Shown in pieces: positions 1-64,000 of a stretch of 64,000 nucleotides of DNA. Origin of the DNA: Tetrahymena thermophila SB210. Lineage: Eukaryota > Ciliophora > Oligohymenophorea > Hymenostomatida > Tetrahymenidae. Numbering within the stretch: position 1 is the stretch's first letter; every line of letters begins with the position of its first letter. The stretch lies in assembly GCF_000189635.1 (NCBI RefSeq), contig NW_002476403.1:1657-65656 (forward strand). Direction: 5' to 3'. The notes beneath the pieces were generated by a model. The model worked only from the letters and a program-made list of their open reading frames with translations. It did not search any database and was not told where the DNA came from. The position numbers and the translations under genes were made by a program.

Positions 1-437
1 AGTAAATAAAAATGAATACTATTTATTTTACTAAATATTTACATACAACATTGTTTATTTCATTCATTTTATTAAATATTTATTACATTCAGTTCGAAGG
101 TTAGTAGCTAGAGATATATATATATATATTTGCATGCATTTTGTATCATATAAGATATTAAAATATATATATAATACATTAATTAAATCATTTATATATT
201 AAATTAAAAAGACAAGAAAAAGGAGAACAAGACAAGGAAAATTATATAAAATAATAAGCTAAGAAAATAAATTTTTTGGTAGAAAACAAAAAAAGGTTAG
301 AAATGTCATAATTTATTTTAAAAGGCGAGGCGCTTGTTCAAAAGATAAAGTAAAAGACTGGCCTTTGTAATACTTTATACATCAAGCATTTTAATTTGAA
401 TTTATTTTATTTTGTCAATTTTGTGCCTTTGAAATGA
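1..437. other. 5' flank of the first TRRAP-like gene, no gene seen
   Basis: This stretch is AT-rich with a short TA-dinucleotide run around 113-130. No reading frame here resembles the coding DNA that begins at 438. It presumably holds the promoter and 5' leader of the downstream gene, but I see no motif that I could defend as a promoter element. Confidence 0.5.
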
Positions 438-3400
438 ATGGAAATCTAAGATATCCTTCCCCCATTTATCATAATAATAACAATTTTACAAATCATTTAA
501 TTTTTACATTTTTTGACTCCTACTTTGAAGATGATCAGTAGGATAAATTACAAGTGCAATAATTATATTTAAAAATACTTTTTATATAATAATGTGATTG
601 ATAAAAAACATTTTTTGTATTAAATAGCTGATTTTAAGAAAGAATTGAGAGATGAAATTCAGAGTTTTTATGACACTTTCATCATCCCATATCAAACAGA
701 TTAAAATTCAAACCCTCAAATTAATTAATATAACTATGAGTCTATAATGAAGTAGCTGTATTAGGAATATATATAAATTCTAAAATACACTCAAATGACA
801 TTTAATGATAACGAAATACAACAAATGAGACACTTTATATTAGATAAGATTGTAGAGGACTCAAAAATTCCAGTCCAACCAATTAATACAGAGCTAATTG
901 ACTCTCTAAATAATATCATTTAAGACGATAATAACAAAAATAGCTTACTAGGAATCAAAGCACTTTTTTAAATGATTAAATGCCAGTCAGACAAATTACG
1001 CTAAGGAATAAATTAAAGGCATGAAGTATCGCCTCTCTCTTTTGTTTAAAAGGAGAATCTAGATTTAATTCACTGCATTATTAACTTTTTCATAAATCAC
1101 AAAATGCTTAATTTTCAAAATTTGAAAAACCTCTTTCAACAATAAAAGGATAAACAATAATATTCGAATTATCTCAAGGATTAAACTATCCAAAAACAAA
1201 TAAATTTATAGCAACAAAATGAAATGCCTCTGATTGAAAACAAGTACGATCTAAGAATATATGAGGAAATGACAGCAACGGTATCTGTTATAATAATCTT
1301 CTTAGGAGAAGCCCAAAAGCTAGAACAAATTTAAAAGCAAGTTGAAATATTGTAAAAAATAAGGTAAATTATCGAAACTATCAAAAGGTATTTAAAAGCA
1401 GGGGTTGATGCAATATATAATACAAACTTCGAATACACACAGAGCGAATTTAACAGAAAATTTCATGAAGATTTAGGTACAGTACACAAAAAAATGATAC
1501 TGTATACTTCATAAGTTTACAACAGCATCTAATGGTAAATTGATTAAAATACTAACTCTTCTATTTTGATCTCAGAGTTACTGAGGGTTACATCAAGTTA
1601 TGTTGCTAAATTTCCAGATGAGTACATTGATACTAAGATTTAGCTATACAAGGTTTACTCTAAAGTTTTAATTGCTTAGTAAAATTTTAATGACAACGAT
1701 TTAAACTAATATGCTTTAAATTATCATGAAGTATTTATGATGGACAGGTTAGTCAGCAATCACAGCAAAATAGAAATCTTGACACTATACATATTAATTA
1801 TTTAAACTATTTTTTCAATTGATTTCAATTAGCAAAACTAGCGTGGCTTACCCATGAGAAATCACTAGACCTCTAAAATTAGTTAACTTAATGATTAAAG
1901 AGTTCAAGAATAAGTTAAAGTTATAATCGAAAATTTGATTTCTACTTTATATGACAATAATCTGAACTTAGAATTATAAATTAAAATTGTAGACACATTA
2001 AATAGCTTAATTAATAGATACATAACATAGGACAATGAATATTTTAAAAGACAAGGTATTAATCACGATTAGCTTTAAAATAAAATCAAATACTTAGAAG
2101 AAATCCTCAAATTTGTATCAACCAAATATAAAGATTTAAATTTTGTATTAATTTCCATCTAAAATTTTCTTAAAAAATAATTTATTAAATCTTAACAATA
2201 ACCAAAACAACCGATTATTCTACCTAATTAGTCTATTACTTAACCAATTTCGGCTCCAAATCCTAACTTATTAAACATAAACTAGCCAGTTTAACAATAA
2301 AGACTACAATAGCCTCTTAACTAGCCACCAGGAGCTGCATAATAGTTAGCTATGCGTACTCCTTAGCCAAGGGCTATGCCAAATGGACCCTCAAATTCCT
2401 AAGCAGTAATTTAAAAAAAGCCTGCTTAATAATAACAAAATACAAGTAATATTTGCTATTTCTTTCTTTCCTTTAATATTAATATAAACTTACTCCTTAA
2501 AAATTTATCTTGATATATTTTTAAAAAGCAAAATTTACTTTATTTTTTTATCAGAAAATTAAATTTAGAAATAAAATAAAAAACTAAATATTATTTAGAA
2601 AGAAACAAAATTCAATATAAAAGAAGTTCAAATTAAAATTATTTATTAATTTATAAGAAAAATAGAATTTAATTTCCAAATATTTGCTACTAAACAGAAA
2701 ACAAATAAATAAATTAATTTTGCTCCAATAAAAGTTTTTGAAGATTTTTGTTAAAAAATCAATCTATTTCTATCAAATAAAAAAAATGTATTTTAAATAA
2801 AACTTATATTGAGCTCTATTTTTTAAAAAAAGGTGTCGAAGATGAGTTATCAATACAGAAGAAATACATAGAATGGATTCAAAAGAAGAAAAATAATGTT
2901 AGTCTTAGCACTTTTCCTAAAATGCAAAGAGTGAAACAAGATGACTCAACAGAGTTAGAGAAGATATAGTAGGAAATATTAGAAAATGAGGATTATTACA
3001 ATTTTTAGGTGGATAACATTATTAAGTTAAATGCGAGAGAAGAAATTTAAGCAGAGTTTGAAGGAGAATTTTTAAAATTTCATGGAATAGAAATTAAAGC
3101 AGAGAATTTATAATACTATTTTACATAGATGACCCTTTTTATTAGAAATTTTATTGGTTTTCAATATAAAATTCAATTGAGTTTATTTGAAAAGAATACA
3201 GAGTATAAAAAGTAATTCCAACCAAATGAGTTAAGCAAGGCTTATAAATAGTATAACTTGAACTAAAACTAACTTAACATACTAAGAAAAATTTTCAAAA
3301 ACGGTATAGAACTTTTAACTAATTTTCACTAAATGGCACATGTTGAGGCAAAATTCATTGATAGCTCCTGCATTTAAAGATTTATTAAAATTTTTGCAAT

Positions 3401-6400
3401 GATTGAACACGAGTGCCATTTCAAAGATATAATCGAGCCTAATTTCAAGTTAATACTTAAGTTATTAATAAAAACCTATCAGGATACTGATAAAAGTTAA
3501 TGTTAATGCTATAGATAGATTATTGATGGGGCATTTTAAGAAAGCAGTAATGCTCAACCTGCTAATCCTCCAAATTATTTCCCTACAGCTAGTTTTTTTA
3601 ATCATATTCTTTTAAAAAATTTTTTCCTTATTATAGAGCAGTCCAACGAAACTATCGATCCTTTTAATGAGTTTTATGGACTTTATAAAAATAAATTCTT
3701 TGAAACAATTTAGTCTTTAATGAAATAAGTATTTATCGGAATCATATCACAATATGACAATGACTCGTACAAACAAACTATTAAAAAAAGCATTCTATTT
3801 TTATTTAAAAAGATTCACACTTCTCCTTATCCTTTAGAATATCTTAAAATCTTGAAGTAATTTAATTTTTAATGATAATTTACCAATTAAAATCATTATA
3901 CAATTTAATTTTAAATTTAGATGGTTTTCTTATGAGCTGAATGAATAAATCATTAAAAATCCAAATAAGGAAAGTTAAATAAAAAATGAAATATATTCAA
4001 TATGCTAATCACCAGATAAAATGGCAGATGACAAGCATGTTGATCTTCTAAATTAAGAAATTATAAATCTAGAAAAGTCATTAACTGAAAATAAGGATTT
4101 GACTGAAGACAAAAAGTCTTAAATCAAAGAAAAGCTCAAAATTAGTAAAGATAAATGCAAATATTTTGAAGGTATAAACATATTAGACAATATTATTTAG
4201 CTATTAGAATTAAATAGTTCTAAATTCTAGGCTTAAATTGCTAAAATATTCCTCTGCTTACCTAATTTATATAATCAAAACCTTGACTTATAACGTAAGA
4301 AACAGGTTGCTAAAATTCTTTTGATTTGCATCACAATCAATGAAAGAAACTTTGCTACTTAAGCCCTCCAAAATTTGGAAAATATAATTTGTAAGTTTTA
4401 TTTTAATGTTTAATTTTTAAAAAAATATATTTAAATTATTACAGAAAAGTTAACTAGGGAGGAATTAGAAGTTGCTTTAGAAGATATCAAAGAAGAACTA
4501 ATTGATAGATTATATTAAATAGCAAGTGAAAATAGACCAATAGATTTTACATTGAAAAATGAAGAACTTGAAAAATAGATTAAATCAAGCAGACAAAATT
4601 AGTAGCAAAATATTAATCTGAAATTTACAGATAATTCAAAGATAGCTTTTAAATTGCTTTCAAAATTGTCATATCTTACAAAATAACATAAAATACACAC
4701 TTTTATTTTCGAAAACGAGTCTGCGCCTGAAGCTTAAGAAAAAATTTACTTAGAATTCGATGTCCTATAAAATAACACAAATGGATAACCTTAAAAAACT
4801 ATTTTTAAGCTAGATGTTAAGCAATCTATTGAGCACGCAATTAGTTTATTTAATAGAATTATTAATAATTTTAATAACTAACCTATGAAAAGTAATGTTA
4901 TTGATATATCATTTGCTTTGATCAAATTTTCTGTCGTTAAATATTTCTGCAGAAGTGAAAATTTAGACATAAAATGGCTTTATGAGAACGAAAATGGTGT
5001 TAAGTTTTAGGAAAAGTATGCTCAAAAGAGCTAGCAAGATTAGCAAGAATAACAATAACAAGGTAAGTAAATTGAAGAAGCTATGTAAGAAGAGTTTGAA
5101 GTTAAAAAAAAGATTCTAAGAGAATTTAATTTTGAATAACATGAACAAGAAGAAGCAGAACAAATTTTAGATAATAAATTTAATTGCTTTTTTGGAACTA
5201 GTTCCTCTCCCAGTTAAAATTCTTCTAATTTACTCATTATGAAACTACTCAAAGTACTGATGGACCTGACTTCTATTGATTAAAAAGTTGAAAGGGATCA
5301 AGGTTTACTTTTGAAGATTAGAAAAGAAAGTGAGAGAATTTTAAGTATCATCTCAAAGGTTATCTGCCAGAATATTATTGATTTAGTCTTGCTCTAATTA
5401 GGTTAAAACACTAACTCTAATTAGCTTTACTTCAAAAATCTTTTTGACAACAAAAATAGTCCTTATCATGTGTTTATAGCTACAATAGTTAAATCTCTTA
5501 AGAACTCAAATTTCATGGAGAGAAGAAACAATTAAAAAGCACAAATTTGCAATGAAAAACAATTTTTATGGAATGAGCTATTAATTAAGAATATTTACAA
5601 AAACCTTCAAACTGATGGAGTTAAGCAAATAGTTTAACAGATACAATAACAACCAAACTCTAATTAAATGGTGCTAGAACCTTCTCCAAAAATGGCTAAT
5701 AACGAAAGCGAGTAAGCTAAATAAGTCATAGATATAGTAGTAGGAGAATTGGAGAATTTTATTATCTATATGCTCACTAAAGAAATTGGAAATAGCAATG
5801 ACAGCTTTATCCAAACCTCTAATAGCAGATAACTATTTTTCCCAAGCTGTGAAGCAAGCTAACAATAATCTACCAGTTAGATGATTGGTAGTAGTATAAT
5901 CTCATCTCACAACTTTGAAAGTCCCTCTGATAGTAGAATGTTTGACAACAACAATAATTCCTTGAACAAGCGCTACTGTTTAGTAGAATGTCTGAATGAA
6001 GTGATGAGTATTTTCAAACAAAAAATAATAGGATAGCATATTTAAAATATTTTAGAATGTGCATACATAATCTCAAATAATCTACCTGAAGTAGTCAATT
6101 TGCAATCTATGTAGGATTTCTGTCAACTTTTGATTAAGAAGATTTTACAATACATAAAAAAATAGAAAGAACAATATAATATAAATAGTCCTCAATTTAG
6201 GAGGATATTATAGACATTTGTGAGCAATCTAACAACATGCAAGCCTCTTTCTCATTTATACTCAAGGAACGCTCTCAATTCAATTGCTAAAATTCATAAC
6301 ACAAATGTAATATCAATTTTGTACCTTTCACAAAATGGAAATACGAACGAAGATGTGAAATTCTGTGATTCTTTTGACTAGCTGATTGCTTAGGCTAAAA

Positions 6401-9400
6401 AAGAAGATGATTTGGCTGATAATTTAGCAAGCATTTAGTAATTAGAATAAATGCCCTCTAAGTACGATTATCAAACTTTAGTTAAAAACCACAGAAATTT
6501 GTACATATCAGAATTATTAATCTAAATCTAGACAGCTATCTAAACTTTTTAACATGATTATTTGATGAACAGTAATTTGTACTACACTCAGAATTCTTAA
6601 ATAAACAAAAAGCTCTTGTGTATTTTCAATTGCTACAAGAGTTTAGAGTATCTGCTTGCCTGTGAAAACTGTCTACCTTTTAAGCTGATAGGTATTTTAA
6701 GGATACAAGAAACTCCTTAAGATTTAAATTTATCAAATTAACAGCCTAAACTATCCTTTTATTTCAAATTTGATGAAAGCTTTTAAAAAATCATTTAAAT
6801 TTCTCAAAAAATAATTGATAAAAATAATAAAGAAATGAAAACATCAAGGATAATACTATCAAATCCCTAAGAAGCAGCTATGCCAAATTAGATTCCTCCT
6901 CTTATAAACCAGGGTTAACCTCTACCTCCTCAAGGAATCAACTCGTCTTAAGTAATTAATTAGTTTTTTTTTTGTTTTGTTTTTGATTTTTAATTTTTAC
7001 TTTAAACTTTTTGATAGAACTTGCTTCAATAACCTCATCTAGCACCTCCTATTAATTAACCTCACTAAGATTTAAATTAGTCTATGAACAAAAGCATTCC
7101 AGGCAGAGGTTCTGTTGGAGATAATATGTTTGTAGGTGGACCTAACACACCAAACCCAAGAAACTAAAATGGACCGATGATGCCGCCACCTCATCCTAAT
7201 GTTTTACCAAATCACCCACCAAATATGAACCCTAGTAATTAAAATAGCAGAATAATTAATTAATATGCTAACAATCCTTAAGCTATACAGTAGCCAAATC
7301 AACCTTATCCAGCCAACGCTCCTCCTCCTGCCAGACCAAACAATTAATATCAAGCCAATCCAAATATGCCTCCTCCTAACCCAAATAATCCAAATTACCC
7401 TCCTCCGGGACCTGGCTATTAGTATAATAACATGAACAATTAGCCTAATAGACCTATGCCACCAAATCCAAATATAAACAATATGGTAAATAAGATAAAT
7501 TATTTATTTATCTTTGCTTAAAAAAATTTATTTTATACTTAAAAAAGCAATAAAGACCAATGAATCCTCCTCCTCCTCCATAAAATTAGCAACAAGCATA
7601 GCCTAAAAGTTAAAATTCTTTTATAAATTAATGCCAACTATTTTATGAAGATGAGCTTGGATTGAATATTGAGGATCTTAACTTCAACATAAAAAATTGG
7701 GCTAAGGTTTTGTCTTCTATTATTTTGATATTAAAGTAGATAAACTTATCGATTCCAACAAAATACTTTAACTCATTAATCGATAAAGAAGAAAAGAAAA
7801 TAATTGAACAAAGCAATCCAAACTATATCAGAATGCCTCCTGAATTAAGAGCAAAAACATTTGAAAAAATAGAAGAAATAAATTATTTGAATTTGAATAA
7901 ATTATATGAAATGATGCCAAGGATAGAAAAGACTATTCACTCTACAGTCTAGGAAAGTATAACCGAAATTAATAAAAAAAATGGTAATAATAATAAAGTT
8001 GCGCTGGAAGAAGAAAAGCTGAAGGTTATTTTAAGGCCTATGCTCGTCTGTTTGCAATCCCCATTCAACAGGTTCACTCCTTAGTTTTTATTAATCTTTA
8101 AGAAGTTGCTTAAAATGCTAGTAAACTGCTTTAATGGTAGGCTCATTATTCTCCTGTTAAAATAGCTAGACGAAATTATCAAGGATACAAGTAATCCATT
8201 AAATGAATAGAGTTTTTCAAATTATAAAATAAAGAATGTCTCAGGTGTATTATCTTTATTCTAGCACTTAAAGAATCCATTCTACTAGCAGAAAGGCAGT
8301 AGAGAAGCAGTAAGTAGTAAAGAGCAGATCAAATAAATTCTTAATTAAACTATAGATATATAAAAGAACTATAGTATAAGATATGGTTGGCATTATGTCG
8401 AACAAAAGACTTTGAATCCAATTTCAAAATTGCTTAATGTATAAACTGAATTTGTTACTGAAATTTTGATGAAAGACAAAAAGATTATTTAAAATCCTTA
8501 ACAGCCAAATGATCCTCTAAATTCTCTAAGCGAGTAGACTTTAGAATTTATCTACAAAGTAATCAAGATGGACTAGGTAAAAAAGAAACATACAAAATTG
8601 CGAATTAAATTAAATCATATTTTTTTTTTAAATTTAGTTTTAATGAAAAAAAAAATTTTTAAAGATTTTGTTTTAAAAAATAGAGCTTTGAATTGAGAGA
8701 AGCACTTACTCGTGAATTCTAAGATTAAGATTTCTTTATGAGATTTTGGGATCCTTAGAGAAATTTGCAGCTTTAACTTAAGATTATTTACTTGCTAGCC
8801 AAAAAAAGCTCGAGAGTATTTAAGTAATAAAAGATAGATGGAATTAAGTTTTTAATTGATGAGAGTAAAAAGATATAAAATATCAATTTTATGAATTACA
8901 AGAATTACATCCTCTTTATGAAATTGTTTATTTTATACTTCTAGAGAAAGAAAGATATTAACATATTCACTTACATCGCAAGTAATTATAGTGAAAAATA
9001 CCCTTGCCCTCACTTCTTAAAGAGATTCTTTGAAGAACAAGTCTCTGCGCTCTTATCTGTTGAGTAAAAAAAAAGGTTATTGCAGAATACATTAACTAAC
9101 ATGAGTACAAACATGGATGTTTAAAACATAAGAATTATGTTAAAGCTAATTATAAAACCAATAATAAAAAGTTTGACCAAAGAGCAGATTATTTAAATTA
9201 TTACTCAACACTAAAATTAAATGTAGGGCAGGCCAGGATAATAATCGATGATTGATTTTTTATTTGAAGCCTAAAAGTAATGAATTAATTTTATTTTTTT
9301 AATTATAATTTTAATTAATTTCTTATAATGCAAAATAAAAAAAGGAGATTCGATGAAAGATTTAAGAGATTCTAATCTGATCTTTAAAATATTCCCCGTT

Positions 9401-12400
9401 TATAATAACAGAGACAAGCCGCTATTTAGCATTAATAGCCAGGATCATTACAAATGGTCCATAAGTTATAACAGGATATTAAAAGAATTTAAAAAAATAA
9501 TGATAGATTTTCAAAGGAGCTGCTATAATTAGAGCTATGTAGAATAACATTTTTATTTGGAAAAGAATTAAAATAAGATTACCTCAAGAGATTTTAGAAT
9601 CACATTTTTTAAATTATATCAGCAAATTTAGATTAGACTGAGAATCCAGTCATTAAGCAGCTTTATTATTAACTTTAAATAAAGATTATTAGATTACAAA
9701 ATTTATAGGGTGATCTTCAACGTAAAAAGCAACTTCTAAGCAACATATTCAAAGCATACAATTTTAATTCACAAGAAACAACCAAAAACCACACTCTTTA
9801 GCAATTAATTATTAATAACGTAAATTACTTCATTAAAAATATAAGCAATACCAAGTAAATTAGACAAGAAAACTAAAGGTAACTTTAATAATAGCCACAA
9901 TCATAGCTTTAGGCAACAGCAGCAATAGCAGCTTAAAATCAATAGTAGTAACTTAATGTTCAAAATAAAATAGATTAACAAAGCCAACAAGGAAATTAAA
10001 ATAATCAAATACAAACTAACTAAGCTATTCCAGCTCTCAATAATAACCTACTAAGTAATTTAGAATTAAAAACTAATTATGAAATTGTGAGAGAATTCTT
10101 AGATATGGATAAAGATAAAATAATTTTTAATGCTATTATCCAATAAAATGAATACTTCTATGACATTAGAGAAACAGTGGCAATTGACATTTTTAAAGAA
10201 ATAAAAGAATAATACCTCTTTTACAAAAAGAAGGCAGAAAATGAGAAATAAAAGATTAAAAAATTCTAGTAAACTTTGGATGATGAGAATGGAGGTATCA
10301 TGCTTTTATGGGAGCAACAACACGATTAAAAGAATAATGAACGTTCTATATTTTTGATAAACTTAATAAATACATATGTTTATTGGAAATTTAGAGAAAT
10401 AAAAGAGGAGTCTAAAAACAAAGAAAATGCTAACACCTAAAAGATGGAAGTATGTAAAAATTCAGAAAGAAAGTTCTCTAAGCACGCTATTCATTTACTA
10501 ATTCACTTCATCTTTGACTTATCAGAGGAAAGAATCGAAAGTTATCAGATCCTTCTCAAAAAATGTTTAATTTTATGGGTAATTTAATTAATTATTAATA
10601 ATTTAAAAATATTTTAATATAATTAATTATTTAGAATAACTCGAAGATAGACTATAAAATGATTAAATATAAATACATTTTTAATATGCTTAAAATGGAC
10701 AATGAAATTACTTAGAATTAGTAAAAGATTTCTTACGCAAGACCTCACGTTAACAAATATTGTCTTTTTGTTCTAAATATACTAAATATCTGTCTTGAAT
10801 GCTCATCTTATACAGAAACTAACTATAATTATCAGATCAAAGATTTCCTCAAAATTCTTAATTGGTCAACTCTATATGTGCTTAATAAGTAAAAATAAAG
10901 AAATAAAAATCCTTCAATTTCAGTTCCTAATAGCGCAAATCCTCAACAAAACCCATAGCAATAACCAAACAACAATACTACTACTAATAATAATCTACCA
11001 GGCACAACTCCTCAAGCTCAAGGGTCAAGTCAAAATTAAAATTCAGTTACACCAGATGGCGCCGGATAAGGATAAAAAAATATGATGTAAAAAAATGTAA
11101 TGCCTAACAACCAAATAAGTAACTAATTAATTTATTAATATATTATCAATTAAAATTTATTATTTATTAAAAATAATTTCATATTAAGTTTTTTAATTTT
11201 ATTTTAAATTTCTAAGATTTTATTAAATTAATTCATCTTTTCTTAAGAAAAATAAGAGAAAGCAATAATCAAGGAAAGGAAAGAATATTTTAGTTTGATG
11301 AATACAAGCGAATTAGAACCATATATGGTGATTATGGTAGCTAATATTTTGTATTCACTTTTGAATGTCTATGAAGAAGACCCACACGACAAATAAATTA
11401 AAGAATTCAAAGCTAATCTCATTAATTAAATTAAGATAAATATAGAAACACACCATTTTTAGATTGATGGATAAGAATTGCAATCCTAAGAAGTTTAACC
11501 TCCTATGTCAGTAGACTTGATTGTCAAGTTGATAATTTACCAAGCTAATTTAAATATAGAAGATCTGTATATCATCAGATTAAATTAAATACTTATGATT
11601 TTGGAAAATCAAAATAAGAAGCATAAAACAAAAGAAGATGATAAAATTCAGTATGATAAATTATTTTATGAAAACTTCTTCTGTTAAAAATATGCAAATT
11701 ATATTCCTCATAATAGCTGCTTCTATTTCGAAACAAGTAAATTAAGTGCCTAAAATTTGCTTAGTAAATTTTATGAAGAGAAAATTGAAATAGAATAATA
11801 ACAAGGAAATGATGATTTCTTTTATTAAGAAGCTACCTAGTAGTTATAAAATAGGAAAAATAGATATGTTTAATTACTTAAAAGAGAAGCCGGATTTGAG
11901 ACTATGTAATGGGAAATCGATTAACACCTCAAGTATAGTATTAATTTGTTCAGAGATCATCAAGAATTCTTTGAATTCCCTTTTATTAGATAATATAGTA
12001 GCAACCTAAGCAACTTTTTAAAATATTCTTAAGCTCAAAATTTACTAGGATTGATGTATATTAGCTTGTGTCTTCTACCAGCTATCAAGGAAAAGAATTA
12101 AGATTCCTTGCTTTAAAATATAAAAAGAATTCTAAAAGTACTTTTTAATGTAGTCGATGAAGGCGTTCACTACTAACTAAGAATAGAAGCTTTGAATTTG
12201 CTTAGAGTATTTTTCTTAGGTAAAAGCAATTTCCCAAACAGTGAAGTCCCATAGAGATACACAAAGATTGTATAGATTATTGACTTGCTATCATTTAAGA
12301 GCAGAGATGAAATTATCTAATGGGTATTTGTGTATTAAGATATAGAAAAAAAGTATAGGAAATTCCCCAAAAATTACTATTACTGCATTCCAGAAGAAAT

Positions 12401-14771
12401 TGGATTTTCGAATACTACAAGAATAGCAGAGGAGAACATTCAATTTTATTTCTTTAAATTCTTAGTTGATATCTTAAAATTAACTGGAAGTTCATTGAAA
12501 AACATCTCTCCTGTAGAACTCAGAAAATATTTAATTATTTTCTCCAAACTTTAATCCTCAAATAATTTAGAGTAATAAAAAAAATTTCTTAAAAAATTCG
12601 AAAGAAATTTTTTTATTTAATTGCCATAAAAGCAAATTAATTTTTGACTTATTTATGAAATTTTACTATCTATCTTTAAATTAATAATAAAATAAATAGG
12701 TATTTATTTGATACGATAGAGCAAACTGAAAATATGAATGAGCTTAACTCGATGTTACTCATTCTTGGGCAAGCTAAGTATGAAGAGAAACTGTTTGAAG
12801 GTAGTAGCAGCAGCAGCAAAGAAATTACTGAGGAATTGCAAACTCATTTGCAAAAAGACGAAGGTGATACTTCTTACTACGAAAATGATGATGTTTATTT
12901 GTTTGCATATAAATACCTTCTCTACAAAATGAAAAAAATGTCAACAAATGTCAAGCTTGTTTTCAAAAACTTCTTTAAGTTCCCTAAGATGGTTATCACT
13001 TAATCAGCTAACTAATCTAAGAAAATAGTAAATATTTTTTTTATCATAAAGATTTTTTATAAAAATGAAAAATAAATAGGCCAAGAATCAACTTTGTGAG
13101 GATGTTCAAGACCTTTTAGAAGAAATTCATGAATTCGATTAAAAAAGTTAATTACAGTGGGTTCTGGAATGTGTTCAAGACATGACTTAAAGCTGCTCTA
13201 GAAAAACTACAATCGCAAACGACTTCAAATAAATTTCCTCAATTGAAGAATTCAGATATATTGTCCTTGCTTAATAAAATGTTTCCAAATATACACCTCT
13301 AAATATTCAACTTATTCAACCCTCTTTCATATCATTAATTAAGTTCTTAATCGAGTCAAGCTAGACTAGAGCAATGAGAGTGCTTCTTTATTAGTCAATT
13401 GAGGAGTACTTACTTTTCTTTTAGAGCCAGTAATATAATACCTACGGTAACAGAGCATATTCAATTCCTGGTTTCTAGTAAAATGAAGATAGAAGAATAT
13501 CGAAAAACTGGGCGTATGCTCTTTTTAATGTGTTTTTCTTTGAGTTCAACTAGAAAAACCCATACATAATAAACCCTAATAGAGTTTACCAAATGATAAA
13601 AATTCATCATTGTTGGGATATTGGGTTGATTTATCTAGAAAAAACTGCTGAGATGATGAATGAAAATTTATTAGAAGCTGATATTCAAGTTTATGAAAAA
13701 ATATAATAAATTTACTAGGATTTAGGAGAAACTGATTACATGTATGGAACAATGAATTAGCTTATTAGAAATGATAACCTTAGGAAGGCTTTGTGTCTTG
13801 TCCAACAAAAAGAGTTCTTGCAAGCTCAATAAGCTTTAATAGAAAATATAGACAAGTTGAATGAAAATGATCAATCACGATGCGATCTTTATTCCTCTCA
13901 CACTTAAGACTACGAAACTCTTTACTTTATTTCCACATATAGATAGCTTTTCATAGAGACATAAAAAAATTTAAATGAATGGGACACACTCTTAAATCTT
14001 AGCAAAGTTGAGCAGAATGATCACCTACTCTCAGAATCTTCATACTTCAGCTTGAATAAGAATATGAAAGAACTATCTAGAGTTTTAGATAAGGATTTGC
14101 TAATTTTGAAAGAAAGTAAAGAGATACCATGTGAGTACCAAAACTTTTATTTCCAGCCATCATTTATGTATCATCATGTAAATATCTTGTAGTTATTTAA
14201 TAAGCGTGTATAACTCTTGTAAATTGAGTAAAGTCTTCAAAAAGCAAGTGTATAATTAGCATATGAATGGTCTGCGCTTCCAAAAACTATTACAAAAGCT
14301 CATTACAATCTAATAACTCAGCTTTAAGTTATTACAGAATTAGAAGAAGCGAGTAGAGTATATGGTAAATTAAAAACTGATGAGTAAAGATATTTCTAGT
14401 CATCCCTTCCTACTTTTGACTAGATGACTTTATAATGGTAAATTATTTATCAATTTATAATTATTCTTAATTAAATAAAATATATGATTTTAGGAGAGAG
14501 AGAATGCCACATAAATATGACTCACTTTTGAACTGGAAAATACTTGTGAATCAAAGAGAGTTCATTTAAAATACTTTCTTTGATATTATTAAATAGATAA
14601 TAGATAGAAATATGTAACAGTAGCCAAATCAAAATTTACAAAAGCATTACAAAGAAAATCTTTTGATGCAGCATATGGATTTAGACTATAATAACTATTA
14701 ATACTTTAAGGTTCTTTAGGTATAAATTAATTATTATTTAACAAAAAATTATTATTTTTAAATTTATCTAA

Positions 14772-14822
<51 letters not shown>

Positions 14823-17800
14823 AGAATTATGGCATCACAAATATGAATTTATTGCCTCCCAGAAGAAATGAGATTGTGCCAATTGAAGATACTTATTTAA
14901 GGCTAAAATGCCTGATGAGAAACTCTCTAATTGACAATAGCTCTACTACTGAAGAAAACATATAAGAAATAAAGAAGATTTTCGGTGAAACTATACAGAA
15001 ACACATGTAAAGTGAAAGCTAAAAACAAATGAACCCAATGAATTTAAAACCCTATTTTGAATAATTGCAGGAGTAAATTAATCTAAAACTATCTCAAACA
15101 CTATTCAAAAAAAGTAATTTTTTTTAAATCCTTTAAAATAATTAATTTTTGTTGAATAAAAATTATTTATTTTATTTTAATTAACTTTAACAATAAATAT
15201 TATTTTATATTTTTCTTAGAATTTATAATAAATTAAGCAAAAAGCTTTTAATTTATTGATAAATAATTCAATAAATAAATAAATGAAAGATTTTAGCATT
15301 TCTCCTTGCTTCCATTCTATTTTTTTTAATTTGAAATTTCTAAATTAGATAAACATTTTTTAAAAAAAAAAACATAGAAAATTACTTTGAAACAATTCAA
15401 AATATAAAATCGCTTCTCAATAGACCCTACAATCTTCAAAAGATATGCTATACTTACCTTGAGATTTGCTTTAGTATTTTGAAATCTGAGAAAAATCACA
15501 CAGATTACTTCAATAAAATGATAATAAGTTTAATGGGAGAAGCTTTAAAATATAAACCTTACTACTCAAGAATGTATTTTGTTTTGTTTTGTTAACCTGA
15601 ATTTATTGGTACAAACTTCGATTAGATAGCCTAAATTTAAGATGCTAGGAGTTTGTCTAATTAATTAATTTTATGGTTGCCAAAGATTTTATATATGTAT
15701 TAAAAATATAAAGAGTAAAAGGAAAGTAATAATATTGCATAGGCATATATAAAACTATTAGAACTTCTTAGACAATATGATTAATATTTATTTTTAACAC
15801 TAAGATCATATTTACCATAAAAATAAGAAAAGAATGCATTATAATAAATTTATTTGCAAATGAGAGAAAGCATCTCAGGCAGAAAAATAGAATCTCTTTT
15901 CAAGACTCTAAATAGCCCATTGACAGAAGATCCAAAAAAGCTATTCCTTACTTTAGAAATGAGATACTAAGAGTTGGATTAAATTTTAGAGCTAATTTAA
16001 AATCTTCCTAGCTTAGAAGTTTATAAAGATATGCTTGAAAAATAGTTAATTTATTAATTAGAGAGCTCAACTCAAAACTTACATAAAATTATTCCTGAAT
16101 TTGTTAAAATTTAAAGTGTTTATTAATTCATTAATTCTGAATCTCCTCCAAGCAAAGTTATAGATTTTATACGCACTAAGCTTTACGCAGGAATAATATA
16201 ATTTTATAATAAAAATAAGAATTTATTTAATCTAGAATATTCTGTTAAAAGCCTTCTGCAATTTTAGTTAGACTCATAAGATATTGAGATTCCTGGCTAG
16301 TACGTAATTAATAATCCCCGAATTTTTAGAGAGTTTGCTCCTAAAAGTCACACATTTATGTCTTCTTTGAATAAAGAAGTAGAGCTTTATCCTTCTTACC
16401 GCAAATTTGTTAAAAGGATATTCATAAATGCAACCAACTGCAAACAGTAATTAATTAATTTGAATTCAAAATTTTTGTTCATATTTAAATTCACACATAA
16501 AATTATTTTTAAAATATTCTGATTATAAATAACCCATTCAAAAAAAAAGCCATATAAAACTTATTAAAAAAATGTAAAACTAACAAACAATTCATTCTAA
16601 TAAGCTTTTAATTAAAAAATAAACAAAAAAATGAGGAAAAGTTTATCTATAAATAAATAAATTAATTAATTAATTTTGTTTTAAATTTAATTAGTCAAAA
16701 TAACATTCAAAAATATTGTTTTTATTTGTAAAAAATTAACTAGATATGCGTATGAATTTGATTACGATTACTAACATGTGTATAAAAACGGTGTGTACTA
16801 TCAGCCTTGCTCTGAAGAATTAAATGCTCATAGATAGCTATAAATAGGAATTTTATAGCAATGTTTAAATAGCTAGTTCTTTAAAAACAGAGAAACAAAC
16901 ACCAGAAATCTTAAATTATCTTAGCGTGTGAGACTTCCTTTGAATAGTTTAAATCAGTCTTAAATATTATCTTTGAAAGCAAGTTCAAAAACTTTATATT
17001 CAATGTAAACTGTACACGATTGGTATTTAACCTAATATTGCTCTAAAAGTGATAGCAAATACATTGATAATTTTAACACACACTTGGATATATTTAACTT
17101 CACAAACACAAATGATATTAATAAAAGCATGAAGGATTTAGTTAAAGGAAATGCCCTTTGTCAGTTCATTCTATCAAAATGCAATACCTATTAAGAATAT
17201 ATAGATTTCCGCCAAGAATTTTCATACAATTATGCAGCTGCTTCTTTCTGCAATTACATACTAGGAGAAAGCGTAAGTCTATAAGATATCTACTTTGATT
17301 ACAATACAGGAGAAGTCTTTATAGACACTAAAAATCTGGAGATTAGAAATATATAAAATAAGGGCAATTAGGTCATATACAAGAATCATCACTCCATTCG
17401 TATTTCTAATTCTATTGCTAAATTCATAGGATAAATAGGTATTTCAGGTATTATGTGCTCATCTTTTATAGCGATGGCTAAAGCAATTACAACCAAAGAG
17501 TAAAAATTTATTATTTATTTTTTTTTTTATTTATTTACTTTTAGTTTATTTAATATAATAAATAACTCATAATTTAATATTAAAAGGTTCCCATTCATTC
17601 CTGCTATGTAATCAGTCATAGAGGACTTGTTATCTTTAAATAATATTCCAGGAGATAAGTAAATAATATTTGATCAAATAATTTAGAAAATCTTATGGAT
17701 CTACAGCTAAGAGTACTAAACAAATAATTTCTCTAAAAATGAAATTTGCACTCGCGTTTACACTATATTTGACACTATTCAAGAGAATTAGTTAAATGTT

Positions 17801-17833
17801 TATAATCCCATCTCTTATAAATACTGGTTTTGA
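438..17833 (+). CDS. TRA1: TRRAP/Tra1-family PIKK pseudokinase, copy 1
   Basis: Giant scaffold of the PIKK family that in other eukaryotes recruits SAGA and NuA4/TIP60 acetyltransferases to transcription activators in the nucleus. Read with TAA/TAG as Gln it is about 5,100 residues in 18 exons; yeast Tra1 and human TRRAP are about 3,750-3,860. Most of it is helical and HEAT-like. A FAT region carries WRERMPHKY (near residue 4,246), then EIPGQY (near 4,720), a TRRAP/Tra1 hallmark. The kinase-like domain (about 4,774 to the end) includes FRQEFSYNYAAASF and SIRISNSIAKFIGQIG. It lacks the PIKK catalytic motifs: GDRH is replaced by GESV and DFG by DTK. It ends in YKYWF. Introns: 538-627, 2446-2832, 3857-3920, 4391-4444, 6952-7017, 7486-7547, 8577-8683, 9277-9344, 10579-10634, 11119-11247, 12572-12699, 13028-13079, 14438-14494, 14720-14824, 15114-15377, 16447-16743, 17500-17586. 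The family call is firm. The start is tentative: exon 1 (438-537) was chosen because it splices in phase. Confidence 0.9.
2200..2445 (+). other. Pro/Gln/Asn-rich linker in TRRAP copy 1
   Basis: The end of exon 2 codes for a low-complexity segment dominated by Gln (mostly TAA/TAG), Pro, Asn and Ala. It follows helical N-terminal repeats and ends at the 387-base intron 2446-2832. It is probably a disordered loop between HEAT blocks and partly explains why the protein exceeds the usual family length. Confidence 0.7.
7018..7620 (+). other. Pro/Asn/Gln-rich disordered insert in TRRAP copy 1
   Basis: Exon 6 and the start of exon 7 code for about 180 residues (near 1,973-2,155) made almost entirely of Pro, Asn, Gln, Met and Gly, with runs such as PPPPP and repeated NPN/PPN units. 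Helical sequence resumes at once downstream. The paralogue has a similar Ala/Pro/Asn-rich linker at about 29373-29540, so a flexible hinge in the middle of the protein may be an ancestral feature of the pair. Confidence 0.75.
9860..10040 (+). other. Gln-rich tract in TRRAP copy 1
   Basis: Exon 9 contains a Gln-dominated stretch in which Gln is written as a mixture of TAA, TAG, CAA and CAG, interrupted by Ala and Asn. The mixed codons suggest selection on the amino-acid composition, or an old tract, rather than recent triplet slippage. It lies between two helical blocks and is probably a flexible loop. Confidence 0.65.
14770..14823 (+). repeat. (TAAA)n microsatellite in an intron of TRRAP copy 1
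   Basis: About 13 uninterrupted copies of a four-base AT repeat lie inside intron 14720-14824. The last unit runs into AAAG, which supplies the apparent splice acceptor just before the exon starting NYGITNMN. Length changes in a spliced intron would not affect the protein, which is consistent with the tract being tolerated here. Confidence 0.85.
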
Positions 17834-19504
17834 GTAAAATGTCATAAAGAAAAAAAAAATAATAATCAGTAAATAAATAGAATAGTAAATACACAAAAAA
17901 AATCAAAATATAATAATGTTAATAAGATGAAATCATCATAAATAAGCTTGTAGAAATAAATATATCAAGCTAATATACATGAAATGAAAGATGATACAAT
18001 AAAAACTAGTTAGTTATTTTCAATAAATAAACGATATCAATACAATTAATAAATTATACAAACTCTTTATTTTTATTTATGTTTTATAACTAATCATAAA
18101 CACAATAATATAAATTTAAAATTTCATTAATTAATTATTTTTATTACAATTATTCAAACCTATAAAATTTATCATACACATATATATTAAAACATAATAA
18201 ATGATTTATTTATTTATTAAATGGTTTACTCATTTACTTACTTTACTTACCTTTTGATTAATATCTTCATAATTTAACTTATTTGATTTATTTAAATTGT
18301 TATAATTATTTGCATTAAAAAAAAAGCCTGAACTATATTTTTTATTTTAGGAAAGTAAGTTGAATCAGTAATGTTAATATTCAATCAGTTTTAATATTGA
18401 AAACAATAAAAAGACATAAATCAAAGAATATTTTGTTGTTTTTATAAAATAAAAGTTTTTTTAATTATTTTTTTTTTAATGTTTGTAAATTTAATTTAAC
18501 TATTGAAATAAATAAAATCAAATAATTAATATATCCTTAATTTTCTTTATACAAATTAAAAATATTTTATGTAATAATTAATTATAATTATCAAATAAAT
18601 GATTTTAGTTTAACTTATGATTTTTTATATAAAAATATGTTCAAATGTAAATTACCATTGTACTAATTTGAAAATAAATATCTTTTTTTTCTACTAATTA
18701 AATAACAAAACAATCAAACCCAGTTGGTAGCCACTTTAAATAATAATATTAGCATTCTCTTTTTTTTGGTGGGTTTTTTTTTTTTAATTTATAAAAAAAG
18801 GATTCATAATAAATATTGATAATGTTAACACCTTTTTAATTTGATTATTATTTTTGATCAGGAAGGTGGTTATATTAGAAAATTTTTATTGTATTTTTAT
18901 TTGAAAATAAATATTCTGAAAATATTATTTTAGTTTTAAAATTTTTTAGTTTGTTAATGATAGAATAAATTTAATATAAGACTTTAATTGAAATATATTA
19001 ATTAATTAAATAGTCTTTTTTAAAGTAAATCTAAAAATATTTTTATGATCTATTATGGTTAGTTAATAATCTGTGTTAATTAATGTCTTTATCACTAATA
19101 ATAATTTTAGAAGGAGTTTTGCTAATGAAAGAACACATTGATTTTATTTAAATTAACAATTATAAGAACTATAAATACAAGAGAATATATAAGATTTAAT
19201 GATATGTTTGATTAGTTTAAATGTATATATTATTAATATTATTATTTAAAATTATATCTTAATAATTTATTTTGAGATTACTTTTGCTTTCTTGAATGAT
19301 CGAATAACTAACTAACTAGCTAGGAAGTAGATAGATTGATAGACTGAAAACTGTTTAGAAAATATTTAATGCTTTTAATTTATCTAAACAAACAACTTAA
19401 ATTTCAATTTATCACATTTTTTTTTATTAATTTTAAGTTTTAAAATTTAATTTATATTTTATGTTTGAATGTGTATGGATGGATGGATGGATGGATATAA
19501 ATTC
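17834..19504. other. Convergent intergenic region between the two TRRAP-like genes
   Basis: About 1.7 kb of very AT-rich DNA lies between the TGA codons of two genes that converge from either side. It should carry both 3' untranslated regions and polyadenylation sites. I found no reading frame, RNA gene or mobile element in it. The only simple repeat is the ATGG tract near its right edge. Confidence 0.6.
19475..19496 (+). repeat. (ATGG)n microsatellite
   Basis: Five tandem ATGG units lie a few bases beyond the stop codon of the minus-strand TRRAP-like gene, inside its likely 3' untranslated region. It is the most GC-containing simple repeat in the intergenic DNA. Confidence 0.85.
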
Positions 19505-22500
19505 TCAGAACCAGTATTTATAAATAAGGTTATTATTATTATTTTACTAGCTTTATTCGAGTGTTTCTATTATAGTGTAAGCTCTTGGATAAATAGGATC
19601 AATAAATCCATTGTTAGTCTTGCTATGAACAGGATTTTCTTATTCGCTATTCTCCACTTACATTTAGCTTTCCTATTCCTATTGCAGTTTTTATCCCATA
19701 TTAGCCCATGTTCTTTCTGTGTCTTCTACATATAACCAAAGTAACTTATCATATAGTTTCTTGAGTTAATCACCAAATGAGTCACTTGCAATATTTTCCT
19801 TTAAATCCAAAGCCAAAGATAATTCATTCAAGAATAGCATACAAACTTCTCTTAATGGATACCTTTTTATTTTTTTAATTAAAATGTTATTTTTTAATTT
19901 GAAAAATCAATTTAAAAAAAAGAAAATAATTGATTATGTACTTAGGTTGAGTGACTGCTTTTGCCATGGATATAAATGTTGGTGCTACTATGCCCAAGAT
20001 ACCAATGTCGTTAATGTAATTAGATATATTTCTAGAAATACGTATAGAATGAGGGTTCTTTAAAATTAATTTATTATTAGAGTTAACTTCTGTATTAGTG
20101 GTGTTTGTATAAACAGTTCCTTTAGAAGCATCTAAGTATATATGTTCAATTTTGAGAGATTATCCAATGAAATAATTGAAAAACATAGCTGAGCTATAAT
20201 TATAAGTGAATTCTTTTCTTATGTAGATAAAGTCATTTAAGTCATTCACTTTATTGATAATGTGATCATACAATACACTATTACCAACAATATTTTTCAT
20301 ATTTTGATTGACTTCCAATTAGTTCTCTAAATTGAAATTATTTAAATGAATATTTAGCTTATCTTCCTCTAATTTAGAATCCTTCGATAAGAACTAATCA
20401 TATATATCTTAAAATGTTAGCAAGACAGGTGCTCTTGGAACTAACATGATCTACATATTTTTCTTGTAAACCTTAGAAGTTTAGGTTTGCTCCCTCATCA
20501 TAAGAGAGAATTTTTATGGGTTTTTGATGCTCATGTTGCGAATATTTGTTTCTTTATGGAGATTAAACAAGATGTTCATGATATCCTACATCTAGTGAAT
20601 AGCAAATATTTTCAATTAGTTCTATTAGAAGGTGTTACATTTATCTCCATCTTACTTAGCATCAAACACTTCATAAATATATCTTTAATTATTTAATTTA
20701 AGTTAAATATTTTAATAGCAATTTATAAAAAAGATAAAGTTATTTTCTTTTAAAATTCTTTTAACTTTGTTAAAAATAATTTTTATAAGAAAAGTTGTAA
20801 AAAATTAATTCTTTTTTATTAGGCTTTGTTGTTATTAGAATAAAAAATAATAAAAATTTACTGTTTATTGTTAGAGGCATTGATGACAATCTACTTTTAG
20901 ATCTTTCTATTACTTAACCCAATTATAAGTGATTTGTTGATAGAAAGTACAGTCGAATGGGTAGAAGAATCAAAATCTCTGAAGACATTTGAATTTTATG
21001 GTATTTTATATTAACCAGGTAGCTCGACTTCTTATACATTTTAGGAAAGAGAGAGTAATTAATCAGAGTTGAAATAAGCAGTTTGGTTCTATTAATCTAT
21101 ATAGTTCTTCACAAAATACTTGAGCATCGGAGAGTAGATCTTGAGTCTTAAGAAGGAAATAGCTTACTAGGAATTTAACAGATTATTTTATAAGTCAGAA
21201 ATATAAGCAGAAAATTCTTATTTATTGATTATATTTTTGTCGAAGAAACTGTATTATGAAGCTTCAGTTAATGTGTGAACTATTTTTTTATAGAATTCTG
21301 GAAGATTAGAATTAAGATTCATTGAAGAGAACTCTTCAAGAAGCTTGTTAATTTCATTAAGAAGAGTTTCAAATTCAAATTAAGGTTGCGATTAGAAATA
21401 TTGCTATGCTACCAAGTCTGCAAATGTTTCTAACTTCTTGACAAGAGCTGAATTTTAGCATGTTCTTAAATTGTTATAAATCTTTAAGATTTAAGCATTA
21501 TTTATGGAAGTAGTATTGCTGTTTTGAGATACAGACTGAGAAGTAACAGATAAGTCTAATAAACCCCTTAAATAATAAAATACGTGTTAAGGATAGTAAA
21601 CAGCAATATCATTTATTATTTTGGTAAACACTTCAATTATTTCAGGAGTAGAAGTATTTTGTATAATTGAAAGCATATTTGGAAGCCACATTAGCATTTG
21701 GGGTTTTGGCAATTCAGATTGAATTTATTTTATATTGTCTATAAAGAATTACTAGTCTTAATGCATTATGAGGAAAGCGTAACTGAATATCATTTAAGTC
21801 TTATAGCTTTTATACTTTAAAGCCTGGGGAATGAGCTACATACAATTTCTAACCCAGTACTCAGAATTTTTACGTTTGAGATAATTAGAGAAGCATATTC
21901 CTAACCAGCTCTTCCATGTCTTATAATAAGTTTCACAAGTTAAAATACTTTTTTGCATATCTTCTGTTGCTTCTAGATATTTTTCTAATTAAAAAAAATG
22001 ATATTTTAATTTCAATAAATTAACATTTAATTAATTTTAATTAATTATTTTTACCATTGTTCCAGTAATAGATTGCTCTCTTTCTTAGTAAATCTGCTTT
22101 GTATACTTTGAATTCGTCTTAATCTTTAGGAGATAACTTTTCGAGACTTTCGATTGCAGATTTTAGGTTGTTGTAAGACTCGTTCTCCTTGTAAATGCTA
22201 GCTAAGAACTTAGCCCTCAAATATATTTCTTCAGGATGGAGCTTTTAATCAATATTTGGCATTTTTTCGATAGTATAGTTGCCAAATAATTTTTAAACTT
22301 TTAAGAATTTAAGTGTATTCCAACGATGATCGCTAAATGAAGCTAACATTTTATCTACTTTGTCTCCTTCAAGAATTGATTAAATAAAGCTTTCAAACTA
22401 TAAGAGAGAACTGCTGCTTAGAGAAGATTATGAGCTAGAACTACTAGGACCTCCTGGCTGATTGGGATTACTATTTTCTGATGGTTAGTTTTAATTAGCT

Positions 22501-25500
22501 AAATTATTTCTTCTTTGTTAATTTATTTGTAGGAACTTTTATAGCAAGCCTTTGAATCTATCTTTGAGTCTAACATTAATAGAATTCAAAATTAAATTTC
22601 TCTGATCAACAACATTTTTCCAAGTTATCAAATTCTCATACTTGTGTGGCATTCTCTCTCTCCTATTAAAAAAAGAAGTATTATATATATTATACTTGAT
22701 AAGATAAAAAAAATATTTTATACCATTAATTAAACATCATTTAAGTGTTTTTAGCGAGAGATTCAATCATCTGAGCAGGATGAGTTATTTGCTAGTCTCT
22801 CATATCTCTCACACGGAAACCTTCTTCAAGCTCTATTAATTATTGGAGTTGCTATGAATGTTTCAAATGAACAGAAGAGAACATTTTAGGAAATTTAGTC
22901 CAGTCTTTTAGAGTTAAATAGTAAGCATATGTTAAATTATGTCCTTAGTCTTACTTAATATCTTCTCTATCTGTAGTCTTTTGGAAGTCTATAAGAGTAG
23001 AGCAATAATATCTAAATGGAATCTCCATGCTCAAACCATATTCAATGCATCTAGCTATTTCCTTCTTCATACCAGTTATATTTGATGTGTTGTACATGCA
23101 TTCCAATTCTTTTTTTGAAAAAAAATAATTAAATTACAATTAGTTAAATCTTAAAATGCTTACATAAATAGATATTTTAGGTCTTTTCTGAGTATTCGTA
23201 TAAGTCTTCCCACTTATTTAAATTTTTCTGAGTCTCAATAAATAGTGATTTATATATACTTTAGTCCATCAAGTGAGAGTAGTCTTCTAATATTGAGTAA
23301 TAAGAAGCATTATCTTTACTGAATTTAGCTTAATTATCATTGAAAATATGGGCTCTCTTCTCAATCAAGAAATTTTAGGCATCATTCCACTCTCTTTGTT
23401 GTTGAATTGCTATTGCTCTTTTTAATTAGGAATTGTTTGACATGTAGAACTTTAAGCCATATGAATAATCACTTTCGTTAGTCTCATCTATTATTTAAGA
23501 AAGCTAATCTAGAACACTTGATGTCTCGAAGTTCTTAAGAGAATACTATTTAAATTGAGTGATATATTTGTCTCTCTAAAAATGCATCTTTTCAAGATAT
23601 ATTTAAACATAACTCCATATATTATACTCTCTGCATGTAGTCTATAATTTCTCAGGTTGAATAATATATCCAGTTGGATTTTCTAGTTCTTCCATAATTA
23701 TTTCTGTTAACGCTTAAACAAAATATAAAGAGATATACTGTTTCTAGTTGTTGAAAATTGGAGGGAAAGGGTTCAGTCTTAAGATAGACTGCTCAAATAG
23801 TTAGATTGCTTGTTGACGTAATTGAATAGGCTTGGGATTCAGTTTAACCATAAAATTAAAGACTTTTTTGAATGCAGGAATTAAAAGATGAGGAGTGATT
23901 GGGCAGCTAAATGATACTTAAGGTTGATATAAGACAAAGATGTAGCTGTTTGTATTAGCATCGATTGAATTTATTGGACTTTGCTTAATTTAAGCTGAAG
24001 TCATCATTTCAGAATATAATTCTATGATTTCTCTCTTATTGAGTGAATAGTCTTTCAACTCGAAGAACTCCTTAAATTATTGCTTCAATTCCAAACTAAG
24101 GCTATCATTTTTAGAGTCATCAGACAGCTCATTAGCTTCATAATTATCACTTTCAAATTTAATTTTAACCTTGGGAGCATAATCAACAATTTTAAATAAT
24201 ATGACCTTAAATGCGAGGAGAAGCACTTCATCTTATTCTAGATTTTCTAAGCTGTATTCTTTTGACATTTAGTTGATAATAACAGATAAAATCTTCTTTA
24301 AGCACTTTTCACTCTAGAATTAGCCTAAAATCATCTGAAGACAATTGAAGTCGCTAGTGCAGAAGAGATCTCCAGCAAGCTAGAAGAAGAGTCTATTAAT
24401 TGAAAAATAAAATAATTTATTTAGAGAAAAAAGCTTAAATAATATTTAAAATTGAATTACGCTAAATCAAATGAAGAAGAGTTTTTGACAAATAATAAGA
24501 GGAGATATCTCACAAAATCACTATCTAATTTATTAATACCACTTTCTTTTATAGAGTGTACTATGAAGCTCATAAATTCTTATGATATGTACTCTTCAGC
24601 TACTTTCAGAGACATAAATTCAGCAGCAGAATCAGGATAGGTGTTTGTAAGCTTTAATTGGAGATTTGTTAGTCCGAATCTCTTGTCAAAAATTCTAGCT
24701 ATGTAATTGAATATGCCGATGATTAATTCCATCTTTTTCTCTGCTGATAAATTAACTTGTTTAATTTTTTAGTATTATAGAGGTAGAGTATTATTTTTGA
24801 AAGCCTTTTCTCCAATCATTAAGCACTTCAGCAGATTAACAGCTTCAATACGGATATCTAAATCATAAATTTTCTCTAAATAAGAAGCAAGCATCTTCAG
24901 GATTGAAGTGATATCCTAATTATCTTTATCATTGAATGAATTAATCTTCAAAGCAAGAATACGTAGCAATGTAATAAAGTTCTACTTATTATGAATAGAG
25001 TTAATCTTAGTACTATCATACACTTCATCATAGTATAACATTGTTTCTTCGTATTCTTCAGAGAATTCCTAAATTATGCTTTGATTTTAAGTTTATTTAA
25101 TAGGAACTTTAAGTATTTTATTTGCAGTATTGCTATCATATTCGCTATAATTTGTTAATAAGTAGTAGCCATCAATAGGAGATTTGCATGATTTTACTTT
25201 TTCAAGCATAAATTAGACAAGTGTTTTAATGTTTCTTAACCCAAGATCAACCTTATCATCTAGTTAGTAGAGAATCTTTAGTAATTTGATAGACAACTGA
25301 ATACTCATAGGTTATTGTTACTTCATTTAATTTAACTAGGTTTATATTTGTGGCGGAATCGGCTGATTTGGTACTCTATATTAATTGAAAAGATGCAAAT
25401 ATTTGACATGCTATTCTATACTTTCTTTCACTAATTGTTAAACCTTTTAAATAATAATTAAATAAAAATTTATTTTTTTGTAATTTTTTTAACAATTTTA

Positions 25501-28500
25501 TTTACATTTCTGAAAAATTCTGCAGCCTATTCATTTTCTTTGTAAATATTGGCAGTATTTAATAGCCTCTTGAAAATAGTAGAAAGTATAAGTACAGTAT
25601 AAGGATTATCTATTTGTAAAAGATACGGAATTTAATTCTAATTCGGATTATTTTATGAAACTGGTGGTCTATTTAACAAAATTTTATTTAAAATTAATTT
25701 TCTTTTATCTTAAAATTTACTAAGATGCTTCTGGTTAGTTTCCTTGAGGAGTTGGTCCGTTAGGTCCTTAAGCTGGCTAATTTGGTTTACTATCCAAAAG
25801 CTTGTATGCAGTAGGAAGGAAATTTAGAATTTTTTCATTACTCTCAAATTCAAGAATGATGCTTAAGATATTTAATTAACAGTAATAGGAAGAAAATGAT
25901 TTGTTAGTGAATCTTTACAATTATGTTTTATAGTATTCATTTCTCTATTGAATATTAGGCTAATTTTTATCAAAATATTTTTTAATTTTTTGTATTTAAT
26001 TATTTTTTTAGATCAAAATTCTTTATTTATTTTGGCTTTAACTATGTGAAATAACTTTAGAAAAGTAATTGAGTTCTAATGAAAATGTTAGATGAAAGTA
26101 AATAAATATTTTACCCAAATGAAAAAAGTCTTTTTAAGAAGGTATAAAGTACGTTTGATGAAGTTCTTTTCATCTCTATCTCTATCTTAGGTTTATAGAA
26201 TATTGGTAATTAACTTTATATAAAATGGAATAATAACACCCTTTGCTCCTTAATCGATCTCTTCAGAGAATCTCTCTACTAGTTCTACTTAGGCATTTAA
26301 AATCTCTTCATCAGTTAGGGCTATATCTTCTTCACTTATGTTGTACTTTAGCATTATTTCTTTTTGCTATTGTAAAATATTCTCACATTATTACTAGCTA
26401 TCGAAGTTTTATTTATTATTTAAGAAATCTTATTCATTGTTTCCTGAATTAAAATTAGGTTATTCAGATGCTTGCTACATCGATCTTGAAAATGAAATAG
26501 GTTCTCCCTTATTTTCATTTAATTAATCTTAAAAAATGTTTTAGTTTTATACTAGTTGCTATGAAGTTATTTTCTTCACGAATTCTTTTTCATTTATGCT
26601 CTCTTCTTCGATTTGGAATTTAGGTGTCGAACTACCTTCATTTTATTGATTTTAAGCTTAATTTTATTTTATTTTTTCTACTAATTGCTTTAGCTTTTTC
26701 TATTTAGCATAGACTTCAGTATTTTTTAAGATAGATTTCATCTCAATGAATGACCATTCAATATAAAGGAAAGTCAAATCCCAAGCAATTTTATTTTGAG
26801 AATTAAAACTACTGGCTTATCTTGTGGCTTAAATGATAAGCTATTATGTAGAATTAATCATGTGAGGTGAGAATTATTTTCTATATTGCTGGAATATTTA
26901 GTGATTTTTTATAAAAATTTGCCAAAATCTTATTAATATAGCATGTTTCTAATTTGAATCGTCACTGAAGATATTTGTTGTCCATTTAACCCAGTCATTA
27001 TATTTGCTGTTATTTAAATATAATTATAATAATGTAATTGATAAAATAATTTGATTACTTCTAGGAATTGTTTTGAGCTAAGAAGGGAATCAAGAAATTT
27101 AGGGCTTTCTTGATAAGTGATCCTATTTCATTTTCTTATTGAACAACAATATCGTCTTGCTTTCTATTTATTAAAGAAGCATAAATACTGAAAATCATTT
27201 CTTCTGGCATTCCAAACAAAGTTATAAATTAACAAGTATAAACATAACTTATGTGTTTCAGAAGTTTTTCTTCACATTTCATGTACTTCCATCCAAATCT
27301 AATGAATTCTTTCTTATATTAAATAACATCTTATCTCAAATAAGATAGAAGCAAAGTTGATAACTACAATATTTCCATTTCAAGTCTGTAATATGGGAAC
27401 ATCAATCTATATGTTAATTTTTTATCATAAATAACTTATCTCAAAATTTAAATTTAAGTTTTTGGAAATTTCAAAATTAAAATAATAAATATTTTTTGAT
27501 AAAAAAGATATCAAATTATGAAAATTACTTAGGAATTTTAAACTGTTTATCAAAGAACTCAATTTATTTCTTCTTATCTACTATTTAAGGTACTTGACCT
27601 AATTTATTGGAATGTACTAGCATAGGATATATAATGTGATAAGAAATATTTATGATGGTTTCAACTTTTTCTTTTTTTTCCATATTTTACAAGATAAATT
27701 CTAAGAATTTTTCATAGATAGCTTTTTTGTGCTCGACTGAGTAGTGGTAAGGAAGGTAGTAATTAAAGAAGTCTTAAACAAAATAAGTATAACGAGCCAT
27801 ACGTATGCTGAGGAAATCAGCTAAATTGAATAAAGTTTCAATATCTGTGTGTTTTTATTAGCAGTAAATCACTAAAATTTTAAGATAATAAATAATCTCA
27901 TTCTTTGTGCTCATCTATTAAATTTATAGCATAGAACTATCTGTGATTGTCTTATCTCTATAAATTTTGATAGTTTCTGTCAATCTTTCTTTGATACACT
28001 CTACGCCTTACTGGTTATTCAGCATCAATCTACAATTTTTATAACCTAAGTTTTTTATTATTCTCAAGAAAACTATCTTATTTTCTTTTTCTCTGCCCTT
28101 ATTATAGAGCTTTTAAATTACTGATTAATTGCTATCTCTTGTTAATCTTTCACGAACAACCATAGCCTTTTTATATATATATATAATTACTTTAATTTGA
28201 AGAATATTAATTAGTTGATTACCTTATTGAGCTTTAAGATTTCTAACAAAAGATTTAGGATTTCTGGGTCTGTCTCTGTGAAATAATTTTCGGTAACTTA
28301 AGCTGACATCGAATTCATAAATTTGCAAAGCGATTTACGAGTGATTTGTTAGATCTAATACTTGCCTTCTGTCTATGAGTATTACTACTCAATTTTATTG
28401 ATATTTTAAATTATTGTATCTATTGATTTTTTGATGTATTCTTTTTACTTTGAAGCTTAATTATTATTGTTATATGCAGTCTAATAAGCATACTATAAGT

Positions 28501-31500
28501 ATTAAAATAGCTTCAGAAGTCCAGAAATGCATTAAATATTGTATTTTTAACTAGGATCTTTGGTAACATCATCTAAATGGGTTGTTAGCTTATCACTGAG
28601 TGCTTTATTAAAGCAAGGTGTTAAAAGCTTCAAAATTTTCTTTAGTACCTACAAGAAAGAAGGTGTGAATGTATGGAAATGATTCGACAAGCACATGAGC
28701 ACTGGCTTTAATATACTCTTTAATTTATCTTCATTATTTAAAAGCTCCTTTGGGTGAGAGTCTTAGTTAATCATTTCATGCAAGCAACTTTAAGAAGTAC
28801 TGCTAATACCTCTTTCTATTCTCGTCATTTATCCAAAAAGTTTTAAAATAATTTTATATCTATAGCTGAGAATTTCACTTTGATCTTGCTAATTCTTTTC
28901 TCTATTCTTTAAGTTGCTCTTTGCTACTTTCTTAACAGGATTGAGCAGTAATAAGCTTTTAAGAAAACTTAATATGCTTTATATCAAATTTGACTATTCC
29001 TTCATACGAAGATCAATATCTTCAATATTCAAGTCGAATTCTTCTATATTTAAGTAAACCTAATGATTGATCTAAAAGGTATTCTAAACAGGAGCATTAT
29101 TACCAGCCTATTTAATATTTAGATATATATTTTAATATAATAGAAAAAATTTATTAAATTAATCAAGCAAATTAAAGGATTTTTGGGAAATAAAAACTTA
29201 AATAGCTAAGAATAAATAGCTATAATTTAATCATTAATTTTTTTTTTATTATTTATTTTACTCAAAACTTATATCAATATTATCAATTTTAATAAATAAG
29301 GTATAGGAATGATACTGCTATTGGGTACAAGTGTGTATAAAGTCAATTAAATGTTAAAATATAAAAAATACTCTTTGAGTTGATGCTCCTGCTGCTGGAG
29401 GTTAGGTTGATCCGGATGCAGGATTTGAAGGATTAGATGGATTACCATTAGTAGAAGCGTTGTTTGGACGAGGGGCATTAGATGCTGGAGCTTCACTAGG
29501 CTTAGCTCCGTTTTAGGCAGTTTAATTAGGTTAGTTAGCAGGTTTGGTATTTTCTATAATGATTTTGACATGCTTGGACATTTTTTCTGTATTGGTAGCG
29601 ATGATGATATCACTGCTTTGTATTATGTTTACAATATCAGGATCAAATTTGTAGTACTTTTCATTGAAAAATGTATTTTATTCTTCAGGAGGTATTTGTT
29701 AAGGAGGATCATTAATAAGCACTCTGAAAGGAAGACGATTTTAATCAATACAGATTAAGAATTCTAAAGTTTTGTAAACATTTGAAATGTATTTCATTTA
29801 TTTTATGTTTTCAAAGTTGTTATTTGTTAATGAGAAATTTTAAATTGAAGTTTTAATTTTCATAAGAAGAGAACCAAGGAAAGTATTTTGCATATTTTCG
29901 ATTATTTTACTGATAGGATGTTAAGTTACATTATAGGTATATGACGATTGAGAATTGTTGACATTACTGCTTTGAGAATTAAGATGAGGTGAGTCGAGCA
30001 TATTACTACCTGTAGTGAATGGTGAGTCTTCAAAATCGCTAGTATCCATTCTCCAGTAAAAAAGATCTATTAAATTCTTTTTATGGATTTATGAAGCATT
30101 AACTAAACAATCTTTAGCTAAAGTATGAGCGAATTCTCTATATGTTAATAAATTATTAAAAAATATAGCAATCAATTTCTTGCAAGCAATTCTTTCAAAG
30201 TTATCTTTATGCTTGCGGAAGAATTTAAGAGTCTTTGAAAGAATTTATGAAGACACTTTAGTTGTTTTTAAATTAATTATGTCAGGAATTTCGTTTAAGA
30301 TAATAAATATAGTGTTAATTATTTCAATAACGTTCTGTTGCTAGTTTTAGAGGAGAGTTTGGTCATTAATGTATTCTTCAATAAAGTCAAGTAAAATTAC
30401 TTGAAGACCATAAATTTTGTTTTAATTAGTTGTATTCATAAGCTCTTTTAAAATTGATTTCAAGTAGAAATCTTAGAATTCAACATAACTATTTCTGTCT
30501 GCATCTTTAAGATATTCTTGTTGATTCTTGAAGAATTTTTAAATAAATTCTATTTATCCACAAATTTAATCTTTGCACATATGTAACTCTTCTCTTGTTA
30601 AAATAACTTTCATCTTAACACTCCTGATACCGTTAAGAGTTATTGCCTTAATATATTTTAAGGCTTCATCCTTATTAGTCTTATAAAGAATACAAATAGT
30701 CTTATTCAGAATTTCTAAAATTTTTTAAGATTCTTTTTTAAATCTGTTTATGATAGAAAAACCTGTTGTTAACTTTTGATCAATTCCAACTATTTCAAAG
30801 AATATTTTTAATATCTTATCAAGTATTCCTTCATTTTCTTAAATCTTTTGATCATTTTAATTCACTTAGTGGATAGCCTAAAAGAGTTTTTTAGTTGGTT
30901 AATCTTTTTCTTCAAAAACATTTTCCATTTCATTCTATTCAAATAATAAATATAAAATTAATAAAAGTTTATTTTGATATATATATTTGTTGAGAAATTT
31001 ATAGAAAGTACTTAGAAGAAATTATCAGCAGCTTATGAACTAGAAACGGAGCTATTTTTAAATAATGAGTCAGGGAAGAATTAAAATAAAGTAATCTTAA
31101 GGATGCAAAAGGCGGCTAGTGTTGAGTTGCCTCGAACAGTCTGGCAGTAGAAATTGTCTATAATTTTATTAAATATATCTATAGAATGTAAAATGACATC
31201 ATTTAGTGGGAGGTTCAAAGTATCCTATTAAGGATTGTTCATTTCAATATTAATATAAAATTAGTCAAGATATTCTTAATTTTTTATGTCATTCTAAAGC
31301 TTTTCTTAGAATTTTGTTGATCTTGTCAAATGATTCATCCTTCCAAGAAGCTTCACTGCAATTATTGCAGGGTCGTTTTATATTTTTTTATCCTAAAAAA
31401 TAATAAAAATGTTAATAATCAAAAAAACTTTTTATATTAATTAATTAATTACAATTGAATGAGTATCAGGATAGAGATGGGGTTTCTTTCTTACTTCTTC

Positions 31501-34500
31501 AATAATTCTTTATTCATAAATAATTTCATATAATTTTTCCATTAATTCATCTTTGTTTTCCATAAACAAATGCTATGCTTCTTCATGTGTACAATAGCCT
31601 ATTATTTTTCATAGATGAAACAATTTTAACAAGAAACGTTTAAAATTATTCTTTTACCTAATATGCTTTCTATTGTTTTTAAAGAGCGAACTGTATTTGC
31701 CTAATCAAAGAGAGATAGAGCTTTAACTAGAGGACGGCCAATGATCTTAGTTTTAGCAACTATGTGCCTAATTTTAAGAGGGAGCAAAAGAATTAATTCA
31801 CAAACTATTACCTTAACTTCGTGAATATCAGTGTCATAAAGAGCAATTAGGTTTTCAATAATGTTAATATTTTGATATTAAGTGTCTTATTATGCAAGAG
31901 AAGATTATGAAGATGAGGATGAAGATTATGAAGAAGATGAAGAAGAAGACGAAGAATTGGAACTATTATCCTCTGATTTATTACAGATACCGAAAAATTA
32001 ATTATTAAGGTTATCGATTAGTTATTGACTTCTTTCACCAGGTGATAAAAAGCATTTAAACAAGGTCCTATATTTAAAATTTTTTTTGTTTTACCAATAA
32101 TTATTGTCTTGAATTCTTATAAAATCATTTAATTATTAAAATTTAAATTTGTTATTTGTTTTGATCAAACAAAAAACAATATTTTATTTAATATTTAAGT
32201 TTTTTTTGGTTAAAATAAAATGATTTATTTAATATTATAAATAACAATATTTCAATTTAAAAGTACAGTTTTTAAATAATTTACCTTAGGATTTATAAGT
32301 ACTCTAATGGATATTGTGAAGTATGGGATTTTTTTATGAGGAAGATAATTATTTATCTAAAATAACTATAAACGAATTCGTAATCAGTGAGACGAATGAA
32401 GCTTCGAAGAGGGATTTTTATTATACTTTATATGCGAGTGAAATATTTATCTCTGTATTCATAGAAAGGACTGAAGGGATCTATATTTTCTATGTTGGTA
32501 TTCAATTTATGCATTAGATAAATAATTAATATTTAGGCTAAATGAGAGTTTTCAATGGTTTAATTATTTTGCATTTACATTTACATTTTCGACTTATCCA
32601 TAACAACAAAAGGTTCAATTATTAAATTTTTCATGCAGTTTTCAGAGCAGTCACTGTACTTCAACAAATACTTAAAAATTGTGTCCATATTCGGCTCAAA
32701 AATATCTTTGAATGATATTTTATCATTGATCAAACCGAAATTTTACATGAAAAACAGTAAATTGTTCCTTTTACTTGATTAACTATAATCATTAGATCTA
32801 CTGTTGGTGTGCTCATAGTCATGGAAGAACTCAAAAACTTCTAAACCGTTTTTAAGGATTTTTCTAAAAATATTTCTTTATTCTTTCTTTAATGTATTGT
32901 ACATACTTAACTGCATTTTTCTTTGTTCGATTTGCTTGGGATTTGCATTTTTATATTTTTGAGTAAAATTGATGAACTCTTCTTCTCTATTTTCATTGAA
33001 AAATACAATTTAAATGTCTCTCTGCAACTCAATTAGGTATTCTACAATTTTATTTTTAATATCTCTGACAAATTAGCGGTCTATATTTTTCTTTATCTTG
33101 ATACCATTAAAAAAAAGGGTTTCCTTTTAATTATAAATTTCTAAGTGGTGGAATTATAAATGTTGAAGACTTTATAGATTGCTTTCTATGTTAACATTAT
33201 TGCTCTTAATAAAATCTATGCGCTTTTTCTTCCACTCAATGTCATCATAATCGCCTAAATTAGCTATAGGCATCTAATTTAAATGAAGTTAAGTCACTGT
33301 TTTTTCTTTATTCTCTTCTTTTTATGAGAATTAATTATCTCTTTCATTTTTTTAAAACTGAGGTTCTTCTATTTGCATTTACTAGTCATTCACTTCATCC
33401 TCTTTTTTTCCATCATTTTTTTTATTTTAGCTTTACTGATTGTTTCCCTGACTAGCTTCTTACTAACTCATAAAACGCTTTATAGATTAGAAATTTCTCT
33501 TAATTTCTTTGTATTTCATTTAAATTGCATGCACAACTTTCATCAAAATACTATGTCTGAAGACTTTAATTTCATTAGGAATCTTACTATTAATACCAAA
33601 ATTAATGAAATGTTTTAGAACGTCCCTTAGCATTTCAAGAGATTTTTCTTGCATAAAAACATACAATTAGTTATCAAATATATTTTTTATTAAAGTCTCA
33701 ATCATATTAAAGATAATCTACTGCATTTACATGATATCATTTATGCGAACAGATTGTTGCTGAATTTAGCTTACATAATAGCGAGAGAACTCCGAATTAA
33801 GTTATTTATACAATTCGATGAGTTGATGTTACAACTAGTTCTTGCCGTAAATACTGATTAATTAAACACTTCCAACTATTTTTTATTCTTGGTAAAGCTA
33901 TTACCAATACTTCACTTTTAGCTTGCCTTGCTTATGTGTTATAAGATTCTTCAAATTTGATATTGTATCAATTCTTTAAGTATAAAATTCCTCAGGGCAC
34001 TTATCAACCAAGTTAATGGCACATTCAATAACTTTATCAGTATCTAAAATTTATTCTAACATTTGCTTATTCATATTTTTGAAAATAGCTCTTTGTGAAA
34101 AATCGTCGTTTTTCTTTATGAAAACGCTAAAAAATTTAATCATTTTAGCAAGCACTATAATGAGTTCTTGAGCAACATTCTTGCCTAACTCCTCATATAT
34201 TTCCTAAATCTTAAGATCGGAAAACCCCTTGATGACATTATTAATCATTTCTTTAGTTTATTTGACTAATTAATTATTAAAATTTTCAAAGTTGTAATTT
34301 TTTTGTTGACTATTTTATTGACTTGCATTGTTGTTGCTATTTGTCTAATTACCTTCCTCAACAATAGCAGAAGCAGCAGAAGAATTCACATTATTGTTGT
34401 TTTAGTTGTTTTCATCTTTTTCTTGAAGAGCATTTTGCTTAATAGCTTAAAATTTCATGCAAATCTTACAAAGAGGCTGCAAGTCTAAATTTGCAATAGT

Positions 34501-35633
34501 AATAAAAGTATGAGGAAGCTAACTAAGAATCTATAAAGATAAAGGACTGGGAATAATTTTATCTGCTTGATTTTGTTGCTAGCCCTATTATATTTAACTT
34601 AATTGTTGCTACTAATTAACTTAACTCTAAGACTGAGATTGTTGCTACTATCTTGGATTTTTCTTGCTTGAAGAAGAAGACGAAGGTACGTTTTATTCTT
34701 TTAAAATATTAAATTAAGGATCTTTATAGTTTTAACTTAATTCTTGAATAAGTTTGGACTTGTCACATAACACTTTATAAACATCATCTGTGAGCTGCTC
34801 TAATTTAGGATAATTATCTTCAATGTCTATTAAAGTATTGAGAAAATCCTCTATTTTATGATCAATCATTGGCCTATTTGATTGATTCTATTTTCCATTA
34901 ACACTTGCTTATTGATCTTAATTATTTTCTTCTATTTGCATCCCATTTGCATCTTACTATAATTACTATATTTTTTCTTCCTGCTACTGTTATTAAAATT
35001 AAATAAGACTTGCATATGCACTTTAGAGGCTTTCTATGCTAAATTCTGTCATTTTTTAAATTAAACCTGCATGCTAACTATTTATTTATTCTGCTAGCTA
35101 CTTTATGAATTCTTGAAGTATTTTAGTAGCACAATTTGCATTAGTTTCATTGTCTCTACGTACAATATCTAATAATAAAGAATATAAACGAACATTTGTC
35201 TACTGATTTCTAACAACAAAAAATTTATTGAGCAATTCTAATATTGATAAACGAGTGCGCTACACCTAATTATATTCATATTGCATAGGCGACTATTCTA
35301 AAATCTCCATGTAAGCTGGTAAAAATATATCAACTATCTCTATAAACACCTTGCTGCTCTCCCTACTATTATTTTATGGGTTATTTCCGCCTCCAATCTC
35401 GTGATTTGCTAAATCTGTTTCAAGAAACTGTATGGCATTTTTAATATGATCCTCCTATAAATAATGTTCTATTTTTATTAATTATCAAAAAATAATGCTT
35501 TAAGTTCATTCATTTCGCAATTTATCTTCATCATGCCCTTAATTACTTATATATAATTCCTTTTATAGCCAATTTACTAATTAACCTTGCCTCCTACTTG
35601 CAATTTCATTAAATTTATGAGAATTATCCGCCA
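19505..35633 (-). CDS. TRA1: TRRAP/Tra1-family PIKK pseudokinase, copy 2
   Basis: A second giant TRRAP/Tra1 scaffold, estimated at about 4,800 residues and diverged from copy 1. It starts MADNSHKFNEIASRRQ. A block near 32300 ending in HTSQYPLEYLQIL matches HTSPYPLEYLKIL of copy 1. The FAT region has WRERMPHKYENLITWK (near 22640). The kinase-like domain has FIYIRKEFTYNYSSAMFF and SIRISRNISNYINDIG; GDRH is replaced by GQSL and DFG by TNT. It ends in IYKYWF then TGA. Clear introns include 19863-19941, 20683-20861, 21985-22054, 22663-22723, 23109-23163, 24393-24460, 25444-25505, 25669-25720, 27007-27058, 32068-32284 and 35469-35546. Others are approximate (25961-26114, and near 27416-27532, 28157-28224, 29107-29370, 30933-31015, 31393-31455, 31600-31660). 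About 3.1 kb at the 5' end appears intron-free after intron 1. The family call is firm; some exon edges need transcript data. Confidence 0.88.
29373..29540 (-). other. Ala/Pro/Asn/Gly-rich linker in TRRAP copy 2
   Basis: On the minus strand this exon end codes for a low-complexity segment with repeated NPSNP-like, PPAAG-like and ASTN-like units directly before the intron near 29107-29370. It resembles in character the longer Pro/Asn/Gln insert of copy 1 at 7018-7620, though whether the two align exactly is an inference. Confidence 0.6.
31901..31972 (-). repeat. Poly-Ser/Gln coding tract in TRRAP copy 2
   Basis: The minus strand reads as runs of TCT/TCA/TCC/TCG serine codons broken by TAA and TAG glutamine codons, about 24 codons long. 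It is in frame with the flanking helical sequence and follows the intron 32068-32284. Copy 1 has no equivalent tract at the matching point, so it may be a recent slippage expansion. Confidence 0.75.
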
Positions 35634-38600
35634 TTAATAATAATTCAATAAATAAAGAGGAAAAGGAGGAAAAATTAAAAAAAATTTTGGACTGAAATTC
35701 ATAGGTAAATCTCAAATTTTGTTCAAGTTAAGATGTTTAAAAAGACTATGATGAGACGATAAATGCTATAAAATTATTTTACTCAATCTAAAAAAATTTC
35801 GAAAATCTGAGACGATTTCCTTTGCCTTATCCACTTTGAAACTCATATGCAAAGATGTTTTTATTAGATTCTTTTTTCTTTTATTTTATTTCAAATCAAA
35901 GACTAATTCAGATTGATTTATATTTTTTAATTGATTCCTTGTATTTTTTCATTCATAATTCCTAATCAAATTTACATCTCAATCAATCTATCTATACACT
36001 ATATGTATTAATTTATATAGCTATTCATCTATTAATAAATCATTTAATTTGCATCCTTAATTTATCAAATACTAATTAGCTCAAAACTTATAAAGGCAAG
36101 TATCATCAAATTTTCATGACAATATTAATATTTTTAACAAGCGAATCTCTAAAAAAAAAGATAAGAAAAACACAAAAAATTATATAAAGGAAATTGCGAA
36201 AAAAAAAATTGAGCGATAACACTAAAAAAATTAAAAAATATCTTTTTTTAAAAATAAGATATAATAAATATAAAAATAAGGAGGGAATTAGATTCCATTC
36301 TTAAAAAAAATTCATATTAATACTCAAAAATAAGTAAAAATGTTTATTATTACAATTAAAAAAGTTTATAATTGCTTCCCTAGTTTTAAATATTATCCTA
36401 TTCCAAAATTTAAATATAAGATTTATGATAAAAAAATAAGCAAAATTAAAATATTTCATACTTAAGAATTTGATTTATTTAATTTATCTTGTATATATTT
36501 TATAATATTTGATTAGTTGTAACAAAAATTTTTAAATATATTTGTTAATTAATTAATTAAAGTCAAAAATAAGTTTAAAAAATGAAATAATATTCATTTG
36601 TTTCAAAATAGATGAAAAATTATTTATTAAAAAAGTTTCTATTTTAATTCACATTAAATGTTTCTAAAAAATTGTTGAAGAGATAACCAACCAGCTAATA
36701 TTTATTCTAAATTCCGTTTAAGAATACAATTTCATCAAATTTAAAACAAAATTGAATTCTCTGGCTGTTAAAAATAATTAGTAATAACTTCTATTTGAAG
36801 ATATATTTAATAAAAAATAAACATCACATACATATTTCTTTTTTTTCACATAAACTTATTAATAAAATATTTTTTTGGTGTAATTTTTAAAATATTTTTT
36901 AATTAATTTTCATGCTAAATAATTTAATTACAAACAAATATGTTTTGGTTTTGTTATTTTAATTCATTCTTAATAGATTTAAATCTTTTGAAGATTATCT
37001 AAAAAAAAGTATTAAAAATAACAATAAATTAATTATTTTCTTCGTCAGTTTTTGAGTAATTACACTTCTCAAAAAATATATTAACAAGAAACTAATCTTT
37101 TAGCTTTGAAACAATTTATTCCAGTTTTTTCTTAATCAATCTAGATACCCCTATATTTATGATAAATAATTTTTTTAAAACTATTAAAATAAATAATTAT
37201 ATGTCTGTTTACATTAAGGCCAGTGTATAATAAGTTAGATTTTAACATTTTGAAGTAGCTTTATGAAATTTAATTAGACTTATTTAGCCAAATAAGTTTT
37301 AACTAATAAAATAAATAAAAATAGTACATGATTAGCTTTAAAAAGTATTTGTTAAATCAAGAAACAAAGGAAAACCAATAAATAAATTAAGAAAACATTC
37401 TAAATAATTAAAATGAAAAAAAAAGTAATTAAATTCATAAATATTGTAAAGAAGAGTATTAATATTTCAAATTATACCTTAAATCTATTTAAAAATTGTT
37501 TAGCTATTTACATTAGCCGATCCCATTTCCTAGATTTAAAATTCCTTAATCTGATATCTTATTAGCACTTAAACAAGAAAGTAAATATAGTAGAATGAAT
37601 GAAAGATAGTAAAATTTTTTACTATAAAAATAATTTAAAGGAAATTAAATTATTTAATTTAGGTAGACATTATCCAATGTAACTAGCCCCTTAGCTTGAT
37701 ATATTATTATTGCTAATATGTTTTTTTAATAAGAAATTATTATTAATAAATAAAAAAATTAATAATACAATAAATTGATGGTGAAAGATTCCAGATTTGA
37801 GCTATTTTAGAATTCTTAAACTAAGTTTTATGTTTCTTAAGGTCCAATACAATCTTAACTATTAAATTATATTTTAGTTAGCAATATAAAAATAACTAGT
37901 TAATCATACCTCAAATGTAAAGTAAAAGACTTAATATTTTTATTTTAATAAATTCCTTAGCTCAACTTTAAAGTGTCTACTGATTCAGAAATTTGAGAAA
38001 TGTTACTAATAAATAAAAATTTAAAGATTATTAGCTTTCTTTTTTGTTTTATTTAAGTCTTTCAAGGAAAATAAATAAGTTTATGAAAAGCTAGTAAGTA
38101 TTTATTAGGTTAACTTAAAATACATCCAATCACTAATACTTCTTCAAATTAAATACTGATGAATTTAACTTAATTAAATGTGAATTTAGCTTTATTAGCT
38201 TAATTAAATATGAAATCTATAAATTAGTTTAGAGATTTTTAGTAAATAATTGTTTTTTAAATAGAATTTTTTTCTTAAAACTTAAAATATTTTTTAATAT
38301 AATAATTAATTTTTTTAAATTAAATATAACTAGCTACCTTAAATCTAAAACAAAAGATTCTATATTTATACAATCAGCTATTCCTTGAGAAACTATTTAT
38401 ATATACTCATTGGTTATCTAATGTCCTCTTTTATAATGAATAATTAATTATTTTACTACTTTAAAAATAAATAAATTACTCTAAACACATAGAAAATGAT
38501 GTGATATTGGTATGTTATTTTAATTATTCAAATATTTACTAAAGAAATTCATTAGTGATCTATTAATACCTTGGTTTAGATAAAAAATATTCATCAGATT

Positions 38601-40188
38601 AAGTATAATAAATAAGTAGTAAGAGATTTTTACTTAAAATTAAAATCTATAAATTTTTTGTTTGAGCTCATTAAATTTTGACAAAGTTAACTTTTTTATC
38701 TATTATTAAAAAAAATAAAAATAGTGTCATTAATATTAATTTATGAATAATCTTAAATCTTTACTGTTATTTTTTTTTTTGTATTTTTTTCTAGAGCAAA
38801 GTTACTTAATCTTTTTAAATTCTTTGGGTTATTAAAAACACTCTAACATACAAAAAGTTTACCTAATAGTTATTTATTGATATTTATCCAGCTTCATTTT
38901 AAGTTAAAATATAATGTTTATATTTTATATTTTATTTGTTTAATCACTGATTATTTATTTACTTACATAGGTATGATGGTAATTTGTTTAATATTGATAT
39001 TCAACAGTTCCAAAAAGAAAATTAAAGTTGAAAATGAAATAAACATCTAGCTTAATAAATTTAAGAAAGAATTTGAAGTTACTAATTAGTATAAATTCAA
39101 CTATCTTTATTAACAAAAATATGAAATTTTTAAGAATTGAATTACTAAAATAAAATATTTTTCAATATAATTTTTTATTTAATAAAAAAGATTTGATTTA
39201 TATTGGTTTTAATTTAATATTTGGTTATTAATTAATTTATAATTAATACAGAGTTTCTCTTACTTTAGGAATTAATTTCATCATCTAAGATTAAGATACT
39301 TTGATTGAATGACGTGAAATTTATAAAGTACGAGGTAAAAACAAAATTTATCATATTTTTAAGATTTACTAAAAATAATAATCAAAGACTAGTTTTTTTT
39401 AAGAGGTTTTTTTGTTAATTTTAATAATTTACTAAATAAAAACAAATAAATGATAATAAAATAATTTAGAATAGATAAAATTGGTGATATTTTTTTTATA
39501 GTAAAGCTGTTATATTAATAGAATAACAGTTTCTAAAGTTTTATTATGATTTATTTTATTAATATTTTTTTTTCAGGTATTAAGAATGTAGAAGATTAAT
39601 AATTTTTTATAGAATAAAAAAAACATGGATAGAAAAGCTTTTTACTTAATTTTAAACTCATTTTTAAAGATAATTAGTTGAAACATATTTAATATAGCTA
39701 TAGATGCATATTTAAAAAATTTAAGAGGTCATTTAGTTAAAGATTAACTACCAGGTAGTTAAATGTATTTAAAAGAATTTTTTTTAAGTGTACTTATTAA
39801 AGATAGACATAATAAAGGCATTTATTTATAGTGAGTAAAGAAGAGATGTGATTGAAAGTCTACTTAGCAAATAACTAATGCAAATATTAAAATTACGTAT
39901 GAATTTTTACTTTAAATTAAAAAGGAGAGTTATTATCTGATCTATAGTGATAATAAGAAACATATCAGCTGCTTAGATGAATTATGAGCGAATTAACATG
40001 CAATTTTGCAAATAAAAATTATGCATTCAAAATAAAAAATAAATAATTAATAGATCTACAATTCTTTTAATATCTTAAATATTCTTAAGGATATAATTTC
40101 AAAATATAGCTTATTATTTAATTGAATAAATAAACAATCAAACAAACAAACAAACAAATATTTTCAATTACTCTACCTCCTATTAAAG
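35634..40188. other. 4.5 kb gap between two divergent genes, no gene recognised
   Basis: This is the longest stretch without a supported gene. It lies between the start of TRRAP copy 2 (minus) and the start of PDHB (plus), so it should hold both promoters. The DNA is AT-rich throughout, with homopolymer runs and frequent TGA in all frames. I see no splice-consistent chain of exons, no tRNA-like internal promoter boxes and no transposon termini. A (CAAA)n tract lies at its right end (about 40134-40158). A non-coding RNA gene or origin cannot be ruled out by eye. Confidence 0.5.
40134..40158 (+). repeat. (CAAA)n microsatellite upstream of PDHB
   Basis: About six tandem CAAA units end roughly 30 bases before the PDHB start codon, in the likely 5' leader or core promoter. 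Similar CAAA tracts occur at 48826-48845 and 54441-54491, so this motif recurs in intergenic DNA of this window. Confidence 0.8.
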
Positions 40189-42258
40189 ATGCTACATACT
40201 TTCTACAAAGTAAGTGATATTTTTCTCTAATTATTATTCAGTTTTATTTACTTTGTTTAAAAGTCAATATCAATTTTATTCATTAATTTTTATTGTAAAA
40301 ACTAAATACTTAGTCCACTTTGAAATGCTCCAGTCTCCTTTAGACTTGCAAATATTTCTCTTCAGGAAGAAAGCCTTCTATTAAGTTTACTCACGGGTAG
40401 AAATAAGAAGAAAAGATGGTATCCATGACTGTCAGAGATGCTTTATAAAGTGCTATGGCTGATGAAATTGCCCGTGATCCTCAAGTTTTCTTAATGGGTA
40501 GATTTTTAATTTATAAAAAGTTTAAAACAATTAGGAATAGCAAGTACAAATAGATTTTGATGATGCCTAAATAATATCTTCAAATTATTTAACTATGAAT
40601 TTAATTTAGCAGCATAGTCATAATAAATTAATTAATTATGTAATATAGGTGAAGAAGTCGCTAATTATCACGGTGCCTATAAAGTATCAAAAGGTTTGCT
40701 TGAAAAATTCGGTCCCGACAGAATTGTAGATACTCCTATTTCTGAAATAGGTATATAATTAATAATAAAATAAATAAATTAGTTTAAGTGATTCAAGTTT
40801 ATTCGATTTAAATTTGATGAAAAAGCAATTTAAACTTTCTTGTGATAGTTATGATTAAGCAGATTAAAATTTTAAAAATTAAAATTAGGTTTTGCTGGTA
40901 TTGGTGTAGGTGCCGCTATGTATGGTTTAAAGCCAATTATTGAATTTATGACTATGAATTTCGCTATGCAAGCTATTGATCATATTATTAATAGCGCTGC
41001 AAAGTTAAGATACATGAGTAATGGTGACTTACATACCTAAATTGTTTTCAGAGGTCTTAATGGACCCGCTGCTGCAGTAGCAGCCCAGCACTCTTAATGC
41101 TTCGCTGCTTGGTAATTAAGAAAATAAAGAAAATTTAGCGCATTTAGATAATTAATTATTTGGTGTATGAGTAAGTATTATTCAAAAATCTACTCAAATC
41201 ATATTAAAAAAATAAATTAATTTAGCTAAGAAAAAATAAATATATTGAAAAATAAATAAATAAGTAATTAATTAATTATCTGTTGAAAGATATTCTACAA
41301 ATAGATAATTCGATAGTAATTTCTATGAAAAACTTAATAAGATTTACATTTTTTAGATATTTACTTAGCACTTTATGTAATATTTTAATAATATGCTATT
41401 TAAACATAAATTTCAAATCACAATGCGCTAATATTAAAATATCTCTATATATAATCATAGAAGTATTTTATTTATTTATTTTAATATTATATTAAGGTAT
41501 TCTTCATGCCCTGGCTTAATAGTTATTGCTCCTTATGACGTAGAAGATGCAAGAGGTTTATTAAAGGTAAAAATATAAATACAATTATTGTAACAGTCAT
41601 ATTTATTTTAATTTAAAAGGCTGCTATCAGAGATCCTAATCCAGTTGTTTTCTTAGAAAATGAAATTATGTATGGTAAAACATTCACTGTCCCAGAAAGT
41701 GTAACTAAAGAAGATTTTGTTCTCCCTATTGGAAAGGCTAAGATCATGAGAGAAGGTTATCTATTAATTAATACTTTATTTTTTTATTAATTCTAATAAT
41801 TTTTCCCAATATTTATTTAGGTACTGACGTCACTTTAGTTTCTTTTTCAAAGCCTGTTGGTATGTGTCTTGAAGCTGCCGAAGAATTGTAAAAGCAAGGA
41901 ATAAGTGCTGAAGTAAAATATTTATATTTTTAATATTATTTTAAAATAATAATCTTTAAATTAGGTTATCAATTTGAGAACTATCAGACCTCTTGACAGA
42001 TAAACTATTATAAACTCCATCAAAAAGACTCACAGAATAGTAACTGTTGAAGAAGGATGGCCTCAAAATGGTATCGGTGCAGAAATCTCTGCCATGATTT
42101 TCGAATCTAGTGCCTTCAACTATATAGATGCTCCTTTAGAAAGAGTTTGTGGTTTAGATATTCCTCTTGCCTACGCTCCAAACTTAGAAGCAATGAGTCT
42201 TCCCAGCGTTGCCCATATTGTCAATGCTGCTAAGAAGACATTAGTTGGTCATAAATGA
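40189..42258 (+). CDS. PDHB: Pyruvate dehydrogenase E1 component beta subunit, mitochondrial
   Basis: Beta subunit of the thiamine-diphosphate-dependent E1 of the mitochondrial pyruvate dehydrogenase complex, which with E1 alpha decarboxylates pyruvate and passes the acetyl group to E2 lipoamide. The spliced frame is 373 residues. The N-terminus (MLHTFYK, then [10 protein letters not shown]) looks like a targeting presequence. The conserved body begins [17 protein letters not shown] and continues with [20 protein letters not shown], then [17 protein letters not shown], which includes the glutamate that interacts with the cofactor. Later blocks include [54 protein letters not shown] and [14 protein letters not shown]. 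The C-terminal part with [14 protein letters not shown] is complete. Seven introns: 40210-40313, 40498-40648, 40751-40888, 41112-41496, 41567-41619, 41756-41820, 41913-41964. The exon sum divides by three and all junctions are in phase. The presequence is split after residue 7 by intron 1. The E1 alpha partner is not in this window. Confidence 0.95.
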
Positions 42259-43957
42259 AAATTATAATATAACAAAAATAAAACTCCTTTTTTAATTTAA
42301 ATAAATACTTTTTCTTAAATGTTTTATCAATTTATAGTGTATGCTTGCTAGCATATTTTCCATTAGAAACTGATAATACAATTAATTCACTTTTTTAATT
42401 TCTAAAATTTAACTTCCTAAAATTTTTTAAAAAAATATAAATAAATCAAGTAAAAGAAATTTTTTTAATTAATACTCATAAATTTTAAAATACACTGGCT
42501 TTTAAAATACATCAAAATTTCTAATTAATTATTTTAAATTTAAAAAATTTTTATTTTTTATTGAAATAAATATAATGAATAAGTAATTAAGTAAGTAAGT
42601 TAGTTACTTTCAGCTCATATTAAAAGTAGTATAATAATTTTAATATTAACTGATCAAAGTAATTAATTTTTTTATTACTTTATTTTTAAGAAAAGACTAA
42701 AAAAATGTTAATAAGTAAATAGTTGTATCTAAAAATTCAGGAATATTAAAAAATTAATTCTAATTAATTAACTAATTATAAGCAATGATAACTTTGCTTA
42801 TTAAAAAATTTGGATAAAACTATTATATTTTAAACTCTTTTATTTTATATTATTTTATGAATTTAACGAAATATAATCTCTTCTTCTAAAATTATTTCTG
42901 TAATTTAAAGAAGAAAATGCTATTCTTTGGCTTTTATTTCTTTAATTAGAACAGCAAATAATAAATTAACATAATTAATTCCTAAAAAATTCAAAAATTA
43001 ATAATCTAAATATTTATAAAAAGCAGTAGCTTTATTATTGTTTAATTTATCTGTATTAAATCAAAGTAATATTATGTAAATAATAAATATTTGAAGATCC
43101 TACTAATACTTTATTAATTTTCCTTGCATAATTTGTTCATTTAAAAAAAACTTACATCAATGCTAAAAAATCAATTGGATTAGTTGCATAACTATTAAAA
43201 ATAGCATTTATAAAACATAAAAACTTAACAAAAAGAATTTTATATAGTTTTTTTTCATAAAAAAACTAAGACTTGTTGTAAACAATAAATCTTATTAAAT
43301 ATTTTAAAATAAGATTAATTTAATATATCACGTTTATATTTTTATATTAGAAATCTATTAAGTAATTGTAAGTAAATTTTTGATTTACATCAGAAAGGTA
43401 AATTAACCAGAAATAAAAGAATTAAATTGATTTGGTAAAATAAATAAATAAAATTAATCATAAAATTTTGTTAGACTTTTTAAATAGTTTTGGCTTAGAT
43501 TTTTTTATAGTTATGTAAGTAAGCTAAAATTTTTTGTTTTGAATAGAACTGATTCAAAATATGTGAATTTATTTATGAAAAATAGCTAAACAATAAAATT
43601 TGTTACTGAAAATTTTAATTTCTCAAAGATTTAATATAAAAATATTTAAAACACATTTATCTGATCAAGAGAATAAAGTCTATTTTTTGGTTTCTAAATT
43701 ACAATTAGCTCATTTTAACTTTTTGGTACGGTAAATGTGTTGTTAAGTTTCAGTGAATAAAAAAGAGTTCTTTAGTAGTAATTTCATTTAGATAAAATCT
43801 ATATTAGTTAGTTTTCATAAAAAGACTAATAATTGATTATTTTTTTAGTGGTTTTTATCATAATAAGAAAAAAAGAGCAAAAAGTATATTCAAAACAAAC
43901 ACATTTAATAATTATAAAATAATTTAATTAAAGAAAAGTCCGTTTGCTTGTAATCAA
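42259..43957. other. Intergenic region between PDHB and the NIF-type phosphatase
   Basis: About 1.7 kb of AT-rich DNA between two genes on the same strand. An AATAAA-like sequence follows the PDHB stop within a few tens of bases and could serve polyadenylation. Short GTAA repeats occur near 42580-42605. I see no gene. Confidence 0.55.
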
Positions 43958-46900
43958 ATGAAAGCTGAGTTTTAGTAGTAGTATTTAAAGCCTATAACTC
44001 TAAAGCAATAAGGGGGTTAATAAAATAAATAATCTAGATCAAGAGGTATTTGCCGAAATGTCGATAAAGCTGAGTTGAAGAGAATTAAAACTGAAGAATC
44101 AGATGTTTATCCTTCTTCTGACTAGATCTTGCTTTGTAATCTAATTTATTTTAGCATTAAAATAGAAAAGTAGGAATTGAGAATAAAAACTAATTTTTTT
44201 ATAATAGAAAGGGAAGAATATGGAGATAAAAATATATCTAAGGGAAAGCAGAAATTTATGAAAGATGTATGTTTCTTTTTTTCATCTACTAATTTGATAT
44301 GCATCATTTATCCAAATTATTATTTAGGAAGTAATATCTGGAGATTAGGATAAGTAACATAATCATAATAACAATAATATCAATGAAAATACTTAAGTTT
44401 AATCTTAGGAAGATAATGTTCAAGCTTAAAAAAAAATAGTTTAGAATTAGTAATAACAGCAGTAAAAACAGTATCAAGAATTTTGGTATGAGTAATCAAA
44501 GAAGGGAAAGTATATAGATTAGCTTCCTGTTATTAACAACTAGAATTAAGGTCTGCCTTAAGTTGGAAATTTTAGATCACCTTAAAATTCTTCTAATTTA
44601 GGATAATACATGGTAACAAATAACTAAAAATTAAGGAATTTTAGTGCAGCTTCTAAGGAACCTATAAAAACTCCTCATATTAAGCAGCCGCCTACTTCAA
44701 CGACTAGCAAAAGTAACAAAAAAAATAACTTTTAAATAAGAGATGATCAAAATAGCACAACAGTAAATAATTAAAATTAAATTAGTGGTGAATGCAATAA
44801 TTCTGAGTTAGTTGATATTCGCTCTTATTCACCAAGTGGTGGTAATATAGGTAAGACAATCTTGAGGAGTTATACACTTGAAAGAGGGAATTAACTGAAT
44901 GAAGAATTAAAGGTAGATAAAAATATGCTACCAATAGATGAATATAGAAGAAATAGTTCAACGATTTAAAGAGTTCTAAATAGATCTTAAACTAGAACAC
45001 CCAATAAAAATCATTAACCTATCTCTCTTTAGCATTAAAATTTAAATTCTGAGCTAAATAATATTTAACCACCTCAAATAAAATAAAATTAAAATCACTT
45101 ACAATAGATGAGGAACTTATAAAATAGTTAAATTACTCAGCAATAATATAATAATGACATGTATAATTTTTACTACAACTAAGACTCTAAAAATCCTTTA
45201 AATAGCAAAAAAAATTCACAAAAGAATAATATATTAATAAACACATCACATTCAGGTTAAGAATTAGATTAAAGCTTTCAGTAATAAGCATACGATAAAT
45301 ATCTTTTGTCAAAGCCAAGCAGAGTTAAACAATCTTATGCTAGTGCGAATAAGTTAAATAGAAATACACCACTTAAAGAAAATAATTTGGATTTAAATAA
45401 CGATGTTTTAAACAAAAGCGATAACTGTTTGCTATCTCCTATAAAATTTAGTCCAAAAGAGTAAGGAGAATAGTAGTTATCATATATGCCAAATATAGTG
45501 AACAACTATGATACCAACAGGTTAGCTCCGGTGCCTTCTACTACTAAATAGATAGCAGTTCCTGCTAATTTTAAAAAAAATGGAAAAATAAAACTAAGAA
45601 GTAAGGAGAATTTAGATCATGATTTTAACAACACAAGTATGAATGAAGGTAGAAATATTAAAACTGAAGGATCGGTTATAGACGGTATGCCTATGATAAG
45701 CTAAGTACACAAACAACCATATAAATATTCTTTAAATTAATCTTTGATGCCTAGCTCATCCTCAAAAAAATCCAATAAATTAAATGTCAAAGAAACGTTT
45801 TTTGTAAAATATAATAAACTCTAATCTTAAAGAAATATAGATTAACAGATAGAAACCCTAAAAAATTTAAGTGAAATAAATTAATATGAAGTAGAATTAG
45901 ATAAATCAAAGCTCCAAGAAAGTAATAAAAGTTAAGAAATTAATACATAAGACACTGAAAAAGATAAAACTAAACTAGGCTCATCTCATTTTAATTTTTA
46001 TGAAATCGATCCAACAATTCAAAGAGAGGAATCTATCAAATTTCCATCAAACGAAAATTTGAAAGACTAGGCTCAAGAGCAGCAACAATAAAGAATATAT
46101 CAAGAAAATATAGATTATAAAACCAACTAAGAATTTAATAAATAAATTTCATAGACTGAAAATACTTAAGCTGATATTTAGTAAGCAAGTGATAAAAAAA
46201 TAATGTCTTAAGTTGAAAATATTAGTATATAAGAAAATAGTAGTTTACAAACTCCATAGAAATATCAGAGTATTTTAGAGCTAAATTCAGATAAAACACT
46301 TAACAGTTCTCTTACAGAAACTCCAAACAGATCTCGCCAAATAACTACCTATTAATCAGCCAACATACAATCTAACTAAGATCTAATTCAGGAAAGTAAC
46401 AACTAGAATTAAAATTTAAACTAAAATAATGCTTTAGACACCAAAAAACCTTTACTAAAAGTGAAACTAAACTTAGAAACTCTGTTGTTTATTGAAGAAA
46501 AAATATTTTTGATATTCGAACAAGTATAATTCCATGATAACATTTCATATGTCCATACATGTAAAGATTACCTAGAACTAATCACTACATGTGAGCAAGA
46601 GAGATTAGAGGTAATAATTAATCTTTTACCTTCAGAAATATTTAAGTGTATTTCCAAAACTTAAAATAAAATCAGATATAAATTAATATTTTATATAAAG
46701 TAGATAAATAAATAAAAAGCAATTAATAATTTTTCATCTAAAATAAAATTAAAATAATTATGTTATTGGCATCCCTTATTGGATCTATTTCTTTTATAGA
46801 AATAAATACAATTTAATGATTTTTTGAATAAAAAAATCAAATACTTTAAATATTTTTTTGTTTAAATATAAAGAGATTATTTGGAGATAAATAAATGAGA

Positions 46901-48415
46901 AAATTGGTGAAGAAATGCTTAATACTTGAAAGACTGACAATAAACTTAATTATCTATTTAACACTTGATGGTGCTAAAAAAGATCACTTCAACTACAACG
47001 TAGTCAATTTGATGGAAACAATAAGCTAGAACTATATTATCATCCTAAATTTATTGTGTAATTAAATAAAAACACAAGGAATACCCTAAAATGTAAGATA
47101 GATAATATTTTATTAGTTTTAAGCCTTTTATTTATGTTTATAAAAGTTCAATAAAATTTAATTAAATAAAGGAATGGATAGCTAAGATGGAAGAAGTAAT
47201 ATAAGCTAGAAGACCTTCCATTCCTCCTTAAAACTCAGTATTATTTTTGTAAAACAACTTTGGCAAAGGGGTTTCATTGATAGGTCCAGTGTAAATATTC
47301 TAATTTTTTGTTTATAAAATGTTTGGTTATTTTATTCTGACTTTACTTTTTAAAAATACAAATTAGAATTGAAATCTATCCTGATTTAAAGAAATTGGTA
47401 AATGATATTTTTAAAGATTTAGAAAAGAGCTCTACATAGGTTTTAATAACAAATTTACTTGAATTCTTTGCAAAAAAGGTAAAGTTACACATAAAAATTG
47501 TTTTTTTTAGATTCAAATTTTAATATTATATTTTTTATTATCGCAGATAAACAATTATGAACTTAATCGATAGCTAGCTACTTAGGAAGAATTTGAAGGA
47601 CCTTTTCTGCCTCCTGCTAAGAATGATAACGTTTATACACTGGTGTTGGATTTAGACGAAACTCTCATACATTTTGTAGATGTAAAAAAAAAATTCTTAC
47701 AAAAATTATTCTTTTTTTAAAATTTAACAAATATCTTTACATGCAGCTAAGCTTTGATGAATAAATTTTACATATTTTTAAAAAATAATACTTTTTAAAC
47801 TTTTTAAAGACACCTGTCGGAGGTCATTTCTTGATGAGACCATTCTTAGAGATGTTTTTAAAAGAAATGAGTAAAATTTATGAAATTGTTATCTTTACAG
47901 TTGGAATGGAGAATTATGCAAATTGGTAATACTTGATTAAAATTTTTTTGATTTTGGGATTAGATTTTAATTTGATTTATTGTAAACTAATTAGGGTAAT
48001 TGACTCATTTGATAAAAATAAATACATTTCTCATAGACTTTACAGACAGCATGCTTTTTCAAAACAGTATAACTATATAAAAGTAAGAATGATCTAATTT
48101 TAGTTACTACCTTAACAAACTTAATTTTTATTTTTTAATTTAATATAAAAGGACTTGTCAAAATTAGGTAGAGACTTATCAAGATCTTTGATCGTTGATA
48201 ATGTTGCTGACAATTTTAGGCTCTAGCCTGCTAATGGGATACACATTAAGTCTTGGTTTTCTGATTCAAGCGATACAGCTCTAAAAGAGTTGATTCCTGT
48301 TCTAAAAGAGTTAATAAAATAAAAACCTGCTGATATTAGACCGACTTTAAAATAGTTGAAAAATAAATATACTCCTTAAAGAGTCAAATATTTTTTTACT
48401 TTACCACCAGTTTGA
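43958..48415 (+). CDS. FCP1/NIF-type (CTD small phosphatase-like) protein phosphatase with long N-terminal extension
   Basis: Member of the DxDxT (HAD-fold) Ser/Thr phosphatases that include FCP1, SCP/CTDSP and Dullard. My spliced model is 1,190 residues. The catalytic domain is at the very C-terminus: VLDLDETLIHFVD places the nucleophile aspartate at about 1,025 and the acid/base aspartate at 1,027. It is followed by TPVGGHFLMRPFLEMFL, IVIFTVGMENYANW, RLYRQHAFSKQYNYIKDL, SLIVDNVADNF and IKSWFSDSSDTALKELIPVL. The first 800 residues or so are Gln/Asn/Ser-rich and probably disordered. A helical segment (about 830-1,010) precedes the catalytic domain. Introns: 44136-44207, 44267-44327, 46611-46873, 47093-47171, 47291-47366, 47479-47546, 47682-47809, 47926-47994, 48083-48151; the exon sum is divisible by three. 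One intron falls directly after the DxDxT block. The substrate is unknown, and RNA polymerase II CTD is only one possibility. Confidence 0.88.
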
Positions 48416-50816
48416 TTGTTTTGATAATTACTTAAAATATATAATAAATACATCTTACACTTTTAAAGAAGCAGTAATCATTAGATTACAATTTAATAAT
48501 TCAATTAAAAGAAGGTAGGAAATATATACATTTAACATAAATATGCCAACAATTAATGGTATCCTTTTCAGCTTTAACTTACCTTTAATAAGTAATAAAT
48601 AGAAATTAAACAATTTTCATAACTATTAAAGGATAAGTAATAAAGGAAATATCTCTTTAAAAATATCAAAATCTGAATATAATAGCTATTACATACAATA
48701 CTCACTTGTAGAGATATTGAAAAATAAATAGCTTAACATAGGAAAAAATAAAATAAAATATTTAGCTAAAATCTTATACAATAATCTAAGATAACAAATA
48801 AAGTATTAAAAAATAGAATAAAAATAAACAAACAAACAAACAAATCTATCTCATAAATAAATAAATATAATAAATTCACTAACATTTTTGAGTAATTGTA
48901 ACAAATTAAATTTATAAAAACAAATTTTCCATACATTTAAATAAAGTATAAAATATTAATTAATATGAATTACTATGTAAATTTTCTTATTTCAAATATA
49001 TAAGGAGTTATTGTATAAAATTACATTTTTATTACCCCTTCCTTCATTTGATTTGGAAAAGTTCTTTTTTTAATTTATTTATTTATTTCTTCAACTAAAA
49101 GTCGACCAGCCAAAAGTAAATTAATTAATTAATTAATTATCTCAAATGATTTGGCTAGAAGGAAAAACAAATAAACGCCTTACCAAATAAAAAACAAACA
49201 ATCAAACAACTTAAAAAAGCAATATTATAAATTACTCTTTAAATTTTTATTTTTTGAGAGATTTTAACAACATTTTTATTTTTTGTGCTAACTGAAATTT
49301 GTTTTATAAGGTTTTTACTGATAAAAATTATCTAAATTATAATTTTTTTTTTCAGTTAGAAAAATAATAAATTTGTTATTTCACTAGAAAGAAAGTTTAG
49401 TTATTTCAGTTATGAAATGCGAAAAGACAATTAAAACAGCTACAATCGATCTCTATTTTTTTTATATTTTATTTATGTCCAATAGCCATTAAAGGAAAAA
49501 ATAAATACTTTAATTGTATGTACTATTAATCAAATTAATTCAAGTAAATGATTAGATTTTCCTTCGAGCATTAAATATAATTGATCGAAGAGAAAGAGAC
49601 ATTCACTTACTGATATAAAATAATATTTAATTACATTCTACTTTAATTAAGAAAGTTAAATTATTGAATGCATAAAAAATTTCTTTACATTTATCAACCT
49701 AAGATTTAAAAAAATAGATAGGTATTAAAATTGTGGCAATTTAGCTATTTATTACACTTTGGAATAAAGTAAAAAGCAAAAAATTTAAAAAACATATTCA
49801 ATTTTAAGCAAAATTAAATTTTGATATGCTAAGAGTAATTCATATTTTGATGATATAGCTTTGAACTACAATTTTATATTTTTAAAATTGTAAAGTATTT
49901 CGCAAAAGCAAATTTTTATTTTTGTTTATATTTATGCTTAGGACCAATTCAATTTATTTATGCATACAAATTATCCTATCTAAAGTTTTATAACGAATTA
50001 ATGACAAACATTTCTAAAGCAATAAAAATTTAATCATCATATCACACAATTGCCTAATTTATCTATTTAAAAAATAAAATGCTTGAATGAATTTTTCACT
50101 AGAAAAAATAAATAAATAAATGAATAAATACATAATTACAAATCTTTTTTACTCTTACTCAATTCAGAGATTTATTAATTTATGAAATATGAAATAGATA
50201 TTTACAAAAAGAAAAATCAAAATTAAAATAGTCTTTGTTTTTCCCTAAAACTTTGTATAAAATTAATAAAAGAATATTATTGATTGTGTGTGTTGTTTGT
50301 TCAAGTACTTATAATAATTGGAATAAATATACATACATTTTTATATATATTCAAATCTATAATTATAGTGATTGGGTAAATAAGTAAGTAATTAAGTTGT
50401 ACTTTCATTAAAATATTAACATTTTATTGGAATAGCTTGCAATATTTTTAATTGATAAATATTTTTTTGGTTAAAAAAGTTAGTAATTTTTTTATTTTAA
50501 TGAACTAATCAATTTATCTTTGTAATTTAGTAAGAAATTCATCAATATTAATATACATATATTGGCTATATTGGTATAATTTCAACTTAAAATGCTTTAT
50601 TATTTAGACTATTAGTTAGGTATTTTTAATAATTCTTAAGGATAAATTTAATTAACCTTAAATTTTCTAATTCACGTTGCTCTTTTGTTTATCCTTAGAT
50701 TCTTATTTTCTATAAATTTATATATCTAATTTTTAACTATCTATCTGGTCTATAAATTATGATATTCTTGTGAATATTACGTTTTCTTTTAATTATTTGT
50801 AACTCTCGATTCAAAT
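48416..50816. other. Convergent intergenic region between phosphatase and palmitoyltransferase genes
   Basis: About 2.4 kb of AT-rich DNA between two converging genes, expected to hold both 3' untranslated regions. It has a (CAAA)n tract at 48826-48845 and several TAAA/AATT runs (near 49115-49140 and 50105-50130). No coding sequence, RNA gene or mobile element is recognisable. Confidence 0.55.
48826..48845 (+). repeat. (CAAA)n microsatellite
   Basis: About five tandem CAAA units about 400 bases beyond the phosphatase stop codon. Same motif as the tracts at 40134-40158 and 54441-54491. Confidence 0.8.
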
Positions 50817-53800
50817 TCATTGAATTTATAATTAAATTTTTTGAGTGTCTTTTTATGTTATTTAATTACTCTATGAATTTACTTCAAAAACTTCTTATAT
50901 GTTTTCATTTATTTGATTATTTTTTTTATTTAAAGGAGACTGGTCAGATGAAAAATTAAATCTGTTTGAAGCCATATTATGGAATCCAGGTGATAGTTTT
51001 CTGCTTGAATTTATGTACTAAGGTGTGCCGCCATTATTTGTTTCTATAGATTAGAAATAAGCAATAAAGGGCTCACCTATATTATGAAGGGCAGGAGATG
51101 CCTTTTTATTGTTAGATGAATAGAGATTATCATTAAAAGCTGTTTTTTCTTCCTACTTCTAGCTGCTGCCTAGACTAATAGTTTTACTATACTTTTAAAT
51201 TTATTAGCTTACTTATTCTTATTTTACGTCACTTGTTTTTGACATTACTTCTAAATTTTATAGAGACTCAAATTTTATTTCATCATATTGAGGTAAAGAA
51301 AATTTTTATTATCCTCCTTTGCTACTCAAAAAGCTTTCGGTTTTTTAATTTGGTTACTACTCTTTTCTGGACTTTTTCTCTTTTTAATCATGGTTAATTT
51401 AAACTTCAGAGAATTCTAAATTTTTGAATTCGTTTTCCAAATTTAGTCCTTTTGCTTGTAATTTATTGCTCTCACAGTAAACATCTTAATTTTAGATTGG
51501 AGTTCCTTAATTGATTTTACTAGATTAGATTACATCAATTTGGTTTTTTGTTTTAGGATGGAGCTAATTAAATGAATATTCATTTAAGCTGATTTGTCTA
51601 GATTGGATAACATTCTTTGAATAAGAAAATTCTGCTTATTATTGCTAGACCTGATGACTTTAGTTTTAATTAAAAGGCTGTATCTATTTTTTTGTTAATG
51701 CTTCTTCTCTTTCTTTGTAATTAATTTAATCTGGAGACGGTGTTTGGAATTAATTATTGTAAAATTAATGATTCGAATTTATATTTGGGTATATTTCTTC
51801 GGGTATTTTTTCCTTTTCATCAAACATATCAAATACTTCATTTTGATTTCTGAGAGCATTTTATTAGAAATCAGAAATCTTCTGCAAAGGAATGTCAGTA
51901 AGTTATGGTAAAACTTCGCTTTAAATGTTATACATGCTGTTATTTTGAGGAAGATTTTAATTCTATATATCGAAATTAAAATCTTCAAACGCATGAGATT
52001 CGTTTGTATTCAAGGTTGAATCTTTAGTAATCTTAGAGGGCACAGCTTCATTTTTTATCTATAAATTTGATTTGTTCGGACTTAAATCTTGCAATCGACG
52101 ATTAGATAAGTTCAAGTTTTAGTTTTAGTTTTCATCTTCTTTTTGAAATTCAGGATTTAAGTTTCCTGACTTTGCATTAGGAGAATATTTGAAGATACTC
52201 TTTGTCTTTTTAGGCGAAGGGGGTTTAATAGATGACATCGCTGAATTACCTTCTTCCTTATGTATGTTTGAAGTGCTTGGTTACGACTTCTTTTCTTGAT
52301 TTCCAATTTAGGCAATCGATTTTTGAGACTAATCTGTCTGATGAATGGCTGGGTTAGAATTTATCCTTATTATTTAAGAATACCTTTTTTGAGAATTTTA
52401 ATACTAAGATTACTAGTTTGGTTAATCATACTCAGACCTGCACATTACTTTACTTCTCTCATGTTCTTAATATTATAGCTCATCTTCAGGCTACAACTTT
52501 ACAGATTTAGATTTATCATTTTCTTTGACATCCTCCTCACTATCTTTTTTTAATGGCATGATAAATTTTTTCCCTATAAATTTGTGACTCTAAGCCATTT
52601 TTGAATATTCAGTAGTACTTACTAAAAATATTATTTAATTTAAAATAGTAAATATTTTTAATAATCTTAATATAAAATACTCTAAGAATAGACTGAAGCC
52701 ATCGGAGATAACTTAGATTTGATAGTGCCTCTCACTAAACACTTAATGTAATACTTTAATAAGTTTTATATCTAAAAAGGGTTATGAAAACTTAGATATA
52801 TTTTTTTTAGTCTCTCTGTTGTGGTTGAATTTAGTATGCATAAGTTGACATGATATAGCCAGAGAGCAAGAATAAACCAAACTGCCTATTTAAAAAAACT
52901 TAATATCATGATTATTTAAGTTAAAATTTACTATCAATGCCACAATTCCAAGAATTAATGGAATAGGATTAGACTTTAGCGATTTAGTAAAAGCGTAGTT
53001 TAATGAAGCAGTTTCATCTTTCCCTTTTATCTCTGATATTTAAAGATCGTAATATATAAAGCAACTTACTATAAAGTTTATGATCATCATCAAAAGAAAT
53101 GTGATAAACCCAAAAAAATACTTGTAATTACGTTTACCTATACAAGTTCCTTTAAATAATGAAAAAATATAATATTAAAATAAGCTAAAGAATAAATAAT
53201 TGAAAAAATTAACAAAATATTAAATAAATCTGATTAATTAATATATTTTTCTTCATTAAGTATAGATATTTTTAATTTCTTGAATAACTAACATGAATAT
53301 TTAACTAAATCTAATTGAATTTTCAAAATTAAAACATTTTGGTTTATAAAATTTATTCAAAAAAAATTATTTAATCAAACTAAACTGTTATATTAATTTC
53401 ACCTAACCACGGGCAGTGATGATCGAAGTTTTCAACACAGTTATTGCAAAAAGCACAATGCATAGATCTTGGAGGTCTGTGCACGCCTGTTTAAATAAAA
53501 TTTATAGAAATAGAAAGAGTTAAAAACAAGTTTTACCACAGGTGCGGCAAATTTTAATTCTTAGATAAGAGGTTTATATTGCTAAATTAGAGGCTATTAT
53601 TTTATTTGAGCCGACCCCTGATGAAGGAATTTATGGAATATCAAGCAATTCTTTATCAGTTGAGCAGCAATAGACCTTTTTTAAACCATTTTGAAAAAAT
53701 AAATAAATACTTTTGCTTGAATTTAGCTAACTATTACATTTTTAGGTATTATTCCTGGATCAGTTGTAGAAGCCTTAAATAAAAGATAATCGCAAAATAG

Positions 53801-54171
53801 ATGCAAGATTAATGTTATTAAAATTTAAGCAAAATTAGGTTCTTTTTGAAACTATTAATTATTTTATTCAAATGAAAAATGAGATTTTGAGTTAAAATAT
53901 TTATTTTTAATATTTATCACGTAAATCCTCATTATTTAATGATTATTGTGATAAGAAATAGTCAATTTCTGACAACATATTTTATTTACATTTAAAACGC
54001 AAAAGTAGAATACAAAACAGCAGCAATTAAAAAATGCAAAGCTAAACAAGAAGTTCTTTGGCTCTGATCTATATAATTATAAAATAATATTATTTAATTT
54101 GATTAAGTAATGAACTAATATAAAATATTGTTTTCCTAGATATCTTCTTGTTAAAAACAAGTAGATTTCAT
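50817..54171 (-). CDS. DHHC-type protein S-palmitoyltransferase with long hydrophilic C-terminal tail
   Basis: Integral membrane enzyme that transfers palmitate from acyl-CoA to cysteines of target proteins. The spliced model is 899 residues in eight exons. Two hydrophobic segments (about residues 22-45 and 52-75) are followed by [10 protein letters not shown] (the DPG motif). The cysteine-rich domain comprises [19 protein letters not shown] and [18 protein letters not shown] is at about 151-154 with Cys154 as the predicted acyl-enzyme residue. Two more hydrophobic segments follow (around [19 protein letters not shown] and [11 protein letters not shown]), then [10 protein letters not shown], the TTxE motif, at 251-254. 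This four-TM layout is standard. Residues from about 300 to the end are Gln/Asn/Ser/Lys-rich and lie mostly in the last exon (52621-50817). Introns: 54069-54115, 53852-53989, 53676-53737, 53487-53536, 53150-53402, 52886-52931, 52622-52680. Exons sum to exactly 2,700 bases. The order of motifs suggests the Erf2/ZDHHC9-like group, but that is weak. The first 22 residues are the least certain part. Confidence 0.9.
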
Positions 54172-56957
54172 GCTATATTTGGAGAATAATTATTTTGATG
54201 CTAAGATATTTAATCTAAACTTAAGATGAATAAATTAATAAAACTATGTACCCTAAAATCAGTAAACCTTTTAAATATATTCTACTATTTGAAGACCAAA
54301 TGTCTTTATATAAAGTATTTTCATTTACTTCTATTTATTTCTTTTTAAATTGAAATACTTAAAATTCATTCATTCCAAATCTATCCACTAACGAACTAAG
54401 TTAATTACTCACTAATTAAATAACTCTATGATATCAAAAAATCAATCAATCAAACAAACAAAGAAACAAACAAACAAAAAAATAAACAAACTTTTCTCTA
54501 TTGGTATCTTGTTTTTTATTCTTAAATTCATCAATAAAAATATGTTCGTTCATTATTTTAGGGTATAAACTCATTAGAAAAACTACAAATAGTTTTGTTT
54601 AAGTTATTTGTATTCTTTTGAATTTATAAAAACATAAATAGTACAATGCTTTATATTAACTATTTTTTTACTGATTTTTACTGAATAAACCATTTTTATT
54701 TTCAATTTAAATTACAATTTTAAAAATAGAAATTATATTCATAGTCATTAAAAAAGAAATTATTTTTTATTTTACATAAACTGATTAGTTTATTATTTGA
54801 TTTAATTGTATATTTTTTGGAATATCTCTAGCTATTAATTTAATTATTTATAATTAGCTCTGGAAAATTCAACAAGAATAATATAAATGTATTTTTAGTT
54901 TGGATTATTTGTTGTAACAACCATCATGCTCACAATTGGTCTCATTTGCTATATTAAATAATGAATGTGATATAAAATAAATTAATAGTTAATATCATTT
55001 TATGAAAGAATAAAAAAATATATTATGATTTTAGTTACTATCTTTAATTTTTTAACTGTATTTTTTCAAGATAGTTTTTGGTGTAACTTTGCTAATCTAA
55101 ATATAATTTTAATACTAAAGTATGATAATAAAAAAAATACATTTTTATAATAAAAATTTTGTATTTTTTCAAAAGAAAATAAATAAGAATGAATTTTTTT
55201 ACCATTTAAATAGAACTTAAACTGTAATTAAAATTTGTGAATAGATCTTATTTAAAATCAAGCTAGTGTATTTTATTTTCAAAATAGAAGATTTTAAAAT
55301 TTATCAGTGTTAGAAGTTTTTTAAGTTCGTATTAATCAATTTAGTTACGAAGCAAATGAATATTTTTCAAGATAGGGAAAATAATTTAAAATACTGAGCC
55401 TTAAATTTATTTAAAATTTACTGATTGTATTTATGATCTACAAATACAAATTCTTTAATTTTAAAAAATATAAGACTAAGGTTTTTCTTCATACGAAGCA
55501 ATTCGTTTTTATTGAATTATTTGATATTTATCTATTTTAAATGCTTAAAAATACAAAAAAAATACTTTCAGCATATAGAAAAAAAATAAAAAAAATAAAT
55601 TTTTGGATTAATATCATTTTATTTAATATGGTTACTAATTTTTATATAAAAAACTAAAAAAAAATCATAGATTGTAATGCATTTACCATAAATCACATAT
55701 TTTTTAAAAAATTTGCAATAAGACCAAGGAGTTTTGTACTGGGCAGAATTTCTATTTATTAATAGACAGAACTAATATCAAAAAATTTTAAAATAATGAA
55801 CAGTTTTCAGATCATTAAAAATAGTTCTAAACGGAAAGTAATATTTAAATAAGTAAGTAAGTTTAAATAAGTAGAATTGAAATAAAATTATTTTTAGTTT
55901 TTAACTTTTTCATCATATTTTTAATTTTTTCCCTTTTTAAAATAATACCCAAAAATTATTTAAAATAATGTTTTTGAAATAAAATGTAAAAATATATATA
56001 AATTTAACAAAAAAGAAGAAAAATTACATTTAGTTATATTTCATATTTTACTAAATTTTATGAAGTTATTTCATCTTTAAAAGCTTAAATCAAAAAAAAT
56101 TTTAAGGAAAGGCTAAAATAATCATATGATAAATAGTTCGAGATAGAATTGATTCTTATTCTTGAATGTTACAAAAGATTGACTTATGATTATTAGTAGT
56201 TTGAAATTGTATGGTCTGAATAATATTTAATTAAATTAATGAAAAATTGATGAATACAAATAAATTAACTTATCAAATAACAATCAATTTTCGAAATTTA
56301 TAAATAGAAAAAATAGATTCGCAAAGAGATTTGGTAATTGTGTCTTTACTCAAATTTTTAAATTATATCAAAGTGATTACATTTTTTTTGGAATGTTAAG
56401 TAGTTAATTTTTATCTTTATTAAGTGTTAGTGTAGTATACTTTAGAATATTATAACGTTATACATACATAAATATAAGTAATGGATATTTGAAATTAGTT
56501 TGTTAAATAACAATTTTTTAATTATTTTAATATTTTTATACAACTTTCTTATTTTTGTAAGATAGATTTTTTTGCTGTAACATCTTAGATTTTATTAATT
56601 TTTGATAAGTTTATATAATTATTTAGTTATTCAAAAGTGTAATTTGGTGAAAAGGTTTAAGATAGAAGCTTATTTATTGTGATTATAAATATTTGATTAT
56701 TAGTTAATTATTGGCTACTATTTTTTTTAAATTATTTGATGATCAAATTATGTTTTCTTGATATTTTTGTTGGACTATTATTGCTTTGTAGGTAGCAATC
56801 AGTTCGAATTGTTGGTAGGCTAAGAATTGAATTCATATCGAAACTATCTTATGGTTTTTAATAGCTATTTTTTTATTGAATGGTATTTAAATAAATAGAT
56901 TAATTAATTTCAATTATTTCTATTAATCATTGAAAAATTAATTTTCATTAATATTGT
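54172..56957. other. Intergenic region between the palmitoyltransferase gene and an unknown gene
   Basis: About 2.8 kb of AT-rich DNA between the start of one minus-strand gene and the stop of the next. It includes a CAAA/CAAT-type simple repeat at 54441-54491. I find no exon chain, RNA gene or repeat termini. Confidence 0.5.
54441..54491 (+). repeat. Imperfect (CAAT)n/(CAAA)n microsatellite
   Basis: A run of CAAT units turns into CAAA units with a few interruptions, about 270 bases upstream of the palmitoyltransferase start (on the opposite strand). The mixed units point to an old, partly degraded tract. Confidence 0.75.
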
Positions 56958-57923
56958 TCAAATTTTTTAATTAAAAATGCTGTCTGAAACAATAGTGACA
57001 GAATCATGCATATCAATTGAGAGTTAACTCAATTCTTAAATACTCCCAGAATTTTTTTTTTCATTTTCTTCAAGCTCATTAAATGTGAATGCAACTGTGT
57101 CTATATTTTGGATTGTAGTTTCTTTTTTTATGTTTGGTTCTGAAGCTCTGAAAATGCTAGGATTTTTAGTCTGCTTTTTGTTAGTAGGCGATTTGACTAA
57201 ATAACAATTATTCATAGATTTTAAAGTAACTGGAACTTATTCATCCTTCTCTCCTTTTTTATCTTTATTTCCTCTGCGAAGTAAAAGCGGAGAGTTTTCA
57301 ATTTTTTTTAAACTTAAATTCATAGAAATATCATGATATGTAGCCATATTAGGGATAGTAGAATTTGTTAAGCAAGTCAAGTTAGTCAAATTGTTAGAAC
57401 TAAATATATTTTCGCTTATTGTAGCATTTGTTTTTTCATCTTCGCCTAATAGATAGATTGAAGATTGTATTTATGAAATTTTACAAGAAATTGTCTTCAG
57501 TTTTTAGTAATATTTATCCCTCTTATCCCTTGGATCAGTAATATAAATATGCTATTCGTCCAACCACTTATGAATTCTTGCTTCTAAGACGTCATCTTCA
57601 TTAATTGGCTATACTTTGTCTGACAAACAGCTTTCGCCCATGTCGTCATTAGCTATTGGAGTGGTATATGTTTCATCAGTAGATGCTGAAGATGCTATAT
57701 TGTTAATAGTTAATTCATCTTTAGAAAGTGAGTTCAAGAGATTTCTCTACTTGAGGATAGTTTTTTAATTAAGCACAGGTGGAGGGTTGAAGCCCTCAGA
57801 GTCTACTTAACTATTTGTATTTCTTTAGGCTAGATGCTGTGGATGTTTACCAGTGATTAAACGAAGATTTTTTTGGCGAGCAGGACATTTGCCCTTCTCT
57901 TTAACTTGCGGTAATGTGCTCAT
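56958..57923 (-). CDS. Unrecognised intronless protein, 321 residues
   Basis: One uninterrupted ciliate-code frame runs from ATG to TGA, 322 codons including the stop. Its codon use and higher GC stand out from the flanking AT-rich DNA, which supports real coding. The protein starts MSTLPQVKEKGKCPARQKN, a basic N-terminus. A more ordered central part contains DVLEARIHKWLDEQ, then ITDPRDKRDKYYQKLKTISCK, which looks helical and charged. The rest is Ser/Thr/Asn-rich with Lys-rich patches (RRGNKDKKGEKDE and SPTNKKQTKNPS). There is no signal peptide, membrane segment or domain I can name. It is probably soluble. It could be a lineage-specific regulatory or cytoskeletal protein, but I assign no function. 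The neighbour on the other side of the 2.7 kb gap is divergent. Confidence 0.75.
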
Positions 57924-60599
57924 TAGTTCTTCTTAGAGGTAAAGAAATTAGTTTTAAAGCATAATGCTGTGCTTATTAAGAAGGCTGAAATATAGATAAA
58001 TAGATATTTAGATTGATAGGCTGAGATGATTTTATTATTTTTATCAATTAATTTTATAAATTTGATATAATTGATTAAATAATTAATTATAAAAATATGT
58101 TATATCTGTTTTTTCTTTTTATAGTAAATAATAATGATGATATGTTATTTATTTTTTTACTACTTTCAATTATTTCCTTTTTTTTTTTTTTTACTTTTTT
58201 AATTATCTAAATTTTTAGCTTTGTGGCTAAAAAATGAATCAGTATTTTATTCATTCCCAAAGCAAGTTTTTTTATTAAATTTCATTTTTGTGATAAAAGC
58301 TTTTCAAAGAAAATTTAGATTAAAATGAGCATTAAAATACTAATTAATACTAACTTATTCATTATTTTAAATCAGATTTTGTAATACTTTCACAATTAAA
58401 TATTAGTAATTGTAAATCAAAAATCTATACTTAACCCTATACAAATTATATTAATCCCATAAATTTTTTAATCAGCGTCTCTATAAATTCTTTATCAATT
58501 TTCTCTATAATTTACTTTCCTAATTTAATTGGCTCATATATTAATTCAATTTTTTACATTTAGATTAATTTAGTAACCTTTATTGAAAATTATATAATTA
58601 ACTTTCATATAAGCAATTCTGACAATTCTATATATCCTTCTTTATTTCCTTATATATTCAAAAATCTTACTAATATCAAGTCTAAACTAATATCTATTTA
58701 ATTTTAGAAATGGATCATCATATATTAGGTATTGTACTTTAAATTTAATCCTGTTAAAAATAAATAAAATTAAACGTTATTAATAAACTAACTTAATAAA
58801 AATCTAATCATTTTCAAATCATTTCTCAAAAAAGTCTTTTGTAATTTTAGAAATTTAAAAAAAATTACTGTCAGAATTTTTTTAATTTTTTTCAGACTTA
58901 CTAAACCGATAATATATATTTTTTTAAACTCATTATAAAAACTTTAAATCAATTACGATAAATAAAAACTTCCTTTAAATTAATTCTTTTTCATTTTAAA
59001 AATCAAAAAAATTATCATTATTTATATGAGAAAAAGTCAGTTTTTAAATTATCACTTAATTAAAATTATCAATTTTATTTACTCACAAAAGAATAGAAAC
59101 TTAATAAAAGTTGATTAATTTTAATAGCAATTCAAAATTCTTCTGCGAGTTTTCATTTATTGATTAGGAAATAATTTAGCTTTAGTAAATTCTTCCAAAT
59201 TATAACTATTATGGATTTGAAAAAATAATTTATTCTATTTAAAGAATATGTTATTTTACACATTTAAACAGCCAAGCATACTTTGTTAATTTAATTAAAC
59301 GTATCTAGAAAGATTATTTTGTTTTGTTTAAATATATATTCTTTTTGTAAAATGTATTACTTACTCTATTTAAAAAATTTTTATAATATAACCCTTTAAA
59401 TTAATGTAATCTATTAAAGACCCAGAAAAATTTTCTCAATAAATTATTATATTTAAGTAAAAATATCACAGTATATCTTTTTAAAATAGAAAAGTAATCT
59501 TGCTGAAATTTTAAATAAAAAAAACTTTAGTTTTTCATATTTTTATTAAATAAAAGTAGATTCACATAGCTAAAGCTAGATAATAAATATGTTTCTAAAT
59601 ATGCTAAAAATATTAAATATTTAATTCGTCATTCAATAAATTAAATCAATTATTAAGTTAAATATTTTCTTGGTCTTCTTGTTTCTCTAGAATTATTTTT
59701 GTAAACTTTACTTTTTATAATTATTTTAAAGAAATTATTACATTCATTATATTCTAAACAGTAAAATATATATTTTTTTTTGGTTTTTTTAATAAAATAA
59801 TTTCGAAAAGTTAATCTTAAAACTAAATTAAGAAACTAAAATCTTCTTGTTGCGATACTTAAAAAAAGTATTAAGTTAAGCAAAAATAATTTAAATCTTC
59901 TTTTTATTAGATAAATGATTTGAAGATAAAATATTATATAAAATTTGTCAAATAAAATAATACTATAACAAAAATTAAAAGATAAGTTAGTTATTCTTTA
60001 TAAAATAATTTCATTCTAAAATATTCTTAGTTAAAGATAATATTTACATATTATTTATTCTGAAAATGATAAATCACATAGATATAATTCTTTTTATTCA
60101 TACAAAATGAAGGAATTTCAAGCAATGACTGATAGTATTTTTTCAACCAATAATGTTTAGTTAGTTAGTAATAAAATTTATTTATTCAATATAAATATAA
60201 ATTATATTGAAGAAACCTATTTCTAAAAACCTAAGAATTTAGGAGGTGAAAATAAAAAATTAAAAAAAAACAAATACATAAAATATAACAAAAAATAAAT
60301 CTCTTTAATGTTATATTTTTATTTTATAAATTACATTTAAATACATATAAGTATGTCTGTAAAGTCTGCTAATTTTTTCAAATGTATAAATTAACTTAAT
60401 AATGTATAAATCAAAGAAGTTATTAATTTACATATATTACTAAAAATTATAATAAATAAATAACCAAACAAACATTAATTTGTATTTTTAAGAGTTTTCA
60501 AAATAATTAATAACAAAACTCCTACTTTCTTAATTGAACACTCAATATTTTAATTAGCTTCAAACTAATTTACTATTTTTTTGCTCAAAAGTTATCAAA
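57924..60599. other. Divergent intergenic region, no gene seen
   Basis: About 2.7 kb of AT-rich DNA between two genes transcribed away from each other, so both promoters should be here. It contains a long T-run near 58170-58200 on the plus strand. No exon-like segment, RNA gene or repeat family is visible. Confidence 0.5.
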
Positions 60600-63500
60600 A
60601 TGGGATGCTTTTTTTTAGTTAACGCTTTACTAATACTGTTTTACATAGCCATGGTATCATGCTTCAACGTGGATTTTGTATATTCTCCTTTGCCCTTGTT
60701 TAAGTATGATATTATAGATTAATAAGGTGCTACTACTAAAATAAAAGTTGCTGAAAAGGCTAATTTAGTATTTGTTTCAGCTGGTGGGTAAGGAGTTATC
60801 GTTTTAGATGGTTTAAGTAATGAAATAATATTCTAAATGAAGGCTAAAGAATTTCTTTTCTCAATAGAAGCAACATCTGATGGAGAATATGTTATGTTTT
60901 CTTATGAATCTCAATTCAGTGTGTTTTAATTCTAGAACAGAAGAAGTCTAATTTTACTCAGCTAAGCCAATTTTCCTACTTCTATAATCGATATGTCTAT
61001 TAATAATAAAGAAGATACTGTTTTTGCTGTTGGTCTAGGTGGATATCTTATTGCTTATGATATATCTCAAAAAAAATAAGTCTAGATAGTTGGGTAATTT
61101 AATTCTTAATCTAATATTATACATTAAATTTACATCTCCAAAGATGATTAGTGGATACTTTTAGGAAATGATGTTCTTGGTATGGCTGCCTTACAATTGT
61201 CTATCAATCAAAATGATCATTCTATTGATTTTACACTTGCTGGTTAGGGTATCATGAACTGGAAAACATGGGCTGTTGTAGTTACTGATGACTTACAATA
61301 TGTCTATGGTCTTGATAATTGGTTTGGAATTTATATTTGCGATTTCCGCTAGGTCACTTTAGCTTCATAGGCTTTATATCCAGTAAATGTAAACTTTATC
61401 AAATATTGGCCTTTTCATTCAATAAACTTAATATATACTCTCAAATTAACAAAAGACAATAAATATTTGTTAATTGGCTTTAGATCTGAAGGAGTATATC
61501 TATTTAATATTGAGGACAGACTTAATCCTTCTATTTTCTAACAAATTCCAGTGCCAGGCTAATCGCTATCTGTTAATTTATCTCCTAATGAATAATACTT
61601 ATACTACGCAAATGCCCTTAGTATTTATGTATTTGAGCGTCATTCAGCAAACCTTAATAATAATTACCCTAACTTATTTAATGTACAATAAGCAACATTA
61701 TTAAATACAACAACTGCTATGTATAAATGGAGGTGCATAACTAGAGAAATTAACGGATTAGATTATTATTTCGGTTCATTTGATTTAAATGGTTTTTATA
61801 TTTTTAATGCTGATGATCCATATAATTTAATTTAAATTTATAGCTAGCAGTTTGGCCCACTTACACTAGTAGATAGCATGGTTATTACATAAGATAAAAA
61901 ATATCTTTATGTTCCTATTGAAGATAATAATACTTCATTTATTGTCTATGATATTTAAAATATCACATAGCCTTTTGAAGTATTTAGACTGAATATAAAT
62001 AACTAAAACCATGAAGAATCTATAATGTTTTCTCAAGATTAAAATTACTTAGTAAGTTCAAACGATATAGGTATTCTACTTTTTGATTCTTCAAAACCTC
62101 CAACTTTAGCTCTTCTGGCTTCTTGGAACATCTTACCTTTTATGACAGGCGAAAATGCAGGAGTTATGATCACAAACGATAATCGATACATAATAGGGAC
62201 AGTTAGAAATTATGGTCTCTATGTTTTAGATGCTACTGTCAAAACAAATTTAATCTTTAAAAGTACTTTATAAACTTTAGGAGCTGAAGGTATTATTTGT
62301 TCTAATTATTCTAATAATTACGCATTCTTACTAGATGGATTTAAAGGAGTAGCTATCTTAGACCTAACTGTATTACCTCAAATCAAAATTTTGAGTAGGA
62401 TTCCTCTAACAGGATGGGTAAATCATTTACTTTCACTTCAGTAGGATACTTTTTTATTGACTGTAGTCATGGAAAATCAAATGTTGACTCTAATTGACAT
62501 CTCTGATAAAGAAGATCCCTAGATACTATCAGCTTATTAATATTAAGATTAATCTGCTTAGTCCCTTTGCCTATCTTCCAATAATAAATATTCATTTTTA
62601 AATAACTAATTTGGGACTGTTGTGCTTCCATTAAATAGTTAAGTTTTAATCCATACTGAAATTGAGCAGATCACCCTGTAAATAGATGGTAGCTAATTAC
62701 TGAATCCAGTTTCGAAAGATCAACATTTAAAAGTCGGGCAATTTATTTAACTAAAATTTGTTTTCATATATCCTGTTAATGGAGTTTAAATCGTTAGTGT
62801 TAGCTATTACTTTGATTTTTAAAATAACCCTCTTCCTTTTTGGATGAATTATAATTAAAATAGTGGAATTCTTTAGATTACAGTTGATAAAAGTGGACTT
62901 AGCTCAAAAAATATCAACATTCCAAATTTAAACACTATCTTGTTGAAGGTGATAACTCCTCTTTCGCCTGAATCTTTCTAATTTAACTCTACAGATGTTC
63001 AAACAACACCTAGCGAAGCTTAGATGATCTTTTCTACACTTCAAAATATCAATTTAATTGATTCTGTTGGGTATGTAACTGAGTTGTTTGATCCTTAAAA
63101 ATCTCTTTTTTTCGAAATAAACACAATAAATTGCACTACCAGGCTTTATTAAATGACTTAGTTAGTTCTTTAACAAAGCATTAACATCAACCCTGTAATC
63201 TTCTATATTGAGCCATCACTTTCTATCGATATTACAAATCTAAATAATCCGATTCAAACACTTTCCCAAAGCATACAACTTTACTTAATGGTGAATACTT
63301 AAGATGGTAAGTTTGTAATAGGAGATTTTAATGGAGTGATTGCATCAACAAATGATTCGTAAAACTAAATAAAATTAGAAGGATCCTTAGTAAATTTGAA
63401 TAGCGTACTTTCAAAAAAAATTATATTTGCGAATTTTACTGATTTGAAAGCAATAAATGTAACAATCACCTTGATAGATGGTGTAAATTATGATGTCGTT

Positions 63501-64000
63501 CAAGACTATTTAATTTAATAATGCGTTTTTATCAAATAAAAGCAATTAATTACAAAAAATCCTCTAAACTCTTTGCAATAATAATTTAATAAATAGTATC
63601 CTTAGGCTTAAATAGATATTTTAACTTTTTTTTCAATAAACTTTGCAAAAAACTCTTTTATTGTAAACGATGTTCAATCTATTTCTTACTAAGCTTTTTT
63701 ATTGGAGGGATAATAATTCAGACAGCTAAATACAGAGGATTGGATTTAATTTTAAGATATTTCTGAATAAATTAGCATAAGCGGAATACCTCCAGCATCT
63801 GCTTACAGGCAAACATTTTACATAAAAATAGTTGCATCTGATGGATATACACAAGATAGTGATATCTTTTAAATAAACGCTTATGGTTTGCCATTTATTT
63901 TAATTTTTGATTTATTAATTAAAATTTTAGGACCAGTCTTTGCAATATTTGGTTTGTATAAATACAAAAGCTATGTGATAAATTTGTTATTTTAAAATTA
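60600..64000 (+). CDS. Secreted or membrane protein with propeller-like repeats and a cadherin/dystroglycan-like domain, 3' partial
   Basis: An uninterrupted frame of more than 1,130 codons runs off the window end; no intron is needed. The N-terminus (MGCFFLVNALLILFYIAM, then VSCFNVDF) is a convincing signal peptide. Residues from about 40 to 650 hold imperfect repeats ending in hydrophobic strands such as GGQGVIVLDG, LGGYLIAYDI, RSEGVYLFNI, RNYGLYVLD and FKGVAILDL. These resemble LVIVD-type or WD-like beta-propeller blades. Later, one segment (around 63740-63870) reads EDWIQFQDISEQISISGIPP followed by FYIKIVASDGYTQDSDIFQI, the pattern of dystroglycan-type cadherin-like domains, and similar sheets precede it. 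A hydrophobic stretch (LPFILIFDLLIKILGPVFAI) near the window end is probably a transmembrane helix. It is probably a cell-surface adhesion or receptor-like protein of a type common in ciliates. Exact function is unknown, and the C-terminal part is missing. Confidence 0.85.

Follow-up and report, generated by a model that had tools for sequence, protein, structure and literature searches.

A tail-to-tail pair of deeply diverged TRRAP/Tra1-type pseudokinase genes in Tetrahymena thermophila and its probable link to Swc4

Introduction

Which complexes would a ciliate furnish with two giant TRRAP/Tra1-type proteins encoded side by side, and how would their genes have come to adjoin each other? These questions are raised by a stretch of the Tetrahymena thermophila genome, the window analyzed here, of 64,000 nucleotides. 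Yeast, plants and humans all have TRRAP/Tra1 as a component of both SAGA and NuA4 (PMC11036802), and it was through studies of Tetrahymena and yeast that Gcn5 was first known as a histone acetyltransferase (PMC8194025). Schizosaccharomyces pombe also has two TRRAP-type pseudokinases, Tra1 and Tra2, each reported as specific to SAGA or NuA4 (PMC6868236), and a preliminary description of the window, which took fission yeast for the exception to a single-copy rule, proposed complex-specific scaffolds of this kind for the ciliate. Fission yeast is not alone, as Arabidopsis has TRA1A and TRA1B (PMC8194025) and T. thermophila TRA1 and TRA2 were in print in 2018 (PMC5844071); the proposal itself is weighed below.

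Results

Gene A runs from 303 to 17833 on the forward strand and gene B from 35609 to 19505 on the reverse strand, each predicted by a dynamic-programming gene finder (ciliate code 6, with TGA as the sole stop) to have 19 exons, coding for 5044 and 4774 aa, respectively. They are convergent, tail to tail, with 1671 bases between the stop codons (17834-19504), and thus the two giant genes on opposite strands first described are borne out by the models; the starts given at that time, 438 and 35633, differ from the 303 and 35609 of the models, in each of which the first exon (21 residues; A 303-366, B 35547-35609) is uncertain. Both stop positions were imposed in the final run: left free, the finder recovered the end of B unaided and extended A beyond YKYWF, in another frame, to 19141. 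Introns are restricted by the finder to GT..AG, and TGA is barred from the reading frame, so that both properties follow from its rules. Those rules did not dictate the G+C content, which averages 12% in introns vs 28% in exons, or the GTAA donor, present in 30 of the 36. The other five frames of spliced A and B hold 79-201 TGA each, and without splicing the longest open frame is 1119 aa for B and 1052 aa for A.

The two proteins share the motif W/RERMPHKY, whose coding sequence is interrupted in both genes by an intron of identical codon position and phase (14438-14493 in A, forward strand; 22663-22723 in B, reverse strand), as well as the C-terminal end YKYWF, which closes A as NPISYKYWF and B as NNNNLIYKYWF. 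The match to TRRAP in the FAT region falls mostly within one exon of A (13080-14437, forward strand), and in B its first part lies in the exon at 23164-24392 (reverse strand). The kinase-like domain and C-terminal tail occupy two exons in each gene, at 16744-17833 in A (forward strand) and 19505-20682 in B (reverse strand). The common block order formerly proposed holds for the motif, the kinase-like domain and YKYWF; its HEAT-like repeats are unconfirmed, since the joint profile of the N-terminal stretch, where A and B are 30% alike, found no TRRAP in the PDB up to E 10, its sole match being unrelated.

As to the family, a joint profile of the C-terminal parts of A and B gave 17 distinct PDB sequences up to E 10, the eight best being TRRAP/Tra1 (E 3.5e-25 to 7.7e-13) and the remaining nine unrelated, at E 0.4 or worse. 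Taken singly and to the same limit, the C-terminal part of A matched only TRRAP/Tra1 (7/7, E 5e-13), and so did that of B (8/8, E 6e-17); entry 9ynu, labelled only as a kinase, was counted as Tra1 on its 58% identity to 5oej. Neither joint nor single queries matched mTOR, ATM, ATR, SMG1 or DNA-PK up to E 10, whereas a positive control with two fragments of TOR from this genome retrieved mTOR/TOR first and then also ATM, SMG1, ATR, Tel1 and Mec1. The idea that one copy is another PIKK (mTOR, SMG1 or ATM had been named as candidates) is thus rejected, and the description of both as TRRAP/Tra1 pseudokinases agrees with these matches and with the missing catalytic motifs.

The Pfam FAT model gave 23.6 bits for A (E 3.5e-5), just under the curated cut-off of 24.2, and nothing for B, and a Pfam scan of two pieces of A (4871 of its 5044 residues) yielded no family, FAT included. 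So general a model carries less weight than the PDB match, and both copies are filed as TRRAP despite the miss. Weak Pfam matches to HEAT_ATR (E 0.0018) and three further families (E 0.086-0.78) came from one member of an alignment, by elimination B, which has no ATR chain among its PDB matches. Both proteins are long, compared with the 3744-3893 aa of eight of ten TRRAP/Tra1 chains (the other two are shorter constructs), and they contain five (gene A) and six (gene B) segments enriched in the residues Q, N, P, S, G and A. A structure predicted for the kinase-like exon of A from a two-row alignment was unusable (mean pLDDT 35).

In the motif scan DRHxxN was found in neither protein, and DFG/NFG was absent from A and present in B only as NFG, twice, both distant from the kinase-like domain. 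The same rule found both motifs in 17 of 25 PI3/PI4-kinase loci of the genome and not in the other eight (these loci overlap, and their introns were left uncut), and both spliced TOR genes carry DRHxxN and DFG-type motifs. With kinase-like domains lacking the catalytic motifs, A and B are predicted pseudokinases.

End to end, A and B are identical at 1286 of 4293 aligned residues (30%), in keeping with the strong divergence after duplication that had been supposed, and BLASTP joins them over the last 1.6 thousand residues (E 2e-104), with no match for one shuffled and one reversed B. Of the intron positions, 7/18 are common, in the same alignment column and phase. The tree check first suggested is answered in part: among five FAT fragments, with A and B as the ciliate rows and three opisthokont sequences, A and B group together (support 99/99), with 39% identity between them and 21-27% to the opisthokont sequences. 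In this five-row tree the A-B distance is 1.79 changes per column, against 2.02-2.09 between animal and fungal sequences, and the branches of A and B are similar (0.97 and 0.81). At the DNA level there are just seven matches, of 41-159 bases and 67-80% identity, three of them in matching exons, and a recent duplication or assembly echo is accordingly rejected; so is the idea that one copy is a pseudogene, in view of the long open frames, the similar branch lengths and, provided that the pair corresponds to TRA1 and TRA2, the presence of both proteins in mass spectrometry. The TRRAP pair itself is ordinary; the depth of its divergence is notable.

When the 101 Mb genome was searched with the C-terminal part of A, all nine matches fell within the two loci, and with that of B nine of ten did, the tenth being a PI3/PI4-kinase locus (E 0.002); no third TRRAP copy was found with these queries. 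TERT in this genome makes T. thermophila the near-certain species: it agrees with 2r4g, a PDB chain from that ciliate, at 101/102 residues, the single difference lying at the exon edge, and with 6d6v, from the same ciliate, everywhere outside the intron and exon edges; the MYST genes, three in number with two adjoining, point the same way. Pattern searches for relatives gave 88 matches among viral sequence contigs and 211 among prokaryotic ones, none confirmed.

Discussion

The adjacency and the shared intron positions support a local duplication, and we infer that an old inverted one left A and B tail to tail. The local origin first put forward fits these features, and also a block analysis in which T. 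thermophila showed no trace of having duplicated its whole genome (PMC3341644). A duplication elsewhere, or an old whole-genome duplication, with the copies becoming adjacent only later, would agree with the deep divergence, with the non-consecutive locus tags printed for TRA1 and TRA2, and with an earlier analysis, cited in the same source, that put an event of the latter kind earlier than the divergence of Paramecium and Tetrahymena (PMC3341644). We consider it quite unlikely, given that the sole two copies found adjoin each other, that they are sisters relative to the opisthokont sequences, that the block analysis tells against it, and that the genome retains other neighboring paralogues, a TOR pair on contig C214 and a MYST pair on contig C65.

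A and B seem to be the TRA1 (TTHERM_00978770) and TRA2 (TTHERM_00979770) of the literature, and the pair would then be already known. Neighboring locus tags are presumably 10 apart as a rule, and these two differ by 1000, which may reflect a printing error in one of them or a different layout of the published pair. The source lists two TRRAP/Tra1 orthologues, and the C-terminal queries find exactly two here; in contrast with the adjoining A and B its tags are non-consecutive, and the layout, divergence and domains are not described in the available portion of its text (PMC5844071). In the open-licence PMC literature no published description of the tail-to-tail layout was found.

If the identity holds, the published co-purification of both copies with Swc4 applies to A and B: affinity purification with Swc4 gave 767 spectral counts for TRA1 and 179 for TRA2, and in the same tables both are unlisted (dashes) with the SAGA bait Ada2 and with Ibd1 (PMC5844071). 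The curated Ada2 list, from growing cells only, contains Gcn5 and eight Aap proteins; the Swc4 list as printed is without Epl1, Eaf1 or a MYST protein, and its authors saw no Swc4-bound protein indicative of NuA4 and called a strict NuA4 in Tetrahymena unlikely (PMC5844071). It is this distribution, both copies with Swc4 and neither with Ada2 or Ibd1, that disfavors a split between SAGA and NuA4.

Two diverged TRRAPs within one genome are what a division as in fission yeast, one copy scaffolding SAGA and the other NuA4, would produce, and yet, unlike the S. pombe proteins, the Tetrahymena copies both go with Swc4 in the growing cells studied and neither with Ada2 (PMC5844071). In addition, the counterpart of CSI, the region that governs binding to SAGA in fission yeast, was located by the chain numbering of 5oej and is well kept between A and B (21/50 identical, 42%, the 90th percentile of 1630 windows), rather than specially diverged, and in Plasmodium falciparum, another alveolate, Tra1 is reported in NuA4 only (PMC11036802). 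The split is therefore very improbable. Searches for the Spt20 family found no match in the genome, nor in control genomes, so that its absence is not shown, and Pfam Epl1 likewise had no match in either. Arabidopsis offers a different likeness, with TRA1A and TRA1B both reported in the same complex, which is SAGA there (PMC8194025) and not one linked to Swc4. A parallel in composition is offered by P. falciparum PF3D7_1303800, an alveolate Tra1 reported in a NuA4-like complex, alongside a Swc4/EAF2 homologue, but not in that of GCN5; one TRA1 homologue is named in that source, and homologues of Epl1 and Eaf1 belong to its NuA4 as well (PMC11036802), in contrast to the Tetrahymena Swc4 list.

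Altogether, A and B are quite probably TRA1 and TRA2, derived from an old local duplication and scaffolding a Swc4-linked complex. Each would be a giant, catalytically dead PIKK acting as a scaffold, with the HEAT solenoid making contact with activators and the FAT and kinase-like domains docking to the rest of the complex. Both copies would belong to the Swc4-linked side of chromatin acetylation and remodeling, presumably of NuA4 type, rather than to the Gcn5/Ada2 complex, and would either replace each other as subunits or each scaffold one of two related complexes.

That the copies are redundant, or a matter of dosage, within one same complex would suit the retrieval of both by a single bait, Swc4 (PMC5844071), and the place of the CSI-equivalent stretch among the better conserved parts; it is nevertheless doubtful, because an overall identity of 30% is hard to square with plain redundancy, and the FAT distance is not far below that between animals and fungi. 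Equally tentative is the idea of two Swc4-linked complexes with one TRRAP each, perhaps differing in MYST acetyltransferase, life stage or nucleus. The genome holds three MYST genes, two of them side by side (six exon matches grouped), and such a neighboring pair is on record (PMC7339932); moreover, the Swc4 counts are unequal (PMC5844071), and the similar branch lengths suggest that neither copy has been freed of constraint. Against these points, only one Swc4-type locus was found in the genome, the printed Swc4 list is without a MYST protein (PMC5844071), and neither copy is tied to any one enzyme.

For the Swc4-linked scaffolds preferred here, a longer history can be imagined, although we hold it unlikely: the alveolate Gcn5 complex would have lost TRRAP, and in ciliates a duplicate would then have allowed A and B to found two separate Swc4-linked acetyltransferase complexes, distinguished, for example, by MYST enzyme, nucleus or life stage. 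In any case, the published Ada2/Gcn5 list of Tetrahymena is without TRRAP, and yet Swc4, if A and B are the published pair, is accompanied by two TRRAPs whose divergence almost matches that between animals and fungi; the pair bears on whether a scaffold can split inside one branch of chromatin acetylation, and on the very existence of a NuA4 in Tetrahymena.

Gene models

On contig C142 of genome G000 (101 Mb), of which the window is 1657-65656, translation table 6 opens long frames on both strands and table 11 gives no frame in the window of at least 150 aa, so that the ciliate code applies here. A gene finder based on dynamic programming, for which the unambiguous frames served as training set, predicts two convergent genes of 19 exons each, with 1671 bases between their facing stop codons. 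Gene A occupies 303-17833 of the + strand, with a coding length of 15,135 bases (5044 aa); gene B occupies 35609-19505 of the - strand, with a coding length of 14,325 bases (4774 aa). Both stop positions were imposed in the final run; when they were not, the end of B was the same, but A extended past YKYWF. The pair on opposite strands of the preliminary description stands, with different starts (438 for A and 35633 for B there, 303 and 35609 in the models), the first exons being the least secure part of both. Each gene has 18 introns (52-387 bases), whose GT..AG borders were built into the gene finder, and mean G+C is 12% in introns versus 28% in exons; the lack of TGA in the reading frames was likewise a condition set in it, and the other five frames of spliced A and B contain 79 to 201 TGA each.

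Also in the window are a Transketolase_C reading frame (41539-42258, E 1e-24), a frame on the - strand matching a DHHC palmitoyltransferase slightly below the Pfam cut-off (50817-53252; 27.8 of 28.7 bits), and, at 60129-63998, a long frame cut short by the window's edge, which resembles an EML beta-propeller at a score far below that family's cut-off (33.7 of 90 bits).

Membership of the TRRAP/Tra1 family

Judged by their sequences, A and B are paralogues of the TRRAP/Tra1 family. MAFFT pairs 4293 residues, 1286 of them identical (30%), and BLASTP finds four colinear segments (top E 2e-104), and none with one shuffled or one reversed B. Seven intron positions are common to both (same alignment column and phase), one of them within WRERMPHKY, after the W, and one further pair has equal phase three columns apart.

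The family is indicated by the C-terminal parts (1702 and 1678 aa). Up to E 10, their joint profile matched 17 different sequences in the PDB: eight are TRRAP/Tra1 chains (E between 3.5e-25 and 7.7e-13), and the remaining nine are unrelated, none with E below 0.4. Searched alone, A gave 7 and B gave 8 matches, all TRRAP/Tra1, and a 189-residue fragment of B gave ten such matches and one unrelated chain (E 0.048). Catalytic PIKKs were absent from these four lists; as a control, 120 residues of the TOR genes of this genome recovered mTOR, ATM, SMG1, ATR, Tel1 and Mec1 with the same search. In A as in B, the kinase-like domain lacks DRHxxN and DFG; both motifs are carried by the two spliced TOR genes and, under the same rule, by 17 of the 25 PI3/PI4-kinase loci of the genome (not by the other 8). 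The pseudokinase assignment initially proposed for both copies is thus upheld. Counting against the family assignment, Pfam FAT falls slightly below the cut-off on A, and on B there is no FAT match; and since an N-terminal profile of A and B recovered no TRRAP, the Tra1 homology of these halves would follow from their position within the genes.

Across the 101 Mb, 1309 residues of A gave 9 matches, all within A or B, and 1399 residues of B gave 10, of which 9 lie there and the tenth is a PI3/PI4-kinase match (E 0.002); the copy number of two applies to genes that retain a C-terminal part. On C199 (607742-612458; loci L017, L018, L027, L028) two PI3/PI4-kinase-type genes lie on one strand about 4 kb apart, likely a further local pair.

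The genome is almost certainly that of Tetrahymena thermophila. A stretch of its TERT agrees with PDB chain 2r4g at 101 of 102 positions, the odd one lying at the exon edge, and a longer reading agrees with 6d6v except in the intron and at exon edges; both chains are from T. thermophila. With no TRRAP gene found beyond these two, the published T. thermophila TRA1 (TTHERM_00978770) and TRA2 (TTHERM_00979770) are most likely A and B, in one order or the other, so that the existence of the pair is apparently not new. The printed tags are 1000 apart (PMC5844071, Table 3), yet the two genes found adjoin (303-35609); a misprint in a tag is possible.

Origin of the pair

In a tree of five FAT sequences, A and B group (support 99/99) against the human chain, 5oej and 9ynu, the last probably fungal from its 58% identity to 5oej. 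FAT identity is 39% between A and B and 21-27% from either to the other three. The A-B distance (0.97 + 0.81 = 1.79) is little below the animal-fungus distances (2.02-2.09), which speaks for either an ancient duplication or rapid evolution of the two copies; that only seven short DNA matches remain (41-159 bases, some outside matching exons) points to an old duplication.

The simplest account would be that one gene was duplicated locally, either directly in inverted orientation or in tandem with a later inversion. The local origin suggested earlier is plausible, given the adjacency, the common introns and the sister position of A and B in the tree; against it, an earlier analysis placed one whole-genome duplication before the Paramecium-Tetrahymena split, although block analysis detected none in T. 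thermophila (both in PMC3341644). Other neighbouring paralogues have been kept in the genome, the TOR genes (C214) and the MYST genes (C65). The TOR genes, another local PIKK pair (about 54-70 kb; L032, L033), lie head to tail with DRHxxN and DFG intact and have mTOR/TOR2 as best PDB matches. The MYST genes number three by grouping of six exon matches, five of which make up two neighbours on the same strand (788533-792635; L036-L040), the third being on C209; three such genes, two of them adjacent, are also described for T. thermophila (PMC7339932).

Complexes and putative function

The preliminary description took fission yeast as the lone exception to a single copy, and proposed a division like its own, with one TRRAP copy for SAGA and another for NuA4. 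In fission yeast itself, Tra1 and Tra2 are each specific for one of these complexes (PMC6868236). Neither idea fares well, as Arabidopsis also has two copies, TRA1A/B, both found with SAGA subunits (PMC8194025), and the division is unlikely in Tetrahymena. Swc4 as bait brings down both TRA1 (767 spectral counts) and TRA2 (179), and the tabulated values for Ada2 and Ibd1 are dashes for both (PMC5844071). In P. falciparum, TRA1 is reported only in NuA4, which there also holds the Swc4 homologue, and not in the GCN5 complex (PMC11036802). Finally, the stretch of A and B equivalent to the SAGA-binding CSI region of fission yeast Tra1, placed via 5oej with its chain numbering assumed to be that of the fission-yeast paper, has 21 of 50 residues in common, which ranks at the 90th percentile among 1630 windows, and so is no more diverged than the rest, contrary to what such a division might lead one to expect.

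A single Swc4/DMAP1-type locus was found in the genome. The published account lists no NuA4-indicating proteins bound to Swc4 and no clear Epl1, and its authors judged a strict NuA4 in Tetrahymena unlikely (PMC5844071); both A and B would, from the same Swc4 pull-down, stand on the NuA4/SWR side. There they might tentatively be regarded as interchangeable or, just as tentatively, as defining two complexes, the balance on present evidence being about even.

The known role of Tra1/TRRAP is that of a scaffold. By analogy, each of the two proteins would be a catalytically dead kinase serving as a scaffold, which would take in activators and dock an acetyltransferase or remodelling module.
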